From Micromonospora sp. NBC_01740 (GTDB taxonomy: Bacteria > Actinomycetota > Actinomycetes > Mycobacteriales > Micromonosporaceae), in assembly GCF_035920365.1 (NCBI RefSeq), contig NZ_CP109150.1:186001-250000 (forward strand): DNA of 64,000 bases, written 5' to 3'. The notes beneath the pieces are model-generated. The model saw nothing but the letters and a program-made list of their open reading frames with translations. It was not told where the DNA came from and did not search any database. Made by a program: the position numbers and the translations under genes. Every line of letters starts with the position of its first letter. Within the stretch, counting starts at the first letter, position 1. Positions 1 through 64,000 of this stretch are shown here, piece after piece.

Positions 1-315
1 GACGGTGGAGAAGCGGATGGTGACCGGGGTCTTCTTGCCCCTGGTCTGGAACAGCTTGGCCCGGGTGTACGTCGACGCCGGCTGGTCGCCGATCGTCCCG
101 TACGCCTCGAACTCGCCGTGCGCGACGAAGCCGCGGGCGTGCACCACCCGCTCCGGGATGCGCTCCCGGTCGAAGTGGCTGATCTTCTCCAGGAAGTGGT
201 AGTTCTCCAGCGTCGCCGGGCCGCGCGAACCGACCGTCCGCTGCTGCTGGTTGTTGTGCACGGGGTGACCCTGACGGGTGGTGAGGATCGGCCTGTTGGC
301 CTGCGGGTCGCTCAT
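1..315 (-). CDS. Catalase, N-terminal part (cut by window edge)
   Basis: Haem catalase, which converts hydrogen peroxide to water and oxygen. Only the first 105 codons are in the window; the gene continues beyond position 1. The reverse-strand translation opens [19 protein letters not shown] and carries the clade 3 hallmarks [20 protein letters not shown] and, at the edge, [10 protein letters not shown]. The first of these holds the active-site His (VVHARG). The ATG at 315 is preceded by a good ribosome site (GGAGGAG, 323-317 region on the reverse strand). It diverges from the gene at 606 across a 290-bp gap holding an inverted repeat. Family is clear; the rest of the protein cannot be judged. 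Confidence 0.93.
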
Positions 316-435
316 GGCTCTCCTCCGGTGGTCGTGGTCGTCCCGCCCAGCTCGTACCGGGCCGGTCCGCCGGCCGGGGCGAACCGGCGCAGCAGGATCC
401 GACCGGCATCACCCCACCCAAGCGCGTTTTCTGGA

Positions 436-476
436 ACGAGTCAAGTTTTGGCGGCCGGTCACGCTGTGTGACTCGT
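436..476. promoter_or_regulatory. Inverted repeat in the catalase upstream region
   Basis: ACGAGTCA (436-443) and TGACTCGT (469-476) are perfect inverted 8-mers separated by 25 nt, about 120 bp upstream of the catalase start. They sit in the 316-605 gap between divergent genes, which otherwise shows only the ribosome sites. A redox regulator site (CatR/FurA-like) is possible, but the arm spacing is large and this is inference. Confidence 0.3.
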
Positions 477-605
477 CATGCCGCGGCGGGGAATCAGCGG
501 GGGTCGGGTCCGCCGGGCAGCGGGGTCGGGTTCGTCAGGAAAGTGCACCGGAACGGGATTGGCGGGCAGTGAGCGGAGGGAATACCACCTGACGAAGGAG
601 GAGCC

Positions 606-1199
606 ATGTCGCCCACGCAGATAGTCGTCATCGTTCTCGTCGTGCTGGTGATCGCGGCCGTAGCCGTGGCCGCCCGGTCGTACGCCCGCCGCCGCGCGCT
701 GCGGTCGCGGTTCGGTCCCGAGTACGACCGTGCCGTCGCCGAGCAGGACAGCCGGACCGCCGCCGAGCGGGAACTGCGGGAGCGGGAGCGCCGCCACGCG
801 GAGCTCACGCTGACCCCCCTCGCCCCCGAGTCCCGGGCCCGGTACTCCGCCGCGTGGGAGGAGCTCCAGGTCCGCTTCGTCGACTCCCCCGCCGAGACCG
901 TGGGTGAGGCGGACGAACTGGTCACCCGGCTCATCGCGGAACGTGGCTACCCCACCGGCGAGTTCTCCGACCAGATCGCCCACCTCTCCGTCGAACACGC
1001 CCGCACGCTGGGCCACTACCGCGACGCCCACGACATCCACCTGCGCAACTCCCGGGGCGAGGCGAGCACGGAGGAACTCCGCCAGGCCGTCGTCCACTAC
1101 CGCGCCCTCTTCGCAGACCTGCTCGGCGAGGAGCCGGTCGGAGCCCGACCGTCCGAGCAGCACGACCCGGACAGCCAGCACGACGTCACGAGCCGCTAG
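606..1199 (+). CDS. Membrane-anchored hypothetical protein
   Basis: Function unknown; 197 residues. One strongly hydrophobic N-terminal segment (about residues 5-23, QIVVIVLVVLVIAAVAVAA) is followed by an Arg-rich stretch, so it is probably a single-pass protein with a cytoplasmic C-terminus. The soluble part is charged and helical. Residues about 90-185 contain WEELQVRFVDSPAETVGEAD and ELRQAVVHYRALFADLLGE, which recur in altered form at the end of the next gene, so the two share a domain. The start is set by a ribosome site (AAGGAGGAG) just before the ATG. The next gene begins 10 nt after the stop, so they are probably co-transcribed. Confidence 0.8.
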   Translation: MSPTQIVVIVLVVLVIAAVAVAARSYARRRALRSRFGPEYDRAVAEQDSRTAAERELRERERRHAELTLTPLAPESRARYSAAWEELQVRFVDSPAETVGEADELVTRLIAERGYPTGEFSDQIAHLSVEHARTLGHYRDAHDIHLRNSRGEASTEELRQAVVHYRALFADLLGEEPVGARPSEQHDPDSQHDVTSR

Positions 1200-1209
1200 G
1201 AGGATGACC

Positions 1210-2232
1210 ATGCGCCAGGAAGAGCAGCGGGTGGGCAACGAGCACCCCGAGGCCGTCCGCTCCGAGCCGGTGCCGGTGCCGCCTCCGGGCGACCGGTCCG
1301 GCCGGGCCGACGTACCCGAGGACGTCCTCGACGACCGGGGCACCTTCGACGATCCGGCGGTCGCCGACCGCGACCGGACCGGCCGCAACCGGACCGGCCG
1401 CGACGACGACGAGCCGTCGCGCGACCGGGACGCCGGCCGGGCCCGGCCGGACGACCGGGACGCCGACCGCGACCGGGGCGGGTTCCACGAGCCGGGGCCG
1501 GTGCCGACCGCCTTCGGGGCCACCAGCGTCGGCGGCGCGGTCGCCGCGTCCGCCCTGGCCAGCCCCCTGCCGGAGGACGAGCCCGACCCGCGTACGGAGT
1601 CGACCGCGCGCCCGGGCGACGGTGCCGTGGGCGGCCCCCGGGAGGGCCGCCGGGCGGACCCGACCGCCGAGTTCCACCGTTCCGTCGGGCTCGGCGACGA
1701 CCGTTCCGACGACCGGCAGGACCGCCGGGACGGCGCCGAGGTGCTGCCGCCGGACGCCGCAGACGGCCGTCCCGAGCGCCGGGCCGACGTCACCGGGTGG
1801 GCCGGCGACCCGGAGGGCGGCGCGGCCGGGGCTGCCGGGTACGGCAGCGCCACGCCCACGATGGTCGACCCGGACGCCGAGCACGCGCCGGCCGGGCGGG
1901 CGGCCACCGGGGAACTGGGGGTCGCCGGCACCGACCGGCCGGCGGGCGCGACCGTGGCCGCCGAACCGGCCAGCCTCTTCGACCCGGCGACGGCGCAGGG
2001 CTTCCGGGACCGCTGGCGCAACGTCCAGCTGCGCTTCGTGGACGATCCCCGCGCGGCGGCCGGGGAGGCCCAGTCGCTGGTCGACGAGGCCATCCAGGCG
2101 CTCTCCTCGGCGCTGTCCGCGCAGAAGAACAAGCTGGGCGGCTGGCAGGACGCCGGCTCCGCCGACACCGAACAGCTCCGGATGGCCGTCCGCCACTACC
2201 GCGACTTCCTGGACCGGGTGCTCGGGCGCTGA
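1210..2232 (+). CDS. Acidic, Asp/Arg-rich hypothetical protein with C-terminal paralogous domain
   Basis: Function unknown; about 340 residues. The first two thirds are low complexity (Asp, Arg, Pro, Gly, Ala; repeated DRD and DDR) and probably disordered. The last ~85 residues resemble the preceding protein: RNVQLRFVDDPRAAAGEAQ and EQLRMAVRHYRDFLDRVLG match VRFVDSPAETVGEAD and ELRQAVVHYRALFADLLG. Start choice: AGGAGG at 1198-1203 overlaps the upstream stop region. It lies 6 nt from the ATG at 1210 but touches the ATG at 1204, so 1210 is preferred. The gene ends just before a strong hairpin. A role as partner of the upstream membrane protein is only inferred. Confidence 0.72.
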   Translation: MRQEEQRVGNEHPEAVRSEPVPVPPPGDRSGRADVPEDVLDDRGTFDDPAVADRDRTGRNRTGRDDDEPSRDRDAGRARPDDRDADRDRGGFHEPGPVPTAFGATSVGGAVAASALASPLPEDEPDPRTESTARPGDGAVGGPREGRRADPTAEFHRSVGLGDDRSDDRQDRRDGAEVLPPDAADGRPERRADVTGWAGDPEGGAAGAAGYGSATPTMVDPDAEHAPAGRAATGELGVAGTDRPAGATVAAEPASLFDPATAQGFRDRWRNVQLRFVDDPRAAAGEAQSLVDEAIQALSSALSAQKNKLGGWQDAGSADTEQLRMAVRHYRDFLDRVLGR

Positions 2233-2246
2233 CCCCGGTTCCCCAC

Positions 2247-2278
2247 AGGCGCCCCCGGCCGACCGGCCGGGGGCGCCT
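2247..2278 (+). terminator. Hairpin terminator after the two-gene unit
   Basis: A perfect 14-bp stem (2247-2260 with 2265-2278) closes a GACC loop, starting 14 nt after the stop codon of the upstream gene. No T-run follows, as is common in high-GC actinobacteria. Confidence 0.75.
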
Positions 2279-2465
2279 CCGCGTCCGGACCCCGCTGTCG
2301 GCGGCCGCCCTCCGACACCTCCGGTGAGGCCGTCCCGTCCGTGCCTTCCGGGGTCGGGAAGCAGGGTGCGGGCGGGTTTGGCCGTCGCAGGCGTGAAACT
2401 GCGCGTTCGGGGTAATTGCCCGCGCACACTCATCGGGCACGGACGGTCGACGAAGGGTTACCGGG

Positions 2466-4124
2466 ATGGACGGCGATGGCCTGCGGCTGAACATGAACGT
2501 CCTGGACTACGGCATCCTGGCGCTCTACTTCATCACGGTGCTCGGTGTCGGTTTCGCCGCCCGGCGGGCCATCCGGACCAGCGTCGACTTCTTCCTCTCC
2601 GGCCGCTCGCTGCCCGCCTGGGTGACCGGCCTGGCCTTCGTCTCGGCCAACCTCGGGGCGTTGGAGATCATCGGCATGGCCGCCAACGGCGCCCAGTACG
2701 GCGCGATGACGCTGCACTACTACTGGATCGGCGCCGTGCCGGCGATGGTCTTCCTCGGCATCGTGATGATGCCGTTCTACTACGGCTCCAAGGTCCGCAG
2801 CGTGCCCGAGTACCTGCGACTGCGCTTCAACCGCCCCACCCACCTGCTGAACGCGCTCAGCTTCGCCGTCGCCCAGGTGCTCATCGCCGGCGTGAACCTC
2901 TACGCCCTGGCACTGATCATGCAGGCGCTGCTCGGCTGGCCGCTCTGGGTCGCCATCGTGGTCGGCGCGCTGATCGTGCTGGCGTACATCACCGTGGGTG
3001 GGCTCTCCGGGGCGATCTACAACGAGGTGCTCCAGTTCTTCGTGATCATCGCGGGCCTGCTGCCGATCACGATCCTGGGACTGGTCAAGGTGGGCGGGGT
3101 GTCCGGCCTGATGGACGCGGTGCGCGAGTCCAAGCTGGGCGAGGCGGGGCTGCACACCTGGCAGGACACCGGCGGCACCGACAACCCGCTCGGCGCGCAC
3201 TGGATCGGGATCGTCTTCGGGCTCGGCTTCGTGCTCTCCTTCGGCTACTGGACGACCAACTTCGCCGAGGTGCAGCGCGCGCTGTCGGCCAAGAACATGA
3301 GCGCCGCCCGGCGGACGCCGATCATCGCCGCGTACCCGAAGCTGCTCATCCCGGTGGTCACGGTGATCCCCGGCCTGGTCGCCCTGGTGACGGTGCAGGG
3401 GCTCGGCGCGGAGAGCGGCGACCTGGTCTACAACAACGCGATCCCGCTGCTGATGCGTGACCTGCTGCCCAACGGCGTGCTCGGGATCGCGGTGACCGGC
3501 CTGGTCGCGTCGTTCATGGCCGGCATGGCGGCGAACGTGAGCGGCTTCAACACCGTGTTCACCTACGACATCTGGCAGCAGTACGTGCGGCGGGACCGCC
3601 CCGACGACTACTACATCCGCATCGGCCGGTGGGCGACGGTCGGCGGCGTGCTGGTCGGCATCGGCACGGCGTTCATCGCCGCCGGCTTCAGCAACATCAT
3701 GAACTACATCCAGGCGCTGTTCTCGCTGTTCAACGCGCCGCTGTTCGCCACCTTCATCATCGGCATGTTCTGGCGGCGGATGAGTGCGGCGGCCGGCTTC
3801 CTCTCCCTGCTGCTGGGCACCCTGGCGGCGCTGGCCACCTACCTGCTCTACAAGGCCGGGGTGGTGCACTTCAACTCCGACCTGGAGGAGAGCTTCTGGG
3901 GCGCCGGCATCGCGTTCGTCACGGCGGCCGTCGCCGCCGCCGTCGTCACCCCGTTCACCGCGAAGAAGCAGGACGAGGACCTGCGCGGGCTGGTCTACGG
4001 CATGGGCGCCGTCGACGTGAAGGGCGACCTGCTGACCGGGGACGCCGTCTGGTGGCGCTCCCCGGTGCTCCTCGGCCTGATCGCGGTGGCGCTGTCCCTC
4101 CTCCTCTACGTGCCGTTCTTCTAG
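2466..4124 (+). CDS. Sodium:solute symporter family protein
   Basis: Membrane protein of 552 residues with about 13-14 hydrophobic helices, typical of the SSS family, which drives uptake of small solutes with Na+. Family features: an N-terminal helix (DYGILALYFITVLGVGFAAR), the DFFLSGRSLPAW stretch after TM1, and the GGLSGAIYNEVLQFFVIIAG helix around residues 178-198. The substrate cannot be told from sequence; vitamin, sugar and amino-acid transporters all belong here. The ATG at 2466 has GAAGGG 8 nt upstream. A small two-helix membrane protein follows after 16 nt, suggesting an operon and perhaps a subunit. Confidence 0.85.
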   Translation: MDGDGLRLNMNVLDYGILALYFITVLGVGFAARRAIRTSVDFFLSGRSLPAWVTGLAFVSANLGALEIIGMAANGAQYGAMTLHYYWIGAVPAMVFLGIVMMPFYYGSKVRSVPEYLRLRFNRPTHLLNALSFAVAQVLIAGVNLYALALIMQALLGWPLWVAIVVGALIVLAYITVGGLSGAIYNEVLQFFVIIAGLLPITILGLVKVGGVSGLMDAVRESKLGEAGLHTWQDTGGTDNPLGAHWIGIVFGLGFVLSFGYWTTNFAEVQRALSAKNMSAARRTPIIAAYPKLLIPVVTVIPGLVALVTVQGLGAESGDLVYNNAIPLLMRDLLPNGVLGIAVTGLVASFMAGMAANVSGFNTVFTYDIWQQYVRRDRPDDYYIRIGRWATVGGVLVGIGTAFIAAGFSNIMNYIQALFSLFNAPLFATFIIGMFWRRMSAAAGFLSLLLGTLAALATYLLYKAGVVHFNSDLEESFWGAGIAFVTAAVAAAVVTPFTAKKQDEDLRGLVYGMGAVDVKGDLLTGDAVWWRSPVLLGLIAVALSLLLYVPFF

Positions 4125-4140
4125 GAAGGGGCGCTCGGCC

Positions 4141-4449
4141 ATGAGCATGGAAAACCTCAACCCGCACGGGCACGACCGGTCGGTCGAGGCCACCGAGGAG
4201 GCCCGCCGCCGTTCGGCCGCCGCCCGGCTGTTCGACATCCGCCGGGTGATCGGTGGCCTCTTCACCGCGTACGGGGCGATCGTCACCCTGATCGGCGTCT
4301 TCGACGGCGATTCCGCCGTGCAGAAGGCGCAGGGGGTCCGGATCAACCTCTGGGCGGGTCTCGGCATGCTCGCCTTCGGCGTGCTGATGCTGCTCTGGCA
4401 GTGGCGCAATCCGGTCGAACCGCCGGAGACCCCCGACGAGGAGCGCTGA
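4141..4449 (+). CDS. Small two-helix membrane protein, symporter partner
   Basis: 102 residues: a charged N-terminal ~35 residues, then two hydrophobic helices (about 38-57, IGGLFTAYGAIVTLIGVF, and 70-87, LWAGLGMLAFGVLMLLWQW) and an acidic tail. Not a family I can name. It starts 16 nt after the symporter stop, with AGGAAGGGG in the gap as ribosome site. Small accessory membrane proteins next to SSS transporters are known (for example DUF485 with ActP), so a partner role is plausible but inferred from position alone. Confidence 0.75.
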   Translation: MSMENLNPHGHDRSVEATEEARRRSAAARLFDIRRVIGGLFTAYGAIVTLIGVFDGDSAVQKAQGVRINLWAGLGMLAFGVLMLLWQWRNPVEPPETPDEER

Positions 4450-4537
4450 GCCGCCCCGCCGACACCCGGCATGGGCACCGCCCCGCCGGGTACGCGAGCA
4501 GGATCAGGAGACCACCTGGCGACAGGAGGGCAGCGAC

Positions 4538-4903
4538 ATGACGGATCGTGACCGTGACCGACCGCTGGAGGAGAGCCCGGAGGTGGCCGCGGCGGTCGAG
4601 GACGACACCGGCATCCCGCAGCTGAGGACCGGCGGCGGCGCCGACCGCGACACTCCGTCGTTCACCGGGGACCGGTCGGGCGGCGACGAGCTGATCGGCG
4701 ACCCGTACGCCGCCGGCACCGGCGCGACCGGCACCGGCACCGGCGCGGCCCCGGACGACATCCGTACCGGGGCGGAGCAGCCCTGGGAGCCGGAGGACCT
4801 GGTCGCGGCCCGGGGGCAGGACATCACGCCGGAGAACGTCGAGCGGGCCCGCCGGGACCTGGCCGAGCTGGGCCGCGCGGCGATCGAGAAGACGGTGCCC
4901 TGA
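4538..4903 (+). CDS. Small acidic hypothetical protein
   Basis: 121 residues, soluble, rich in Asp, Glu, Gly and Thr, with a GTGATGTGTGA-like stretch in the middle that looks disordered. The C-terminal third (ITPENVERARRDLAELGRAA) is likely a helix. No family recognised and no signal peptide. ACAGGAGGG precedes the ATG at 4538 at good spacing. It is 88 nt after the small membrane gene, so it may be the last gene of that unit, and a hairpin follows. Confidence 0.7.
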   Translation: MTDRDRDRPLEESPEVAAAVEDDTGIPQLRTGGGADRDTPSFTGDRSGGDELIGDPYAAGTGATGTGTGAAPDDIRTGAEQPWEPEDLVAARGQDITPENVERARRDLAELGRAAIEKTVP

Positions 4904-4917
4904 CCGGCGTACGCGAG

Positions 4918-4957
4918 GGGCCCCCGGCCCGACCGTCGGACGGTCGGACCGGGGGCC
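4918..4957. terminator. Hairpin between convergent genes
   Basis: Arms 4918-4935 and 4940-4957 pair almost fully (GGGCCCCCGG with CCGGGGGCCC, plus CCGACCG with CGGTCGG; one mismatch). It sits between the 4538 gene (+) and the cellulase gene (-), so it can serve both. Confidence 0.65.
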
Positions 4958-5014
4958 CGGGGAACCTGCCGCTGGAGCGCCTCACCTACTGCCAGCGGCG
5001 GGTGGGCTCCAGTC

Positions 5015-6787
5015 TCAGAGCGCCGGGTACGCGTTCTGCATGAGCTGCGTGAACTGCGCCGGGAACCAGGCGCCCGAGATCGGGGCGTCCGGCAGGGCGC
5101 CGCTCATGCTGTTGCCGTTGCGGGCGTTGCCGGTGTAGGTCGGGTCGCACATCCGGTCGAAGCCCTTGCCCTCGTTGTTCGGGATCTCCTTGCTGGAGCC
5201 GTCCGACTCGCCCGGGGGCTTCACCCAGACGTAGGCGTCGATGCCCGGCTCCGGCGCGGCCTTCGGGCGCTCGCCCAGGCCGGCCCCGGCCTGGTTGCAC
5301 CAGTTGCCGGCGTGGATCCGACGGTCCACCCGACCGCCGTTGACGTACGTGTCCACGTTGGTCGTCGCGCCCGGGCCGGTGGGCCGGGCGGTGCCGCCCC
5401 AGCCGTTGCGGGACGTGTCGATCAGCATGCCGATCTTCGAGTCGAAGCCCTTGGCGACGAGCTCGTTGCGGAACGCCTGGGCGAACGAGAGCTCGTCCAC
5501 GTAGAAGTTCCAGTCGATCCACTTCGACTGCCGCACGCTGCTGCCGTTGACGTTGTCGGTGATCTTGATGTACGGCTCACGCAGCGCCGAGTAGTTGGCG
5601 GTGTTGACGATGAAGCCGTGCACGTTGTTCACGTTGCTGCCGGAGGCGACGGCGGCGTCCTTCAGGATCTGCGCGGTCGGGCTGAAGTTGCTGTCCCAGC
5701 CGATCCAGCCGTGGTGGGCGGCGTCGATGTAGTTGTAGACGTTGCCGATCGCGCCCAGCTTCGACAGGGCGTACCCGACGCCGTTGACGTAGGCGCCGTT
5801 GGCCTTCACCGTGTCGCACATCGCGGTGCCGCCGGGGTTGCCGGAGGTGTTGGTCACCAGGTTCGGCAGCGAGTCGATCTCGATGATGTTGACGATCCGC
5901 AGGCTGGCGTACTTCGGGTCGGCCTGGATCGCGGCGATCGGGTCGATGTACTCGGCCTTGTACCGGGGCAGCTCGTGAGCCTGCAGCTCACCGTTCGAGG
6001 CCAGCGCGGCGCAGTCGCGGCCGGGCAGGTTGTAGATGACGAACTGGATGTAGTTCGCCCCCTGCTCGAGCGCCTTGTCCAGGTGGTTCCGGACGCCCAT
6101 CGCGCCGTTGGAGCTGCTGTCCGGGGTGCCGTTGATGGCGGCGATCCGGTCGATCCAGACGGCGGTCGGGTTGTTCGACACCCGGCTGCCGCCGGAAACG
6201 GACTCGGCCTTGGCCTTCCACTCCGGGTTCACGTACCCCTTGGCGTTCAGGTACGGGTTGTCCACCCGCTGACCGGGGGGCGGCGTGGTGGGCGGCGGGG
6301 TCGTCGGCGGCGGCGTCGACGGCGGCGGGGTGCTGGGCGGCGGGGTGGTGGGGTTGGTGCCGCCATTGCAGGTCACGCCGTTGAGCGTGAACGACGTCGG
6401 CTTCGGGTTGCTGCCGCTCCAGGCGCCGTTGAAGCCGAGGCTCACCGTGGCGCCGCTGGCCACCACGCCGTTGTAGGACTCGTTCTGCGCGGTGACGTTC
6501 TGGCCGCTCTGCGACCAGCGGGCCGACCAGCCCTGCTGCACCCGCTGGCTGCCGTCGGGGAAGGTGAAGCCCAGCGTCCAGCCGTTGAGGGCGTCGCCGG
6601 TGTTCTTGATGTTGACGGAGGCGGTGAACCCGCCCTGCCAGTCGCTGGTCGTGTACGACACGTCGCACTGGGTGGCGGCGTGCGCCACGGTGACCGGCAG
6701 GGTCACCAGTCCGCCCGCGACCAGAGCGCCCGCGCCGCCGAGCGCGAGGGCCCGGCGGGGGCCGGACAGCCTTCTCCACACATTCAT
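5015..6787 (-). CDS. Secreted cellobiohydrolase, CBM2-GH6 (Cel6B type)
   Basis: Extracellular cellulase of 590 residues that releases cellobiose from non-reducing cellulose ends. Order of parts: signal peptide (1-38, cleavage after AHAA likely); family 2 cellulose-binding module (about 39-140, with Cys near both ends and several exposed Trp); Pro/Thr linker (about 145-172, PPPSTPPPTT repeats); GH6 catalytic domain to the end. The catalytic-acid motif GRDCAA has Asp258. YIDAAHHGWIGWD and the C-terminal VWVKPPGESDGSS, with long loops, fit the exo-acting Cel6B group rather than short endoglucanases. The ATG at 6787 has AAGGAGA upstream. The operator at 7036-7049 suggests induction by cello-oligosaccharides. 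Confidence 0.95.
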   Translation of the reverse strand: MNVWRRLSGPRRALALGGAGALVAGGLVTLPVTVAHAATQCDVSYTTSDWQGGFTASVNIKNTGDALNGWTLGFTFPDGSQRVQQGWSARWSQSGQNVTAQNESYNGVVASGATVSLGFNGAWSGSNPKPTSFTLNGVTCNGGTNPTTPPPSTPPPSTPPPTTPPPTTPPPGQRVDNPYLNAKGYVNPEWKAKAESVSGGSRVSNNPTAVWIDRIAAINGTPDSSSNGAMGVRNHLDKALEQGANYIQFVIYNLPGRDCAALASNGELQAHELPRYKAEYIDPIAAIQADPKYASLRIVNIIEIDSLPNLVTNTSGNPGGTAMCDTVKANGAYVNGVGYALSKLGAIGNVYNYIDAAHHGWIGWDSNFSPTAQILKDAAVASGSNVNNVHGFIVNTANYSALREPYIKITDNVNGSSVRQSKWIDWNFYVDELSFAQAFRNELVAKGFDSKIGMLIDTSRNGWGGTARPTGPGATTNVDTYVNGGRVDRRIHAGNWCNQAGAGLGERPKAAPEPGIDAYVWVKPPGESDGSSKEIPNNEGKGFDRMCDPTYTGNARNGNSMSGALPDAPISGAWFPAQFTQLMQNAYPAL

Positions 6788-7344
6788 GCCACTGATCTCC
6801 TTGGGCGAGACCGGATCCGCGAACGGCCCGGCGATAAGGCCCGATGGGCGTCCTGCGCGGACGTCCGCCGGTACCACGGGTTCTTCGGGGGGTGCCCGAC
6901 CCGGACGGGCGTTTGGTGGTGGTCCGACCGGCGACGATGGGCCGGTCGGGAGGCGGGACGTCGTCCGGCGGACCGGTGCCCTCGACTCCTGCCTGCGCGG
7001 TGTGGCTCCCCGAACCGCGTGCAGCGATTCTTGCATGGGAGCGCTTCCATGGCAATGCCTCGATGTGGTGGGGAGCGGCCGGAGGGGACGCCCGGTGCCG
7101 GCGGGCCGGACGGGACGGGACGCGACCACCGGCGCGGGCACGCGCCGCGCGACCGGCCCTCCGGGTGCCGGGAGGGCGGGAACCACCCGAGCCGGTCGGG
7201 CGCGTCACCAAAGCGGCGTAGCTCCCCTACCGCCCTTAGCCTCCATAAATACCAAAACACGAATCTTTCCCTGCATAGCTCGTGAATCGGTCTAACGTCG
7301 TCCGTAGCTCGGTTGTCACCGGGCTCTAGGACAACAGGGATGGA
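6788..7344. other. Regulatory gap between divergent secreted-protein genes
   Basis: 557 bp without a convincing gene. It holds the cellulase leader, the CebR-like operator (7036-7049) and, at 7215-7290, a stretch clearly richer in A/T than the surroundings (CCATAAATACCAAAACACG), probably the promoter area of the 7345 gene. I cannot place -35/-10 boxes with confidence. Confidence 0.5.
7036..7049. promoter_or_regulatory. CebR/CelR-type operator upstream of cellulase
   Basis: TGGGAGCGCTTCCA differs by one base from the palindrome TGGGAGCGCTCCCA, the known site of the LacI-family cellulose-utilisation repressors CebR (Streptomyces) and CelR (Thermobifida). The flanking A/T extends the palindrome to 16 bp. 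It is about 250 bp upstream of the GH6 start codon, implying a long leader or a more distant promoter. Cellobiose-type ligands release this repressor in known systems; here that is inferred. Confidence 0.8.
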
Positions 7345-8370
7345 GTGACGCAGGTCATGGCAAACAAGATGCTCGGGAAGGTCGTTGCTGGCGCGGCCCT
7401 CGGTGGCGCCTCCTTGCTCGTGTTCACGCCGGGGATCGCGTTCGCGGACGGCCACCACGACGACGAGGGCAAGGTCTACGCCAAGCCGCACGTCGTCAGG
7501 GCGGGCGAGACGGTCAAGCTGCTCGAGGTCTGCCCCGACCGGCAGGAGCACGCCTTCGTGTGGTCGAAGGTCACCGGCAAGGTCGAGCTCAAGCCGGCCG
7601 AGGGCCGCAACGACTGGCGTGGCGGGGAGGAGGACTCCCGCGACCACGACAAGGGCAAGGACCACGAGGACAAGGGCAAGGACCACGACAAGGGCAAGGA
7701 CCACGAGGACAAGGGCCGCGACCACGGCAAGGACGACAACGGCAAGGACGAGACGCCCAAGCCGCAGCCGTCCGCCACTGCCACCGCCACCGGACAGCCG
7801 AAGCCGCCGACCAACGGCCAGGGTGGCGGCGCCGCCGACGCCGGCGCCGAGGGCGAGCGCGACTGGAAGGGCTACGAGCACGGCCAGGACGCCGAGGGCG
7901 ACCGCGAGGGCCGCGAAAAGGGCCACGACAAGGGCGACCGCGAGGGCCGCGAGAAGGGCCACGACAAGGGCGACCGCGAGGGCCGCGAGGGTCGCGAGGA
8001 CAAGTACGGCTCGGGCAGCAACGGCTCGGACGAGTACGACCGCAAGGGCCACGACAGCGGCTGGTCGGACGAGGAGTCCGAGGGCAACGGCAAGGACGAG
8101 GACCGCTGGGAGCACAAGCGGGACTTCATCTACTACGGCGAGGCCGAGGTCTCCGAGGACGCCAAGCCGGGCCGCTACGAGCTCAAGGGCTCCTGCGGCG
8201 AGGGCGAGCTGGTCGTGCTGCCGCGCGGTGGGGTCGACGGTGGTGACGGTGGCGTCGCCGCCGGCACCGACCGGGGCCTGGCCGCCGGTGGGGCGAGCCT
8301 GATCGGCGCGGCGGCCCTGGGCGGCCTCGTGCTGATGCGCCGGCGTCGGACCGATGAGTCCTTCGTCTGA
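7345..8370 (+). CDS. Secreted, C-terminally anchored, charged repeat protein
   Basis: 341 residues: signal peptide (about 1-35, ending IAFADG), a small N-terminal domain with one Cys (LLEVCPDRQEHAFVWS), a long Asp/Lys/Gly/Arg/Glu/His repeat region, a second short domain with Cys (YELKGSCGEGELVV), then Gly-rich spacer, hydrophobic helix and RRRR tail. The repeats are 13-residue (DHDKGKDHEDKGK) and 12-residue (DREGREKGHDKG) units. The anchor resembles sorting signals but has no LPXTG; the nearest match is LAAGG. The overlapping sortase gene downstream suggests a functional pair. Start uncertain: GTG 7345 or ATG 7357, both leaving the signal peptide intact. Function unknown. Confidence 0.8.
   Translation: MTQVMANKMLGKVVAGAALGGASLLVFTPGIAFADGHHDDEGKVYAKPHVVRAGETVKLLEVCPDRQEHAFVWSKVTGKVELKPAEGRNDWRGGEEDSRDHDKGKDHEDKGKDHDKGKDHEDKGRDHGKDDNGKDETPKPQPSATATATGQPKPPTNGQGGGAADAGAEGERDWKGYEHGQDAEGDREGREKGHDKGDREGREKGHDKGDREGREGREDKYGSGSNGSDEYDRKGHDSGWSDEESEGNGKDEDRWEHKRDFIYYGEAEVSEDAKPGRYELKGSCGEGELVVLPRGGVDGGDGGVAAGTDRGLAAGGASLIGAAALGGLVLMRRRRTDESFV
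7642..7719 (+). repeat. 39-bp coding tandem repeat, two copies
   Basis: Two in-frame 39-bp units encode DHDKGKDHEDKGK twice within the charged region of the 7345 gene. A shorter, altered copy follows. Confidence 0.75.
7900..7995 (+). repeat. 36-bp coding tandem repeat, two and a half copies
   Basis: In-frame 36-bp units encode DREGREKGHDKG twice, then DREGREGRED, in the second charged region of the same gene. Copies are nearly identical in DNA, suggesting recent expansion. Confidence 0.75.
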
Positions 8371-9055
8371 CATGACGGCGACACCGGCCGGCGGCCGTCA
8401 CGGGACACCGTGGCGCGCCGCCGGCGCGGCCGTCGTCGTCGTGGTCGCCATGGTCGGCGCCGGTCTGATCGGCGCCTCGGCCAAGACCGGGCCCGCGCCC
8501 CGCCCCCCGCAGCCCCTGGCCGCGCCCGCCAGCACCGGGCCGGCGGACGCCGACGTGCCGAACCCCGACGCGGACCCGGACGTCGCCGGCACGGGCCTGG
8601 CGCGCTCCGCCCCCACCACGATCGCCATCCCCCGCATCGGGGTCGACGCCTCGATCATGTCGCTCGGCACCAACCCGGACGGCACCGTCCAGGTGCCCCC
8701 GCTGGAGCAGGCGCAGCTGGCCGGCTGGTACGAGCCGGGGCCGAGCCCGGGTGAGATCGGCAACGCGGTCATCGTCGGGCACGTCGACTCCGCGGAGATC
8801 GGGCCGGCGGTCTTCTTCTCCCTCGGTGCCCTGCAACCGGGCGACACCATCATCGTCACCCGGGAGGACGGGCAGCAGGCCACCTTCACGGTCGAGTCGG
8901 TCAAGGCGTACCCGAAGACGGAGTTCCCGACCGAGCAGGTCTACGGTCCCAGCGACCGGCCCGGCCTGCGCGTGGTCACCTGCGGCGGGACCTTCGACCA
9001 GGCCGCCGGCAGCTACCCCGACAACGTGGTCGTCTTCGCCTCCATGCCGGCGTGA
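8354..9055 (+). CDS. Class F sortase
   Basis: Membrane-anchored transpeptidase of 233 residues with an N-terminal hydrophobic helix (about 21-45) and an extracellular sortase domain. The catalytic His143 is in VGHVDS and Cys210 in VVTCGGTFD, both typical of class F. After the Cys the sequence reads FDQAAGSYPDNVVVFA. No Arg occurs after the Cys; at the spot where I expect the class F Arg (the Y-x-DN motif) there is Pro. The ATG at 8354 overlaps the preceding gene by 17 nt; ATG 8372 is an alternative, and neither has a clear ribosome site. Tight coupling points to the 7345 product as substrate or partner. Confidence 0.88.
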   Translation: MSPSSDMTATPAGGRHGTPWRAAGAAVVVVVAMVGAGLIGASAKTGPAPRPPQPLAAPASTGPADADVPNPDADPDVAGTGLARSAPTTIAIPRIGVDASIMSLGTNPDGTVQVPPLEQAQLAGWYEPGPSPGEIGNAVIVGHVDSAEIGPAVFFSLGALQPGDTIIVTREDGQQATFTVESVKAYPKTEFPTEQVYGPSDRPGLRVVTCGGTFDQAAGSYPDNVVVFASMPA

Positions 9056-9092
9056 GCCGGCAACCACGCGGCAGCCTCCACCGGGGGACACG

Positions 9093-9130
9093 ACGCGGCC
9101 CGGCCGATCGGGAGACCGGCCGGGCCGCGT
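9093..9130. terminator. Hairpin terminator between convergent genes
   Basis: A perfect 13-bp stem (9093-9105 with 9118-9130, ACGCGGCCCGGCC and its complement) with a 12-nt loop lies between the sortase gene and the end of the glutamate dehydrogenase gene. Confidence 0.7.
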
Positions 9131-9140
9131 GCCGTACGCG

Positions 9141-12100
9141 TCAGGCGGCGGCGGAGGTCCGCACCAGGGTGCGGATCTGGCGCAGCAGCACCGACAGGGC
9201 GGCGAGATCCGCCCGGGACTCGTCGAACTCCCCCATCGCCCGCTCGGCGCGGTGGATCGACGTGGCGTTCGACTGCTCCCACTGGAGCACCCGCTCCTGC
9301 GGCGACAGGCTGCCGGCGGTGGAGTCGAGCACCTCCGCGGTCAGCGCGGCCAGCGCGGCGTACAGGTCGTAGCGCAGCGCCATCCGGGCCAGCGTCTGCC
9401 AGCGGTCCTCACGCGGCAGCAGGGAGATCTTCGACAGCAGCGAGTCGACCCGGAACCGGTCGGAGAGCACGAAGTAGACCGAGGCCACCTCGCCGACGTC
9501 CCGCCCGCTGCTCGCCGCGGTCTCCACCACGTCGAGCAGGCCGAAGCTGTACATCAGCCGGGTCGCCTGCTCGGCCAGGTCACGCGGCAGCCCCCGCTCG
9601 GTGAGCGAGTCGATGTGCGCCGCGAGGGAGTCCCGCTCGCTGCCGTAGAAGCGCTCCTCCAGGTCGGGCAGGAGCTGGGCCACCCCGTCGCGCAGCCGGG
9701 CGATCTCCGCCGGCACGTCGATCGGCGACCGGCGGTTGGTCACCAACCACCGCACCGCCCGGTCGACCAGCCGCCGGGTGTCCAGGTACACGCTGGTCTG
9801 CAACTCCGGGTCGACCTTGTTGTCCAGGTCCTCCACCGCGTCCCAGAGCGCGCCCAGCCCGAACACCTCGCGGACCACCACGTACGCCCGGATGACGTCC
9901 GCCGCCGGGGCGGCCGTCTCCTCGACCACCCGGAAGACGAACGAGATGCCGCCCCGGTTGATCGCCTCGTTGACCAGCACCGTCGTCACGATGTCCCGGC
10001 GCAGCCGGTGCTGGCCCATCCGGTCGGCGAACCGCTCGCGCATCGGCGTCGGGAAGTAGTTGACCAGGACGTCGGTCGTCCACTCCTCGTCCGCGAGCCC
10101 CTCGGCCAGGATCTCCGTCTCAAGGACGATCTTGACGTACGCGAGCAGCACCGCGAACTCCGGCGCGGTCAGCCCGGACTCGGTCCGCACCGCCATCTCG
10201 TCGTCCGGCGGCAGCGCCTCCAGGGACCGGTCCAGCGCCCCCGAGCGCTCCAGATCGGTGATCATCCGCCGGTGCACGGGCAGCAGCGAGGCGGCCTGAG
10301 CCTGCGCGTTGTTGATCGCCCGGGCCTGGTCGTAGTTGTCCCTCAGCACCAGCTCGGCGACCTCGTCGGTCATCGCGGCGAGCAGCTCGTCCCGCTCGGG
10401 GACGGTCAACGCGCCGTCGGCGACCGCCGTGTTCAGCAGGATCTTGATGTTCACCTCGTGGTCGGAGCAGTCCACCCCGGCCGCGTTGTCGATGAAGTCC
10501 GTGTAGATCCGGCCGCCGGTCTGGGCGTACTCGATGCGACCGAGCTGGGTCCAGCCCAGGTTGCCGCCCTCGCCGGCCACCCGGCACCGCAGGTTCCTGC
10601 CGTCCACCCGGATCGCGTCGTTGGACTTGTCGCCCACCTCCGCGTTGGTCTGGCTGGAGGCCTTCACGTACGTGCCGATGCCGCCGTTCCAGAACAGGTC
10701 GACCGGCGCCGTCAGGATCGCCTTCATCAGCTCCTGCGGCGACATCTGCGTGACGTCGTCGCCCAGGCCCAGCACCGCGCGGACCTGCGGCGAGACCGGC
10801 ACCGACTTGGCGGTACGCGGGTACACCCCGCCGCCGGCCGAGATCAGTCCCCGGTCGTAGTCCTCCCACGACGAGCGGGGCAGGTCGAACAGCCGCTTCC
10901 GCTCGGCGTACGAGGCGGCGGCCTCCGGGTCGGGGTCGAGGAAGATGTGCCGGTGGTCGAACGCGGCCACCAGCCGGATGTGCTCCGACAGCAGCATCCC
11001 GTTGCCGAACACGTCGCCGGACATGTCGCCGACACCGACCACGGTGAAGTCCTGGGTCTGGGTGTCGTGACCCATCTCGCGGAAGTGCCGCTTCACCGAC
11101 TCCCAGGCGCCCCGGGCCGTGATGCCCATCTTCTTGTGGTCGTACCCGGCCGAGCCGCCGGAGGCGAACGCGTCGCCGAGCCAGAACTGGTGCGCCGTGG
11201 AGATCTCGTTGGCGATGTCCGAGAACGTCGCCGTGCCCTTGTCCGCCGCGACCACCATGTACGGGTCGTCGCCGTCGTGCCGGACCACGTCCTCCGGCGG
11301 CACGATCTCGCCGCTGACGATGTTGTCCGTGACGTCCAGCAGCGCCGAGATGAACTCCTTGTAGCAGACGACCGCCTCGTCGCGGTCCCCCGGCTTCTGC
11401 TTGAGCACGAAGCCGCCCTTGGCGCCCACCGGCACGATGACGGCGTTCTTCACCATCTGCGCCTTGACCAGGCCGAGCACCTCGGTGCGGAAGTCCTCCC
11501 GGCGGTCGGACCAGCGCAGCCCGCCCCGGGCCACCGGCCCGAACCGCAGGTGCACGCCCTCGAAGCGCGGCGAGTACACGAAGATCTCGAACTTCGGCCG
11601 CGGCGCCGGCAGGTCCGGGATCGCCTGCGGGTCCAGCTTGAGCGCCACGTACGACTTCGGCCGCCCGTCGGTGCGCTTCTGGTAGAAGCTGGTGCGCAGG
11701 GTGGCCTGGATCATCGTCAGGTAGGCGCGCAGGATCCGGTCCTGGTCGAGGCTGGCGACGTCGTCCAGCGCGGCCCGGATGTCGCCCACCAGCTCGGCGC
11801 TGCGCTGCTGCCGCTGCTCGTGGCCGTCCTCGCCGGGCGCGAACCGCACCTCGAACAACTCCACCAGCAGGGCGGCGATCCTCGGGTACGCGATGAAGGT
11901 CTGCTCCATGTACTCCTGGGAGAAGACCGTGCCGGCCTGGCGCAGGTACTTCGCGTACGCGCGCAGCACCACGACCTGCCGCCAGGTGAGGCCGGCGCGC
12001 AGCACCAGCTCGTTGAAGCCGTCCACCTCGGCCTCGCCCCGCCACGCCGCCGCGAAGGCGTTCTCCACGTGCGGGCGCACCTCGGACAGCTCCTGGTGGC

Positions 12101-14219
12101 CCTCCGGCAGCCGCAGCCCGAAGTCGTAGAGGTAGACCCGACCGTCGATCCGGTCCACCTCGTGCGGGTGCTCGTCGACCACCTTGACGCCGAGCGAGTG
12201 CAGCACCGGCAGCACGGCGGAGAGCATCATCGGCTCGCCGTAGCGGTAGACCTTGAAGCGGACGTCCATCGCCTCGTCGACGTCCGGCCCCCGCCCGCCG
12301 GCCCGCGGCGCGAGCTGCTTGCGGAACAGGTGCATCTCCAGCTGGCCGGGCTCCTCCAGCAGCTCCAGCTTCGCCAGGTCCTTCATGGCCTCGTACGGCG
12401 TGTGGCCGTCCTTGTAGCCCTCCGGGAAGGCGTCGGCGTAGCGGGTGAACAGGTGCTTGGCCTGCTCGTCGCCGAGCTTGCGCTCCAGCACCAGCCGGTA
12501 GTCGTCGTCCCAGAGCCGGGTCGCGTCGGCCAGCTCCTCGGCGAGCAGGTCGGCGTCGATGTCGCCCGGAGTCCGGCTCGGGTCGGTCCGGACGATGAAG
12601 TGCACCCGGGCGAGCATCGACTCGGTGACCCGGGTCGTGTAGTCGACCCCGACGCCGTTCAGCTCGCGCAGCAGGATGTCCTGCATCCGCAGGCGGTTCT
12701 GGGTGGTGAACCGGTCCCGGGGCAGGTAGATCAGGCAGGAGATGAACCGCCCGTACGCGTCCCGGCGCAGGAACACCCGCAGCTGCCGGCGGCCGGCCAT
12801 CCGCAGCACCCCGATGACCGCGTGGTAGAGGTCCTCGGTCTTGATCTGGAACAGCTCGTCGCGCGGGTAGGTCTCCAGGATCTGGAGCAGGTCCTTGCCG
12901 GAGTGGCTGCGCTGGCTCAGGCCGGAGCGGTCCAGCACCTCGGCCACCTTGCGGCGGACCACCGGCAGCTCCTGCACGCTGGTCCGGTACGCGGCCGTGG
13001 AGAACAGCCCCAGGAAACGCCGCTCGCCGATCACCTCGCCGGCCTCGTTGAAGATCTTGAAGCCGATGTAGTCGAGGTAGGCGGAGCGGTGCACGGTGGC
13101 CCGCGAGTTCGCCTTGGTGATGATCAGCAGCCGCTTCTCGGTGACCTTGTCGTGCGCCTCGGGCGTCATCGACGACAGCGGCCGGGCATCCGGGGAGTCC
13201 TGGCGCAGGATGCCCAGCCCGGTGCCGAGCACCGCCTCCAGGGCCTGGCCGCTGCCCCGCTCCCCGTCCGCGGCACCCGACTCGCCGGTGTCGACCAGCC
13301 GGTACTCCCGGTAGCCCAGGAACGTGAAGTGGTCGTGGGCGAGCCAGCGGAGCAGCTCCACCGAGTCCGTGATGTCCTTCTCCGGCACCGGCGGCCGGTT
13401 GTCCGACGTCCGCGCGGCGGCCAGCTCGTCGGCGAGGGCGAGGGCGCGCTGGCGCATCTTCGGCCAGTCCTCCACCGCCTCCCGCACGTCGGTGAGCACC
13501 CGCTGGAGCTCCCGGCGCAGCCGGTCCCGCTCGGCGGCGTCGCGTACCGGGTCGATCTCGATGTGCATCCAGCTCTCGACCAGGTCGCCGGCGATGGCGT
13601 CGTCGGGCTCGACGTCGGCGGAGACCTCGACCAGCCGGCCCAGCGGCTCGCGCCGGACCACCACCAGCGGGTGGACCAGCAGGTGCACGTCCAGGTGGTG
13701 CGAGTTGAGCAGGGCGGTCACCGAGTCGACCAGGAACGGCATGTCGTCGGTGACGATCTCGATGACGGAGTGGTGCTGCTCGGCGTCGGGCTCGTGGATG
13801 CGCAGCTTCAACTCGCCCGGTACGCGCTGCTCGGCGAGGTCGCGGTGCGCGCGGGCCGCCTCCAGCATCTCCTCGGCGGTGAAGCCGATCAGCTCCTCGT
13901 CCGGCGCGAACCGCCAGAAGCGGCTGACCAGGGTCGCCGCGTCGTGGTCGTCGCCGGCGAGCGCGACCGCCTGGGCGACCAGGCGCTCCACGTTGGGAAC
14001 GGGCTCGTCGAGCTCGTTGTCCTCCACGTCGTCGGCCAGCGCGTCGACGGGCAGGCCCAGATCGTAGAGGGTGTCGATACTCGAACCGGTCATCCCGGTC
14101 ACTCCTGTGTCGAGCCGGCCGAAGCCGTCCCCGTCGGTCGCCGAATCGAAGCTGTCGTCCCGGCCGGTGTCATCCTGCCGGAGGTCGGGTCCCGGTTTGA
14201 TCGCCGGACGCCGGTCCAT
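9141..14219 (-). CDS. NAD-specific glutamate dehydrogenase, large (GDH-180 type)
   Basis: Oxidative deamination of glutamate to 2-oxoglutarate with NAD. The protein has 1692 residues, close to the usual ~1650 of this bacterial class, so it looks intact. An N-terminal ACT-like regulatory part (about 1-600) precedes the catalytic core. Core motifs: RGGLRWSDRREDFRTEVLGL and PVGAKGGFVLKQ (near residue 930; substrate-binding and catalytic Lys region), then VVGVGDMSGDVFGNGML (near 1065; nucleotide-binding fold). The start at ATG 14219 has GAGGGGAG 8 nt upstream, while the upstream GTG (14228) touches that site. The gene stands alone between two gaps. Confidence 0.95.
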   Translation of the reverse strand: MDRRPAIKPGPDLRQDDTGRDDSFDSATDGDGFGRLDTGVTGMTGSSIDTLYDLGLPVDALADDVEDNELDEPVPNVERLVAQAVALAGDDHDAATLVSRFWRFAPDEELIGFTAEEMLEAARAHRDLAEQRVPGELKLRIHEPDAEQHHSVIEIVTDDMPFLVDSVTALLNSHHLDVHLLVHPLVVVRREPLGRLVEVSADVEPDDAIAGDLVESWMHIEIDPVRDAAERDRLRRELQRVLTDVREAVEDWPKMRQRALALADELAAARTSDNRPPVPEKDITDSVELLRWLAHDHFTFLGYREYRLVDTGESGAADGERGSGQALEAVLGTGLGILRQDSPDARPLSSMTPEAHDKVTEKRLLIITKANSRATVHRSAYLDYIGFKIFNEAGEVIGERRFLGLFSTAAYRTSVQELPVVRRKVAEVLDRSGLSQRSHSGKDLLQILETYPRDELFQIKTEDLYHAVIGVLRMAGRRQLRVFLRRDAYGRFISCLIYLPRDRFTTQNRLRMQDILLRELNGVGVDYTTRVTESMLARVHFIVRTDPSRTPGDIDADLLAEELADATRLWDDDYRLVLERKLGDEQAKHLFTRYADAFPEGYKDGHTPYEAMKDLAKLELLEEPGQLEMHLFRKQLAPRAGGRGPDVDEAMDVRFKVYRYGEPMMLSAVLPVLHSLGVKVVDEHPHEVDRIDGRVYLYDFGLRLPEGHQELSEVRPHVENAFAAAWRGEAEVDGFNELVLRAGLTWRQVVVLRAYAKYLRQAGTVFSQEYMEQTFIAYPRIAALLVELFEVRFAPGEDGHEQRQQRSAELVGDIRAALDDVASLDQDRILRAYLTMIQATLRTSFYQKRTDGRPKSYVALKLDPQAIPDLPAPRPKFEIFVYSPRFEGVHLRFGPVARGGLRWSDRREDFRTEVLGLVKAQMVKNAVIVPVGAKGGFVLKQKPGDRDEAVVCYKEFISALLDVTDNIVSGEIVPPEDVVRHDGDDPYMVVAADKGTATFSDIANEISTAHQFWLGDAFASGGSAGYDHKKMGITARGAWESVKRHFREMGHDTQTQDFTVVGVGDMSGDVFGNGMLLSEHIRLVAAFDHRHIFLDPDPEAAASYAERKRLFDLPRSSWEDYDRGLISAGGGVYPRTAKSVPVSPQVRAVLGLGDDVTQMSPQELMKAILTAPVDLFWNGGIGTYVKASSQTNAEVGDKSNDAIRVDGRNLRCRVAGEGGNLGWTQLGRIEYAQTGGRIYTDFIDNAAGVDCSDHEVNIKILLNTAVADGALTVPERDELLAAMTDEVAELVLRDNYDQARAINNAQAQAASLLPVHRRMITDLERSGALDRSLEALPPDDEMAVRTESGLTAPEFAVLLAYVKIVLETEILAEGLADEEWTTDVLVNYFPTPMRERFADRMGQHRLRRDIVTTVLVNEAINRGGISFVFRVVEETAAPAADVIRAYVVVREVFGLGALWDAVEDLDNKVDPELQTSVYLDTRRLVDRAVRWLVTNRRSPIDVPAEIARLRDGVAQLLPDLEERFYGSERDSLAAHIDSLTERGLPRDLAEQATRLMYSFGLLDVVETAASSGRDVGEVASVYFVLSDRFRVDSLLSKISLLPREDRWQTLARMALRYDLYAALAALTAEVLDSTAGSLSPQERVLQWEQSNATSIHRAERAMGEFDESRADLAALSVLLRQIRTLVRTSAAA

Positions 14220-14506
14220 CGGTGCCACTCCCCTCGACCCACCGCATTGTGGGTCACTCTGCCGCCCAGCCTAGGCCCTGCCGTTCCGCCCCTTGCTCGG
14301 CGGACCACAGTGCGGACGTCCGGTTCCGGACTTCGTCCTTTCACCCGTTGCGGGTACGAGGTTGGCCGGTTCGGGAGTACCCCGCCACCAGTCGTTCATC
14401 ACCCGGGCAGCGGCTCTCTTTCCGCACGTCCCGGTGCGGGGGGACGGTGCGGACGGCGCCGCCGTACTAGCGTGCAGGGCAGTTCCGAGATCGGAGATCC
14501 GCTTCC

Positions 14507-16468
14507 ATGCGCCTGTCGTACCCCCGCCGCCCCCGCCGCAACCGGCTCCGCCCGCCGCTGGCGCTGCTCGCCGCGACCGCGCTCGCAGCCGGCGCCCTCA
14601 CCGCGTGCTCGGGCGGTGACGGACCGGAGCGCAGCGTCGACGCGTTCCTGGCCGGCTGGCGCTCGGGCGACCTCCAGGCCGTCGGCCTCGTCGACCCGAC
14701 CGGCGCCAAGGTGCCGGCGGCCGACGTCGCCCGCGAGCTCAAGGAGCTCTCCGGCGAGCTGGCGGCCACGCCGCCGGCGCTGACCCGCCGGGGCGAGGCG
14801 AAGGTGACCAAGGACGTCGCGACCGCGGTGGTCAAGGTCGACTGGGCCCTCCCGGGCGGAACCCGTTGGGCGTACGAGCGTCCGGTGCGACTCACCCGCG
14901 GCGGCGACGAGTGGCGGGTGATCTGGGAGCCGCAGGTGGTGCAGGAGCAGCTCACCCGGGGCGACCGGCTCGGGCTGCGCCGCGACACCGCCACCCGGGC
15001 CGCGGTGCTCGACGCCGCCGGCCAGCCGATCGTGGCGCCCCGACCCGTGGTGCGGGTCGGGCTCCAACCGGGCGAGGTCACGGACCTCCCGGGCCTGACC
15101 CGGAAGCTGGACGCGGCCTTCCGGGCGATCCGGCCGGCGATCACCCCGCCGGTGGACCTCTCCGATCTGCGCAAGCGGCTCGCCGACGCGGATCCGGGCG
15201 CGTTCGTCGAGGTGGTGACCCTGCGCGAGGAGGCGTACCGGCAGATCAAACCACGCATCTACGAACTGCCGGGCACCAAGTTCCGCAGCGACAAGCTCGA
15301 CCTGGCCCCCACCCGCGAGTTCGCCCGGGCGGTGCTCGGCTCCGTCGACCCGGCCCAGGCCGACGACCTCGCCCAGCACCCCGACCGCTACGAGGCCGGC
15401 GACCTGGTCGGCCACGGGGGCCTCCAGGGCCACCACGACGAGCGGCTACGCGGCGCGCCGGGGCTGACCGTGATCACCGAGCGCCCCGGCCCGGACGGCA
15501 CGCTGGTGCCCACCGGCACCGAGGTGTTCCGCAGCGAGCCGAAGTCGGGGCAGCCGGTCAGGACCACGCTCGACGTGGCCACCCAGAACGCGGCCGACAC
15601 CGCCCTGCGCGGCGAGAAGCGCCGGGCGGCGCTGGTCGCGGTGCGGATCAGCGACGGCGCGGTGCTCGCCGCGGCCAACGGTCCCGGCGCCGCCGGGGAG
15701 AACCTGGCCTTCACCGCCCAGGTTCCGCCGGGCTCCACCTTCAAGATGGTCAGCGCGCTCGGTCTGCTCGACCGGGGCGCGGTCACGCCGGACGCGACGG
15801 TGGACTGCCCGAAGACGTTCACCGTCGACGGCAGGCCGTTCAAGAACTCCGACAACTTCGTGCTGGGGCCGGTGCCCTTCCGCACCGACTTCGCCAAGTC
15901 CTGCAACACCGCGTTCGCCGCGCTGGCGCCGAAGCTCGGCCCCGACGGACTGGCCGTGACCGGTCGTTCCCTCGGGCTGGAGGGGCAGTGGGACGTCGGC
16001 CTCGACGCCTTCACCGGCAAGGTCTCGGCGAACGGCGGGGCGACCGAGCAGGCCGCCGCCGCCATCGGCCAGGGCACCACGCTGGTCAGCCCGCTGGCCA
16101 TGGCGTCGGCCACCGCGGCGGTCGCCCGGGGTCGGTTCGAACAGCCGAAGCTGGTCCTCGACCCCGCCCCGGCCCAGCCCGCCGCCCCCGGCCCGCAGCT
16201 CAAGCCGGAGTCGGTCGAGGGGGTCCGGGCGATGATGCGGGAGGTGGTCACGGCCGGCTCCGGCAGCGCGCTGCGGGACGTACCGGGCGCGCCGGTGCAC
16301 GGCAAGACGGGCACCGCCGAGTACGACGACAACCCGGCGCACACGCACGCCTGGTTCGTCGGCTGGCAGGGCGACGTCGCGTTCGCGGTCTTCGTCGAGA
16401 AGGGCGGAGCCAGCACCGCCACCGCCGTCCCGGCCGCCGAGCGCTTCCTCCGCGCCCTCTCCCGCTGA
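14507..16468 (+). CDS. Penicillin-binding transpeptidase (class B, MecA-N type), lipoprotein-like
   Basis: Cell-wall DD-transpeptidase, 653 residues. The N-terminus is an export signal ending in a lipobox (LTAC, Cys34), so lipid anchoring is likely. Residues about 40-150 look like the NTF2-like MecA N domain (VDAFLAGWRSGDL), followed by a dimerisation region and the transpeptidase domain with all three motifs: S410-T-F-K413, S465-C-N467 and K600-T-G602. GDGPERSVDAF after the Cys is typical of actinobacterial homologues. GGAG lies about 11 nt before the ATG. No shape, elongation or division genes are adjacent, so its place in growth is unknown. Confidence 0.93.
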   Translation: MRLSYPRRPRRNRLRPPLALLAATALAAGALTACSGGDGPERSVDAFLAGWRSGDLQAVGLVDPTGAKVPAADVARELKELSGELAATPPALTRRGEAKVTKDVATAVVKVDWALPGGTRWAYERPVRLTRGGDEWRVIWEPQVVQEQLTRGDRLGLRRDTATRAAVLDAAGQPIVAPRPVVRVGLQPGEVTDLPGLTRKLDAAFRAIRPAITPPVDLSDLRKRLADADPGAFVEVVTLREEAYRQIKPRIYELPGTKFRSDKLDLAPTREFARAVLGSVDPAQADDLAQHPDRYEAGDLVGHGGLQGHHDERLRGAPGLTVITERPGPDGTLVPTGTEVFRSEPKSGQPVRTTLDVATQNAADTALRGEKRRAALVAVRISDGAVLAAANGPGAAGENLAFTAQVPPGSTFKMVSALGLLDRGAVTPDATVDCPKTFTVDGRPFKNSDNFVLGPVPFRTDFAKSCNTAFAALAPKLGPDGLAVTGRSLGLEGQWDVGLDAFTGKVSANGGATEQAAAAIGQGTTLVSPLAMASATAAVARGRFEQPKLVLDPAPAQPAAPGPQLKPESVEGVRAMMREVVTAGSGSALRDVPGAPVHGKTGTAEYDDNPAHTHAWFVGWQGDVAFAVFVEKGGASTATAVPAAERFLRALSR

Positions 16469-16656
16469 CCAGCCTCACCGACACCGGTCTCGACGCCGGT
16501 GGCGGTGGCGGTGGCGGCGATGGCGGCGGCGTTGACTGGCGGCGTCGGGCACCCGTGGGCACCGCCGCTTCGCGGTTCACGCGGCCACGTCCTGGTCGGC
16601 GTGGTCCGTCACGTGTCGGCGACGGCGACGTGTAGTTGCGGCAGGCCTCGGCGGCC

Positions 16657-16793
16657 CAAGCCGGCCGCACAAAGGGCCGGTCGCCGCACCGGGAGCCCCA
16701 CCTGCCTGCCGCCAGGAAGCGAGCATTGATGATCAGGACGCCATGGACGTTACCGGGCGGTTTTAACGTCCATGGCGTCCTGATCACCACTGG
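16657..16793 (+). repeat. Dispersed 137-bp palindromic repeat, copy 1
   Basis: The right half is a perfect 23-bp inverted repeat (16730-16752 with 16764-16786, arms starting TGATCAGGACGCCATGGACG) around an 11-nt loop CCGGGCGGTTT. The left half (AAGCCGGCCGC ... GAAGCGAGCATTG) also matches copy 2 at 44728-44863, which lies in the opposite orientation. No protein-coding capacity beyond short frames. It resembles REP/MITE-type elements, but no target duplication is evident. Confidence 0.8.
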
Positions 16794-16891
16794 ATGGCGG
16801 GCGTTCCCGCGCAACCGGAGCGACGCTGTGGAGCTGCCCCTACCGACGGGGCAGGCGCCGACGCCCGCCGGGCGCACGCCGGCAATCCACC

Positions 16892-16944
16892 GGTGGAACA
16901 CCATGGGTGTCAAAAACCTTCGGTGACACCCCTGGTGTTCCACC
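16892..16944. repeat. Second long hairpin, 21-bp stem, 11-nt loop
   Basis: Arms 16892-16912 and 16924-16944 (GGTGGAACACCATGGG... and its complement) pair at 20 of 21 positions around AAAACCTTCGG. The geometry is nearly that of the hairpin 105 bp upstream, but the sequence is unrelated. No second copy is seen in the window. Confidence 0.7.
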
Positions 16945-17041
16945 CGTCACCTCGCGTCCCACCAGCCTCCGCGACCGAACCCGGCAGGTGGGCCGGCCCT
17001 AGAGCAATCGGCCCTGCCTCGACCGCGCCAGTCTCGATCGT

Positions 17042-17290
17042 CTTGGGCACGTGCCACCAGCCGCCCGGCCGTGACCTGCCCTGGGCACGTGCCACCAGCC
17101 GCCCCGCCTTGCCCTGAACCGGGCGCGTGCGATCAGCCGCCCCGCCTTGCCCTGAACCGGGCGCGTGCGATCAGCCGCCCACCTCGCCCTGCCCTGGGCA
17201 CGTGCGATCAACCGCCCACCTCGCCCTGCACCGGGCACGTGCGATCAACCGCCCACCTCGCCCTGCACCGGGCACGTGCGATCAACCGTC
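17042..17290 (+). repeat. 37/38-bp tandem array, seven units, between 23-bp direct repeats
   Basis: Seven units whose CACGTG or CGCGTG cores start at 17048, 17086, 17124, 17162, 17199, 17236 and 17273 (periods 38, 38, 38, 37, 37, 37). The consensus unit runs GGGCACGTGCGATCAACCGC then CCACCTCGCCCTGCACC; the first units carry CCACCAG in place of GATCAA. The array is flanked by direct repeats GCGACCGaaCCCGGCAGG (16971-16993) and GCGACCGggCCCGGCAGG (17296-17318), 21/23 identical. Repeats abut with no spacers, so it is not CRISPR. Confidence 0.85.
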
Positions 17291-17345
17291 CCGGCGCGAC
17301 CGGGCCCGGCAGGTGGGCGCACAGATGGGGCAGCTCGACAGGGGG

Positions 17346-18971
17346 TCAGGCGATACCGGCGGCGGATGGCGAGGTTCCGTCCTCGGGCGAGGGCGGCGGA
17401 TCGCCCGGGTCGAGGCCCGCGAGCGGTGCCCGGCGCAGCAGGCCCGGGCCAGCGGAGGCGGGCGGGCCGACCGGTTCCGGCACGGCGACACCGTCGGAGG
17501 CGGCGCCACCCGGGGCCACCGGCCCGAGCGGCCGGAGCGGGGCTGGCGGAGCACTCTCGGCACGCTCCTCGGCGCCGCCCGGGTGCCGGTCGTCTCCGTC
17601 AACGCGTGGAACGGGGGCGGAAACGAGCGCCGGGGCGGAGGCCGACGGAGGCATGATCGGCACCTCGGGACGACCGTTGCTCCGCCGAGCCGAGGGCACG
17701 ACCGAGCCGGCAGACGCCGACGGCCCGGCCGAATCCGCAGACGCCGACGGCCCAACCGAGCCAGCAGACGCCGAGCGCGTGGCAGGGGCGGCAAACGCAG
17801 ACGGCCCAGCCGACACCGCAGACGGCCCAGCCGACACGGCAGACGGCCCAGCCGACACGGCAGACGGCCCGGACGACACGGCAGAGGAAGACGGCACGCC
17901 GGGGGCGGCAGACGGCGACGGCACGGTCGGCGCGGCGGACGCAGAGGACGTGGTGGGGGCGGAGGGGGCGGAACGCCTGGTGGGGGCGGCAGACCGTGAC
18001 GGCGCGGACGAGGCGGCGGACGCCGACGGGCCCGGCAGCAGTCGGGGCGGCGAAGCCGTCGGCGCCGAGACCGGGCGCAGCCCGGCCACCACGGTGTTGA
18101 CGATCTCGGCCGCGTACGCGCCGTCCGGGTCGTAGTCGGGGTCGAAGACGGTCAGCTCGACGCCGAGGCAGTGCGGGGTGTCGACGAGGCCGGCGAGCAG
18201 GATCTCCAGCTCGGCGAAGGCGATCCCGCCCGGGTCGGGGGCGTCGACCGCCGGCATCACGGCCGGGTCCAGCACGTCCACGTCGATGTGCACCCAGTAG
18301 CCGGCGCAGTCGGCGAGCTGCTCGTGCGCCCACTGTGCCGTACGCGCGGCGCCCTCGGCGCGCAGCGCCGGCACCGGCCGGGTGGTGATCCCGGCGGCCT
18401 GGAGGTCGAGGCGGTACTCGTCCTGCGCCCGGATGCCGAGCACCACCACGTCGATGTCCCGGAAGTACGGCCGGCGCCCCTCGATGGCGGCCAGGTCGGC
18501 CTGCCCCCGCCCGGTGACCAGCGCGAGGTCCTCGCCGGCCGCCGCGCCCACGTAGGAGGCGTTGCCGGGGTGCCGGAAGTCGGAGTGGCCGTCGACGAAG
18601 ACCAACCCGATGCGCCCGCCGACCGCCTCGCCGAGCCGGTGCATGGCCAGTGCCGAACCGAGCAGGATGGAGCAGTCGCCGCCGAGCACCAGCGGGAACT
18701 CGCTGCGGTCGATGATGGCGCCGATCCGTTCCGCGAGCGCCACCGAGTAGTCGGCGATCTCGCGGGCGTGGCAGACCCCGTCCCCCGGTCGCCAGTCGCC
18801 GGGGTCGTAGCGGGGAGCGGTGAGGCAGCCCGCGTCGCGGGCCCGCAGCCGGGCGAGCAGCCCCTGGTCGCGCAGCGCGCCCGGGGCCTTGCCGCAGCCG
18901 GGGACCGAGGTGGACGTGGGTGGGCGCAGGCCGAGGTTGCTGGGCGCGTCGAGGACGGCGATCCGGCGCAT
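17346..18971 (-). CDS. Arginase-family protein with long low-complexity tail
   Basis: About 541 residues. Residues 1-300 form an arginase/agmatinase/formiminoglutamase-type domain with VLGGDCS (near 97), FVDGHSDFR (near 127) and WVHIDVDVLDP (near 226) as metal-binding motifs. The first usually reads GGDHS; the metal-ligand His is Cys here, so true ureohydrolase activity is uncertain. The last ~240 residues are Ala/Ser/Pro-rich, with AGPSAVS repeated four times, and have no counterpart in ordinary ~300-residue members. Start: GGGAG fits the second ATG (18971) better than the first (18974). The tail may be a real extension or the result of a frameshift near 18080. The substrate is unknown. Confidence 0.8.
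   Translation of the reverse strand: MRRIAVLDAPSNLGLRPPTSTSVPGCGKAPGALRDQGLLARLRARDAGCLTAPRYDPGDWRPGDGVCHAREIADYSVALAERIGAIIDRSEFPLVLGGDCSILLGSALAMHRLGEAVGGRIGLVFVDGHSDFRHPGNASYVGAAAGEDLALVTGRGQADLAAIEGRRPYFRDIDVVVLGIRAQDEYRLDLQAAGITTRPVPALRAEGAARTAQWAHEQLADCAGYWVHIDVDVLDPAVMPAVDAPDPGGIAFAELEILLAGLVDTPHCLGVELTVFDPDYDPDGAYAAEIVNTVVAGLRPVSAPTASPPRLLPGPSASAASSAPSRSAAPTRRSAPSAPTTSSASAAPTVPSPSAAPGVPSSSAVSSGPSAVSAGPSAVSAGPSAVSAGPSAFAAPATRSASAGSVGPSASADSAGPSASAGSVVPSARRSNGRPEVPIMPPSASAPALVSAPVPRVDGDDRHPGGAEERAESAPPAPLRPLGPVAPGGAASDGVAVPEPVGPPASAGPGLLRRAPLAGLDPGDPPPSPEDGTSPSAAGIA
17800..17883 (+). repeat. 21-bp coding tandem repeat, four copies
   Basis: Four 21-bp units (GACGGCCCAGCCGACACGGC plus A, last copy altered) encode the AGPSAVS repeats of the arginase-family tail on the reverse strand. 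A 27-bp repeat (GCAGACGCCGACGGCCC...) with a little over two copies lies next to it (about 17717-17775). Confidence 0.75.
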
Positions 18972-19078
18972 CATGGGCTCCCGTCCTCGAGGTGTCGGGC
19001 GGGCCGGCCGGAACGCCGGCCCGCGCTGGCGTGCTACGTACTCACAAGCAGGGCGTGATCACGAACAGGGCGTGGTGC

Positions 19079-19996
19079 TCAGAACAGGGCGCTGGCCAGG
19101 GCCCGGCGCGCCGCGGCGACGGCGGGATCCTCCGGCCCGGCGACCGTGAAGAGGCTGACCAGGTGCTGGCGTACCTTCTCCCGCTCTTCACCGGCGGTGC
19201 GGCGGACCACGCCCACCAGGCGGGCGTACGCCGCCTCGGCCTGACCGCTGAGCACCTCGATGTCGGCGGCCAGGAGCTGGGCCTCGACATCGTCGGGGTT
19301 CGCCTGGGCGGCGGCGACCGCCGCGCCCGGGTCGGCCCCAGCCACCCGGCGGGCGAGCCCGACCTGGGCGAGGCCCGCCTCCGCCGCGGCGTCCGCGGGC
19401 GACTCCGCGAGGATCTTGCGGTACGCCTGCTCGGCCGCGTCGAGGTCGCCGCTCATCAGGGCGTCGTCGGCCTCGTCGAGGCGCGGGTCCTCCGGCTCGG
19501 CGACGCTCACGCCACCGGCCTTGAGCACCGCCTGGATCCACTGCCGCAGCTGCGCCTCGGGCACCACTCCGGAGAAGGCGTCGACCGGCTGGCCGCCGAC
19601 CACCGCGTAGACCATCGGGATGCCCTGCACCCGGAACATCTGGGCGATCCGGGGGTTGGCGTCCACGTCGACCTTGGCGAGCACCCAGGCGCCGCCGCCC
19701 TCGGCGGCCAGCCGCTCCAGCACGGGGCTCAGCTGCTTGCACGGCTCGCACCACTCGGCCCAGAAGTCCACGATCACCGGTGTGGTGAGCGAACGCTCGA
19801 GAACCTCGGACTGGAATGTCGCCTCGCTCACGTCGATGACGGCGACGCCGCCACCGGCGGCGCCGGGGAAATCGGCGGAGGGGGCTGACTGGGCCGGGGT
19901 GGCGGGGCGGGCAGGGGCCGGTGCGGGGGTGCGCAGCGCGCTGAGGTCGACCGCGCCGCGGGTGAAGATCGACGAGGTGATCCGTGGGTCGCTCAT
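19079..19996 (-). CDS. ybbN: Thioredoxin/TPR co-chaperone, YbbN (CnoX) family
   Basis: Cytosolic protein of 305 residues. A disordered Pro/Ala N-terminus (about 20-45) precedes a thioredoxin domain (about 50-160) with the active site WAEWCEPCK, and a C-terminal helical TPR-like region (about 170-305). In E. coli YbbN lacks the CxxC pair, but actinobacterial members like this one keep it, so a redox role is possible. Known family role: holding oxidised or unfolded clients for DnaK/GroEL. A thioredoxin-like gene also lies near the thiolase/epimerase genes in mycobacteria, so the neighbourhood is conserved. Confidence 0.88.
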
Positions 19997-20128
19997 GGTT
20001 ACCTAGTCTCGCACGCGACCCACGGAACTCAGATCAACCGCGACGGCGACAGTTGTGACTGTCACGGCTGCTCCCGCCCTTGCCCACCCCGTCCCCGCGC
20101 CCCTGCCCGACCTCCCGCCCGGCATGGC

Positions 20129-20199
20129 GCGATCCCGCACCTCCGGTCCTCGGTACGAGGCCTGCCCGGCGACTGCCGGGACACGAGGTGCGGGATCGC
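20129..20199. terminator. Long branched hairpin downstream of the mutase gene
   Basis: A perfect 15-bp stem (20129-20143 with 20185-20199, GCGATCCCGCACCTC and its complement) encloses a smaller hairpin (CCCGGC-GACT-GCCGGG, about 20165-20180). It is 29 bp past the end of the 20228 gene on its strand, within the 231-bp gap to the thioredoxin gene. Confidence 0.55.
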
Positions 20200-20227
20200 G
20201 GTGGAACGGGGTCGAGGGGGGGAAGGG

Positions 20228-21916
20228 TCAGAAGCGGGCGGGTTCGCGGTAGACGCCCCACTCGGCGCGCAGGGCGTCGCAGATCTCGCCGAGGGTGGCC
20301 TCCGCGCGGACGGCGTCCAGCATGGCCGGGATCATGTTGCCGTCGGTCCGGCCGACGGTGACCATCCGCTCGATGGCGGCCTTCACGGCGGCCTCGTCGC
20401 GGCCGGCCTTCCGCTCGGCCAGCACCCGGCGCTGCTCCAGCTCCACCTCGTGCGAGATGCGCAGGATCTCCAGGTCCTTGGCGACCGTGCCGGTGTGGCA
20501 GTTGACCCCGACGATCCGCTTGTCGCCCTTCTCCAGCGCCTGCTGGTAGACGAAGGCGGATTCGGCGATGTGGCCGGTGAACCAGCCGTCCTCGATGCCG
20601 CGCAGGATGCCGGAGGTCATCGGACCGATCTGGTGCGGACCCTCCCCGCCGAGCTGCCGGATCCGGGCGAAGATCTCCTCCGCCTCGGCCTCGATCTTGT
20701 CGGTGAGCGCCTCGACGTACCAGGACCCGCCCAGCGGGTCCGCCACGTTGGTCACCCCGGTCTCCTCCATCAGCACCTGCTGGGTACGCAGGGCGATCTC
20801 GGCGGACTCGTCGGTGGGCAGCGCCAGGGTTTCGTCCAGGGCGTTGGTGTGCAGCGAGTTGGTGCCGCCGAGCACCGCCGCGAGTGCCTCCACGGCGGTA
20901 CGCACCACGTTGTTGACCGGCTGCTGGGCGGTCAGCGACACCCCGGCGGTCTGCGTGTGGAACCGCAGCCAGAGCGCCTTCTCACTGGTCGCGCCGTAGA
21001 CGTCGCGCAGCCAGCGGGCCCAGATGCGGCGGGCGGCCCGGAACTTGGCGATCTCCTCGAAGAAGTCGACGTGCGAGTCGAAGAAGAAGCTCAGGCCGGG
21101 CGCGAAGACGTTGACGTCGAGCCCCCGGGAGAGCCCCAGCTCGACGTAGCCGAAGCCGTCGGCGAGGGTGTACGCCAGCTCCTGCGCGGCGGTCGAGCCG
21201 GCCTCGCGGATGTGGTAGCCGGAGACCGACAGCGGCTTGTAGCGCGGGATCTCCCGGGCGCAGTACTCCATCAGGTCGCCGATCAGGCGCAGGTGCGGCT
21301 CCGGGTCGAAGAGCCACTCCTTCTGTGCGATGTACTCCTTGAAGATGTCCGTCTGCAACGTGCCGTCCAGGGTGGACAGGTCGGCGCCCTGCCGCTCGGC
21401 GGCCACCAGGTACATGCAGAACACCGGCACCGCCGGCCCGGAGATGGTCATCGACGTGGTGACCCCGGCCAGGTCGATGCCGTCGAAGAGGGCCTCCATG
21501 TCGGCGGCGGTGTCGATGGCGACGCCGCAGTGGCCCACCTCCCCGAGCGCCTGCGGGTCGTCGGAGTCCCGGCCCATCAGCGTGGGCATGTCGAAGGCGA
21601 CGGAGAGACCGCCGCCGCCGGCGCCCAGGATCATCTTGTAGCGCTCGTTGGTCTGCTGGGCGTTGCCGAACCCGGCGAACTGCCGGATCGTCCAGGTCCG
21701 TCCGCGGTAGCCGGTCGGGTAGAGACCCCGGGTGTACGGGTACTCGCCCGGCCAGCCGATGCGCTCGAAGCCCGGGTGGTCCACGCCCTCCGGCGGCCCG
21801 TAGACCGGGTCGACGGGCATCCCGGAAAGCGTGGTGAAGTCGGCGTCCCGCTTGCGCGCGGCGTCGTAGCGGGCCTGCCAGCGTGCCCGTCCGGCGGCGA
21901 TCTCGTCGGCGTTCAT
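20228..21916 (-). CDS. icmA: Isobutyryl-CoA mutase large subunit (IcmA type)
   Basis: B12-dependent carbon-skeleton mutase interconverting butyryl-CoA and isobutyryl-CoA. 562 residues: the TIM-barrel substrate domain only, without the cobalamin domain, which in this family is a separate small subunit not found in the window. Specificity residues are visible: Phe80 in [10 protein letters not shown] and Gln198 in KEYIAQKEW. Those are the residues of isobutyryl-CoA mutase (Phe80/Gln198), whereas methylmalonyl-CoA mutase has Tyr89/Arg207. The ATG at 21916 has GAGGAGGAG 9 nt upstream. A TACACT -10 box (21959-21954) and a shared operator (21970-21985) precede it. Confidence 0.9.
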
Positions 21917-21953
21917 CGGCGGGGCTCCTCCTCGAGTCCTCGACTGCACTGCG

Positions 21954-21985
21954 AGTGTAGAGCCCAGACCTGAACGATCGCTAAG
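21954..21985 (-). promoter_or_regulatory. icmA promoter with acyl-CoA operator
   Basis: Operator CTGAACGATCGCTAAG (21970-21985; 12 of 16 positions symmetric) lies 10 nt upstream of a -10-like TACACT (21959-21954, reverse strand). It therefore covers the -35 area. The same sequence class occurs at four other acyl-CoA promoters in the window. Confidence 0.65.
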
Positions 21986-22024
21986 TAAGTTCGTACCGGC
22001 AGGTAACCTGGGCCGCCGGACGCG

Positions 22025-22438
22025 TCACGCGACGGGCGCGGCGGGACCGCCCAGGGCCACGTCGTCGACCCTGATGTTGACCTCGTCGACCCGCAGCCCG
22101 TACGCCTCGACCGCCTCGGCGACCTGCGCCCGGACCTCGGCGGTCACCTGCGGCACCGCGCGGCCGGCCTCGATCACGATGACCAGGTTGACCACCGCCG
22201 CGCCGTTGGTGACGTGGGCCGAGCAGCCGCGCCGGGCGTCGCCGACCTGGTCGAGCCCGACCTTGTCGAGCACCGCGTTGAAGAACCGGGCCACGTCCCC
22301 GCCCAGCTCGACCACCCCGGGCACGGACCGCGCGGCGGCCACCGCGATCTTCTCCACCACCTCGTCGGAGACGAGCGTCGTCCCGCCCGGCACCGCGTCC
22401 GGCGTCACCGACAGCTCCTGCGTCGCCTCGTCGCCCAT
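22025..22438 (-). CDS. Asp23/Gls24-family envelope stress protein
   Basis: 137 residues. The core (about 20-125) matches the Asp23/Gls24 family: VSDEVVEKIAVAAARSVPGV, later VNLVIVIEAGRAVPQVTAEV and YGLRVDEVNIRVDDV. These soluble proteins associate with the envelope and are linked to alkaline/general stress in Gram-positives; their biochemical role is not known. The residues between contain a Cys (RRGCSAHV). GGGGAG lies just before the ATG at 22438. It stands between meaB and icmA on the same strand, 75 bp after meaB; no functional link to them is evident. Confidence 0.85.
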   Translation of the reverse strand: MGDEATQELSVTPDAVPGGTTLVSDEVVEKIAVAAARSVPGVVELGGDVARFFNAVLDKVGLDQVGDARRGCSAHVTNGAAVVNLVIVIEAGRAVPQVTAEVRAQVAEAVEAYGLRVDEVNIRVDDVALGGPAAPVA

Positions 22439-22512
22439 CGTCTCCCCACTCCGCCGCGCACCGCCCCACGCCGACCGTGGAGCGGTGCGAGCGTACTAGC
22501 TCGACGGGCCCC

Positions 22513-23517
22513 TCAGGAGCCGAGTTGGGAGAGCAGTTCGTCGGCCGCCGCGTACGGGTCGAGGGCGCCCTCGGCCACCTTCGCGGCGAGCGCCGGCAGC
22601 TCCGTACCGTCGCGCAGGGAACCGATCCGGGCGCGGAGCACGCCCAGCGCGATCGCCTCGACCTCGGCGGCGGCCCGCGCCTCCTGGCGGCGGCGCAGCT
22701 CGCCGTGCTCGACCAGCCAGCCACGGTGCTTGTCGATGGCGGCGGCGATGTCGTCGATCCCCTCGCCCCGGGAGGCGATCGCGCGCACCACCTGCGGCCG
22801 CCAGTCGCCCGGGCCGCGCTCGCCCAGGGCGATCATGCCCTGGATGTCGCGGTAGGTGGCGTCGGCGCCGTCCCGGTCGGCCTTGTTGACCACGAAGACG
22901 TCGGCGATCTCCAGGATGCCGGCCTTGACCGCCTGGATGGCGTCGCCCATGCCCGGGGCGAGCAGCACCAGCGTGGTGTCGGCCAGCGAGGCGACCTCCA
23001 CCTCGGCCTGCCCGACGCCCACGGTCTCCACCAGCACGACGTCGCAGCCGGCGCCCTCCAGCACCCGCACCGCCTGCGGCGTGGCGGCCGACAGCCCGCC
23101 GAGGTGGCCCCGGCTGGACATCGACCGGATGTAGACGCCCGGGTCGGTGGCGTGGTCCTGCATCCGGACCCGGTCGCCGAGGATCGCCCCGCCCGTGAAC
23201 GGGCTGGACGGGTCGATGGCCAGCACGCCCACCCGGTGGCCGCGGGCGCGCAGCGCCCGGACCAGCTCGTTGGTGGTGGTCGACTTACCCACCCCGGGTG
23301 AGCCGGTCAGCCCGACCACCTGGGCCTGGCCGGCGTACGGCGCGAGGGCCGCCGCGATCCGCGGCAGCGTCTCGTCGCCCGACTCGACCAGGGTGATCAG
23401 CCGGGCCACCGCGCGCGGATCGCCCGCGCGGGCCCGCTCGACCAGCATCGGCACGTCCCGGCTGCGGCGCACCGGGGGTGCGCCGGCTGCCGGGACGCCG
23501 TCGACGATCTCGCTCAC
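22513..23517 (-). CDS. meaB: Mutase-protecting GTPase MeaB
   Basis: G3E-type P-loop GTPase (ArgK/MeaB family), 334 residues, which gates cofactor loading and protects B12-dependent acyl-CoA mutases. Seen: Walker A GLTGSPGVGKSTT (near residue 70), switch regions AIDPSSPFTGGAILGDRVRM and VETVGVGQAEVEV, and the NKAD guanine motif. It starts at GTG 23517, 33 nt after the thiolase stop, so it is likely co-transcribed with thiolase from the operator-bearing promoter at 24783-24798. Partners in the window are IcmA and the ethylmalonyl-CoA mutase. Confidence 0.93.
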   Translation of the reverse strand: MSEIVDGVPAAGAPPVRRSRDVPMLVERARAGDPRAVARLITLVESGDETLPRIAAALAPYAGQAQVVGLTGSPGVGKSTTTNELVRALRARGHRVGVLAIDPSSPFTGGAILGDRVRMQDHATDPGVYIRSMSSRGHLGGLSAATPQAVRVLEGAGCDVVLVETVGVGQAEVEVASLADTTLVLLAPGMGDAIQAVKAGILEIADVFVVNKADRDGADATYRDIQGMIALGERGPGDWRPQVVRAIASRGEGIDDIAAAIDKHRGWLVEHGELRRRQEARAAAEVEAIALGVLRARIGSLRDGTELPALAAKVAEGALDPYAAADELLSQLGS

Positions 23518-23550
23518 TGTGCTGCCTCTACGGGATCGGCCGGCCGGCGG

Positions 23551-24750
23551 TCAGTGACCGCTCTCGCCGGGGGCCGGGACGTGGATGATCAGAGCGTCGC
23601 CCTGGCCGCCGCCGCCGCAGAGCGCCGCGGCGCCCGTGCCGCCGCCCCGGCGCTTGAGCTCCAGCGCGAGGGTGAGCACCAGCCGGGCGCCGGACATGCC
23701 GATCGGGTGGCCCAGCGCGATCGCCCCGCCGTTGACGTTGACCTTGTCCGGGCTGATCCCGAGGTCACGGGTGGACTGGATGCCCACCTGGGCGAACGCC
23801 TCGTTGATCTCGATGAGGTCCAGGTCCTCGATGCCGAGCCCGCCCTTCTTGAGGGCGTGCTGGATCGCGTTGGACGGCTGCGAGTGCAGGGAGTTGTCCG
23901 GGCCGGCGACGTTGCCGTGCGCGCCGATCTCGGCCAGCCAGGTCAGCCCCAGCTCCTTGGCCTTGGCCTTGCTCATGACGACCACCGCGGCGGCGCCGTC
24001 GGAGATCGGCGAGGAGCTGCCGGCGGTGATGGTGCCGTCCTTGGCGAACGCCGGGCGCAGCTTCGCCAGCGACTCGACGGTGGTGTCCGGGCGGATCCCC
24101 TCGTCCTCGCTGATCACCAGCGGGTCGCCCTTGCGCTGCGGGATGACCACCGGGGTGATCTCGTCGGCGAAGTGGCCGTTCTTCTGCGCGGCGGCGGCCC
24201 GCTGGTGGCTGGCCGCGGCGAACGCGTCCTGCTCCTCGCGGGTGATGCCGTGCCGCCCGTTGTGCCGCTCGGTGGACTCACCCATCGCGCAGCTGTCCCA
24301 GGCGTCGGTGAGCCCGTCGAGCGCCATGTGGTCCTTGACCACCACGTCGCCGTACTTGTAGCCGCCGCGCTGGCCGAGCAGCAGGTGCGGGGCGTTGGTC
24401 ATGGACTCCATGCCGCCGGCGACGACGATGTCGAACTCGCCGGCGCGGATCAGCTGGTCGGCCAGGGCGATCGCGTCCAGGCCGGAGAGGCAGACCTTGT
24501 TGACGGTCAGCGCCGGCACGGACATCGGGATGCCGGCCTCGACCGCCGCCTGGCGGGCCGGGATCTGTCCGGCGCCGGCCTGGAGCACCTGCCCCATGAT
24601 CACGTACTGGACCTGCTCGGGGGCGACGCCGGCCCGCTCGAGCGCCGCCTTGATCGCGACGCCACCGAGCCTGGTCGCGGGGAGGTCCTTGAGGTTGCCC
24701 AGCAGGCGCCCCATCGGGGTCCGCGCGCCGCTGACGATCACCGAAGCCAT
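23551..24750 (-). CDS. Acetyl-CoA C-acetyltransferase (thiolase)
   Basis: Thiolase II family, 399 residues, normal length. Condenses two acetyl-CoA to acetoacetyl-CoA or runs the reverse thiolysis. Catalytic residues: nucleophile Cys in [13 protein letters not shown], His in [16 protein letters not shown], and second Cys in [10 protein letters not shown] near the C-terminus. The ATG at 24750 has CGGAGGC upstream. It is divergent from the epimerase gene over 61 bp that hold an operator and a -10-like TACAGG (24779-24774). In the ethylmalonyl-CoA pathway this would be the first step. Confidence 0.93.
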
Positions 24751-24782
24751 GCCTGCCTCCGAGGGGGTGCCGACCTGTACGC

Positions 24783-24805
24783 CTTAACGATTGTTCGGTC
24801 AGACT
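24783..24805. promoter_or_regulatory. Divergent thiolase/epimerase promoters with acyl-CoA operator
   Basis: Operator CTTAACGATTGTTCGG (24783-24798; 10 of 16 symmetric) sits one base before CAGACT (24800-24805), which is 6 nt from the epimerase ATG (leaderless layout). On the other strand it is 3 nt before TACAGG (24779-24774) of the thiolase gene. One bound repressor could block both. Confidence 0.6.
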
Positions 24806-24811
24806 AGCGCC

Positions 24812-25285
24812 ATGGCTGAGAACTCCCCCGTCGAGACCGCTGCCGACTATGTCACAGACATCGGCCTGCGCCGCATCGACCACGTCGGGGTCGCCGTCGC
24901 CGACCTGGACGCCGCGATCGACTTCTACCAGCGCACCTTCGGGATGCGCTGCGTGCACACCGAGGTGAACGCCGAGCAGGGCGTACGCGAGGCGATGCTG
25001 GCCGTCGGCCCGGACGCCGAGGGCGGCTGCGTGCAGCTGCTCGCCCCGCTGACCCCGGAGTCGACCATCGCCAAGTTCCTCGACAAGAAGGGCCCCGGCG
25101 TGCAGCAGGTGGCGTACACCGTCGAGGACATCGACGCCGCCTGCGCGAAGCTGCGCGAGCGGGGCGTGAAGCTGCTCTACGACACCCCGAAGCGCGGCAC
25201 CGCCAACTCGCGGGTCAACTTCGTCCACCCGAAGGACGCCGGCGGGGTGCTGGTCGAACTCGTCGAGCCTGCCGCCGGGCACTGA
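24812..25285 (+). CDS. Methylmalonyl-CoA/ethylmalonyl-CoA epimerase
   Basis: 157 residues, VOC fold. It interconverts the R and S forms of methylmalonyl-CoA; homologues in ethylmalonyl-CoA pathway bacteria also act on ethylmalonyl-CoA. Metal ligands expected for the family are visible: His in RIDHVGVAV (near residue 26), Gln in GCVQLLAP (near 78), His in GVQQVAYTV-equivalent position replaced by Gln, and Glu in GVLVELVEP. The ATG at 24812 has no ribosome site but lies 6 nt after a -10-like CAGACT, so a leaderless start is likely. A TTG at 24791 would extend it into the operator and is unlikely. Confidence 0.9.
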   Translation: MAENSPVETAADYVTDIGLRRIDHVGVAVADLDAAIDFYQRTFGMRCVHTEVNAEQGVREAMLAVGPDAEGGCVQLLAPLTPESTIAKFLDKKGPGVQQVAYTVEDIDAACAKLRERGVKLLYDTPKRGTANSRVNFVHPKDAGGVLVELVEPAAGH

Positions 25286-25291
25286 TCCCCA

Positions 25292-25326
25292 CCTCCGGCT
25301 CCCGCCGACCGGGCGGGGGCCGGAGG
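25292..25326 (+). terminator. Hairpin terminator after the epimerase gene
   Basis: A 15-bp stem (25292-25306 with 25312-25326, one mismatch) closes a 5-nt loop, 7 nt after the epimerase stop. Two further GGCCGGAGGCCAC-like copies (about 25353 and 25384) follow, making a short degenerate repeat. Confidence 0.65.
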
Positions 25327-25486
25327 CCACACTCCATCTGGCGAAAAGGGGCCGGAGGCCACTCCCCGGCTGGTGGGAGAGGGGTCGGAGGCCCCGCCGA
25401 GCGCGCCGGTGCGTGGTTCCACCGCCGCCCGGGCACCTCCACGCATCGGCCAATGCAGTTTTTCACAGAGGACTTCCGGCCCTACC

Positions 25487-25498
25487 TACTCTTCAGTA
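25487..25498. promoter_or_regulatory. Possible operator upstream of ccr
   Basis: TACT-CTTC-AGTA is a small inverted repeat about 130 bp upstream of the ccr start, in the least GC-rich part of the 344-bp gap. It differs from the operator shared by the other acyl-CoA genes. Weak evidence on its own. Confidence 0.25.
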
Positions 25499-25629
25499 AC
25501 GTCCCGCCCCACAGGAGCGCGGCCGGTACCGGATGTGTCGGATGCCGACATGGCGGTGGGCCGCACCGACGCCGACGATGGCAGCACCCAGGCCCGCGTG
25601 GGCGGGGTGCGGACGAACGGGAGGTCGAC

Positions 25630-26985
25630 GTGCAGGACATCCTCGAAGCGATCATGGCGGCGGAGGGATCCGACCAACCCGCACGGGAGCTCGCCGGGAT
25701 CGCCGGCCTGCCGGTACCCGAGACGTACCGCGGCGTGGTGGTGCGCGCCGACGAGACCCGGATGTTCGACGGCCTGGCCACCCGGGACAAGGACCCGCGC
25801 AAGGCGCTGCACGTGCAGGAGGTGCCGACGCCGGAACTGGGGCCGGGCGAGGCGCTGGTCGCGGTGATGGCGAGCGCGATCAACTACAACACGGTCTGGA
25901 CCAGCATCTTCGAGCCGCTGCCGACCTTCAAGTTCCTCGAGCGCTACGGCCGGCTCTCCGAGCTGACCCGCCGGCACGACCTGCCGTACCACGTGGTGGG
26001 CTCCGACGCCGCCGGCGTGGTGCTGCGCACCGGGCCCGGGGTGACGAAGTGGAAGGCCGGCGACGAGGTCGTCGCGCACTGCCTCTCCGTGGAGCTGGAG
26101 GACGCGGCCGGGCACGACGACACCATGCTGGATCCGCAGCAGCGGATCTGGGGCTTCGAGACCAACTTCGGCGGCCTGGCCGAGCTGTGCGTGGTCAAGG
26201 CCAACCAGCTGATGCCCAAGCCGCGCCACCTGAGCTGGGAGGAGGCGGCCAGCCCGGGGCTGGTCAACTCGACGGCGTACCGGCAGTTGGTGTCGCACCA
26301 CGGGGCGAACATGAAGCAGGGCGACGTGGTGCTGATCTGGGGCGCCTCCGGCGGCCTGGGCGGCTACGCCACCCAGATGGCGCTCAACGGCGGCGCGATC
26401 CCGGTCTGCGTGGTCTCCTCGCCGGAGAAGGCGGAGCTGTGCCGGAGGATGGGCGCCGAGCTGGTGATCGACCGCACCGCCGAGGGCTTCCGCTTCTGGA
26501 AGGACGAGCAGACCCAGGACCAGGACGAGTGGCGCCGCTTCGGCGAGCGCATCCGCGAGCTGACCGGCGGCGACGACCCGGACATCGTCTTCGAGCACCC
26601 CGGCCGGGAGACCTTCGGCGCCAGCGTCTATGTGGCCAAGAAGGGCGGCACCATCGTCACCTGCGCCTCCACCAGCGGCTACCTGCACCAGTACGACAAC
26701 CGCTACCTCTGGATGCATCTGAAGCGGATCATCGGCAGCCACTTCGCCAACTACCGCGAGGCGTGGGAGGCCAACCGGCTCGTGGCACTGGGCAAGGTCC
26801 ACCCCACCGTGTCGAAGACCTACGCGCTGGAGCAGACCGGCCAGGCCGCGTACGAGGTGCACCGCAACGCGCACCAGGGCAAGGTCGGCGTCCGCTGCCT
26901 GGCCCCGACGGACGGGCTCGGCGTACGCGACCGCGAGCTGCGCTCCCGGCACGAGGACGCGATCAACCGGTTCCGCGGCCACTGA
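25630..26985 (+). CDS. ccr: Crotonyl-CoA carboxylase/reductase
   Basis: Medium-chain reductase that reductively carboxylates crotonyl-CoA to (2S)-ethylmalonyl-CoA using NADPH and CO2; 451 residues, normal length. Visible features: CO2-pocket residues in AINYNTVW (Asn near 85), the Phe-Glu pair in WGFETNFGG and His in IGSHFANYREAWEAN. The NADPH fold is at IWGASGGLGGYATQ. These fit Ccr rather than plain enoyl reductases, which lack the Phe-Glu/His set. The GTG at 25630 has GGGAGG 5 nt upstream. It supplies ethylmalonyl-CoA for the epimerase and ethylmalonyl-CoA mutase, or as polyketide extender. Confidence 0.95.
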   Translation: MQDILEAIMAAEGSDQPARELAGIAGLPVPETYRGVVVRADETRMFDGLATRDKDPRKALHVQEVPTPELGPGEALVAVMASAINYNTVWTSIFEPLPTFKFLERYGRLSELTRRHDLPYHVVGSDAAGVVLRTGPGVTKWKAGDEVVAHCLSVELEDAAGHDDTMLDPQQRIWGFETNFGGLAELCVVKANQLMPKPRHLSWEEAASPGLVNSTAYRQLVSHHGANMKQGDVVLIWGASGGLGGYATQMALNGGAIPVCVVSSPEKAELCRRMGAELVIDRTAEGFRFWKDEQTQDQDEWRRFGERIRELTGGDDPDIVFEHPGRETFGASVYVAKKGGTIVTCASTSGYLHQYDNRYLWMHLKRIIGSHFANYREAWEANRLVALGKVHPTVSKTYALEQTGQAAYEVHRNAHQGKVGVRCLAPTDGLGVRDRELRSRHEDAINRFRGH

Positions 26986-27083
26986 CCCGAGGGACGAGGC
27001 GCCGTCGCCCATTGCGGTGAACGGCGATTGCCTTTCCGCCTAGTGTCTGACGCTCATTCGAGCGATGCCGACCATGGCGCGAC

Positions 27084-27114
27084 AAAGGGCCGCGGGGTAC
27101 TCCCGCGGCCCTTT
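27084..27114. terminator. Intrinsic terminator
   Basis: A perfect 13-bp stem (27084-27096 with 27102-27114), loop GTACT, with A-rich left and T-rich right ends. About 100 bp after the ccr stop. The rest of the 26986-27295 gap shows nothing else I can name. Confidence 0.8.
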
Positions 27115-27295
27115 TCCATGTCACGCTCCGTGCCCTCTCCCCTGTCACGCTCCGTGCCGTCCGACCCGCCCGGGACCTGCCAAGATCGGCGATCTGCCCG
27201 GTCCTCGGCGGACCCGCAGTTGACCATGTAATGAGGACACGAAAGCTCGGCACCGCTCTTGCGAAGCACCCTGGGGGGTCTGCGAGTATGTCCCA

Positions 27296-28558
27296 ATGCC
27301 CCAGCAGTCCTCCCCTCTTGCGTTCTTCGATAACGCGAACTCGCAGCCCGATTTCACCGTTGGCCTGCGCGGCTACAACACCCACCAGGTCGATGACTTC
27401 ATCGGCCGGATGACGGCCGCGCTGACCCAGTCCGAGCAGGCCCGCGCCGAGGCCGAGCAGCGGATGAACGACGCCCAGCGACGGCTCCGCCAGGCCGAGC
27501 AGCGGATGAGCGCGCTGGAGCAGAAGCTCGCCGACACCAACAAGCAGCTCGAGGAGAACAGCCGGCCCACCCTCTCCGGCCTCGGCACCCGCGTCGAGCA
27601 GATCCTGCGGCTGGCCGAGGAGCAGGCCAACGACCACCGCAACGAGGCCAAGCGCGAGTCGGAGGGCATCCTCTCCGCCGCCCGCCTCGAGGCGCGCGAG
27701 ATCACCGACAAGGCGCGCGCCGAGGCGGCGGCCATGAAGGCCAACGCCGAGCGGGAGGCGGGCAGCGTCCGCACCGCCGCCGAGCGCGAGGCCGCCGAGG
27801 TCCGCGTCCAGGCCCGGCGCGAGGCCGACACGCTGCGCGCCGACGCCGACCGGGAGACCAAGCAGCTGCGCACGGTCACCGCCCACGAGGTCGCCGAGCT
27901 GAAGTCCACCGTCGAGCGCGAGGTCGCCACCCTGCGGGCCACCGCCGAGCGGGAGATCACCCAGCAGCGGGCGAAGGCGGCCCGCGAGGCCGAGGAGAAG
28001 CGCGCCGAGGCGACCAAGCTGCTCACCGACGCCCGCGACAAGCGCGACAAGGACCTCCAGGCCCTGGAGCTCCAGCTTGCCGAGCGCCGGGAGAAGGCCG
28101 AGCGCGAGGAGTCCGAGCGGCACGCCGCGCAGGTGGCCCAGACCCAGAAGCTGGTCAGCGAGGCCGAGCAGCGGGCCCACGCCGCGCAGGAGCGGGCCAA
28201 GGAGATCGAGCAGCGCGCCGAGGCCCGCCGGGTCGAGTCGGAGCGCACCGCCAACGAGACGGTCGACAAGGCCAAGGCGCTGGCCGACAAGACGCTCACC
28301 GAGGCGAAGGCCGAGTCGAAGCGCCTGCTGACCGAGGCGCGCACCGAGGCCGAGCTGACCACCCAGGCGGCCCGTCGCGAGGTCGAGGACCTCACCCGGC
28401 AGAAGGACGCCGTCACCTCGCAGCTCGGCCAGATGCTCTCCGGCCTCGCCGGCATCGTGCCGGGCGTACCCGCCACGCCGCCGGCCGCGCCGGCCAAGCC
28501 GGAGGCGAAGAAGGCCGACAACGCCGACGAGCGGGTGGCCGCGGAGACCGCCAACTGA
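27296..28558 (+). CDS. DivIVA-like coiled-coil protein (420 residues)
   Basis: Cytoskeletal-type protein. Residues about 18-38 (PDFTVGLRGYNTHQVDDFIG) match the DivIVA N-terminal domain that binds curved membrane. Residues ~40-380 are almost unbroken heptad-like coiled coil rich in Ala, Glu, Arg and Lys, with many REAE/EREA steps. A Pro/Ala tail (VPATPPAAPAKPEAKK) follows. Actinobacterial relatives (DivIVA, FilP, Scy) organise polar growth. The ATG at 27296 lacks a good ribosome site; GAGTAT lies 6 nt before it, so it may be leaderless. It is followed by a terminator and a second protein of the same kind. Confidence 0.85.
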   Translation: MPQQSSPLAFFDNANSQPDFTVGLRGYNTHQVDDFIGRMTAALTQSEQARAEAEQRMNDAQRRLRQAEQRMSALEQKLADTNKQLEENSRPTLSGLGTRVEQILRLAEEQANDHRNEAKRESEGILSAARLEAREITDKARAEAAAMKANAEREAGSVRTAAEREAAEVRVQARREADTLRADADRETKQLRTVTAHEVAELKSTVEREVATLRATAEREITQQRAKAAREAEEKRAEATKLLTDARDKRDKDLQALELQLAERREKAEREESERHAAQVAQTQKLVSEAEQRAHAAQERAKEIEQRAEARRVESERTANETVDKAKALADKTLTEAKAESKRLLTEARTEAELTTQAARREVEDLTRQKDAVTSQLGQMLSGLAGIVPGVPATPPAAPAKPEAKKADNADERVAAETAN

Positions 28559-28592
28559 CCCGACCGACCCACCCGACCGGGGCATGATTTCC

Positions 28593-28644
28593 ACGGCGCG
28601 GGGTGACACCGGGTGACCGGTGCGCCCCGCGCCGTACGCTTTTT
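28593..28644 (+). terminator. Rho-independent terminator with T-run
   Basis: An 11-bp stem (28593-28603 with 28625-28635, ACGGCGCGGGG) encloses a second small hairpin (CACCGG-GTGA-CCGGTG), followed by ACGCTTTTT. This is the most canonical terminator in the window. It separates the two coiled-coil genes. Confidence 0.8.
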
Positions 28645-28744
28645 CCCGCCGAGCGAATTGCCCGGGCGTGTCGGCAGTGAAGTAGGTCCTATCCGGGGCG
28701 TCCGTATCGCCCCAGCCGGACTGGAGGCGTGTGAGGATGGGGGC

Positions 28745-31039
28745 ATGTCGCACGGCGAGGAACTGTTCGCTCTCGGCGGGGATGTGACCACGGAGCCCAG
28801 CTTCGAGTCCGCTCTGCGGGGGTACGAGAAACGACAGGTCGACCGGTACGTCGCTCGCGCGGAGCACGAGATCGCGGCCCTGGCGGCCGAGCGGGAACAG
28901 GCCTACACACAGATCCACAAGCTGGCCGGCCAGGTCGAGGTGCTCCAACGTGACCTCGCCCAGGCACGCAAGTCGTCCGGGGCGCTGGAGAACGTCTCCT
29001 ACCGGCACCTGGGCCCGCGGGTGGAGCAGATCCTCACCATCGCCGAGGAGCAGGCCGACGCGATCCTGGCCTCCGCCAACGAGGAGATCGAGGCTCGCCG
29101 GGCCGCCGCGGAGCACATCGTCGACGAGGCTCGCGAGCAGGCCGCCACCGCCCTCAAGGACTTCGAGATCGCGCTGGCCGCCCGCCGGACGGAGGAGGAG
29201 CGGCACACCGCGGCCCGCAGGGCCGAGGCGGACGCCGCCGTCCGCACCGCCAAGGACGAGGCCGCCCGGCTGCGCAAGGCCGCCCAGGAGGCGCTCGCGA
29301 AGGCCCAGCAGGAGGCCACCCAGCTGCGGGACGCGGCCAAGGAGATCCACCAGCGGGCCCAGCAGGAGGCGACCAAGCTGCGCGAGGCCGCCAAGGAGGT
29401 GCACGCCAAGGCGCAGCAGGAGGCCACCCAGCTGCGGGAGGCCGCCAAGGAGGTGCACGCCAAGGCCCAGCAGGAGTCCAAGCGCCTGGTCGACCAGGCC
29501 ACCGAGGCGGGCCGGGCCACCCACGCCAAGGCGCAGCGGGACGCCAAGCAGATCATCGACGACGCCGCCGGCGCCGGCCGGGCCACCCGCGAGAAGGCCC
29601 GCCAGGAGGCCGAGCGGCTCACCACCCAGGCGGCCGAGACGGCCAAGCGCAACCGCGCCGAGACCGAGGCGTACGTGCAGCGGATGCGCAGCGAGACCGA
29701 GGCGTACGTGCAGCACGCCCGGGCCCAGACGCAGCAGGAGCTGGGCGCCTGGCGGGCCGGGGTGGAGCAGGAGGTCAACAGCCGGCGCGAAGCCGCGGAC
29801 CGCGAGCTGACCCAGCGCCGCGCGGCGGCCGAGCAGGAGTTCACCAAGCGCCGCGACGAGCTGGAGAAGCAGTACAAGACCCGGCTCGCCGAGTTGGAGA
29901 AGCAGCACACGAGCCGGCACGACGAGCTGGAGTCCGGGTTCGAGTCGCGCCGCGCCGCGCTGGAGGCGGAGTACACCGCCCGGAAGAACGAGATCGAGCA
30001 GGGTGCCACCGCCGTCCGCCAGGCCGCCGAGCAGGACGCGCTGACGATGCGCCGGCAGGCCGAGGAGGAGGCCGCGGCGCTGCTCGGCCGGGCCGAGTCG
30101 GAGGCGGCCGACAAGCGCCGCAAGGCCGACGAGCACGTGGCGACGTCACGGCGGCAGTTCGAGGAGTACGCGGCCACGACGCAGCAGCACCTGGCCACCA
30201 CCCAGCAGCACCTCGCCGCCACCCAGCAGGAGGCCGCCGCCAGCCGTCAGCAGCTCGCCCAGGTGATGCTGGAGATCGCCCAGGCCCAGCAGGAGCTGGC
30301 CGACCTGCGGCAGGAGACCTGGAAGTCCCGGCAGGAGTCCGACGAGCTCCAGCGACAGGTGGCGGAGCTGCGGTTGGGTCGGCTCGCCGCGGCCGACCTG
30401 CCGGGCGGTACGGACGGCGCCGCCGCCCCGGTGGTGGCGGACGGCAAGCCGGCCACGGCGAACGGCGGCAGGCCCCGCCCCGACACGGACAAGACCTCGG
30501 CGGGCGCGGGTGCGACCCCGGTCGGCGCGGGCACGGACAAGGCGGACAGGACCCCGGCGGGCGCGGCCACGGCGGGTGCGGGCACGACCCCGACGGAAGC
30601 GGCCAAGGCGGATGCGGCCACCGCCCCGGCGGGCGCGGGCACGGCGGGCAGGACCCCGGCGGGTGCGGGCTCCGCGGACAAGGCTCCGGTCGCGGGCGGG
30701 GCGACGGGCCCCGCAGCGGCTCCGTCCTCCTCGGACGGGAAGCCCGCCGCCGGCAAGGTGGAGCCGGAGGACGCCGGGCAGCCGGCCAAGGGCCGGATCG
30801 AGCCGGCCGACGCCGGGCAGCCGGCCAACGGCAAGGCCACCGTGACCACCGTCGACGGGGGCACGGCCAGTGCCGGCGTGGACGGGGAGCCGACCGTGGC
30901 GGCGGTGCCTGGCGAGGGAGGTCGGGGCGCCACCCCGACGAAGATCACCAGCACCGGCGAGAACGGCAAGCGCCCGGCGAAGCCGACCACCGACGAGCGC
31001 AGCGCCAAGCCGAGCAAGGTCGTCGTCGAAAAGGACTGA
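28745..31039 (+). CDS. Long coiled-coil polarity protein, Scy/DivIVA-like (764 residues)
   Basis: The N-terminus (SFESALRGYEKRQVDRYVAR, residues ~19-38) resembles DivIVA. A coiled coil of about 520 residues follows, including an 18-residue unit (QQEATQLREAAKEVHAKA) three times and a stretch rich in QQHLA. The last ~180 residues are Ala/Gly/Thr/Pro/Lys-rich and probably disordered. Scy-type proteins scaffold tip-growth assemblies in streptomycetes; that role is inferred here. The ATG at 28745 is in frame with a longer open frame but is the first with DivIVA similarity, and it has GAGGATGGGGGC upstream. A terminator separates it from its smaller neighbour, so the two are independently transcribed. 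Confidence 0.82.
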   Translation: MSHGEELFALGGDVTTEPSFESALRGYEKRQVDRYVARAEHEIAALAAEREQAYTQIHKLAGQVEVLQRDLAQARKSSGALENVSYRHLGPRVEQILTIAEEQADAILASANEEIEARRAAAEHIVDEAREQAATALKDFEIALAARRTEEERHTAARRAEADAAVRTAKDEAARLRKAAQEALAKAQQEATQLRDAAKEIHQRAQQEATKLREAAKEVHAKAQQEATQLREAAKEVHAKAQQESKRLVDQATEAGRATHAKAQRDAKQIIDDAAGAGRATREKARQEAERLTTQAAETAKRNRAETEAYVQRMRSETEAYVQHARAQTQQELGAWRAGVEQEVNSRREAADRELTQRRAAAEQEFTKRRDELEKQYKTRLAELEKQHTSRHDELESGFESRRAALEAEYTARKNEIEQGATAVRQAAEQDALTMRRQAEEEAAALLGRAESEAADKRRKADEHVATSRRQFEEYAATTQQHLATTQQHLAATQQEAAASRQQLAQVMLEIAQAQQELADLRQETWKSRQESDELQRQVAELRLGRLAAADLPGGTDGAAAPVVADGKPATANGGRPRPDTDKTSAGAGATPVGAGTDKADRTPAGAATAGAGTTPTEAAKADAATAPAGAGTAGRTPAGAGSADKAPVAGGATGPAAAPSSSDGKPAAGKVEPEDAGQPAKGRIEPADAGQPANGKATVTTVDGGTASAGVDGEPTVAAVPGEGGRGATPTKITSTGENGKRPAKPTTDERSAKPSKVVVEKD
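29306..29467 (+). repeat. 54-bp coding tandem repeat, three copies
   Basis: Three in-frame 54-bp units encode QQEATxLRxAAKExHxxA, inside the coiled coil of the 28745 gene. Units 2 and 3 are nearly identical in DNA. The 18-residue period keeps an approximate heptad/hendecad phase. Confidence 0.8.
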
Positions 31040-31081
31040 CCCCGGACCGCTCCACCGCCCGACAGCTGAGGCCGTCCAGCG

Positions 31082-31129
31082 GATCTTGGTACGGCACGGC
31101 CCCTATAGGGGCCGTGCCGTACCAAGATC
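31082..31129. repeat. 48-bp perfect palindrome plus TTCG hairpin
   Basis: The sequence from 31082 (GATCTTGGTACGGCACGG...) to 31129 is a perfect 48-bp inverted repeat with no unpaired centre (CCCCTATAGGGG in the middle). CAGGAC-TTCG-GTCCTG (31131-31146), a tetraloop hairpin, follows at once. It starts 43 nt after the coiled-coil gene and may act as its terminator, but it is longer and more exact than that needs. Confidence 0.8.
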
Positions 31130-31202
31130 TCAGGACTTCGGTCCTGCCCGCACCCAGAGGGTGCGCGGAGGGGCGGCGTTGGCTGGTCCCGGTGGCCCAG
31201 CC

Positions 31203-31292
31203 GGGTCGGGTGGCACCGCCCGGGTGGGTGGCACGGCTCGGGTGGGTGGCACCGCCGGGGCGGGTGACACGGCTCAGGTGGGTGGCGCGGGC
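31203..31292 (+). repeat. 18-bp tandem repeat, five copies
   Basis: Five 18-bp units of the form CGGGTGGGTGGCACGGCT lie in the gap before the AI-2E transporter gene, ending 87 bp before its start. They are degenerate (about 80 % identical). No coding role is evident. Confidence 0.75.
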
Positions 31293-31378
31293 AAGCCTGC
31301 GGCGTACGCTCCCGGTGGGATTTCGCCGACGTGAGCCGTGGTCGGGCCGTCCCGCGGGAATCGATCCAGGGAGGTCCG

Positions 31379-32641
31379 ATGGCGGACGACGGACCGATGG
31401 CGTCGAGCGGCGACCGGGAGCCCGATCGCGCCCCGGCACCGGGCGACAGGAACCGGAAGCCGGAGCACGCCACCGCGCCCGAACACGCCGACAGGACGAC
31501 AGGCACGACAGGCACCACGGGCACGAGAGACACGACGAGCACGAGAGACACGACCGGCACGGCGGACGACGGCGAGCCGACGGGGAACGGGTCGAGCCGG
31601 TTCGGTACGCCGGGGCGGCCGCTGAAGCGCAGCAGCTTCCTGGTCGGCTTCACCGGCGCGGCCGGGGTGCTGCTCGCGTACGCCCTCTATCTGGGCGTGC
31701 GCAACGCGGCCGGCATCCTGGTCCTGGTGGTCATCGCGCTCTTCCTCGCCGTCGGCCTGCACCCCGCGGTGGTCCGGTTGCGGTCCTGGGGGCTGCCGCA
31801 CGGGCTCGCCGTGGCGGTGGTCGCGCTGACGGTCGTGCTACTCCTCTGCGGTGGCCTGTTCGCCCTGGTGCCGCCGATCGTGACGCAGAGCGGGCAGTTC
31901 ATCGAGCAGCTCCCGAGCTACCTGGAGGCGTTGCGCCGCAACGAGACGGTCAACGACCTGGTGGAGCGGTACGACCTGATGGAGCGGGTGCAGAGCGCGG
32001 CGAACGCGGACACGGTCGGTCAGGCCCTCGGCGGGGTGCTCGGCGGCGCCCAACTGATCTTCGGCACGGTCTTCCGGGGGCTGACCGTGCTGGTGTTGAC
32101 CATCTACTTCCTGGCCTACTTCGACCGGCTCCGCGACCTGGGCTACTCGCTGGTGCCCCGCTCGCGCCGGGAGCGGGTACGGCTGATCGGGGACGAGATC
32201 CTGACGAAGGTCGGCGCGTACATGGTCGGCGCGCTCAGCATCGCGGTGCTGGCCGGGGTGTCCACGTTCGTCTTCGCGTTGATCGTCGGGCTGCCGTACC
32301 CGTTCGCGCTGGCCGTGGTGGTCGCGGTGACGGACCTGATCCCGCAGATCGGCGCGACCCTCGGCGCGGTGATCGTCAGCCTGGTCGGGTTCGCCACGGA
32401 CCTGCCGGTCGGCATCGCCTGTGCGGTGTTCTTCCTGATCTACCAGCAGGTGGAGAACTACCTGATCTATCCCAAGATCATGCGCCGGTCGGTGTCGGTC
32501 AACGAGGTGGCCGCCCTGGTGGGAGCCCTGCTCGGGGTCTCCCTGCTGGGCGTGGTGGGCGCGCTGATCGCGATCCCGGCGGTGGCCGCGCTCCAGCTCA
32601 TCCTGCGGGAGGTGGTCCTGCCCCGGCAGGAGTCCCGCTGA
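31379..32641 (+). CDS. AI-2E family transporter
   Basis: Membrane protein of 420 residues. The first ~80 are disordered, with a Thr/Asp/Arg repeat (TTGTTGTRDTTSTRDTTG). The rest has about 8 hydrophobic helices in the AI-2E/TqsA/YdiK pattern: two N-terminal hairpins (about 85-145), a central soluble part (QFIEQLPSYLEALRRNETVN), and the C-terminal conserved region DLIPQIGATLGAVIVSLVGF and QVENYLIYPKIM. The substrate is not predictable; family members export autoinducer-2, Na+/H+ or other solutes. The ATG at 31379 has GGGAGG 5 nt upstream, excluding the upstream in-frame GTG. Confidence 0.87.
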   Translation: MADDGPMASSGDREPDRAPAPGDRNRKPEHATAPEHADRTTGTTGTTGTRDTTSTRDTTGTADDGEPTGNGSSRFGTPGRPLKRSSFLVGFTGAAGVLLAYALYLGVRNAAGILVLVVIALFLAVGLHPAVVRLRSWGLPHGLAVAVVALTVVLLLCGGLFALVPPIVTQSGQFIEQLPSYLEALRRNETVNDLVERYDLMERVQSAANADTVGQALGGVLGGAQLIFGTVFRGLTVLVLTIYFLAYFDRLRDLGYSLVPRSRRERVRLIGDEILTKVGAYMVGALSIAVLAGVSTFVFALIVGLPYPFALAVVVAVTDLIPQIGATLGAVIVSLVGFATDLPVGIACAVFFLIYQQVENYLIYPKIMRRSVSVNEVAALVGALLGVSLLGVVGALIAIPAVAALQLILREVVLPRQESR

Positions 32642-32662
32642 CCCCGCCCGGCCCGGCCCGAC

Positions 32663-32785
32663 CGGCCACCGGTGGACCGGGCCGCCACGGGTGAACCGGG
32701 CGGCCACGGATGGACCGGGTCGGCCACGGATGGACCGGGTCGGCCACGGCCAGACCGGTCGGCCACGGGTGGACCGGGTCGGCCG
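32663..32785. repeat. 20-bp tandem repeat, six copies
   Basis: Six units of 19-20 bp (CGGCCACGGATGGACCGGGT and variants) follow the AI-2E transporter gene. Units starting 32701 and 32721 are identical. The array lies between convergent genes. Confidence 0.75.
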
Positions 32786-32797
32786 GGCCCGCGGCGC

Positions 32798-32881
32798 GAG
32801 CGCGCGGCGGAGGGCGGGCCCGCGACGGGAGCGCGCGGCCGGAGGGCGGGTCCGCGACGCGAGCGCGCGGCCGAGGGCGGG
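32798..32881. repeat. 31/32-bp tandem repeat, about three copies
   Basis: GAGCGCGCGG cores start at 32798, 32829 and 32861, each followed by GGAGGGCGGGyCCGCGACG. The last copy runs up to the stop codon of the hydrolase gene. It directly follows the 20-bp array. Confidence 0.7.
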
Positions 32882-33691
32882 TCAGCCGGCCTGGCCGGCA
32901 GGCGGGCCGGGCACCGGGCGGTCCGCGAAGGAGGCCACCGTGCGGTCGGCGTACGCGCTGACGTCGCCGGTCTCCATCGGGCCGTCCCAGGTGGTCGGCA
33001 GCGGCACGGCGGCGGCCGGGTTGACCCGGCGGACCACCTCGTCCAGCACGGTCTCGGCGTCGCCGACCCAGAGGTGCTTCGCCCCGGGCACCCCGACCAC
33101 CTCGGCCTGCGGCACCGCCGCGAAGCGCTCCCGGGCCTCGTCGGGGCGCAGGTAGTCGTCGAACTCGGGCACCAGCGCGGTCAGCGGCTTGCCGGACTCC
33201 GTCCAGTGCTCCAGGTCGGCCGGGGCGGAGAAACGCAGCGGCGGGGAGAGCAGGATCGCCCCGACGACGGCCGGGTCGCAGCCGTACTTGAGGGTGAGGT
33301 CCGTGCCGAACGACCAGCCGAGCAGCCAGACGTTCGGCAGCTCGTGGAACTCGGCGTACTCGATGGCGGCGGCGACGTCGAAGCGCTCGCCGACCGCGTT
33401 GTCGAAGGCCCCCTCGCTGGTGCCGCGCACGCTGCTGGTCCCCCGGGTGTTGAAGCGGAGCACCGCCAGGTCGGCCAGGGCCGGCAAACGCCACGCCGCC
33501 TTGCGGAACACGTGGCTGTCCATCATCCCGCCGTGCGTCGGCAGCGGGTGCAGGCAGACGAGGGTGCCCACTGGCTCCCGGTCCAGCGGCCGGGCCAACT
33601 CGCCGACCAGCCGCAGACCGTCAGCGGTGTGCAGCTCGATGTCCTCGCGGTGCCCGGGCAGGATGGAGGACGCGCGGATCGGTGTGCTCAC
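32882..33691 (-). CDS. Alpha/beta-hydrolase (dienelactone hydrolase-like)
   Basis: Cytosolic hydrolase of 269 residues with unknown substrate. Nucleophile elbow GWSFG (near residue 126, Ser) and C-terminal catalytic His in GAKHLWVGD (near 208); CLHPLPTHGGMMDSHVFRK near residue 47 is the oxyanion region. FNTRGTSSVRGTSEG resembles the family of small alpha/beta hydrolases near the YheT/RHO groups. It starts at GTG 33691 with GTGGGG just before. The last ~20 residues (PVPGPPAGQAG) run into the repeat array. Confidence 0.83.
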   Translation of the reverse strand: MSTPIRASSILPGHREDIELHTADGLRLVGELARPLDREPVGTLVCLHPLPTHGGMMDSHVFRKAAWRLPALADLAVLRFNTRGTSSVRGTSEGAFDNAVGERFDVAAAIEYAEFHELPNVWLLGWSFGTDLTLKYGCDPAVVGAILLSPPLRFSAPADLEHWTESGKPLTALVPEFDDYLRPDEARERFAAVPQAEVVGVPGAKHLWVGDAETVLDEVVRRVNPAAAVPLPTTWDGPMETGDVSAYADRTVASFADRPVPGPPAGQAG

Positions 33692-33757
33692 CCCACCAGT
33701 CTCGCCGGTGCGGCCGGGAACCGCCGGGCGGGGCGGAAACAGCGTGATCCAGATCGC

Positions 33758-34084
33758 TCAGCCGTAGCGGGGAGCACCGCGACCGCGCTGGACGACCGGC
33801 CCACGCCGGTCGCGGGCACGCCAGCACCCGCTGTGCCAGTGCCGCCGGTCGGTCAGGTCGCCCCGCCCGTCCGCCGGCCACGCCACCAGGTGCGCCACCC
33901 CGGGCCGGATCTCCTGGTCACAGCCGGGACAGCGGTACGTCTTGGTGGACACGCCGCCGCTGATCCCGCGTACCTGCCAGTCGCCGTCGCGCCACTGCTG
34001 CACCGAGGCGACGCCCTGCCGGGCCCGGTCGGAGTCGAGGTGCGCGGCGTCATCGCGGCGGGGTCGGTTGCGACGGGGGCTCAC
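33758..34084 (-). CDS. Small zinc-ribbon-like hypothetical protein
   Basis: 108 residues. The N-terminus MSPRRNRPRR is very basic. The centre has TYRCPGCDQEIRPGVAHLVAW followed by RRHWHSGCWRAR: a CxxC pair, a His and a HxxC pair that could bind one zinc ion. Similar proteins are widespread in actinobacteria, sometimes named ATP/GTP-binding without visible P-loop; none is seen here. Start chosen at GTG 34084 because it gives the conserved SPRRNR beginning; TTG 34093 would add three residues. Role unknown, perhaps nucleic-acid binding. Confidence 0.75.
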   Translation of the reverse strand: MSPRRNRPRRDDAAHLDSDRARQGVASVQQWRDGDWQVRGISGGVSTKTYRCPGCDQEIRPGVAHLVAWPADGRGDLTDRRHWHSGCWRARDRRGPVVQRGRGAPRYG

Positions 34085-34149
34085 GCTTGCCAAGCGTACG
34101 GGCCGGCGGCGGGACCGGCCCGGGGTGGGCGGGCCGGCCCCGCCGCTGG

Positions 34150-35199
34150 TCAGTCCCAGGTCTCCGGGTCACCGGGATCGGTGGCGACCTGCGCCCCGCC
34201 CAGCAGGACGGCGGCGTCCGCCTCGGTGAAGTCCCCGTGTGACCAGCTGAAATCGACGATCAGGTGGGCCTTAGGGATGCCGAGCAGCTCCAACTGGTCG
34301 CCCCGCGGGTAGAGGTAGGCGGCCCGGCCCCCGATCGTCCGGTTGCCCGCCGTACGGCCGGTGACCATCGAGCGCGCGTAGTCGAACGCGACACGCGTCT
34401 CCGCTTCCCCGGGCCCGTTCACCACCAGCGACATGTGCAACGTGGCGGGGAAGGACCCCGCATCGACGGTGCACTGGTCCAGCCGGGCGCCGGCGGGCAG
34501 CGTGGTGAGCCGCACCGGCGCGACGCAGCGGCGCGCCTCACCCAACCGGAGGGCGCCGACCGCCACCTCGATCTCCTGGGCGGTCACGGCGGTCACGGCG
34601 GCCCGGGCGTACAGGCCGGGGGCCGGTTGCCAGAGCCGGATCCAGATGGAAGTGCCGCCCTCCCGGTGCAGGCGATCGGTGCCGTCGAAGACCGTCCCGC
34701 CCGTCATCCCGGTGGCCCCCGGCGGCAGCCCTTCGACCGCGTACTCCCACAGCGCGTCGGCGGAACGGGCCAGCGCGACGCTCACCGGCCGGCCACCGTC
34801 GACCTCGACGCGGATGCTCTCCACGCCGAACCCGACGTGCCAGCCCCGGTAGCGGGCGCGGGCCGGGTCGAACCCGAAGTGCAGTACCTGCGGATCCGTG
34901 CCGACCAGGTCGGGCCGGGCGGCCGCGCCGGGGACGTTCTCCAGCCGGGGCGGCGCGGCGGTGGCGGCGTCCGGCGCGGCGGCGTCCGGCGGGCGTACCC
35001 GCTCCGGCAGGCCCACGCCGGTGGCGACGGTGAACCCGAGCACCGCCGCCACGCCCAGCGCGAGGCCCGCGCCGGCCCGACGGCGACGGCGACGGACCCG
35101 TCCCCCGGCGACGGCACGGGAGGTGAGCCGGTCGGTGTCGACCGTCCCCTCGGCGCGTTCCCGCAGCGTCCGTACGATCCGTTCGTCGAGGTCGGTCAC
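34150..35199 (-). CDS. Single-pass membrane protein, candidate anti-sigma partner
   Basis: 349 residues: a cytoplasmic N-terminal ~45 residues (TDLDERIVRTLRERAEGTVD), an Arg cluster, one transmembrane helix (about 46-65, AGLALGVAAVLGFTVATGVG) and a large outer domain with two Cys (RRCVAP and LDQCTVD). It starts at GTG 35199, overlapping the end of the sigma factor gene by 4 nt (GTGA), so the two are translationally coupled. Coupling and topology suggest an anti-sigma factor or signal sensor, but there is no recognisable zinc anti-sigma motif (HxxxCxxC). A much longer open frame extends upstream but overlaps the sigma gene and is not real. Confidence 0.78.
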   Translation of the reverse strand: MTDLDERIVRTLRERAEGTVDTDRLTSRAVAGGRVRRRRRRAGAGLALGVAAVLGFTVATGVGLPERVRPPDAAAPDAATAAPPRLENVPGAAARPDLVGTDPQVLHFGFDPARARYRGWHVGFGVESIRVEVDGGRPVSVALARSADALWEYAVEGLPPGATGMTGGTVFDGTDRLHREGGTSIWIRLWQPAPGLYARAAVTAVTAQEIEVAVGALRLGEARRCVAPVRLTTLPAGARLDQCTVDAGSFPATLHMSLVVNGPGEAETRVAFDYARSMVTGRTAGNRTIGGRAAYLYPRGDQLELLGIPKAHLIVDFSWSHGDFTEADAAVLLGGAQVATDPGDPETWD

Positions 35200-35690
35200 G
35201 GCCGGCTCCCGTTCGTCGCCGGGACGCCGTGGCGCTCCCGGAGGTTGTTGAGCGCCCGCATGGCATGGGTGCGGACGGTGACCGGCGAGCAGCCGAGGAT
35301 CTGGGCGATGGTCGCGTCGTCGAGGTCCTCGTAGTAGCGCAGCACGAGCACCGCCCGCTGGCGGTCCGGCAGCCCGAGGATGAGCCGCCACATGGCGTCC
35401 CGGTCGGCCGTCTCGCCGCCGAGGTCGCCGTGCTGGGGCCGTTCCGCGAAGTCGGCGGTGGCCAGCTCCCGGTTCGACCGCCGGCGCCACCAGGAGTTGT
35501 TGGCGTTGACCAGCATCCGGCGCACGTACACGTCCGGCCGGTCCACCCGGGCGATCCGCCGCCAGTGCACGTACGCGCGGGTCAGGACGTCCTGGGTGAG
35601 GTCCTCGGCCCGGTGCTCGTCGCCCGTCAGCAGCCGGGCCAGCCGCATCAGGGCGGGGCCTCGGCTGCCGACGTACTCCTCGAAGGTCAC
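35196..35690 (-). CDS. ECF sigma factor, SigE family
   Basis: RNA polymerase sigma factor of 164 residues, with region 2 (about 10-75; AEDLTQDVLTRAYVHWRRI is the -10 recognition/core-binding helix) and region 4 (about 105-155; LPDRQRAVLVLRYYEDLDDA and the helix-turn-helix LGCSPVTVRTHAMRAL). MTFEEYVGSRGPALMRLARLL is the typical opening of the actinobacterial SigE group. It starts at GTG 35690; a ribosome site is not obvious. The next gene, overlapping by 4 nt, is the likely regulator. Targets unknown. Confidence 0.93.
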   Translation of the reverse strand: MTFEEYVGSRGPALMRLARLLTGDEHRAEDLTQDVLTRAYVHWRRIARVDRPDVYVRRMLVNANNSWWRRRSNRELATADFAERPQHGDLGGETADRDAMWRLILGLPDRQRAVLVLRYYEDLDDATIAQILGCSPVTVRTHAMRALNNLRERHGVPATNGSRP

Positions 35691-35730
35691 ACCATGCAGA
35701 CGCCGTCACCGGCGGGCGGTGTTGACCGGG

Positions 35731-37518
35731 TCAGCGACGGGTGTGGTCGCGGAAGCCCCGGCCGCTCTTGCGCCCCAGGTAGCCGGCCGTGACGAGGTGC
35801 TCCAGCAGCGGCGCGGGCGCGAAGCCCGGCTCGCGCAGCTCCAGGTAGAGCTCCCGCTGGATGGCCAGCGAGACGTCCAGGCCGACCACGTCGAGCAGCT
35901 CGAACGGGCCCATCGGGTAGCCGCAGCCCAGCTTCATGGCGTGGTCGATGTCGTCGGCGGTGGAGTAGCTCGCCTCCAGCATCTTCACGGCGTCGTTGAG
36001 GTACGGGAAGAGCAGCGCGTTGACGATGAAGCCGGACCGGTCGCCGCAGACCACGCCCGTCTTGCCCAGCGCGGCACAGACCGCGCGGGCGGTGGCGGTG
36101 GTCTCCGTCGAGGTGCGGATGGTCTCCACGACCTCGACCAGCGGCATGAGCGGCGCCGGGTTGAAGAAGTGCAGCCCGATCACGTCGGCGGGCCGCTGGG
36201 TGGCCATCGCGACGTCGATCACCGGCAGCGATGAGGTGGTGGTGGCGAGCACGACGCCCGGCTTGCAGATCTCGTCGAGGCTGGCGAAGAGGGCCTTCTT
36301 GACGCTCAGCTCCTCGACCACGGCCTCGACGACGAGGTCGACGTCGGCGAGGTGGTCCAGGGTGGCCGACCAGTTGATCCGGCCGAGCGCGGCGTCCCGG
36401 TCGGCCTCGCTGAGCTTGCCGCGCACCACGCCCTTGTTGAGCGAGGTCCTGACCGCCTCGAAGACCTTGGCGGACTTCTCTGCGCCCCGGGTCACCGAGA
36501 CGACCTCGTAGCCGGCCTTCGCGAAGACCTCGATGATGCCGGTGGCCATCGTCCCGGATCCGACGACGCCGACCTTCGCGATCGCGGCGGCGCCGCCGAG
36601 CGCGGCCTCCGTCGCCACCGGCGTCTGCTCGTCGGGTACGACGACCGGGGAGCCCGGCCGCTCGTAGGTGTAGAAGCCCCGGCCGGACTTGCGGCCGAGC
36701 AGCCCGGCGGTGACCATCTGCTTGATCAGCGGCACCGGGGCGTGCCGGCGGTCCCGCCCGCCGCGCCGGTACATGGTGTCGAGGATCTCGTACGCGGTGT
36801 CCAGGCCGATCAGGTCCATCAGCGCCAGCGGGCCCATGGGCAGGCCGCAGCCGAGCTTCATGGCCGCGTCGATGTCCTCGCGGGTGGCGTAGTGCGCCTC
36901 GAACATCCCGACAGCGTGGTTGAGGTAGCCGAAGAGCAGCGCGTTGGCGATGAAGCCGGCCCGGTCGCTGATGGTGACGTCGACCTTGCCGAGCCGCTTG
37001 CAGAGCGCCTCCACGTCGGCGACCACGTCGGCGGAGGTGACCACCGTCCGGACCACCTCGACCAGCTTCATCACCGGGGCGGGGTTGAAGAAGTGGATGC
37101 CGATCACCTGGTTGGGACGGCTGGTGGCGACGGAGATCTCGGTGACACTCAGCGACGAGGTGTTGGTGGCCAGGATCGCCTCGGGCTTGCAGACCCGGTC
37201 CAGCTCGGCGAAGATCCGCTGCTTGAGGTCCAGGTGCTCGGGCACCGCCTCGATGACCAGGTCGACCGCGTGCAGCGCGTTCAGCCCGACGGCGAACCGT
37301 ACGCGGCTCAGCAGCGCGTCCCGGTCGGCCTCGGCGAGCTTGCCCTTGGCCACGGCCCGGTCCGTCGACCCGGTGAGGATGGCCCGGCCGCGTTCCAGCG
37401 CGTCCTCGGAGACCTCCACCGCGACGACGTCGACCCCGTTGCGCGCGAATACCTCGACGATGCCGGCACCCATGGTGCCCAGACCCACAACGCCCACGCT
37501 GGTGAAATCACGCGCCAC
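35731..37518 (-). CDS. 3-hydroxyacyl-CoA dehydrogenase, tandem fusion of two modules
   Basis: 595 residues made of two full 3-hydroxybutyryl-CoA dehydrogenase-like modules (about 1-285 and 315-595), each with an NAD fold and a C-terminal helical domain. Module 1: GLGTMGAG, NTSSL, catalytic His in IGIHFFNPAPVM, Asn in GFIANALL. Module 2: GSGTMATG (third Gly of the dinucleotide motif is Ala), TTSSL, IGLHFFNPAPLM, GFIVNALL. Both keep the catalytic His and Asn. LGRKSGRGF closes both modules. No crotonase domain is present. It starts at GTG 37518 with GAGGAGG upstream, and an operator plus -10 box lies at 37550-37569. Confidence 0.92.
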   Translation of the reverse strand: MARDFTSVGVVGLGTMGAGIVEVFARNGVDVVAVEVSEDALERGRAILTGSTDRAVAKGKLAEADRDALLSRVRFAVGLNALHAVDLVIEAVPEHLDLKQRIFAELDRVCKPEAILATNTSSLSVTEISVATSRPNQVIGIHFFNPAPVMKLVEVVRTVVTSADVVADVEALCKRLGKVDVTISDRAGFIANALLFGYLNHAVGMFEAHYATREDIDAAMKLGCGLPMGPLALMDLIGLDTAYEILDTMYRRGGRDRRHAPVPLIKQMVTAGLLGRKSGRGFYTYERPGSPVVVPDEQTPVATEAALGGAAAIAKVGVVGSGTMATGIIEVFAKAGYEVVSVTRGAEKSAKVFEAVRTSLNKGVVRGKLSEADRDAALGRINWSATLDHLADVDLVVEAVVEELSVKKALFASLDEICKPGVVLATTTSSLPVIDVAMATQRPADVIGLHFFNPAPLMPLVEVVETIRTSTETTATARAVCAALGKTGVVCGDRSGFIVNALLFPYLNDAVKMLEASYSTADDIDHAMKLGCGYPMGPFELLDVVGLDVSLAIQRELYLELREPGFAPAPLLEHLVTAGYLGRKSGRGFRDHTRR

Positions 37519-37549
37519 GACCAGCCTCCTCGATGCTCCGCACAGCCGC

Positions 37550-37569
37550 GTTAACGACCATTAAGGTTA
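37550..37569 (-). promoter_or_regulatory. Promoter with acyl-CoA operator, fused dehydrogenase gene
   Basis: GTTAACGACCATTAAG (37550-37565) is the third member of the operator set. TAACCT (37569-37564, reverse strand) is the best -10 and overlaps the operator by 2 bp, so the operator covers the -10 to +1 area. The rest of the gap to 37732 holds a 17-bp ATCAGCCCACCGTGTCG-like repeat (about 37712-37758) that runs into the end of the next gene. Confidence 0.6.
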
Positions 37570-37732
37570 TGCGCGCGAGTCTGCCACGTGACGTTGCGTT
37601 GTCGAGGCGCCGTGGGAAATTTCACGAGCCCAGCGGGGCTGCGCGCGCGCCGTCCGACGGGGCGGGTCGGCTCGCGGTCGGTCGGCTCGCCGCGCCGGCC
37701 GCGCTCGCCCGTCGATCAGCCCATCGTGTCGA

Positions 37733-38791
37733 TCAGCCCACCGTGTCGGTCAGCCTCAGCAGCTCGGCGACGAACTCGGCCGGCCGCTCCAGGTGCGGGC
37801 TGTGCCCGCAGCCGGGCAGCAGCACCTCGCGGTACGCCCCGCCGGACGCCGCGTAACGCTCCAGCACCGCCCGGGTCTGCGCCACCATCGGCTGCGCCGG
37901 GCAGGCCGCCTCCCCCGGCCAGCCGGGCACCACGCCCAGCGAGCCCAGGTGGGCCAGGTCCATCATCGCGGTGTCCGAGACGATCACGTCGGCGTCCCCG
38001 TGGATCCAGGTGACCGGCGGCTTCCCGGCCACGGCGACCAGTTCGTCGGCGATCCGGAAGTGCGCCGGGGAGAGGGCGTTGAGCACGCCGCGCCGTCCCG
38101 GGGCGGTGCCGGGCCAGTTCGCCGAGGCCGCCGCCGTACCGGGGTAGTTGTCGTCACCGGTCGCGGTGGAGAGGAGGCTGTCCAGCAGCAGCTCCTCGTC
38201 GTCGCCGAGCGAGGCCGGGTCCGCCACGTAGGTGGCCCGCAGCACGGCGCGCGGGCTGGCCGGGCTGTCCACGCCCCGGTCGCCGGCGGCCAGCCGCCTG
38301 ACGAACTCCCCGTTGGCGGTGCCGCCGCCGGTGCCGGCGAAGTCGGGGGTGGTCGGCGTCCCCGTCAGGCCCCGGGTGCCGCCGTAGCCGTACGGCGAGA
38401 CCGGAGCGGCGAGCAGCAGCGCCCCCACCCGGTCGGGGTGGTCGACGAGCAGCCGCATGGCCACCCCGCCGCCGAGCGAGTGGCCGACCACCACCGGCCG
38501 GACGCCGGGGGCGAAGAGGGACGGCTCGTCGAGCAGCGCGGCGACGTCGTCGGCGAAGTCGCGCAGCCCCCGGGTCGCGTCCACCGGGACGGTGTCGGTC
38601 AGTCCGTAGCCGCGCAGGTCGGGCGCGACCACCCGGAGGGTGGCCGGCAGTCGCCGCACGAGCGGCTCCCAGAAGGCCGCCGACGAGCAGTTGCCGTGGA
38701 TCAGCAGTACGGGAACGCCGTCCGGCGGCCCGGCCACCCGTACCGCCTGGGTGATCCCGTTCGCCGACACCTGCCGCTGTCCGGTCTCCAT
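37733..38791 (-). CDS. Alpha/beta-hydrolase
   Basis: 352 residues. Typical alpha/beta-hydrolase layout: VLLIHGNCSSAAFWEPL (oxyanion region, near 32), VVGHSLGGG (nucleophile Ser, near 115), a variable cap (about 150-255), then WIHGDADVIV (acid Asp) and PGCGHSPHLERP (His, near 330). Substrate unknown; esterase, lactonase and haloalkane-type activities all share this frame. METGQRQVSANGITQAVR is the natural N-terminus, at ATG 38791; the open frame extends further upstream without similarity. The final codons lie within a 17-bp tandem repeat. Confidence 0.82.
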   Translation of the reverse strand: METGQRQVSANGITQAVRVAGPPDGVPVLLIHGNCSSAAFWEPLVRRLPATLRVVAPDLRGYGLTDTVPVDATRGLRDFADDVAALLDEPSLFAPGVRPVVVGHSLGGGVAMRLLVDHPDRVGALLLAAPVSPYGYGGTRGLTGTPTTPDFAGTGGGTANGEFVRRLAAGDRGVDSPASPRAVLRATYVADPASLGDDEELLLDSLLSTATGDDNYPGTAAASANWPGTAPGRRGVLNALSPAHFRIADELVAVAGKPPVTWIHGDADVIVSDTAMMDLAHLGSLGVVPGWPGEAACPAQPMVAQTRAVLERYAASGGAYREVLLPGCGHSPHLERPAEFVAELLRLTDTVG

Positions 38792-38890
38792 CCGCCGGAT
38801 GCTGCCACGGGGGCGCCGGACGCGTCCATGGGCCGGCCCGCCACCTTCACCGGCCCGGAGGTGTGCGCCGGCATCCACCGTCGGCGCCGG

Positions 38891-39355
38891 TCAGGACGGC
38901 GCGGACGACACCGCCGGAAGCGCCACCGGCGACACCGCGTCGACGGCCGGTGCGGCCTGCGCCGCGATCGGCAGCGGCAGGGTCGGGCGGCGGTCCCGGC
39001 GCGGCTCGCCGAAGCTGAAGCCCACCGGGTCGGTCCGCGCCACGCCCGGGTCGAAGACGCGCAGCTCGGTGCGGCCGAGCCGGATCACGTCCCCGTCGGC
39101 CAGCCGCTCCACGCCGGTGATCCGCCGGTCGTTCAGCCAGGTGCCGTTGGTGGAACCCAGATCCGCCAGGGCCGCCCCCTCGCCCGTCAGCCAGACCTCG
39201 GCGTGCCGGCGGCTCAGGTGGGCGTCGTGCACCACGATGTCCGCGGTCGACCCCCGGCCGATGACCTGTCGCTCGGGGCCCACCCGGACGCTCAGCCCCC
39301 GCATCGCCCCACCGGCCACCGTCAACAACGGTCTCAGTTCCGGATGGTCCTCCAT
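38891..39355 (-). CDS. FHA-domain protein
   Basis: 154 residues; an FHA domain that binds phosphothreonine peptides fills residues about 12-100: VIGRGSTADIVV, HLSRRHAEV and DLGSTNGTWLNDRRI hold the conserved Gly-Arg, Ser-x-x-His and Asn-Gly residues. A Pro/Ala tail follows. Such proteins read Ser/Thr kinase signals, but no kinase gene is near. ATG 39355 is the start; the only upstream signal is a weak GGAGG further away. Cytosolic. Confidence 0.9.
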   Translation of the reverse strand: MEDHPELRPLLTVAGGAMRGLSVRVGPERQVIGRGSTADIVVHDAHLSRRHAEVWLTGEGAALADLGSTNGTWLNDRRITGVERLADGDVIRLGRTELRVFDPGVARTDPVGFSFGEPRRDRRPTLPLPIAAQAAPAVDAVSPVALPAVSSAPS

Positions 39356-39606
39356 GGAATGTCAGCCTCCACCCCGCGCGGTCACCCCGCGCGTCAGCCT
39401 GCCACCACACGGTAGTCGCCTCCACCGCCGCATGGTCACCTCCGCGTCCCCGGCCGGACACCTCGCGTTCGGCGATTCGGCGCCCTCCGGCGGAAGAATC
39501 ATCACAAGTCCGGCCGACCGCCGTCCACCCCGTTCCACCGTTCCGCGGCCGGTCCGACCGGCGGGACCCTGCCGTCGCGGCCCTACCGGCGAGTAATCTT
39601 CGGGTC

Positions 39607-39612
39607 TAGACT
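39607..39612 (+). promoter_or_regulatory. -10 element of a leaderless gene
   Basis: TAGACT ends 6 nt before the ATG of the aldehyde dehydrogenase gene and no ribosome site is present. This places the transcription start at or beside the A of ATG. Same layout as at 48592 and 42600. Confidence 0.55.
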
Positions 39613-39618
39613 TCCGCC

Positions 39619-41115
39619 ATGACGGCTGTGCGTGTCCCGGGTACCCCGATCATCGAGGACGGTCGGCTGGTGTCGACGAGCCCGGCGACCGGCGCGGAGG
39701 CCGGACGCCTGCCGGTCGCCACCGCCGAGGACGTCGGGCGGGCCGTCGAGCGGGCCCGAGCGGCCGGCGAGTGGTGGGCCGGGCTCGGCTTCGGCGGGCG
39801 CAGGGAGCGGCTGCTGCGCTGGCGCAGCCTCCTCGCCCGACGGATCGAGGAGATCGCCGAGCTGGTGCACGTCGAGGGCGGCAAGCCGATCGCCGACGCC
39901 GTCGTCGAACTCGTCAGCGCCGTCGAGCACGTCGACTGGGCGGCCCGCAACGCCGGCCGCGTGCTGGGCCCCCGCCGGGTCCGCTCACGGCTCGTCCTGG
40001 CCGAGTTCTCCGCCCACCTCGAATACCAGCCGTACGGCGTCGTCGGCGTGATCGGCCCGTGGAACTACCCCGTCTTCACCCCGATCGGCTCCGCCGCGTA
40101 CGCGCTGGCGGCGGGGAACGCGGTGGTGCTGAAGCCCAGCGAGTACACCCCCGTCGTCGGGCAGTGGCTGGTCGACACGTTCGCCGAGGTGGTGCCGGAG
40201 CAGCCGGTGTTCACCGCCGTGCACGGGCTGGGCGACGTGGGGGCGGCGCTCTGCCGCTCGGGAGTGGACAAGGTGGCCTTCACCGGCTCGTCGGCCACCG
40301 CCCGGAAGGTGATGGCGGCCTGCGCCGAGTCGCTGACGCCGGTGCTGCTGGAGGCGGGCGGCAAGGACGCGATGATCGTCGACGCCGACGCAGACCTGGA
40401 CGCCGCCGCCGAGGCGTGCGTCTGGGGCGCGCTGACCAACGCCGGCCAGACCTGCATCGGCATCGAACGGGTCTACGCGGTCGAGCCGGTCTTCGACGCC
40501 TTCGTCGGCAAGGTCGTCGAGCGGGCCGGCCGGCTGACCGTCGGCGCGGACGACGCAGACATCGGCCCGATCACCATGCCGAGCCAGGTCGACGTGATCC
40601 GCCGGCACATCGACGACGCGCTGGCCCGGGGCGGCCGGGCCGTGCTCGGCGGCGCGGACGCGGTGCAGCCGCCGTACGTGCGGCCGACCGTGCTGGTGGA
40701 CGTCCCGGAGGACTCCACCGCCGTACGCGAGGAGACGTTCGGGCCGACGCTGACCATCAACCGGGTCCGCGACGCCGACGAGGCCGTCGCCCGCGCCAAC
40801 GCCCTGTCGTACGGCCTGGGGGGTTCGGTCTTCGGCCGGCGGCGCGCGGTGGCGATCGCCCGGCGACTGCGCTCGGGCATGGCGTCGGTGAACTCGGCGC
40901 TGACCTTCGCCGGGATGTCCACCCTGCCGTTCGGCGGCGTCGGCGACTCCGGCTTCGGGCGCATCCACGGCGAGGACGGGCTGCGCGAGTTCAGCCGCGC
41001 CAAGGCCATCACCCGGCGGCGGGCCCGGTCGCTGCTGCCCTCGACGACCTTCGAGCGGACGCCGGCCGACGTCGCACGACTCGTCAAGGCCATCAAGGTC
41101 ATGTACGGCAGGTGA
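39619..41115 (+). CDS. Aldehyde dehydrogenase family protein
   Basis: NAD(P)-dependent oxidation of an aldehyde to an acid; 498 residues, full length. Catalytic Cys in NAGQTCIGIERV (near residue 285), general base Glu in LLEAGGKDAMIV (near 252), Asn in VIGPWNYPV (near 150), and GFTGS-like FTGSSATARKVM for the coenzyme. WNYPVFTPIGSAAYALAAGN resembles the succinate-semialdehyde/benzaldehyde-type ALDH3-like group with a C-terminal extension (VARLVKAIKVMYGR). The physiological substrate is unknown. It is expressed from a leaderless-type promoter and stands alone. Confidence 0.9.
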   Translation: MTAVRVPGTPIIEDGRLVSTSPATGAEAGRLPVATAEDVGRAVERARAAGEWWAGLGFGGRRERLLRWRSLLARRIEEIAELVHVEGGKPIADAVVELVSAVEHVDWAARNAGRVLGPRRVRSRLVLAEFSAHLEYQPYGVVGVIGPWNYPVFTPIGSAAYALAAGNAVVLKPSEYTPVVGQWLVDTFAEVVPEQPVFTAVHGLGDVGAALCRSGVDKVAFTGSSATARKVMAACAESLTPVLLEAGGKDAMIVDADADLDAAAEACVWGALTNAGQTCIGIERVYAVEPVFDAFVGKVVERAGRLTVGADDADIGPITMPSQVDVIRRHIDDALARGGRAVLGGADAVQPPYVRPTVLVDVPEDSTAVREETFGPTLTINRVRDADEAVARANALSYGLGGSVFGRRRAVAIARRLRSGMASVNSALTFAGMSTLPFGGVGDSGFGRIHGEDGLREFSRAKAITRRRARSLLPSTTFERTPADVARLVKAIKVMYGR

Positions 41116-41183
41116 CTGTCGGATAACCGATCATGAAGACCCTCACATGTGTCCAACGTGGTGGGAGCGGTACATTGCGTTAA

Positions 41184-41861
41184 ATGCGCCCCCATCGATT
41201 GCGCTTCCACCTCGTCGACAGTGACCGGTCGTGGAGTGCCCGGCAGCGGCGTCGCCGCGCCGACTGGCTGGTCCGGACGTTCCCTGACCTGGAGAAGATG
41301 CACGTCATCGACCTGGGTGGCCGGCTCGGCACCTGGACCCGGGCCGACGTGCGGCCGGCGCGCGTACACGTGGTCAACCTGGAGCGACCGCCCACGGACG
41401 TCCCGGAGTGGGCGGAGGTCGACCGGGCCGACGCCTGCGACCTGCCGGCCCGGATCACCGGGCGCCGCTACGACCTGGTCTTCTCCAACTCGGTGCTGGA
41501 GCACGTCGGCGGGCACGAGCGGCGGCTGCGCTTCGCCGACGCCGTGCGCAACCTCGGCGACCGGCACTGGGTGCAGACGCCCTACCGCTACTTCCCCATC
41601 GAGCCGCACTGGATCGCGCCGGGCATGCAGTTCCTGCCCGTGCGGCTGCGGACCGCGTTCGCCCGCCGCTGGCCGCTCGGGCACAAGCCGACCCGCAGCC
41701 ACGAGGCCGCCATCCACCAGGTGCTCTGGACGGAGCTGCTGGACCGCTCGCAGATGCGGCACTACTTCCCCGACTCGCGGATCCTCGTCGAGCGGGTGGC
41801 CGGCCTGCCCAAGTCACTGATCGCCGTCCGCGCGGACGGCCCGCCGGAGCCGTCCCGTTGA
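41184..41861 (+). CDS. SAM-dependent methyltransferase, class I
   Basis: 225 residues, Rossmann-type methyltransferase. Motif I is VIDLGGRLGTWTR (near residue 41), motif II-like VVNLERPP (near 64), and YDLVFSNSVLEHVGGHER (near 98) is motif IV of the Methyltransf_11 group. The region after (RHWVQTPYRYFPIEPHW) occurs in sugar- or lipid-linked methyltransferases, but the substrate is unknown. ATG 41184 is 7 nt after TACATT (41171-41176) with no ribosome site, so it may be leaderless. It converges on nucS. Confidence 0.83.
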   Translation: MRPHRLRFHLVDSDRSWSARQRRRRADWLVRTFPDLEKMHVIDLGGRLGTWTRADVRPARVHVVNLERPPTDVPEWAEVDRADACDLPARITGRRYDLVFSNSVLEHVGGHERRLRFADAVRNLGDRHWVQTPYRYFPIEPHWIAPGMQFLPVRLRTAFARRWPLGHKPTRSHEAAIHQVLWTELLDRSQMRHYFPDSRILVERVAGLPKSLIAVRADGPPEPSR

Positions 41862-41933
41862 CGCTGCGGCGGGCCCGGCCTCCGGCGTCCGCCGCAATGC
41901 CGCGAGGACGGTCCGCCCCGGCCAGCCTCACAG

Positions 41934-42593
41934 TCAGAACAGGGTGAGCTCGTCGCGCTCGATGCCGCGCAGCTTGTCGTAGTTCACGACGACGCAGCGG
42001 ATGCCCCGGTCCGTGGCGAGCACCCGGGCCTGCGGCTTGATCTCCTGTGCCGCGAAGACCCCGGCGACCGGCGCGAGCAGCGGGTCGCGGTTCATCAGCT
42101 CCAGGTACCGGGTGAGCTGCTCCACGCCGTCGATCTCGCCGCGCCGCTTCACCTCCACGGCCACGGCGCCCTGGTTGGCGTCCCGACAGAGCAGGTCGAC
42201 CGGGCCGATCGCCGTCATGTACTCCCGGCGGACCAGCGTGAACCCCTCGCCGAGCGCTTCCGGGTTGGCCGCCAGCAGCTCCTGAAGGTGCGCCTCCACG
42301 CCGTCCTTGCGCAGGCCCGGATCGACACCCAGCTCGTACGAGGTGTCCTGGAAGATCTCCTCCAGGGTGATCCGCAGTTCCTCCCCCGCCTTGTTGACGA
42401 CCCGCCAGACGCCGGGGGCCTCCTCCAACCGGCAGGGCGGGCTCATCCAGTTCAACGGCTTGTACGCCCGGTCGTCGGCGTGGATCGACACCGACCCGTC
42501 CGCCTTCACCATGAGCAACCGGGTGGCCGGCGGCAGGTGGGCCGAGAGCCGTCCGACGTAGTCCACCGAGCACTTCGCAATGACCAACCGCAC
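41934..42593 (-). CDS. nucS: Mismatch endonuclease NucS (EndoMS)
   Basis: 219-residue actinobacterial NucS, which cuts both strands at G-T, G-G and T-T mismatches and provides the non-MutS mismatch correction of this phylum. N-terminal DNA-binding/dimer domain ([15 protein letters not shown], then [14 protein letters not shown]) and C-terminal nuclease domain with Asp in GPVDLLCRD, Glu/Lys in [13 protein letters not shown], and C-terminal beta-clamp-type tail [10 protein letters not shown]. The start is GTG 42593: it gives the usual MRLVIA opening and lies 6 nt after TACCCT, so the gene is probably leaderless. Confidence 0.95.
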
Positions 42594-42599
42594 CCGACG

Positions 42600-42605
42600 A
42601 GGGTA
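42600..42605 (-). promoter_or_regulatory. -10 element of leaderless nucS
   Basis: TACCCT (42605-42600, reverse strand) lies 6 nt before the GTG start; no Shine-Dalgarno sequence is present. Confidence 0.5.
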
Positions 42606-42661
42606 GCGGAGACCCCGGTCCGCGCCACCGAGCGGCACTGGCGCGCCGGTGCGATGCTGAG

Positions 42662-43282
42662 ATGGTGCTCGAAGTTCTCACCGGTACCGGTCTCGCCGCC
42701 TCGGCGGGGCTGAACGCGTACATCCCCCTGCTCACCATGGGTCTCCTGGCCCGCTACACCAGCCTGATCGACCTGCCCGGCGGCTGGCAGTGGTTGGGCA
42801 ACGGCTGGGTGATCGCGATCCTGGCGGTGCTGCTGGTCGTCGAGGTCGTCGCCGACAAGGTCCCGGTGGTCGACCACGTCAACGACGTCGTGCAGACCGT
42901 GGTCCGGCCGACAGCCGGCGGCCTGGCGTTCGGCGCGGGCTCGTCCTCGGAGACGGTGACGGTCAGTGACCCTGACACCTTCTTCTCGTCCAGCCAGTGG
43001 GTCCCCGTGGTGGCCGGGGTGGTGATCGCCCTCGGCGTACACCTGTTGAAGTCCGCCGCCCGACCGGTCATCAACGCGACCACGGCCGGCGTCGGCGCAC
43101 CCGTGGCCAGCACCGCCGAGGACGCCACCAGCGTGGCCATGTCGGTGGTGGCGATCCTGCTGCCGGTGCTGGTGCTGGCGTTCCTGCTCGGGCTGGTCGT
43201 CTTCGTCTTCTGGTTCGTGCGCCGCCGCTCCGACCGCCGCCGGGAGCGTCAGGCGGCGCGGGCCGCCGGCTTCCGCGTCTGA
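42662..43282 (+). CDS. DUF4126 membrane protein
   Basis: 206 residues with about five hydrophobic stretches, including [22 protein letters not shown] at the start, characteristic of DUF4126. Other helices lie near 55-72, 118-135 and 160-187, and the C-terminus is very basic ([17 protein letters not shown]). [11 protein letters not shown] and [16 protein letters not shown] are the conserved patches. Function unknown. Starts 69 bp from the divergent nucS gene. No ribosome site is evident at 42662. Confidence 0.85.
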
Positions 43283-43492
43283 TCGTCGTACGCCCCGACC
43301 GCCTCCCGTCTGCCGGTGGCGCGTTGCTGGTGTCCACCCGGCACGCGCCGCTGCCCGACGTGCCCGGCACCGCCGGCTGGGGTCGGCGAACTGACCACGG
43401 CCCGCCGAACAACGCCCGCCCCGGCCCCGGACATGCGTCTGGCCGGCACCCCGAGGTGGGGTGCCGGCCAGAGCGGCGTTCAGTTGCTGTTG

Positions 43493-44089
43493 TCAGCTGT
43501 TCCAGTGCTCGGCCACCAGGTCAGCGGCCTGCTGCTCCCACTGGGCGTAGTGGTCCGGGTACGCCGACACCTGCACCGTCTGCGCGGCCTTCGTCAGCGG
43601 CATGTCCTGCCATCCGTCGACCTGCTTCAGGCCCTTCAGGAACGCGGTGGTGGAGTACTCGGGGTCGGTGATCTGCTCGACCGTGCCCCAACCCGAGGAC
43701 GGGCGCTGCTGGAACAGGCCCTGCGAGTCGTGGTCGTTGCGGTCACCCAGATGACCCAGGTTCTCCAACTTCGACTCCTGCAACGCGGTGGCGATCGACA
43801 CCACGGCGGCGCGCTCGTCCATGCCGGCCTTCTTCGTCGCCGCGACGATGGCCTTGACGTTGGCGACCTGCTCGTCCGACAGGTCAACGTGCGACTGCGC
43901 GCTCTGCACGCCATGCGGCACCAGCTTGCCCATGTCCGGCTTGTCGGCCTGCACCGCAGCCGCCGTGATCGGCGAGCCCGCCTCGACCTCGACACCGGAG
44001 TTGGCGTGGTTCAGCGGACCGGCAGCAAGACCACCGGCGACCGCCAGGCCAGCGATACCAAGAACGCTCTTACGCATGATCGTGTTCAT
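43493..44089 (-). CDS. Secreted lysozyme-like (transglycosylase-type) protein
   Basis: 198 residues with a signal peptide (about 1-28, SVLGIAGLAVAGGLAAG). The C-terminal ~120 residues contain SIATALQESKLENL, DSQGLFQQRPSSGWGT and KAAQTVQVSAYPDHYAQWE, a pattern of actinobacterial lysozyme-like domains; Glu in ALQES is the likely catalytic acid. The domain is often found at the end of cell-wall hydrolases; here it stands alone behind a short linker. GGAGCG lies 6 nt before the ATG. No c-di-AMP riboswitch motif was seen upstream. Activity is inferred. Confidence 0.8.
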   Translation of the reverse strand: MNTIMRKSVLGIAGLAVAGGLAAGPLNHANSGVEVEAGSPITAAAVQADKPDMGKLVPHGVQSAQSHVDLSDEQVANVKAIVAATKKAGMDERAAVVSIATALQESKLENLGHLGDRNDHDSQGLFQQRPSSGWGTVEQITDPEYSTTAFLKGLKQVDGWQDMPLTKAAQTVQVSAYPDHYAQWEQQAADLVAEHWNS

Positions 44090-44178
44090 CGGAAACGCTC
44101 CATTCGGGGGTCGGCACCCGCACCGAGGGGGATCGGCTCACGCGGGTGCAAGCACCGTCCGGCGCTCACGAACTCGGC

Positions 44179-44343
44179 TCAACTCAGGAACCAGGAGATC
44201 TCCGGCAACTCGTCCGGAGGAAGATCAGATCGGCCGCGCCCGCCTGCTGACCAGTGGAGGTCGTGGCTGTCTCGCGGGGCGGGGACGCCCTCACGCTTCG
44301 CGTTGCGGGTGCCCTTACGCGGGCCGTGACCATGTGTAACCAC
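44179..44343 (-). CDS. Possible small protein upstream of the lysozyme-like gene
   Basis: A 54-residue frame starting at GTG 44343 (VTHGHGPRKGTRNAKREG...) and ending DLPPDELPEISWFLS, with a WSAGGRGRSD stretch. Its composition looks protein-like, but third-position GC is lower than in neighbouring genes and no ribosome site is visible. It is 89 nt upstream of the 44089 gene on the same strand. Treat as a candidate only. Confidence 0.3.
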   Translation of the reverse strand: MVTHGHGPRKGTRNAKREGVPAPRDSHDLHWSAGGRGRSDLPPDELPEISWFLS

Positions 44344-45203
44344 CGCCGGCCCGCCATCATTCCGGGCCTGGGCCCGCCAGCCCGTCGGACAACGTGGCCT
44401 GACCCACTCGAACTGACCCGAGGGCGCGGGCGAGGGAATGGCGGCTTGGTTCAGCCTCCCGCGACGGCGGCCTTGCTCGGTCGTACGCACGGTGTAACGA
44501 CCCCGCCGCAGCCACGATTCCGCCCCCGCAATGCCTCCGGTCGCATCCACAAACCGGACAAAACATTTGGGACGGGGCGTCAGGTGATGCCCGACGCGGC
44601 CCCGACCGGACCTTGGCGACAAGCCCGGACACCCGTGCAGCCAGGAAACAGGTGGCCGACCGCCGCACCCCGCCCGAATTGCCCGCCTCGCCGCACCCGG
44701 GCAAGCCAAGAACACCGGTCCACCCACTGGTGATCAGGACGCCATGGACGTTAAAACCGCCCGTTAAGGTCCATGGCGTCCTGATCACCAATGCTCGCTT
44801 CACGGCGGCAGGCAGGGTGAGTGCTCCCGTTGCGGCGACCGGCCCTCTGCACGGCCGGCTTGAACGGGCCGTCCGGGGCGCGTCGACCGGGTCGCGGCAC
44901 CGCGGTCGTATCGCCCGGTCCGCGTCGCTCGGTCTGCGTCGCTCGGTCCGCGGCACCCGATGTCGGGATGAGCGGGGACCCACCGGGCACTGCCCAGCCG
45001 GGATGAGGCAGGCACAACCAGCCGGGACAGAGCCCGCGCAAGCAGCCGGGACAAGGCCGTGGAATCAACCGGACACGGCCCGCGCAGCCCAACCAGGACA
45101 CGGCCGCGCGACCAACCCGACGGGGTCCCCGTGCGCAGCCGGTTCAGGTAGCACGCTCGACAGCGGGCACGCAGGAAATGTCAGGCGCTGACATCATCTC
45201 CCG
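44344..45203. other. Gene-free stretch with dispersed repeat
   Basis: 860 bp without a convincing gene. It contains copy 2 of the 137-bp repeat (44728-44863), a GTCGCTCGGTCYGCG-like repeat (about 44905-44950), and degenerate units of GGGACACGGCCCGCGCA type (about 45018-45115). Open frames here are GC artefacts or run through the palindrome. Confidence 0.6.
44728..44863 (-). repeat. Dispersed 137-bp palindromic repeat, copy 2 (inverted)
   Basis: Reverse-strand copy of the element at 16657-16793. The palindrome arms are 44731-44753 and 44765-44787 (22 of 23 paired) with the same 11-nt loop length. The unpaired part, including GAAGCGAGCATTG and GGGCCGGTCGCCGCA, is also conserved. Confidence 0.8.
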
Positions 45204-46139
45204 GTGCACGTGAAGATCCCCCGCGTTCCGCTCGTCGCGACCCTCACCGCCGTCGTCGCCGCCGCGGCTCTCCTCGTCCTCCCAAACCCGCTGCGCGCGC
45301 CGGCCGACGCCGGCATCGTCCGCATGGAGCCAACCGATCGCGCCGCGGCCGCCCCGGAGACCACGGCCCCCGCCGAGCCCGCGGTGACGGTGGCCCCGGC
45401 CACTCCGGAAGCCACGGCCCCCGCCGCGCCTGCGGCGACGGTCCCCGGCGCGACCCCGGTCGGGACCAGGCCACCTGTCGTCGACCACGGGCCGCGTACG
45501 GGGAACAAGGTGGCGCTCACCTTCGATGCCGACATGACGGACGGGATGCGGTACCAGCTGCGCAGCGGCGCGGTGCGGTCGTACGCGAACCTGAAGATCA
45601 TCGACCTGCTGGAACGGGAGCGGGTGCCGGCCACCTTCTTCCTCACCGGCAAGTGGGTGGAGCAGTACCCGGACGTGACCCGTCGACTCGCCGCGAACCC
45701 GCGCTTCGAGCTGGCCAACCACACGTACGGGCACCTGGCCTTCACCCCGGACTGCTACGGCCTGCCCCGTATCGCGGAGCGGGAGATGACGGCCGACGTG
45801 GCCCGTACGTTCGACGTGGTGGCCGCGTACGGGGGGCGGCAGACCCGGTACTTCCGCTTCCCCGGGCTGTGCCACGACAGGACGGCGCTGGCCGCGCTGG
45901 CGCCGCTGGGGGTGACGGTGGTCGACGGCGACGTGGTCAGCGGCGACCCGTTCGCGAAGTCCTGGCGGCCGGTGGTGCATGCCGCGCTGGACGGGGTGCG
46001 TCCGGGATCGGTGATCGTCCTGCACGTGACGGAGGCGAACGCGCCGATGACGGACGAGGCGCTGCCGCACATCCTGGCCGGGCTGGCCGAGCGCGGCCTC
46101 GAGCCGGCCCCGCTGTCCGAGGTGCTCGGAGTGGGCTGA
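45204..46139 (+). CDS. Secreted polysaccharide deacetylase (NodB domain)
   Basis: 311 residues: signal peptide/anchor (about 10-28), a Pro/Ala/Thr-rich linker (about 45-90), then a NodB-type domain. Motifs: VALTFDADMTD (metal/base Asp; usual TFDDG is altered to TFDAD), LANHTYGHLAF (His ligands), YFRFPGLCHD (motif 3) and VIVLHVTEANAPMTD (motif 5). This family removes N-acetyl groups from chitin, peptidoglycan or related polymers at the cell surface; the substrate here is unknown. GTG 45204 is the start; no ribosome site, and a CATCAT lies 6 nt before. Confidence 0.87.
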   Translation: MHVKIPRVPLVATLTAVVAAAALLVLPNPLRAPADAGIVRMEPTDRAAAAPETTAPAEPAVTVAPATPEATAPAAPAATVPGATPVGTRPPVVDHGPRTGNKVALTFDADMTDGMRYQLRSGAVRSYANLKIIDLLERERVPATFFLTGKWVEQYPDVTRRLAANPRFELANHTYGHLAFTPDCYGLPRIAEREMTADVARTFDVVAAYGGRQTRYFRFPGLCHDRTALAALAPLGVTVVDGDVVSGDPFAKSWRPVVHAALDGVRPGSVIVLHVTEANAPMTDEALPHILAGLAERGLEPAPLSEVLGVG

Positions 46140-46200
46140 AGCAGGCTCGGCAAAACCCACAAAAGCCTAAAATCGGGGCACGACTCTATAGGAGGTCACC

Positions 46201-46503
46201 ATGACCGCAGCAGTGGAGATGCCCCGCGTCCAGGAATGTGTCGTGGCGGCGTGCTCGTACAACCACACCAACGACTGCCACGCCTTCGCCATCACCATCG
46301 GCAGCCCGGACCACGCGCACTGCCACACCTTCGTCGAGATGCCGGCGGTCCGTGGCGGGGTCGACGGCGGCATGACCGCGCAGGTGGGCGCCTGCCAGCG
46401 CGCGGACTGCCAGCACAACGAGCAGCTGGAATGCCACGCGCCGTCGATCAAGGTCGGTCCCGACAACGACATGGCCGACTGCATGACCTACGTCAGCCGC
46501 TGA
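46201..46503 (+). CDS. DUF1540 cysteine-rich protein
   Basis: 100 residues with two DUF1540-like units: QECVVAACSYNHTNDCHAFA plus CHTF, and GACQRADCQHNEQLECHAPS plus DCMTY. Eight or nine Cys with nearby His suggest metal binding, and the function is not known. The ribosome site AGGAGG lies 6 nt before the ATG and is the strongest in the region. It stands alone, 61 bp after the deacetylase gene. Confidence 0.88.
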   Translation: MTAAVEMPRVQECVVAACSYNHTNDCHAFAITIGSPDHAHCHTFVEMPAVRGGVDGGMTAQVGACQRADCQHNEQLECHAPSIKVGPDNDMADCMTYVSR

Positions 46504-46578
46504 CCTGACACGGGCGCACCGGCGTCGGGCCGCGACGGACAGGCCCCTGGCGACGCGTCCTCGCCGGGGGCCTTCCCC

Positions 46579-48585
46579 TCAGCGCAGGCCGTTGGCCTCC
46601 CGGACCACGGTCACCAGGTCGTCGATGATCCCCGTCAGGGCGAAGTCCTTCGGCGTGAAGACCCGGGCCACCCCGGCGGCGCGGAGCTGCTCCGCGTCGC
46701 CGGCGGGGATGATCCCGCCGACCACCACCGGCAGGTCCGACCGGCCGGCGGCGCGCAGGCCGTCCAGCACCGCCGGTACCGCCGCCAGGTGCGAGCCGGA
46801 GAGGACCGAGAGGCCGACCAGGTCCACGTCCTCCTCGACGGCGGCGGCGACGATCTGCCCGGCGGTCAGCCGGATGCCCTGGTAGACCACCTCGAAGCCG
46901 GCGTCGCGGGCGCGTACCGCGATCTGCTCCGCGCCGTTGGAGTGCCCGTCGAGGCCGGGCTTGCCGACCAGCAGCCGCAGCCGGCCGCTGCCCAGCTCGC
47001 GGGCGGTGGCGGCGACGCGCGCCCGGACGGCGGCCAGGGTGGCGTCCCCGCCGGCCCCGGCGGCGCCGGTCAGGCCGGTGGGCGCCCGGTACTCGCCGAA
47101 GACCTGGCGCAGCGCGCCGGCCCACTCGCCGGTGGTCACCCCGGCCCGCACGCACTCCAGCGTCGCCGGCATCAGGTTCGTCGTGGTCGCGGCGTCCGCG
47201 CGCAGCCGGGCCAGTGCCGCGTCGACAGCCGAGTCGTCCCGCCCGGCCCGCCACCGGCGTACGGCCTCAGTGGCCGCCGCCTCGACGGCCGGGTCGACCT
47301 GCTCGACGGACTCGGCGCCGGCGGCGGTCAGCGGCGACGGCTCGGTCTCGGTGAACCGGTTGACGCCGACCACCACGTCGGCGCCGGATTCCATCCGGCG
47401 GCGCCGCTCGGCCAGCGAGGCGACCAGGGCGCTCTTGAGGTAGCCGGTCTCGACGGCCGCGACGACGCCGCCCATCTCCAGCACCTTCTCCAGCTCGACC
47501 CGGGCCCCGGTGACGATCTCCTCGACCAGCGCCGTCATCACGTGCGAGCCCTCGAACAGGTCCGGGTACTCCAGCAGGTCCGACTCGTACGCGAGCACCT
47601 GCTGCATGCGCAGCGACCACTGCTGGTCCCACGGCCGGGGCAGGCCGAGCGCCTCGTTCCAGGCGGGCAGTTGCACGGCACGGGCCCGGGCGTCCCGGGA
47701 GAGGGTCACGCCGAGCATCTCCAGCACGATGCGCTGGATGTTGTTCTCCGGCTGCGCCTCGGTCAGGCCCAGCGAGTTGACCTGCACGCCGTAGCGGAAC
47801 CGCCGCTGCTTCGGGTTCTCCACCCCGTAGCGCTCGCGGGTGATCTCGTCCCAGAGCGCCCCGAAGGCGCGCATCTTGGCGATCTCCTCGACGAAGCGCA
47901 CCCCGGCGTTGACGAAGAAGGAGATCCGCTGCACGACGTCGCCCATCCGCTCGGCGGGCACCTGCCCCGAGTCACGGACCGCGTCGAGCACCGCGACGGC
48001 GGTGGAGAGCGCGAAGCCGACCTCCTGCACCGGCGTCGCGCCGGCCTCCTGGAGGTGGTACGAGCAGATGTTCACCGGGTTCCAGCGCGGCATCTCGCGC
48101 AGCGCGTACGCGACGACGTCGGCGGTCAGCCGCAGCGACGCGGCCGGCGGGAAGATGTGGGTGCCCCGGGAGAGGTACTCCTTGATGATGTCGTTCTGCG
48201 TGGTGCCGGCGCAGCGGGACAGCTCCGCGCCCTGCTCCTCGCCGACCGTGCCGTAGAGGGCGAGCAGCCACATCGCCGGCGCGTTGATGGTCATGGACGT
48301 GTTCATGTCGGCCAGCGGGATGCCGTCGAAGAGGGCCCGCATGTCGCCGAGGTGCGCCACCGGCACACCGACCCGACCCACCTCGCCGGCGGCGAGCTCG
48401 TGGTCGGGGTCGTAGCCGGTCTGGGTCGGCAGGTCGAAGGCGACCGACAGGCCGGTCTGCCCCTTCGCCAGGTTGCGGCGGAAGAGCGCGTTCGTCGCCG
48501 CGGCCGAGCTGTGCCCGGCGTAGGTGCGCATCACCCAGGGGCGGTCGCGCTCGGGCAGCCGGCCGGGGAGAGCCTTCTCGTCCAT
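46579..48585 (-). CDS. ecm: Ethylmalonyl-CoA mutase (Ecm/MeaA type)
   Basis: B12-dependent mutase of 668 residues converting ethylmalonyl-CoA to methylsuccinyl-CoA. The catalytic domain opens with RPWVMRTYAGHSSAAATN, GLSVAFDLPTQTGYDPDH and GTTQNDIIKEYLSRGTH, which match the MeaA/Ecm branch rather than methylmalonyl-CoA mutase. The C-terminal cobalamin domain carries KPGLDGHSNGAEQ (lower-ligand His548) and VGLSVLSGSH. There is no separate subunit. ATG 48585 follows TAGACT by 6 nt, a leaderless layout; an operator overlaps that -10 box. Partners: Ccr, epimerase, MeaB and the adenosyltransferase in this window. Confidence 0.93.
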   Translation of the reverse strand: MDEKALPGRLPERDRPWVMRTYAGHSSAAATNALFRRNLAKGQTGLSVAFDLPTQTGYDPDHELAAGEVGRVGVPVAHLGDMRALFDGIPLADMNTSMTINAPAMWLLALYGTVGEEQGAELSRCAGTTQNDIIKEYLSRGTHIFPPAASLRLTADVVAYALREMPRWNPVNICSYHLQEAGATPVQEVGFALSTAVAVLDAVRDSGQVPAERMGDVVQRISFFVNAGVRFVEEIAKMRAFGALWDEITRERYGVENPKQRRFRYGVQVNSLGLTEAQPENNIQRIVLEMLGVTLSRDARARAVQLPAWNEALGLPRPWDQQWSLRMQQVLAYESDLLEYPDLFEGSHVMTALVEEIVTGARVELEKVLEMGGVVAAVETGYLKSALVASLAERRRRMESGADVVVGVNRFTETEPSPLTAAGAESVEQVDPAVEAAATEAVRRWRAGRDDSAVDAALARLRADAATTTNLMPATLECVRAGVTTGEWAGALRQVFGEYRAPTGLTGAAGAGGDATLAAVRARVAATARELGSGRLRLLVGKPGLDGHSNGAEQIAVRARDAGFEVVYQGIRLTAGQIVAAAVEEDVDLVGLSVLSGSHLAAVPAVLDGLRAAGRSDLPVVVGGIIPAGDAEQLRAAGVARVFTPKDFALTGIIDDLVTVVREANGLR

Positions 48586-48591
48586 GGCGGG

Positions 48592-48610
48592 AGTCTAAGT
48601 TACCGTTCAG
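48592..48610 (-). promoter_or_regulatory. ecm promoter: leaderless -10 overlapped by acyl-CoA operator
   Basis: On the reverse strand, CTGAACGGTAACTTAG (48610-48595) overlaps TAGACT (48597-48592), and the ATG follows after 6 nt. A bound protein would cover the -10 and transcription start. Confidence 0.65.
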
Positions 48611-48735
48611 TCACCAGAGCTGTGGAAAACCACACAGCTCCATGGAGCGGAAACCCGGGTGCGAAGCGCCCGACATGGGCGCGACCACCACACCCCGGCC
48701 GGCCCACCGCCGCGGCCAGGTCGCACACTTGACGC

Positions 48736-49580
<845 letters not shown>

Positions 49581-49584
<4 letters not shown>

Positions 49585-50426
49585 CCACCACGACGAAGCC
49601 GGCCGCGCCGGCCACCACGGCACCGGCCCGGCGACCCGGTCCGGTCGCCCTCAGCCTGCGGCAGAGCCGGCTGGAGATCACCCAGTTCCTGCGCAGCCGG
49701 GAGTCCGTCGTCTTCACGATGGGCTTCCCGGTCATCATGATCCTGATCTTCGCGGCGATCTTCGACGACGAGATCGCCCCCGGCGTCAGCTACACGCAAT
49801 ACTTCATCACCGGCATGATCGCCACGGGCCTGATGACGGTGAGCTTCCAGAACCTGGGCATCTGGATCCCGATCGAGCGGGACCGGGGGGTGCTCAAGCG
49901 CTACCGGGGCACGCCGATGCCGAAGTGGGTCTGGTTCGCCGGCAAGGTGATCATGGTCGTGGCGATCGGCATCGCCGAGACCGTGCTGCTGCTCGCGGTC
50001 TCGGTGGCGCTGTTCGACCTGGAGCTGCCCGGGACCGCCGCGAAGTGGCTGACCTTCGGCTGGGTGTCGGTGCTCGGCGTCACCGCCTGCACGTTGTGCG
50101 GCATCGCCATCTCGTCGCTGGCCCGCACCGCCCGCAGCGGCTCGGCGGTGGTCACCCCGGTCGCGCTGGTGCTCCAGTTCATCTCCGGGGTGTTCTTCGT
50201 CTTCACCGAGCTGCCGACCTGGATGCAGCAGGTGGCGGCGCTCTTCCCGCTGAAGTGGATGTGCCAGGGCCTGCGCTCGGTCTTCCTGCCGGACGGCTTC
50301 GGCGCCCGCGAGCCGGGTGGCTCGTTCGAGCTGGACCGGGTCGCCCTGGTCCTCGTCGCGTGGTGCGTGATCGGCCTGGTGCTCTGCCTGACCACGTTCC
50401 GCTGGACGACCAAGCGCGACGGCTGA
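49581..50426 (+). CDS. ABC-2 type transporter permease
   Basis: 281 residues with six hydrophobic helices and an N-terminal cytoplasmic part (PAAPATTAPARRPGPVALSL). The region QNLGIWIPIERDRGVLKRYRGTPMP is the conserved cytoplasmic loop of ABC-2 permeases, and SGVFFVFTELPTWMQQVAALFP the typical late helix pair. It pairs with the ATPase just upstream. The substrate is unknown; antibiotic or lipid export is common for this type. Confidence 0.9.
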
Positions 50427-50446
50427 GGTCTGAGGAAGGGCCCCGG

Positions 50447-51403
50447 CTAACGCGTGGACGTCGTGAGCGCGACACCGAGCGGCGTACGCCAGTAGAGCAC
50501 CTCGCGCCCGGACCGCCGCTTGCCGACGGCGCCCGCGTCCAGCAGCACCCGCAGGTGGTCGCCCACCGTCCCGAGGGAGAGCCCGGTCACCGCCACGAGT
50601 TGCGAGGTGCTCAGCGGTGTGTCCAGCCGGACCAGGATGTCGGCCCGGTTCGCGCCGATCAGCCGGGCGAGCCCGTCGGGTGCCGGTGAGGTGGGATCGA
50701 CCAGGATCCCGCGCACCGGGTACACCATCCCGAACCGGGTCGGCCTGTCCCAGACCACCCAGCCGCGACGGCAGTGCGCCGGGAGGAAGACCAACTGCTC
50801 GGCCTCGTCCAGCGACAGCGGCGGCTCCGGGTAGTCGTTGACCTGGAGCCGACCGTCGCCCAGCCAGCACACGTTGCGGTTGAGGTCGGCGAACACCCCG
50901 GCCCAGCCGCCCGCGCTCAACGCGGCGGTGCGGGCCACGATGTCCGCCCGGAGCCGGCGTTCCCGCTCCGGCCACTCCGGCTCGACGGTGTGCGTCCAGA
51001 CCCAGTCGAGCAGCTCCACCACCTGCCCGGTGAGACCGTCCGCCAGCAGCTCGGCGGCGAGCGGCTCCGGGCGGGTGGCGCGCAGGTCGGCCCGGATCCG
51101 CTCGTCGGACAACCGCCCGACGGCTGCCAGCTCCGCCGCGAACGTCGGTTCCGGCGAGGCGGGCGCGACGGTGAGGAAGTCGGCGGTCCACCGGGGGTGG
51201 AACGACGCGGGCAGCAGCGCCCGGACCACCGGCCGACCGGCCAGCATCCGCCGGAACGCCGCGACGTGCGGCTCCCGCCAGGCCCGCTGCCACGGGCTAC
51301 GCGGGTCGTGCAGCGCGCGCAGCGCGGCGACCGTGTCGACCATCGGCGAGACCGTGAAGCGGCTGCGCGCGAGGAGATCCGACGGCACCTGCCAGACGGC
51401 CAT
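50447..51403 (-). CDS. ArsR-type winged-helix transcriptional regulator
   Basis: 318 residues. The helix-turn-helix is at the C-terminus (about 245-300): LSTSQLVAVTGLSLGTVGDHLRVLLDAGAVGKRRSGREV. The first ~230 residues are a larger sensor-like domain (TADFLTVAPASPEPTFAAEL...) of the actinobacterial DUF5937/ArsR group. No Cys metal site is visible. It diverges from an MFS transporter gene across 58 bp, so it likely controls that gene and itself. Ligand unknown. Confidence 0.85.
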   Translation of the reverse strand: MAVWQVPSDLLARSRFTVSPMVDTVAALRALHDPRSPWQRAWREPHVAAFRRMLAGRPVVRALLPASFHPRWTADFLTVAPASPEPTFAAELAAVGRLSDERIRADLRATRPEPLAAELLADGLTGQVVELLDWVWTHTVEPEWPERERRLRADIVARTAALSAGGWAGVFADLNRNVCWLGDGRLQVNDYPEPPLSLDEAEQLVFLPAHCRRGWVVWDRPTRFGMVYPVRGILVDPTSPAPDGLARLIGANRADILVRLDTPLSTSQLVAVTGLSLGTVGDHLRVLLDAGAVGKRRSGREVLYWRTPLGVALTTSTR

Positions 51404-51461
51404 GTTTCGCCTCCAGACGTAACTCTAGGAGATCCACCCGGCACCCCACACGATCGGGCCC

Positions 51462-52646
51462 GTGAGAACGTACGCAGATCTGTTCGCGGTCCGGGAGTTC
51501 CGCAACCTGTTCCTGGCGAACTGCGCGGGCATCGCGGCGCACACCACGTCGGCGCTGGCGCTGGGCTCGCTGACCTACGCGTCGACCGGCTCGGCGCTGC
51601 TCACCGCGCTGAGCATGTTCGGCGCGCCGCTCGCCGGCGTGCTCGGCAGCCTGACGTTGCTGTCGGCCGCGGACAGCCTGCCGCCCCGCCGGGCGCTGAC
51701 CTTCGCCGCCGTGCTGGTCGCCGCCGGAGCGGCACTCCAGGCGGTGCCCGGCCTGCCGCTGTGGGCCCGGTTCGCGATCATCTTCACCGGCGCGTACGTC
51801 GGCTCGATCACGGGCGGGGCCCGGTGGGCGCTGCTCACCGACATCCTGCCGACCGACGCCTACGTGCTGGGCAGGTCCACCATGAACACGAGCGTCGGGG
51901 CGATGCAGATCGCCGGCTTCGGGCTGGGCGGCGTCCTGTTGTTCTGGCTGGACCCGTACGAGGTGTTCCTGCTCGCGGCGGTGCTGCGGGCGGTGGCGGC
52001 GGCAGTCGGGTGGTTCGGCATCTCGGAGCGCCCGGCCCGGACCACCGCCCGGACGACGGTGGGGCGCACGCTCCGGGTGAACCGGGAACTGTGGACGGAT
52101 CCCGGCCGCCGCTCGCTCCTGCTCAACCTGTGGCTGCCGCCCGGCCTGGTCGTCGGCTGCGAGGCGCTGTTCGTGCCGTACGCCGGGGACCGCGCCGGCT
52201 TCCTCTACGCCGCCGCGGCCCTCGGCATGCTGGCGGGCGACGTCGTGGTGGGACGGTTCCTGCCCCCGGCCCGGCGCAACCGGCTGGTCCCCGCCCTGCG
52301 GCTGCTGCTCGTCCTGCCCTACCTGGCCTTCGCGCTGTCGCCGGCGCTGCCGCTGGCCATGCTGGTCGCGGTCGTCGCCTCGGTGGGCTTCGCCGCCGGG
52401 CTGCCGTTGCAGGAGCGCCTGATCGCCCACTCACCCATCGAGTTCCGGGGCCAGGTGCTGGGCCTGCAGCACAACGGGATGATGGCCGCGCAGGCGCTGT
52501 GTGCCGTGCTCGCCGGCACGGTCGCGGACCTGGTCCCGGCGGGCTGGGCCGTCGCGCTGCTCGCCACGGCGGCGCTGGCGGCCACGCTGATGCTCACCGC
52601 CGGGCTGCGGCGGACCGCCCCCGCGCCGGTGGAGGCGGTCCGCTGA
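51462..52646 (+). CDS. MFS transporter
   Basis: 394 residues with about 12 hydrophobic helices. VREFRNLFLANCAGIAAHTTSALALG at the start and GRTLRVNRELWTDPGRRSLL between the halves fit a drug-efflux-like MFS member. The canonical motif A is weak (loop 2-3: AADSLPPRRALT). GTG 51462 is the start. It is likely controlled by the divergent ArsR-type gene. Substrate unknown. Confidence 0.87.
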   Translation: MRTYADLFAVREFRNLFLANCAGIAAHTTSALALGSLTYASTGSALLTALSMFGAPLAGVLGSLTLLSAADSLPPRRALTFAAVLVAAGAALQAVPGLPLWARFAIIFTGAYVGSITGGARWALLTDILPTDAYVLGRSTMNTSVGAMQIAGFGLGGVLLFWLDPYEVFLLAAVLRAVAAAVGWFGISERPARTTARTTVGRTLRVNRELWTDPGRRSLLLNLWLPPGLVVGCEALFVPYAGDRAGFLYAAAALGMLAGDVVVGRFLPPARRNRLVPALRLLLVLPYLAFALSPALPLAMLVAVVASVGFAAGLPLQERLIAHSPIEFRGQVLGLQHNGMMAAQALCAVLAGTVADLVPAGWAVALLATAALAATLMLTAGLRRTAPAPVEAVR

Positions 52647-52678
52647 GCGGCCGGGCGACGTCGCGCCCCGGCTGCCCG

Positions 52679-53527
52679 TCAGTACGTGTAGAAGCCCTTG
52701 CCGCTCTTGCGCCCGAGGTCGCCGGCGGTGACCATGCGCTGGAGCAGCTCCGGCGGGAAGAACTTCTCGTCCGCCGTGTCGGTGTAGATGTTCTTCGAGG
52801 CGTGCAGCAGCACGTCCACGCCGGTCAGGTCCGTGGTGGCCAGCGGGCCCATGGCGTGACCGAAGCCGAGGCGGCAGGCGGTGTCCAGGTCCTCGGCCGA
52901 CACCACGCCCGACTCGACGAGCTTGACCGCCTCGACGACCAGGGCCGCGATCAGCCGGGTGGTGACGAAGCCCGCGATGTCCCGGTTGACCACCACGACC
53001 GTCTTGCCGATCTCCTCGGCGAACGACTTCGCCGTGGTCAGGGTCTCGTCGCTGGTCTTGTAGCCACGCACCAGCTCACAGAGCTTCATCATCGGCACCG
53101 GCGAGAAGAAGTGGGTGCCGACGACGGCCTCCGGGCGCTCGGTCACCGCGGCGATCTGCGTCACCGGGATGGCCGAGGTGTTGGTCGCGAGCACCGCGTC
53201 GGCCTTGCAGATCTTGTCCAGCGCGCGGAACACCTCGTGCTTGATCTCCAGCCGTTCGAAGACCGCCTCGACCACGATGTCCGCGTCGGCCGCCGCCTCC
53301 AGGTCGGTGGTGGGGGTGATCCGGCCCAGCGCCGCCTCGACCTCGGACGCCTCGATCCTGCCCTTCTCGGCGAACCTGGTCAGCGACTTCCGGATGCCGT
53401 CCATGCCCCGCCCGGTGGCCGCGTCGTCCAGGTCCCGCAGCGTCACCTGCCAGCCCGCCTGCGCCGCCACCTGGGCGATGCCCGCGCCCATCAGCCCGGC
53501 CCCGACGACCGCGAGTCGACCCGCCAT
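52679..53527 (-). CDS. 3-hydroxybutyryl-CoA dehydrogenase
   Basis: 282 residues. Interconverts acetoacetyl-CoA and 3-hydroxybutyryl-CoA. GAGLMGAGIAQ gives the NAD fold; catalytic His lies in VVGTHFFSPVPMM, Asn-equivalent in GFVTTRLIAAL is Thr, and C-terminal DLGRKSGKGFYTY is typical. GTHFFSPVPMMKL is characteristic of HbdA-like enzymes. ATG 53527 has GAGGGAGAAG upstream; the frame continues further without similarity. The operator at 53579-53594 suggests shared control with the other acyl-CoA genes. It would form step two of the ethylmalonyl-CoA pathway. Confidence 0.92.
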   Translation of the reverse strand: MAGRLAVVGAGLMGAGIAQVAAQAGWQVTLRDLDDAATGRGMDGIRKSLTRFAEKGRIEASEVEAALGRITPTTDLEAAADADIVVEAVFERLEIKHEVFRALDKICKADAVLATNTSAIPVTQIAAVTERPEAVVGTHFFSPVPMMKLCELVRGYKTSDETLTTAKSFAEEIGKTVVVVNRDIAGFVTTRLIAALVVEAVKLVESGVVSAEDLDTACRLGFGHAMGPLATTDLTGVDVLLHASKNIYTDTADEKFFPPELLQRMVTAGDLGRKSGKGFYTY

Positions 53528-53562
53528 CTGCTTCTCCCTCGCCTGATTGAGTGTCTGCCAGC

Positions 53563-53594
53563 ACCCTAGTCGGCGAGCCTGAACGGATGCTAAG
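53563..53594 (-). promoter_or_regulatory. Promoter with acyl-CoA operator, 3-hydroxybutyryl-CoA dehydrogenase
   Basis: CTGAACGGATGCTAAG (53579-53594) lies 10 nt upstream of TAGGGT (53568-53563, reverse strand), the same spacing as at icmA. Confidence 0.65.
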
Positions 53595-53697
53595 GCGGCT
53601 GGGCGGGGTGGACCCTCCAGGTGCCGGCCCACGCCTCCCCACGTGCGCGGCCCGGCGTGGGCCCCGGAGGGCGAGGTGCCGCTCGGGCGCGACAGGC

Positions 53698-55137
53698 TCA
53701 GATGCTCAGGTCCGGTTCCTCCGGTGCGGTGCCCCGCTCCACCTCGACCCCGAGCGCGCGCAGGTCGGCCGCGAAGTCCGGGTAGCCCCGGTCCACGTGG
53801 TGCACGTGGGAGACCTCGGTGACCCCCTCGGCGCAGAGCCCGGCGATGATCAACCCGGCGCCGGCCCGGATGTCGGTGGCGCGCACGGGCGCGCCGGAGA
53901 GCCGGTCCCGGCCCCGGACCACCGCGTGGTGGCCGTCGGTCTTGATGTCCGCGCCCAGCCGCATCATCTCGTTGGCGAACATGAACCGGCCGTCGAAGAT
54001 GTTCTCGGTGATCAGGGAGGCCCCGTCGCTGACCGCCGCCAGCCCGATCGCCATCGGCAGCAGGTCGGTGGCGAAGCCCGGGTACGGCAGCGTCACGACG
54101 TCCACCGCCTTCGGCCGGTCGTCCATCCGGATCCGGAACGCGTCGCCCCGGGTCTCCACGAGACCCCCGGCGGAGACCAGCTTGTCGAGCGCCACCTCCA
54201 GGAACGCCGGCTCCACCCCGCTCACGGTGACGTCCCCCCGGGTCATCGCCGCGCCGAACGCCCAGGTACCGGCGACGATCCGGTCCCCCACCGTCGCGTG
54301 CCGCACCGGCCGCAGCCCCGGCACCCCCTCGATGTGCAGGGTGGAGGTGCCGGCGCCGGAGATCCGCGCGCCCATCTGGTTCAGCATCGTGCAGATGTCG
54401 ACGATCTCCGGCTCCCGGGCGGCGTTGTCGATGACGCTCGGCCCCCGGGCCAGCACCGCCGCCATGACCAGGTTCTCGGTCGCCCCGACGCTGGGGAAGT
54501 CGAGCACGATCTCCGCGCCGTGCAGCCCGTGCGGCGCCGACGCGATCACGAAGCCGTGCTCCCCGGAGATCTCGGCACCCATCCGGGTCAGCCCGGAGAC
54601 GTGCATGTCCAGGCCCCGCGAGCCGATGGCGTCGCCGCCCGGGTGGGCCACCCGCACGTATCCCCGGCGGGCCAGCAGCGGGCCCAGCACGCAGATCGAG
54701 GCGCGCAGCCGGCGTACGAGGTCGTAGTCCGCCTCGGCGCCGGGCTGCTCGGGCACGTCGATGACGACCGACCGGGACCGGGCCACCCCGCCGTACGCGA
54801 CCATCGGGTCGACCGGGTCGTCGGCGTCGAACCGGACGCCGCAGCCGAGCCGGCGGAGCACCTCGCCCATGATCGCGATGTCGGTGATGCGCGGCACGTT
54901 GGTGATGACGCTGCGGCCCGGCGCGAGCAGCGCGGCGGCCATCAGTTTCAGCGCCGAGTTCTTGGCGCCCACGACGTGCACCGAGCCGGCCAGGCGCGCG
55001 TCGCCGCGCACCCGGATGACGTCGAGGTCGTGGACCGCCGGGTCACCGGCGTCGCCGGGGCTCCCGGCTGATCGGACGGCGGTGCCGCCCGGCCGCTCCG
55101 GGATAGTCAGGTCCGGTATCCGTAGGCTGTGCGTCAT
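53698..55137 (-). CDS. murA: UDP-GlcNAc 1-carboxyvinyltransferase MurA, Asp type
   Basis: First committed step of peptidoglycan synthesis: enolpyruvyl transfer from PEP to UDP-GlcNAc. 479 residues, with an N-terminal extension (~40). [17 protein letters not shown] holds the conserved Lys-Asn pair. The loop [13 protein letters not shown] has Asp169 where E. coli MurA has Cys115, the fosfomycin target; mycobacterial MurA also has Asp, so natural fosfomycin resistance is expected. ATG 55137 (GAGGTGG upstream) overlaps, on the other strand, the ATG of the adenosyltransferase gene. Confidence 0.95.
55123..55128 (+). promoter_or_regulatory. -10 element for pduO within murA
   Basis: TAGGCT lies 7 nt before the ATG of the adenosyltransferase gene and inside the first codons of the divergent murA. 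No ribosome site precedes that ATG, so a leaderless message is likely. Confidence 0.4.
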
Positions 55138-55708
55138 GGCCGTCCACCTCACGCGCATCTACACCAAGGCCGGCGATGCCGGCATGACCAGGCTGAGCAA
55201 CAACGAGCAGGTGCCGAAGACCGATCCGCGCATCTCCGCGTACGCGGACGTCGACGAGTGCAACGCCGCGATCGGCGTGGCGCTCGCCCTGGGACAACTC
55301 GACGAGGAACTGCGGGCCGTCCTGGCGTCGATCCAGAACGACATGTTCGACGTGGGCGCCGATTTGGCCACCCCGGTCGAACCCGACCCGAAGTACCCGC
55401 CGCTGCGGGTCACCGAGGCGTACGTCGAGCGCCTGGAGGGCTGGTGCGACGAGTACAACGCACGCCTGAGCAAGCTCGACTCCTTCATCCTCCCCGGCGG
55501 CACCGCGGGTGCGGCGCTGCTGCACGTGGCGCGGACGGTCGCCCGACGCGCCGAGCGGGCGGCATGGGCCCTGGTCGCGCACGACCCCGAGCGGACCAGC
55601 TCGCTCCCGGCAAAGTATCTCAACCGGCTATCGGATCTGCTCTTTATCCTGTCAAGAACGGCAAATCCGGACGGAGATGTGCTATGGGTGCCGGGCGGCA
55701 ACCGCTGA
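55136..55708 (+). CDS. pduO: Cob(I)alamin adenosyltransferase, PduO type
   Basis: Makes adenosylcobalamin, the cofactor of IcmA and Ecm. 190 residues with the PduO signature: [20 protein letters not shown] (ATP-binding start), [27 protein letters not shown], and [25 protein letters not shown]. The ATG at 55136 is right at the start of similarity and overlaps the murA ATG. The VOC gene overlaps its end by 25 nt. The ATR/murA pair next to the atp operon also occurs in mycobacteria. Confidence 0.93.
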
Positions 55709-56136
55709 CCACGCGGCCCTCGCGCCCACCGGAGACCCCGGTGGGCACGCTGCACCACGTCGAGGTCTGGGTGCCCGATCTGAGCGCCGCCACACTCGGC
55801 TGGGGCTGGCTGCTCGGCGAGCTGGGCTGGACGCCGTACCAGGAGTGGCCGGACGGCCGCTCCTGGCGGCTCGGCCCGACGTACCTGGTGCTGGAGCAGT
55901 CACCCGCGCTGAGCGGGCGACGGCACGACCGGCTCGCCCCCGGCCTCAACCACCTGGCCTTCCACGCCGGCCCGCCCGCCGCCGTGGACCGGCTGGTCGG
56001 GGCCGCGCCGGCACACGGCTGGTCACTGCTCTTCCCGGACCGCCATCCGCACGCCGGCGGCCCCGACACGTACGCCGCCTACCTCACCGACAACCAGGGG
56101 TACGAAATCGAACTGGTCGCGTCGCCACCCGAGTAG
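55684..56136 (+). CDS. VOC-family (glyoxalase-like) protein
   Basis: 150 residues, one VOC unit: TLHHVEVWVPDLSAATLGWG and GLNHLAFHAGPPAAVDRLVG are the paired beta-alpha-beta modules, with His in HHVEVWV and HLAFHA and Glu in GYEIELVA as potential metal ligands. Substrate unknown. The ATG at 55684 has GGAG 8 nt upstream and overlaps the pduO end by 25 nt, so the two are translated together. Confidence 0.82.
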   Translation: MGAGRQPLTTRPSRPPETPVGTLHHVEVWVPDLSAATLGWGWLLGELGWTPYQEWPDGRSWRLGPTYLVLEQSPALSGRRHDRLAPGLNHLAFHAGPPAAVDRLVGAAPAHGWSLLFPDRHPHAGGPDTYAAYLTDNQGYEIELVASPPE

Positions 56137-56215
56137 TCGAGCCGCTCACTTGCACGAGACTGGTGACAGCGGAGGGTGAGGTGGAATAGGCGGAGCCGCG
56201 GATCGTGGGACGGCA

Positions 56216-56291
56216 GGGGTTCCCCGGGGAGCCCGTCCCGCGGAGGGATCAAGCCTGACCGCCCGGAGCGGGTGGGCTCCCCGGAAACCCC
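56216..56291. terminator. Shared hairpin between convergent genes
   Basis: Arms 56216-56234 and 56274-56291 (GGGGTTCCCCGGGGAGCCC with GGGCTCCCCGGAAACCCC) pair with one bulge. It lies between the VOC gene (+) and the DUF2550 gene (-). Confidence 0.5.
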
Positions 56292-56307
56292 CAAGGACGA
56301 GGGGACG

Positions 56308-56763
56308 TCAGGCGGCGGGCCAGTCCTGGGAGGCCAGACGCGGCGAGACCGCCCCCGGAGGGGCGGCCTCGAGCCAGGAGAGGAATCCGGTGACGGTGGA
56401 CCGGGCCATGGCGATCTCCACCGGGGCATGGTCACTCGTACAGCGGAGGATGACCCAGTCGGCGGGCATCGAGAGGCGCTCCTGCCCCTCGGGCAGCCGC
56501 CGTCGCTCGACGGCCAGCCCCTCGCGGGAGAGCACCCGGGCGGGCCGGATGGCGAAGCTGAACAGCCGGTACCAGCGGAGTTCGTCGCCGACGAAGCGGC
56601 CGAAGCCGGGAGCCCAGCCTCGGCCGTCGAGCATCGTGGAGGTCCGGACGCCGAGCCGGATGATGCCACCGCTACGGGTGACGACGGTCCGCCGGGCGAA
56701 GAGGATCAGGAGTGCGCCGAGGATGACGGCGACGCCGATTCCGATCCCCTCGACGATCTCCAT
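56308..56763 (-). CDS. DUF2550 protein
   Basis: 151 residues: one N-terminal transmembrane helix (about 4-23, VEGIGIGVAVILGALLILF) followed by a soluble domain with GGIIRLGVRTSTMLDGRGWAPG and GDELRWYRLFSFAIRPAR. DUF2550 genes lie next to atpC in many actinobacteria, including mycobacteria; the function is unknown. It starts 12 nt downstream of the atpC stop on the same strand, so it is co-transcribed with atpC. Confidence 0.88.
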   Translation of the reverse strand: MEIVEGIGIGVAVILGALLILFARRTVVTRSGGIIRLGVRTSTMLDGRGWAPGFGRFVGDELRWYRLFSFAIRPARVLSREGLAVERRRLPEGQERLSMPADWVILRCTSDHAPVEIAMARSTVTGFLSWLEAAPPGAVSPRLASQDWPAA

Positions 56764-56775
56764 CGACGCTTCGGC

Positions 56776-57060
56776 TCAGCGGCTCTGCGCGGCGGAGACC
56801 GGGGTGGCGCTCTCGGCCAGGACGGTGACGCCCTCGGCGGTCACCGACAGGAAGCCGCCGGCCACCTCGTAGGAGACCTGCTCGCCGCCGGGAAGCTTGA
56901 TGCGCACCTGGCCGGGCTCGGCAAGCTGACCGAGCAGGGGCGCGTGCCCCGCCAGCACACCCAGCTCGCCCTCGGTCGTGCGGGCGACGACCATCTCGGC
57001 CTCGCCGGACCAGACCTTCTCCTCGACGGCTACGAGCTCGACGTGAAGCTGCTTTGCCAC
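56776..57060 (-). CDS. atpC: ATP synthase epsilon subunit, short form
   Basis: Central-stalk subunit of F1. 94 residues: the N-terminal beta-sandwich is complete ([52 protein letters not shown]), but the usual C-terminal two-helix domain, which inhibits ATP hydrolysis in many bacteria, is absent; typical members have about 120-140 residues. The gene is set apart from atpD by an LCP-family gene and a strong terminator, so its expression may not follow atpD directly. Confidence 0.92.
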
Positions 57061-57149
57061 GCTGTCTCCTTGCTGCGGCGGCGGATTGTCGAAAGTCTAG
57101 TCGTGCCGCAGACCCGCCCCCAACGCGGGTGGCGAGACCTGCGCCACGG

Positions 57150-58286
57150 CTACTTCGCCTTGTTCTGGAAGTCGGGATGCTCCACCAGGAACGCGTCGAG
57201 CTGCCCCTTGCGCAGCGCGGCGAAGAAGTCGTCCACGGCGGGCTGGAACTTCTCGCCCCGGTATTCGCCGTTCTGGATGACCGAGCCACCCGGCAACTTG
57301 ATCATCTGGATCGTCTCCGGGCGGATGTCCTTGAGCGCCAGGCCGAAGTCGACCACGCCGTGGCCCCGGCCACTGAAGATCAGCGACTGCCCGGCCGCGC
57401 GCAGCACCCGGTCCAGCTTGACCGGGTTGGTCACCACGTCGGCGCTGAGCGCCTGACCGGCCATGGCCTTGACGAACTGCTGCTGGTGCCGCTGCCGACC
57501 GTAGTCGCCGTCCGGGACGCCGTTCTTCGGGTAGCGCTGGCGGACGTAGTCGAGCGCCTGCCAGCCGCTGAGGTGCTGGTTGCCCTTCTTGTAGACCGCC
57601 TGCGGGCCGACGTAGCCCTCGCCGTTGGGGTTGCCCTTGCGGTGCTTGCCGTCCGGCTCGCGGTGCTCGGAGCGCACCTCGCGCTCGATGTGCATGTCGA
57701 CGCCGCCCATCGCGTCGACGATCTTCTTGAAGCCGTTGAAGTTGATGATGGCGCCCGCGTCGAAGCGCGTGATGCCGGTGACGTTCTGCACCGTCGTCGC
57801 CAGCAGCTCGAATCCGCGGGCCGCGTCCGGGTTGCCGCCGGGCACCCGGCTGCCGTACGACATCGCCGCGTTGAGCCGGTCGGTGCCGCCGTCGAACTCC
57901 GCCCGGCTGAACTCGGGGATCTCCACGATGAGGTCACGCGGCATCGAGAAGAGGTAAGCCCGGTCCAGCTCCGCCGGCACGTGCAGCACCATGACCGAGT
58001 CGGCCAGCGGCGGCATCTCCGGGTTGCGCGGGTCGATGCCCACCAGCAGGATGTTGAGCGGCCCCTTGATGTCGCTCTTGCGCTCCTTCGCCCCGGCGGC
58101 CTGGTCGCCGAAGAGGTCGGCCTTGCCGACGGCGCCCTCGTAACGGGCCATCAGCGCCTCGGCACCGACCAGCACGGCCCCGCTGAGCAGCATCAGGACG
58201 GCACCGAACACGGTGCAGACCCGGGCCCAGCGCGGCACCCCCGACCACCTGGACGGCTTGCCGCCGCCCTTGTCGGCCTTACCCAC
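57150..58286 (-). CDS. LytR-CpsA-Psr (LCP) family protein
   Basis: About 378 residues: N-terminal membrane helix (about 22-45) and an extracellular LCP domain with LNILLVGIDPR, DSVMVLHVPAE, FSMPRDLIVEIPE (Arg-Asp), and YVRQRYPKNGVPDGDYGRQR (phosphate-binding Arg cluster). LCP proteins attach teichoic acids, arabinogalactan or capsule to peptidoglycan. GGAG lies 6 nt before GTG 58286 but touches ATG 58292, so 58286 is preferred. The gene sits between atpD and atpC, which are usually adjacent. Confidence 0.92.
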   Translation of the reverse strand: MGKADKGGGKPSRWSGVPRWARVCTVFGAVLMLLSGAVLVGAEALMARYEGAVGKADLFGDQAAGAKERKSDIKGPLNILLVGIDPRNPEMPPLADSVMVLHVPAELDRAYLFSMPRDLIVEIPEFSRAEFDGGTDRLNAAMSYGSRVPGGNPDAARGFELLATTVQNVTGITRFDAGAIINFNGFKKIVDAMGGVDMHIEREVRSEHREPDGKHRKGNPNGEGYVGPQAVYKKGNQHLSGWQALDYVRQRYPKNGVPDGDYGRQRHQQQFVKAMAGQALSADVVTNPVKLDRVLRAAGQSLIFSGRGHGVVDFGLALKDIRPETIQMIKLPGGSVIQNGEYRGEKFQPAVDDFFAALRKGQLDAFLVEHPDFQNKAK

Positions 58287-58455
58287 GATCATCTCCGTTC
58301 GTCACGCCCACGATCAGGAGACGGGCGCATGCAGCCGATTCGTTGCGGATCGACGCCCACGTGGTGGGTGGGCGGATCGACGGTACCTCGCGTACGGCAT
58401 GATCGCCGACCACGCGGAACCGGCCAGCGGCGATCATCGGATCCGAAAACGGACG

Positions 58456-58488
58456 AAAGGCCGCCCCGGCGTTGCCGGGGCGGCCTTT
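58456..58488 (-). terminator. Intrinsic terminator after atpD
   Basis: A perfect 15-bp stem (58456-58470 with 58474-58488) with a 3-nt loop, ending in TTT on the reverse strand, 16 nt past the atpD stop. Confidence 0.85.
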
Positions 58489-58504
58489 GGTCAGGACCGA
58501 CAGG

Positions 58505-60870
<2,366 letters not shown>

Positions 60871-60880
60871 GAATCAGCCC

Positions 60881-62536
60881 TTACCGGTTCTCGGCCGGGC
60901 GGTCGCCCGTGCCGTCGCGGTAGCGGCTCACCGTCTCGCGGTCCTGCTCGCCCTCCAGCGGCGCGGCCGGCGCGTCGTTGATCCGCCGCTCGTCCTCCTT
61001 GCCGAGGAAGACCTGCTTGAACTCGGCGATGGCGGAGTCCAGGGAGTTGATGATGTCGTCGTTCCACTGGTGGTCGGCGATGCTCGCCAGGACACCCTCG
61101 TGCTTGTGCCGGAGGTACTGGAGGAACTCCGACTCGAAGCGACGGATCTCGCCGACCGGGACGTCGTCCAGCTTGCCCTCGGTGCCGGCCCAGACCGAGA
61201 CGACCTGCTCCTGCACCGGGTACGGCGAGTAGTTCGCCTGCTTGAGCAGCTCGACCAGGCGGGAACCCCGGTCCAGCTGGGCGCGGGAGGTCTTGTCCAG
61301 GTCGGAGGCGAAGGCGGCGAACGCCTCCAGCTCGCGGAACTGGGCCAGGTTGAGCCGCAGCGAACCGGCGACCTTCTTCATCGGCTTCACCTGCGCGGCG
61401 CCACCGACCCGGGAGACCGAGGTGCCGACGTTGATGGCCGGCCGGACGCCCTGGTTGAACAGGTCGGTCTCGAGGAAGATCTGGCCGTCGGTGATGGAGA
61501 TGACGTTGGTCGGGATGAAGGCCGAGATGTCGTTGGCCTTCGTCTCGATGATCGGCAGGCCGGTCATCGAGCCGCCGCCCAGCTCGTCGGAGAGCTTCGC
61601 GCAGCGCTCCAGCAGGCGGGAGTGCAGGTAGAAGACGTCACCCGGGTACGCCTCGCGGCCCGGCGGGCGACGCAGCAGCAGGGACACGGCGCGGTACGCC
61701 TCGGCCTGCTTGCTCAGGTCGTCGAAGACGATGAGGACGTGCTTGCCGCCGTACATCCAGTGCTGCCCGATGGACGAGCCGGTGTAGGGGGCGAGGTACT
61801 TGAAGCCGGCCGGGTCGGAGGCCGGGGAGGCGACGATGGTGGTGTATTCCATCGCGCCCGCCTCCTCCAGGACGCCCTTGATCGAGGCGATCGTGGAGGC
61901 CTTCTGGCCGATGGCGACGTAGATGCAGCGGACCTGCTTCTTCGGGTCGCCCGAGCGCCAGTTGTCCCGCTGGTTGAGGATGGTGTCCAGCGCGACGGTG
62001 GTCTTGCCGGTCTTCCGGTCGCCGATGATCAGCTGACGCTGGCCACGGCCGATCGGGGTCATGGCGTCGACGGCCTTGAGGCCGGTCTGCAGCGGCTCGT
62101 CGACGGACTGCCGGGCCATCACGTTCGGGGCCTGGAGCTCCAGCTCGCGGAAGCCCTCGTTGGCGATGTCGCCGAGGCCGTCGATCGGCTGGCCGAGCGC
62201 GTTGACCACGCGGCCGAGGAAGGCGTCGCCGACCGGCACGGAGAGCACCCGGCCGGTGCGCTTGACGCGCTGCCCCTCTTCGAGCTTGGCGGAGTCACCG
62301 AGAACGACGACACCGATCTCCCGGACGTCGAGGTTCAGCGCCACACCCAGCGTGCCGTCCTCGAACTCCAGGAGCTCGTTGGTCATGGTCGAGGGGAGGC
62401 CCTCGACGTGGGCGATGCCGTCGCCGGTGTCGGCGACGGTGCCGACCTCCTCGCGGGAGAGTTCGGACGAGTAGGAGGAGACGTAGCGCTCCAGGGCGCC
62501 GCGGATCTCCTCCGTCGAGATGGTCAGCTCGGCCAT
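60881..62536 (-). CDS. atpA: ATP synthase alpha subunit
   Basis: Non-catalytic nucleotide-binding F1 subunit, 551 residues. [13 protein letters not shown] is the P-loop; [17 protein letters not shown] and the alpha-type [17 protein letters not shown] are typical. The C-terminus is acidic/Arg-rich. ATG 62536 follows AAGGAAGCAGAGG. The 92-bp gap to atpH contains no extra gene. Confidence 0.97.
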
Positions 62537-62628
62537 CCTCTGCTTCCTTAAGTATCAGGGGCCCGGGATACCAAGTACCGACCGGTCCGAATGGCGTCTA
62601 TTCACAGGCGCTGAGCGGGGGTGCCGCC

Positions 62629-63450
62629 TCAGCGCTTCGCGAGCGCGTTGCGGCTCTCGTTGAGGCGGCGCAGGACGGTGCCGTCGTACAGGTCGGAACC
62701 GACCCGCACGCTCACGCCACCGAGAACCGAGGGGTCCACCGTCTGCTTGACGGAGACCTCCCGACCGTATATCGCGGAGAGACTCGCGCCCAGCCGGCGC
62801 TCGTCCTCTTCACTCAACGGGGCCGCGGCGGTCACGTACGCCACCTGCCGGTCCCGCCGGTCGGCGGCCAGCTCGACCAGCCGGGTGAGCGCCCCGGCGA
62901 AGTTGCGTCCACCGAACCCGGCGAGCGCGACCCCGACCAGGTAGCCGGTGACCGGCCGGGCCTTGCCGGCGAGCAGCTGGTCGACCAGCGTGGCCCGCCG
63001 CTCGGCCGGGACGGTCGGGTCGGAGAGCGCGCTGGACAGCCCCGGCGAGCCGGCGACGACCTGCCCGAAGCGGAACAGCTCGTCCTCGACCTCGCCCAGC
63101 TCGCCCGCGGAATCGGCGCCCGCCAGGAGAGCGTCGACGCCCAGCCGCTCGGCGGCGTCGAGCAGCTCCGAGGGCGCCGACCAGCGGCCGGAGACCAGCG
63201 AGGCGATCAGGTCCAGCGCCTCGGCGTCGACCTTGCCGCGCAGCAGCTCGCCGAGCAGCCCGGCACGGTCGGCACCGGTGCGGGCCGGGTCGGAGAGCGC
63301 CCGGCGCAGCCGCGGCTCGCGCCGCAGCAGGTTGGCGACGGAGAGGATGGCGTCGGCGGTGGTGGCCACCGCCGACGGCTCCGCACCGCGGACGTACGTG
63401 TCGAGGCGCTCGGCCGCGACCTTGTACGACTCCCGGCTGGCGGCCTGCAT
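62629..63450 (-). CDS. atpH: ATP synthase delta subunit, long form
   Basis: Peripheral-stalk subunit, 273 residues; actinobacterial forms of this length carry an extra N-terminal part relative to E. coli (~177). The C-terminal half has YVTAAAPLSEEDERRLGASL and VKQTVDPSVLGGVSVRVGSD, the conserved delta region. ATG 63450 overlaps the atpF stop (TGATG). It is not fused to a b-type domain, unlike mycobacteria. Confidence 0.95.
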   Translation of the reverse strand: MQAASRESYKVAAERLDTYVRGAEPSAVATTADAILSVANLLRREPRLRRALSDPARTGADRAGLLGELLRGKVDAEALDLIASLVSGRWSAPSELLDAAERLGVDALLAGADSAGELGEVEDELFRFGQVVAGSPGLSSALSDPTVPAERRATLVDQLLAGKARPVTGYLVGVALAGFGGRNFAGALTRLVELAADRRDRQVAYVTAAAPLSEEDERRLGASLSAIYGREVSVKQTVDPSVLGGVSVRVGSDLYDGTVLRRLNESRNALAKR

Positions 63451-63980
63451 CAGCGGGCCCCCGCGCTCTCGAGGTTGCTCAGGAACCGGTCGACGGTGCC
63501 CTTGCGGCGCGCCTCGTCGGCGAGGGACTCCCCGACGATCTTGCTGGCCAGGTCGACCGCGATCGTGCCGACCTCGGTGCGCAGCTCGCGCACGATGGTG
63601 GCGCGCTCGGCGGCGAGCTGCTCCTTGCCCGCGGCGATGATCCGGTCGGACTCCTCCCGCGCCTTGGCGAGGATGTCCTGGCGGATGCCCTCGGCGTCGG
63701 CCCGGGCGTCGTCCCGGATCCGGGCCGCCTCGGTACGCACCTCGGCGAGCTGGGCCCGGTACTGCTCGAGCACCTGGTTCGCCTCGGCCTGGGCGGCCTC
63801 GGCCCGCTTGAGGCCACCCTCGATCGCGTCGACCCGCGCCTGGTACATCGCCTCCATGCGGGGCATGACGAACTTCAGCAGGACGAAGCAGAGCAGGGCG
63901 AAGGCGATGGTCCCGACGACCATCTCCTGCCAGATGGGCAGGATCGGGTTGTGCTCCACACCTTCTGCGGCGATGAACAT
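63450..63980 (-). CDS. atpF: ATP synthase b subunit
   Basis: Peripheral stalk, 176 residues. One membrane helix (about 18-38, EMVVGTIAFALLCFVLLKFV) followed by a long charged coiled coil (ALRADAEGIRQDI-like EARTEAARIRDDARADAEG). GGAGG lies just before ATG 63980, and the upstream atp genes (atpE, atpB) would lie beyond the window edge. The last 20 bases show only this ribosome site. Confidence 0.95.
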   Translation of the reverse strand: MFIAAEGVEHNPILPIWQEMVVGTIAFALLCFVLLKFVMPRMEAMYQARVDAIEGGLKRAEAAQAEANQVLEQYRAQLAEVRTEAARIRDDARADAEGIRQDILAKAREESDRIIAAGKEQLAAERATIVRELRTEVGTIAVDLASKIVGESLADEARRKGTVDRFLSNLESAGAR

Positions 63981-64000
63981 GTCAGACCTCCGGGTCGGGA

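What the first reader, a model, noticed from the sequence alone, without database searches (positions are those of the whole stretch)
21970..53594. Five matching operator-like palindromes define a scattered acyl-CoA/ethylmalonyl-CoA regulon
Seen: 16-bp sites CTGAACGATCGCTAAG (21970, icmA), CTTAACGATTGTTCGG (24783, thiolase/epimerase), GTTAACGACCATTAAG (37550, fused hydroxyacyl-CoA dehydrogenase), CTGAACGGTAACTTAG (48610-48595, ecm) and CTGAACGGATGCTAAG (53579, 3-hydroxybutyryl-CoA dehydrogenase). Consensus CTKAACGRNNNYTWAG. All five are within about 70 bp of a start codon, and all six genes served are in acyl-CoA metabolism. At icmA and 53.5 kb the site is exactly 10 nt upstream of a TANNNT -10 box; at ecm, the epimerase and 37.5 kb it touches or overlaps the -10. 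Known: TetR-family regulators of fatty-acid and acyl-CoA genes use short palindromes of this sort. Inferred: one repressor, encoded elsewhere, controls all units.
Basis: partly seen in the sequence, partly recalled or inferred. Interest (0 to 1): 0.82.

Follow-up and report, generated by a model that had tools for sequence, protein, structure and literature searches.

The report
Two acyl-CoA repressor regulons in Micromonosporaceae
Short DNA switches beside scattered acyl-CoA genes of a soil actinomycete are real and conserved, but they appear to belong to two separate control systems, one of which probably traces to a known kind of repressor gene 1.3 million bases away.

Summary
The five sites exist. 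Four (icmA, thiolase/epimerase, fused hydroxyacyl-CoA dehydrogenase, hydroxybutyryl-CoA dehydrogenase) are one 16-bp palindrome, CTKARCGNNCGTTMAG ("class 1"), conserved in congeners (13 of 14 to 18 of 18) and, for the three promoters tested, in ten other genera of the family. Of six further genome hits tested in congeners, five are conserved (mccB, a biotin-carboxylase gene, ilvE, ppdK, an M24 peptidase) and one (pyrE) is not. The likely repressor is a TetR protein at G000:1514368-1514988 in the mccA-hmgL-mccB-fadE cluster, an apparent ortholog of AccR/BkaR: 20 of 42 Micromonosporaceae genomes carry the operator before this gene, against 0.25% of resampled sequences, though 0 of 5 in the window's own genus do. 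Other families have outer base G and Arg/Lys in the recognition helix; Micromonosporaceae mostly C, with His. The fifth site, ecm, is misregistered by 4 bp: its CTTAG end is part of the -10 box, and the palindrome there, GTGACTGAACGGTAAC, is of a second class, GTTACYGNNCRGTAAC. So two operator classes, probably two regulators. DNA binding is not shown.

The parts
21970..21985 (-). Class-1 operator CTTAGCGATCGTTCAG before icmA (ATG at 21916), 10 nt upstream of the TACACT -10 box
   Evidence: 18 of 18 congeners score >=14; 10 of 10 other genera
21992..22007 (-).
   Evidence: score >=11 in 15 of 18 congeners (the matrix holds this G000 site); >=14 in 3 of 10 other genera
20228..21916 (-). icmA-like acyl-CoA mutase large subunit (MM_CoA_mutase; no B12-binding match)
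24783..24798 (.). Class-1 operator CTTAACGATTGTTCGG in the divergent thiolase/epimerase promoter
   Evidence: 15 of 15 congeners; 10 of 10 other genera
23551..24750 (-). Acetyl-CoA acetyltransferase-type thiolase
24812..25285 (+). Methylmalonyl-CoA epimerase, ATG 13 nt after the operator
   Evidence: (TIGR03081 above cut-off)
25485..25500 (+).
   Evidence: 17.5 with a matrix holding no ccr site; mostly GCTACCGTTCAGTAAC in congeners; all 11 congener loci where ccr was found score >=17.6; G019 27.9, G020 28.5
25453..26985 (+). Crotonyl-CoA carboxylase/reductase (ccr) open frame; the true start is probably downstream of the operator (in-frame candidates from 25630 on)
   Evidence: (TIGR01751 610.8 bits, above cut-off)
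37550..37565 (-). Class-1 operator CTTAATGGTCGTTAAC before the fused 3-hydroxyacyl-CoA dehydrogenase; CTTAGCGGCCGTTCAG-like in congeners
   Evidence: 13 of 14 congeners >=14; 8 of 9 in other genera; also scores 14.9 as class 2
35731..37518 (-). Fused (two-copy) 3-hydroxyacyl-CoA dehydrogenase
48599..48614 (-).
   Evidence: 20.6 with a matrix holding no ecm site; 14 of 14 congeners
   Evidence: TAA or TAC in place of TAG in some congeners
46579..48585 (-). Ethylmalonyl-CoA mutase-type mutase (ecm): mutase and B12-binding domains
53579..53594 (-). Class-1 operator CTTAGCATCCGTTCAG before 3-hydroxybutyryl-CoA dehydrogenase; arms conserved, centre variable
   Evidence: 16 of 17 congeners
52679..53527 (-). 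3-hydroxybutyryl-CoA dehydrogenase

Best explanation
Four of the five sites are the operator of a TetR-family repressor apparently orthologous to AccR (Streptomyces) and BkaR (mycobacteria), encoded 1.3 Mb away at G000:1514368-1514988 in the mccA-hmgL-mccB-fadE cluster. A dimer most likely binds the 16-bp palindrome CTKARCGNNCGTTMAG next to or on the -10/-35 region and blocks transcription; release by a short-chain acyl-CoA is inferred from AccR. The regulon covers icmA, thiolase and methylmalonyl-CoA epimerase, two hydroxyacyl-CoA dehydrogenases, mccB (and probably fadE behind it), a biotin-carboxylase gene, ilvE, ppdK and an M24 peptidase. In Micromonosporaceae the outermost operator base has mostly changed from G to C, together with Arg/Lys to His in the recognition helix. 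The fifth site (ecm) belongs to a second operator class, GTTACYGNNCRGTAAC, shared with ccr and the upstream icmA element and probably read by another, unidentified regulator. Shown: the operators, their conservation, the class split, and the operator before the TetR gene in relatives. Inferred: binding, repression, ligand, number of proteins.
For: Conservation in congeners and other genera: icmA 10/10, thiolase 10/10, fused dehydrogenase 8/9, against 0.76% of 1047 control windows. Further sites mccB, biotin carboxylase, ilvE, ppdK kept in 4 of 4 congeners amid diverged flanks; M24 in 2 of 2 orthologs found in four genomes. Regulator: a core matrix made only from G000 target sites finds the operator within 200 nt upstream of the TetR gene in 20 of 42 Micromonosporaceae genomes, against 21 of 8400 resampled upstreams; 9 of 12 orthologs of other families have it, with outer G in 32 of 32 half-sites and YRHF or YKHF in 12 of 12 helices; Micromonosporaceae have outer C in 30 of 40 and LYHHF in 42 of 42 (part). 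The TetR gene neighbours carboxylase, HMG-CoA-lyase-like and acyl-CoA dehydrogenase genes; in two Streptomyces its best match lies beside a carboxyl-transferase gene, in the one tested also an acyl-CoA dehydrogenase gene. The AccR motif GTTAA-N6-TTAAC and target accD1A1-hmgL-fadE4 are reported in PMC10933834 (passages); BkaR's thiolase target fadA4 in PMC3920632 (passages). Class split.
Against: In the window's own genus the TetR gene has no class-1 site within 200 nt upstream (0 of 5 genomes). Weak matches genome-wide are not above control. One strong hit, before pyrE, is not conserved (0 of 4). The search pattern was drawn up after one search had already shown several of the further places. 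The G-to-C/Arg-to-His change is one split on the tree; 7 of 40 Micromonosporaceae half-sites end in G, and one site in Actinophytocola just outside the counted stretch, GTTAGCGGTCGTTAAG, ends in C on one side. AccR's own sequence was not compared; its paper is not held. The best NCBIfam model for the TetR (SACE_7040 family) scores 228.4, below its cut-off of 250. An ortholog of the fused dehydrogenase in G019 has a class-2 site. No binding or expression data.
Confidence: 0.8

Rival explanations
1. One TetR protein reads both palindrome classes (same length; they differ mainly at position 1, C against G, and position 5, A/G against C), so the reader's single regulon including ecm is right in effect.
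For: The BkaR core GTTA(N)T(N4)A(N)TAAC fits the class-2 site GTTACTGATCGGTAAC at all fixed letters but one. A mixed site, GTTACCGATCGTTAAC, stands before ecm in Rhizocola. icmA carries both classes. The window's fused-dehydrogenase site also scores 14.9 as class 2, and its ortholog in G019, another family, has GTTACCCGTCAGTAAC.
Against: Within the family class-1 targets do not drift to class 2: it reaches 14 at 0 of 10 thiolase and 0 of 9 fused-dehydrogenase promoters of other genera. At icmA both elements are kept 22 bp apart in 15 of 18 congeners. The 39 Streptomyces/Kitasatospora ecm upstreams have no class-2 site although the three such genomes tested have an AccR-type TetR with GTTAA-type sites; but many of those upstreams share recurring 16-mers that look like coding sequence, so ecm may lack its own promoter there and this point is weak.
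Confidence: 0.2
2. Class-1 sites are read by another acyl-CoA TetR of this genome; the operator before the accR-like gene in relatives only shows cross-control.
For: 52 TetR_N matches in the genome, with 150 of 202 candidates scored, so some may be missed; no class-1 site before the candidate in its own genus.
Against: Of the 52 TetR upstreams scanned, only the 293189 gene's own tandem palindrome scores above 12 for class 1; orthologs of the candidate carry the operator in many genera, and the helix residue changes together with the operator's outer base.
Confidence: 0.12
3. The sites are chance matches or promoter sequence with no regulator.
Against: 16-bp islands, with conserved arms and a free centre at 53.5 kb, in diverged flanks, conserved across genera and at five of six further genes tested.
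Confidence: 0.02

Closest known systems
AccR regulon, Streptomyces avermitilis (TetR; 16-nt palindrome GTTAA-N6-TTAAC), as described in review PMC10933834 (passages read)
   Same: Apparent TetR ortholog in the same genomic setting (accD1/accA1-hmgL-fadE); 16-bp palindrome with TTAA...TTAA-like core; the carboxylase cluster is a target.
   Different: Outermost base mostly C instead of G, and His instead of Arg in the helix. The targets here hold icmA, epimerase/thiolase, hydroxyacyl-CoA dehydrogenases, ilvE, ppdK and an M24 peptidase, which are not in the review's list (accD1A1-hmgL-fadE4, echA8, echA9, fadE2).
BkaR (MSMEG_4718/Rv2506), mycobacteria, PMC3920632 (passages read)
   Same: TetR repressor of the accD1-accA1-fadE19 operon and of the thiolase gene fadA4; 16-bp palindrome; operator before its own gene, as in 20 of 42 Micromonosporaceae genomes.
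   Different: Core GTTA(N)T(N4)A(N)TAAC, two copies in its own promoter; no operator before the TetR gene in the window's genus.
PccD, Saccharopolyspora and Mycolicibacterium (passages of PMC10933834 and PMC11596240)
   Same: [quoted passage not shown] the Mycolicibacterium protein is stated to be similar to BkaR (68%) and AccR (45%).
   Different: The motif quoted for S. erythraea (t/aTGACGg/cTGt/cTGt/a) is not this palindrome.
Regulators of the ethylmalonyl-CoA pathway in proteobacteria: CcrR (recalled, not looked up) and RamB (PMC10370305, search listing only)
   Same: Control of ethylmalonyl-CoA-pathway genes.
   Different: Other phylum; motifs not compared. The class-2 operator was not matched to any named regulator.

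Membership tests
AccR/BkaR-type regulator and regulon | TetR_N DNA-binding domain | tested here: met
   64.8 bits, over cut-off
AccR/BkaR-type regulator and regulon | Gene beside an acyl-CoA carboxylase (accD1/accA1), hmgL, fadE cluster | tested here: met
   two Streptomyces matches lie beside a carboxyl-transferase gene, one of them shown with an acyl-CoA dehydrogenase gene on the other side
AccR/BkaR-type regulator and regulon | Carboxylase operon carries the operator | tested here: met
   site 1518305 before mccB; 4 of 4 congeners
AccR/BkaR-type regulator and regulon | 16-bp palindrome with the published outer G (GTTAA-N6-TTAAC) | tested here: not met
   Core kept, but outer base C in 30 of 40 half-sites before Micromonosporaceae TetR genes, G in 7; other families G in 32 of 32. 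Hence filed as a variant.
AccR/BkaR-type regulator and regulon | Operator before its own gene (reported for BkaR) | tested here: inconclusive
   20 of 42 family genomes and 9 of 12 genomes of other families yes; window's genus 0 of 5
AccR/BkaR-type regulator and regulon | Sequence orthology to the characterised AccR protein | not tested
   AccR's sequence and paper were not at hand; orthology rests on setting and operator
AccR/BkaR-type regulator and regulon | Binding of the operator and release by short-chain acyl-CoA | not testable with these tools
   needs protein
Single regulon of all five reader sites | All five sites are the same palindrome in the same register | tested here: not met

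The most novel reading that the evidence does not exclude
Two layered repressors run acyl-CoA flow in Micromonosporaceae: an AccR-type protein whose operator was re-specified (outer G to C with Arg to His) and whose regulon spread to isobutyryl-CoA mutase, epimerase, branched-chain transamination and pyruvate phosphate dikinase; and a second, undescribed regulator with operator GTTACYGNNCRGTAAC, found at ecm and ccr promoters in several actinobacterial families, as the ethylmalonyl-CoA-pathway switch. icmA is the gene where both meet.
Probability: 0.5. Interest if true: 0.65.

Novelty: new variant of a known kind. Interest (0 to 1): 0.5.

Why it matters
Short-chain acyl-CoA units feed polyketide antibiotics in actinomycetes, and passages seen here report that removing AccR- or PccD-type repressors raises yields in other genera. 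Here a specific repressor gene and a target list are proposed for a family where two paper searches listed no such study. The paired change of one helix residue and one operator base is a cheap test of how TetR specificity drifts. The class-2 operator at ccr and ecm gives a handle on how actinobacteria control the ethylmalonyl-CoA pathway; three paper searches listed no paper whose title or abstract opening names an actinobacterial regulator of it, but most subscription papers are not held.

Tried and rejected
A loose palindrome (CTNARCGNNCGYTNAG, up to 2 mismatches) gave 547+547 places against 543+543 for the reversed control and was dropped. Rejected candidate sites: pyrE 1644836 (0 of 4 congeners); the class-2-like element before mccA (0 of 4 congeners reach 14). 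Not followed: 32854 beside an AMP-binding gene, which seems to overlap its start; 790217 before an LTD-domain gene, 5045418, and 7009833, the last with no coding frame by my GC test and no Rfam match nearby; the other one-mismatch places were not looked at one by one. A regulator inside the window was sought: no TetR_N match lies there; among the window genes scanned, a sigma-70-type factor at 35196-35690 and a weak ArsR-type match at 50447-51403 were seen (not all window genes were scanned). Seven TetR genes were compared in four congeners (five of them printed): 1672658 keeps nested palindromes of another make-up, 293189 keeps its own palindrome, 734392 and 2269050 show nothing convincing; the class-2 regulator stays unidentified.

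Matrix caveats: the matrices contain the G000 sites of mccB, the biotin-carboxylase gene, the acyl-CoA dehydrogenase, the thioesterase and the SDR gene, and those contain G000 sites of the tested genes, so these calls measure conservation, not discovery. The class-2 matrix holds no ecm and no ccr site; the core matrix holds no TetR-promoter site.
Full report
WHAT WAS CLAIMED AND WHAT IS THERE. All five 16-mers are at the stated places, 9 to 53 nt from start codons. The served genes are an acyl-CoA mutase large subunit, a thiolase, methylmalonyl-CoA epimerase, a two-copy 3-hydroxyacyl-CoA dehydrogenase, a mutase with B12 domain (ecm) and a 3-hydroxybutyryl-CoA dehydrogenase. The case rests on conservation.

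FAMILY. The window is G000:C1:186001-250000 of a 7.32-Mb single contig, 72.4% GC in the window. Its family, f1 in the tool, contains two genomes whose TetR match has the same contig number and coordinates as in Catellatospora bangladeshensis and Rhizocola hellebori, both Micromonosporaceae. The genus is not named.

CLASS 1. In congeners the upstream stretches show conserved 16-bp islands; the output was cut in the middle. With the class-1 matrix, sites score 14 or more at icmA in 18 of 18 congeners examined, thiolase 15 of 15, fused dehydrogenase 13 of 14 (the miss scores 13.8), hydroxybutyryl-CoA dehydrogenase 16 of 17 (the miss 13.1). Eighteen congeners were known; those without the gene or without 150 upstream bases in the fetched DNA are not in these numbers. 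At the fused dehydrogenase G000's own letters differ from its congeners', so that per-base conservation is only 0.71 there (rank 82 of 135 windows), and at thiolase the flanks are coding and as conserved as the site (0.96, rank 25); icmA (0.99, rank 2), and the free centre between conserved arms at 53.5 kb, are the clearest footprints. In ten other genera: icmA 10 of 10, thiolase 10 of 10, fused dehydrogenase 8 of 9 (the tenth genome had no listed match), against 0.76% of 1047 windows from the same loci.

FURTHER SITES. The pattern CYKARCRNNCGTTMAG, drawn up after one search had shown several of the places, has seven exact places: three in the window (the 37.5-kb site does not match it exactly), and mccB (1518305), ilvE (2986309), the gap between a chitinase and an M24 peptidase gene (4988710) and one before pyrE (1644836) (pyrE named from its translation). 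Among the one-mismatch places are a biotin-carboxylase gene (2360722) and ppdK (7210664). Counts at up to one mismatch are not above control (35 against 30), so most one-mismatch places may be noise. In four congeners the mccB, biotin-carboxylase, ilvE and ppdK sites are kept 4 of 4; M24 in 2 of 2 orthologs found in the four genomes; pyrE 0 of 4.

REGULATOR. The genome has 52 TetR_N matches (150 of 202 candidates scored), none inside the window. One, 1514368-1514988, sits directly upstream of a biotin carboxylase gene and an HMG-CoA-lyase-like gene; 3.3 kb after its end come the class-1 site, the carboxyl-transferase gene mccB and an acyl-CoA dehydrogenase gene. That resembles the setting of AccR in Streptomyces, whose reported operator is GTTAA-N6-TTAAC (PMC10933834, passages). 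In two Streptomyces genomes the best match of this TetR lies beside a carboxyl-transferase gene, with two such sites near the gap. I then fetched the gene from 40 of the 119 genomes with a match among 121, one or two per genus and none of the window's genus, and added the Catellatospora and Rhizocola loci. With a core matrix made only from G000 target sites, 20 of these 42 have the operator within 200 nt upstream of the TetR gene; Markov-resampled upstreams give 21 of 8400. In the window's genus it is absent (0 of 5). Of the 16 genomes, 12 best matches from other families were used (two genomes are of the family, one gave only a weak match and was left out, one gave none): 9 of 12 have the operator.

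SPECIFICITY CHANGE. The recognition helix reads LYHHF in 42 of 42 family proteins and 5 of 5 proteins of the genus, and LYRHF (8), IYRHF (2) or LYKHF (2) in the 12 of other families. The outermost operator base is C in 30 of 40 half-sites of the family (G 7, T 2, A 1) and G in 32 of 32 elsewhere. A further site in Actinophytocola, GTTAGCGGTCGTTAAG, lay just outside the counted stretch and ends in C on one side. This is what a change of contact would look like, but it is a single split in the tree, and that the residue touches that base is inferred from TetR structures in general (recalled).

CLASS 2. Four bases away is GTGACTGAACGGTAAC. One congener (G015) has TTTACCCGTCAGTAAC: centre replaced, arms kept. 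Of 80 ecm loci fetched (the 80 best of a capped list), 79 had enough upstream DNA: 26 of 40 outside Streptomyces/Kitasatospora score 10 or more, 0 of 39 inside, against 0.7% of 1498 control windows. ccr has a class-2 site at 25485 (17.5), conserved in all 11 congener loci where ccr was found in the fetched stretches, and strong in G019 and G020; ccr was not found in the stretches of G003, G006, G008 and G012. icmA carries a class-2 element whose centre is 22 bp from the class-1 centre, score 11 or more in 15 of 18 congeners. Other class-2 matches of 11 or more in the window are the 37.5-kb class-1 site itself (14.9) and 41112 (11.2, not followed); 0.2 are expected by chance. In the genome class-2 matches number 44 against 6 for the reversed pattern and include an acyl-CoA dehydrogenase gene (4 of 4 congeners), a DUF4442 gene that I take for a thioesterase (3 of 4 at 14 or more) and an SDR gene (4 of 4). 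Its regulator was not found.

MECHANISM. Sites touch or flank the core promoter (icmA and 53.5 kb: 10 nt upstream of the -10), so steric repression is the simplest reading. AccR ligands named in PMC8546615 (passages) are methylcrotonyl-, propionyl- and acetyl-CoA. Class-1 genes lead branched-chain amino acids and short acyl-CoAs towards methylmalonyl-CoA and, through ppdK, perhaps gluconeogenesis; induction by a short acyl-CoA would make sense. This is inference.

COMPARISON AND NOVELTY. It works like, and by setting and operator appears to be, an AccR/BkaR regulon. The published outer base was tested and not met in this family, so I file it as a variant. BkaR's thiolase target fadA4 (PMC3920632, passages) parallels the thiolase here. 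Searches for such a regulon in Micromonospora and for control of ccr in actinobacteria listed nothing that by title or abstract opening describes either; only CC-licensed papers are searched, and the AccR paper itself is not held.

Noticed in passing
window 48621-48636 (before ecm); similar TTTTTCACA before ccr, just upstream of 25485: TGTGTGGTTTTCCACA is as conserved as the operator in 14 congeners (0.95), and a TTTTCACA element recurs upstream of the ccr class-2 site in the 11 congeners shown. Possibly a -35 region or a second regulator's site shared by the two ethylmalonyl-CoA genes.
   Followed up: no
L154-L158 (icmA orthologs of G024, G022, G029, G020, G026, other families): In these genomes the icmA promoter has a different palindrome around CTAGGACGTCCTA (with variants such as GTAGGACGACCTAC) instead of class 1, so icmA seems to have changed regulators between families.
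   Followed up: no
L267 (G000:292500-294000): A TetR gene about 43 kb past the window has two tandem perfect palindromes CTGACCGATCGGTCAG before it; at least one copy is conserved in 4 of 4 congeners.
   Followed up: partly
L261 (G000:1672000-1673500): TetR gene with nested palindromes (GTTACTC..GCGTAAC and CTTACGC..GAGTAGG) in a conserved promoter; a weak candidate for class-2-like recognition.
   Followed up: partly
window 22025-22438: An Asp23-family gene lies between the MeaB-type gene and the icmA-like gene.
   Followed up: no
G003, G008, G012 (congeners): No ecm-like match lies near icmA in these genomes and ccr was not found in their fetched stretches, while the class-1 sites remain; the ethylmalonyl-CoA genes may have been lost there.
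   Followed up: partly
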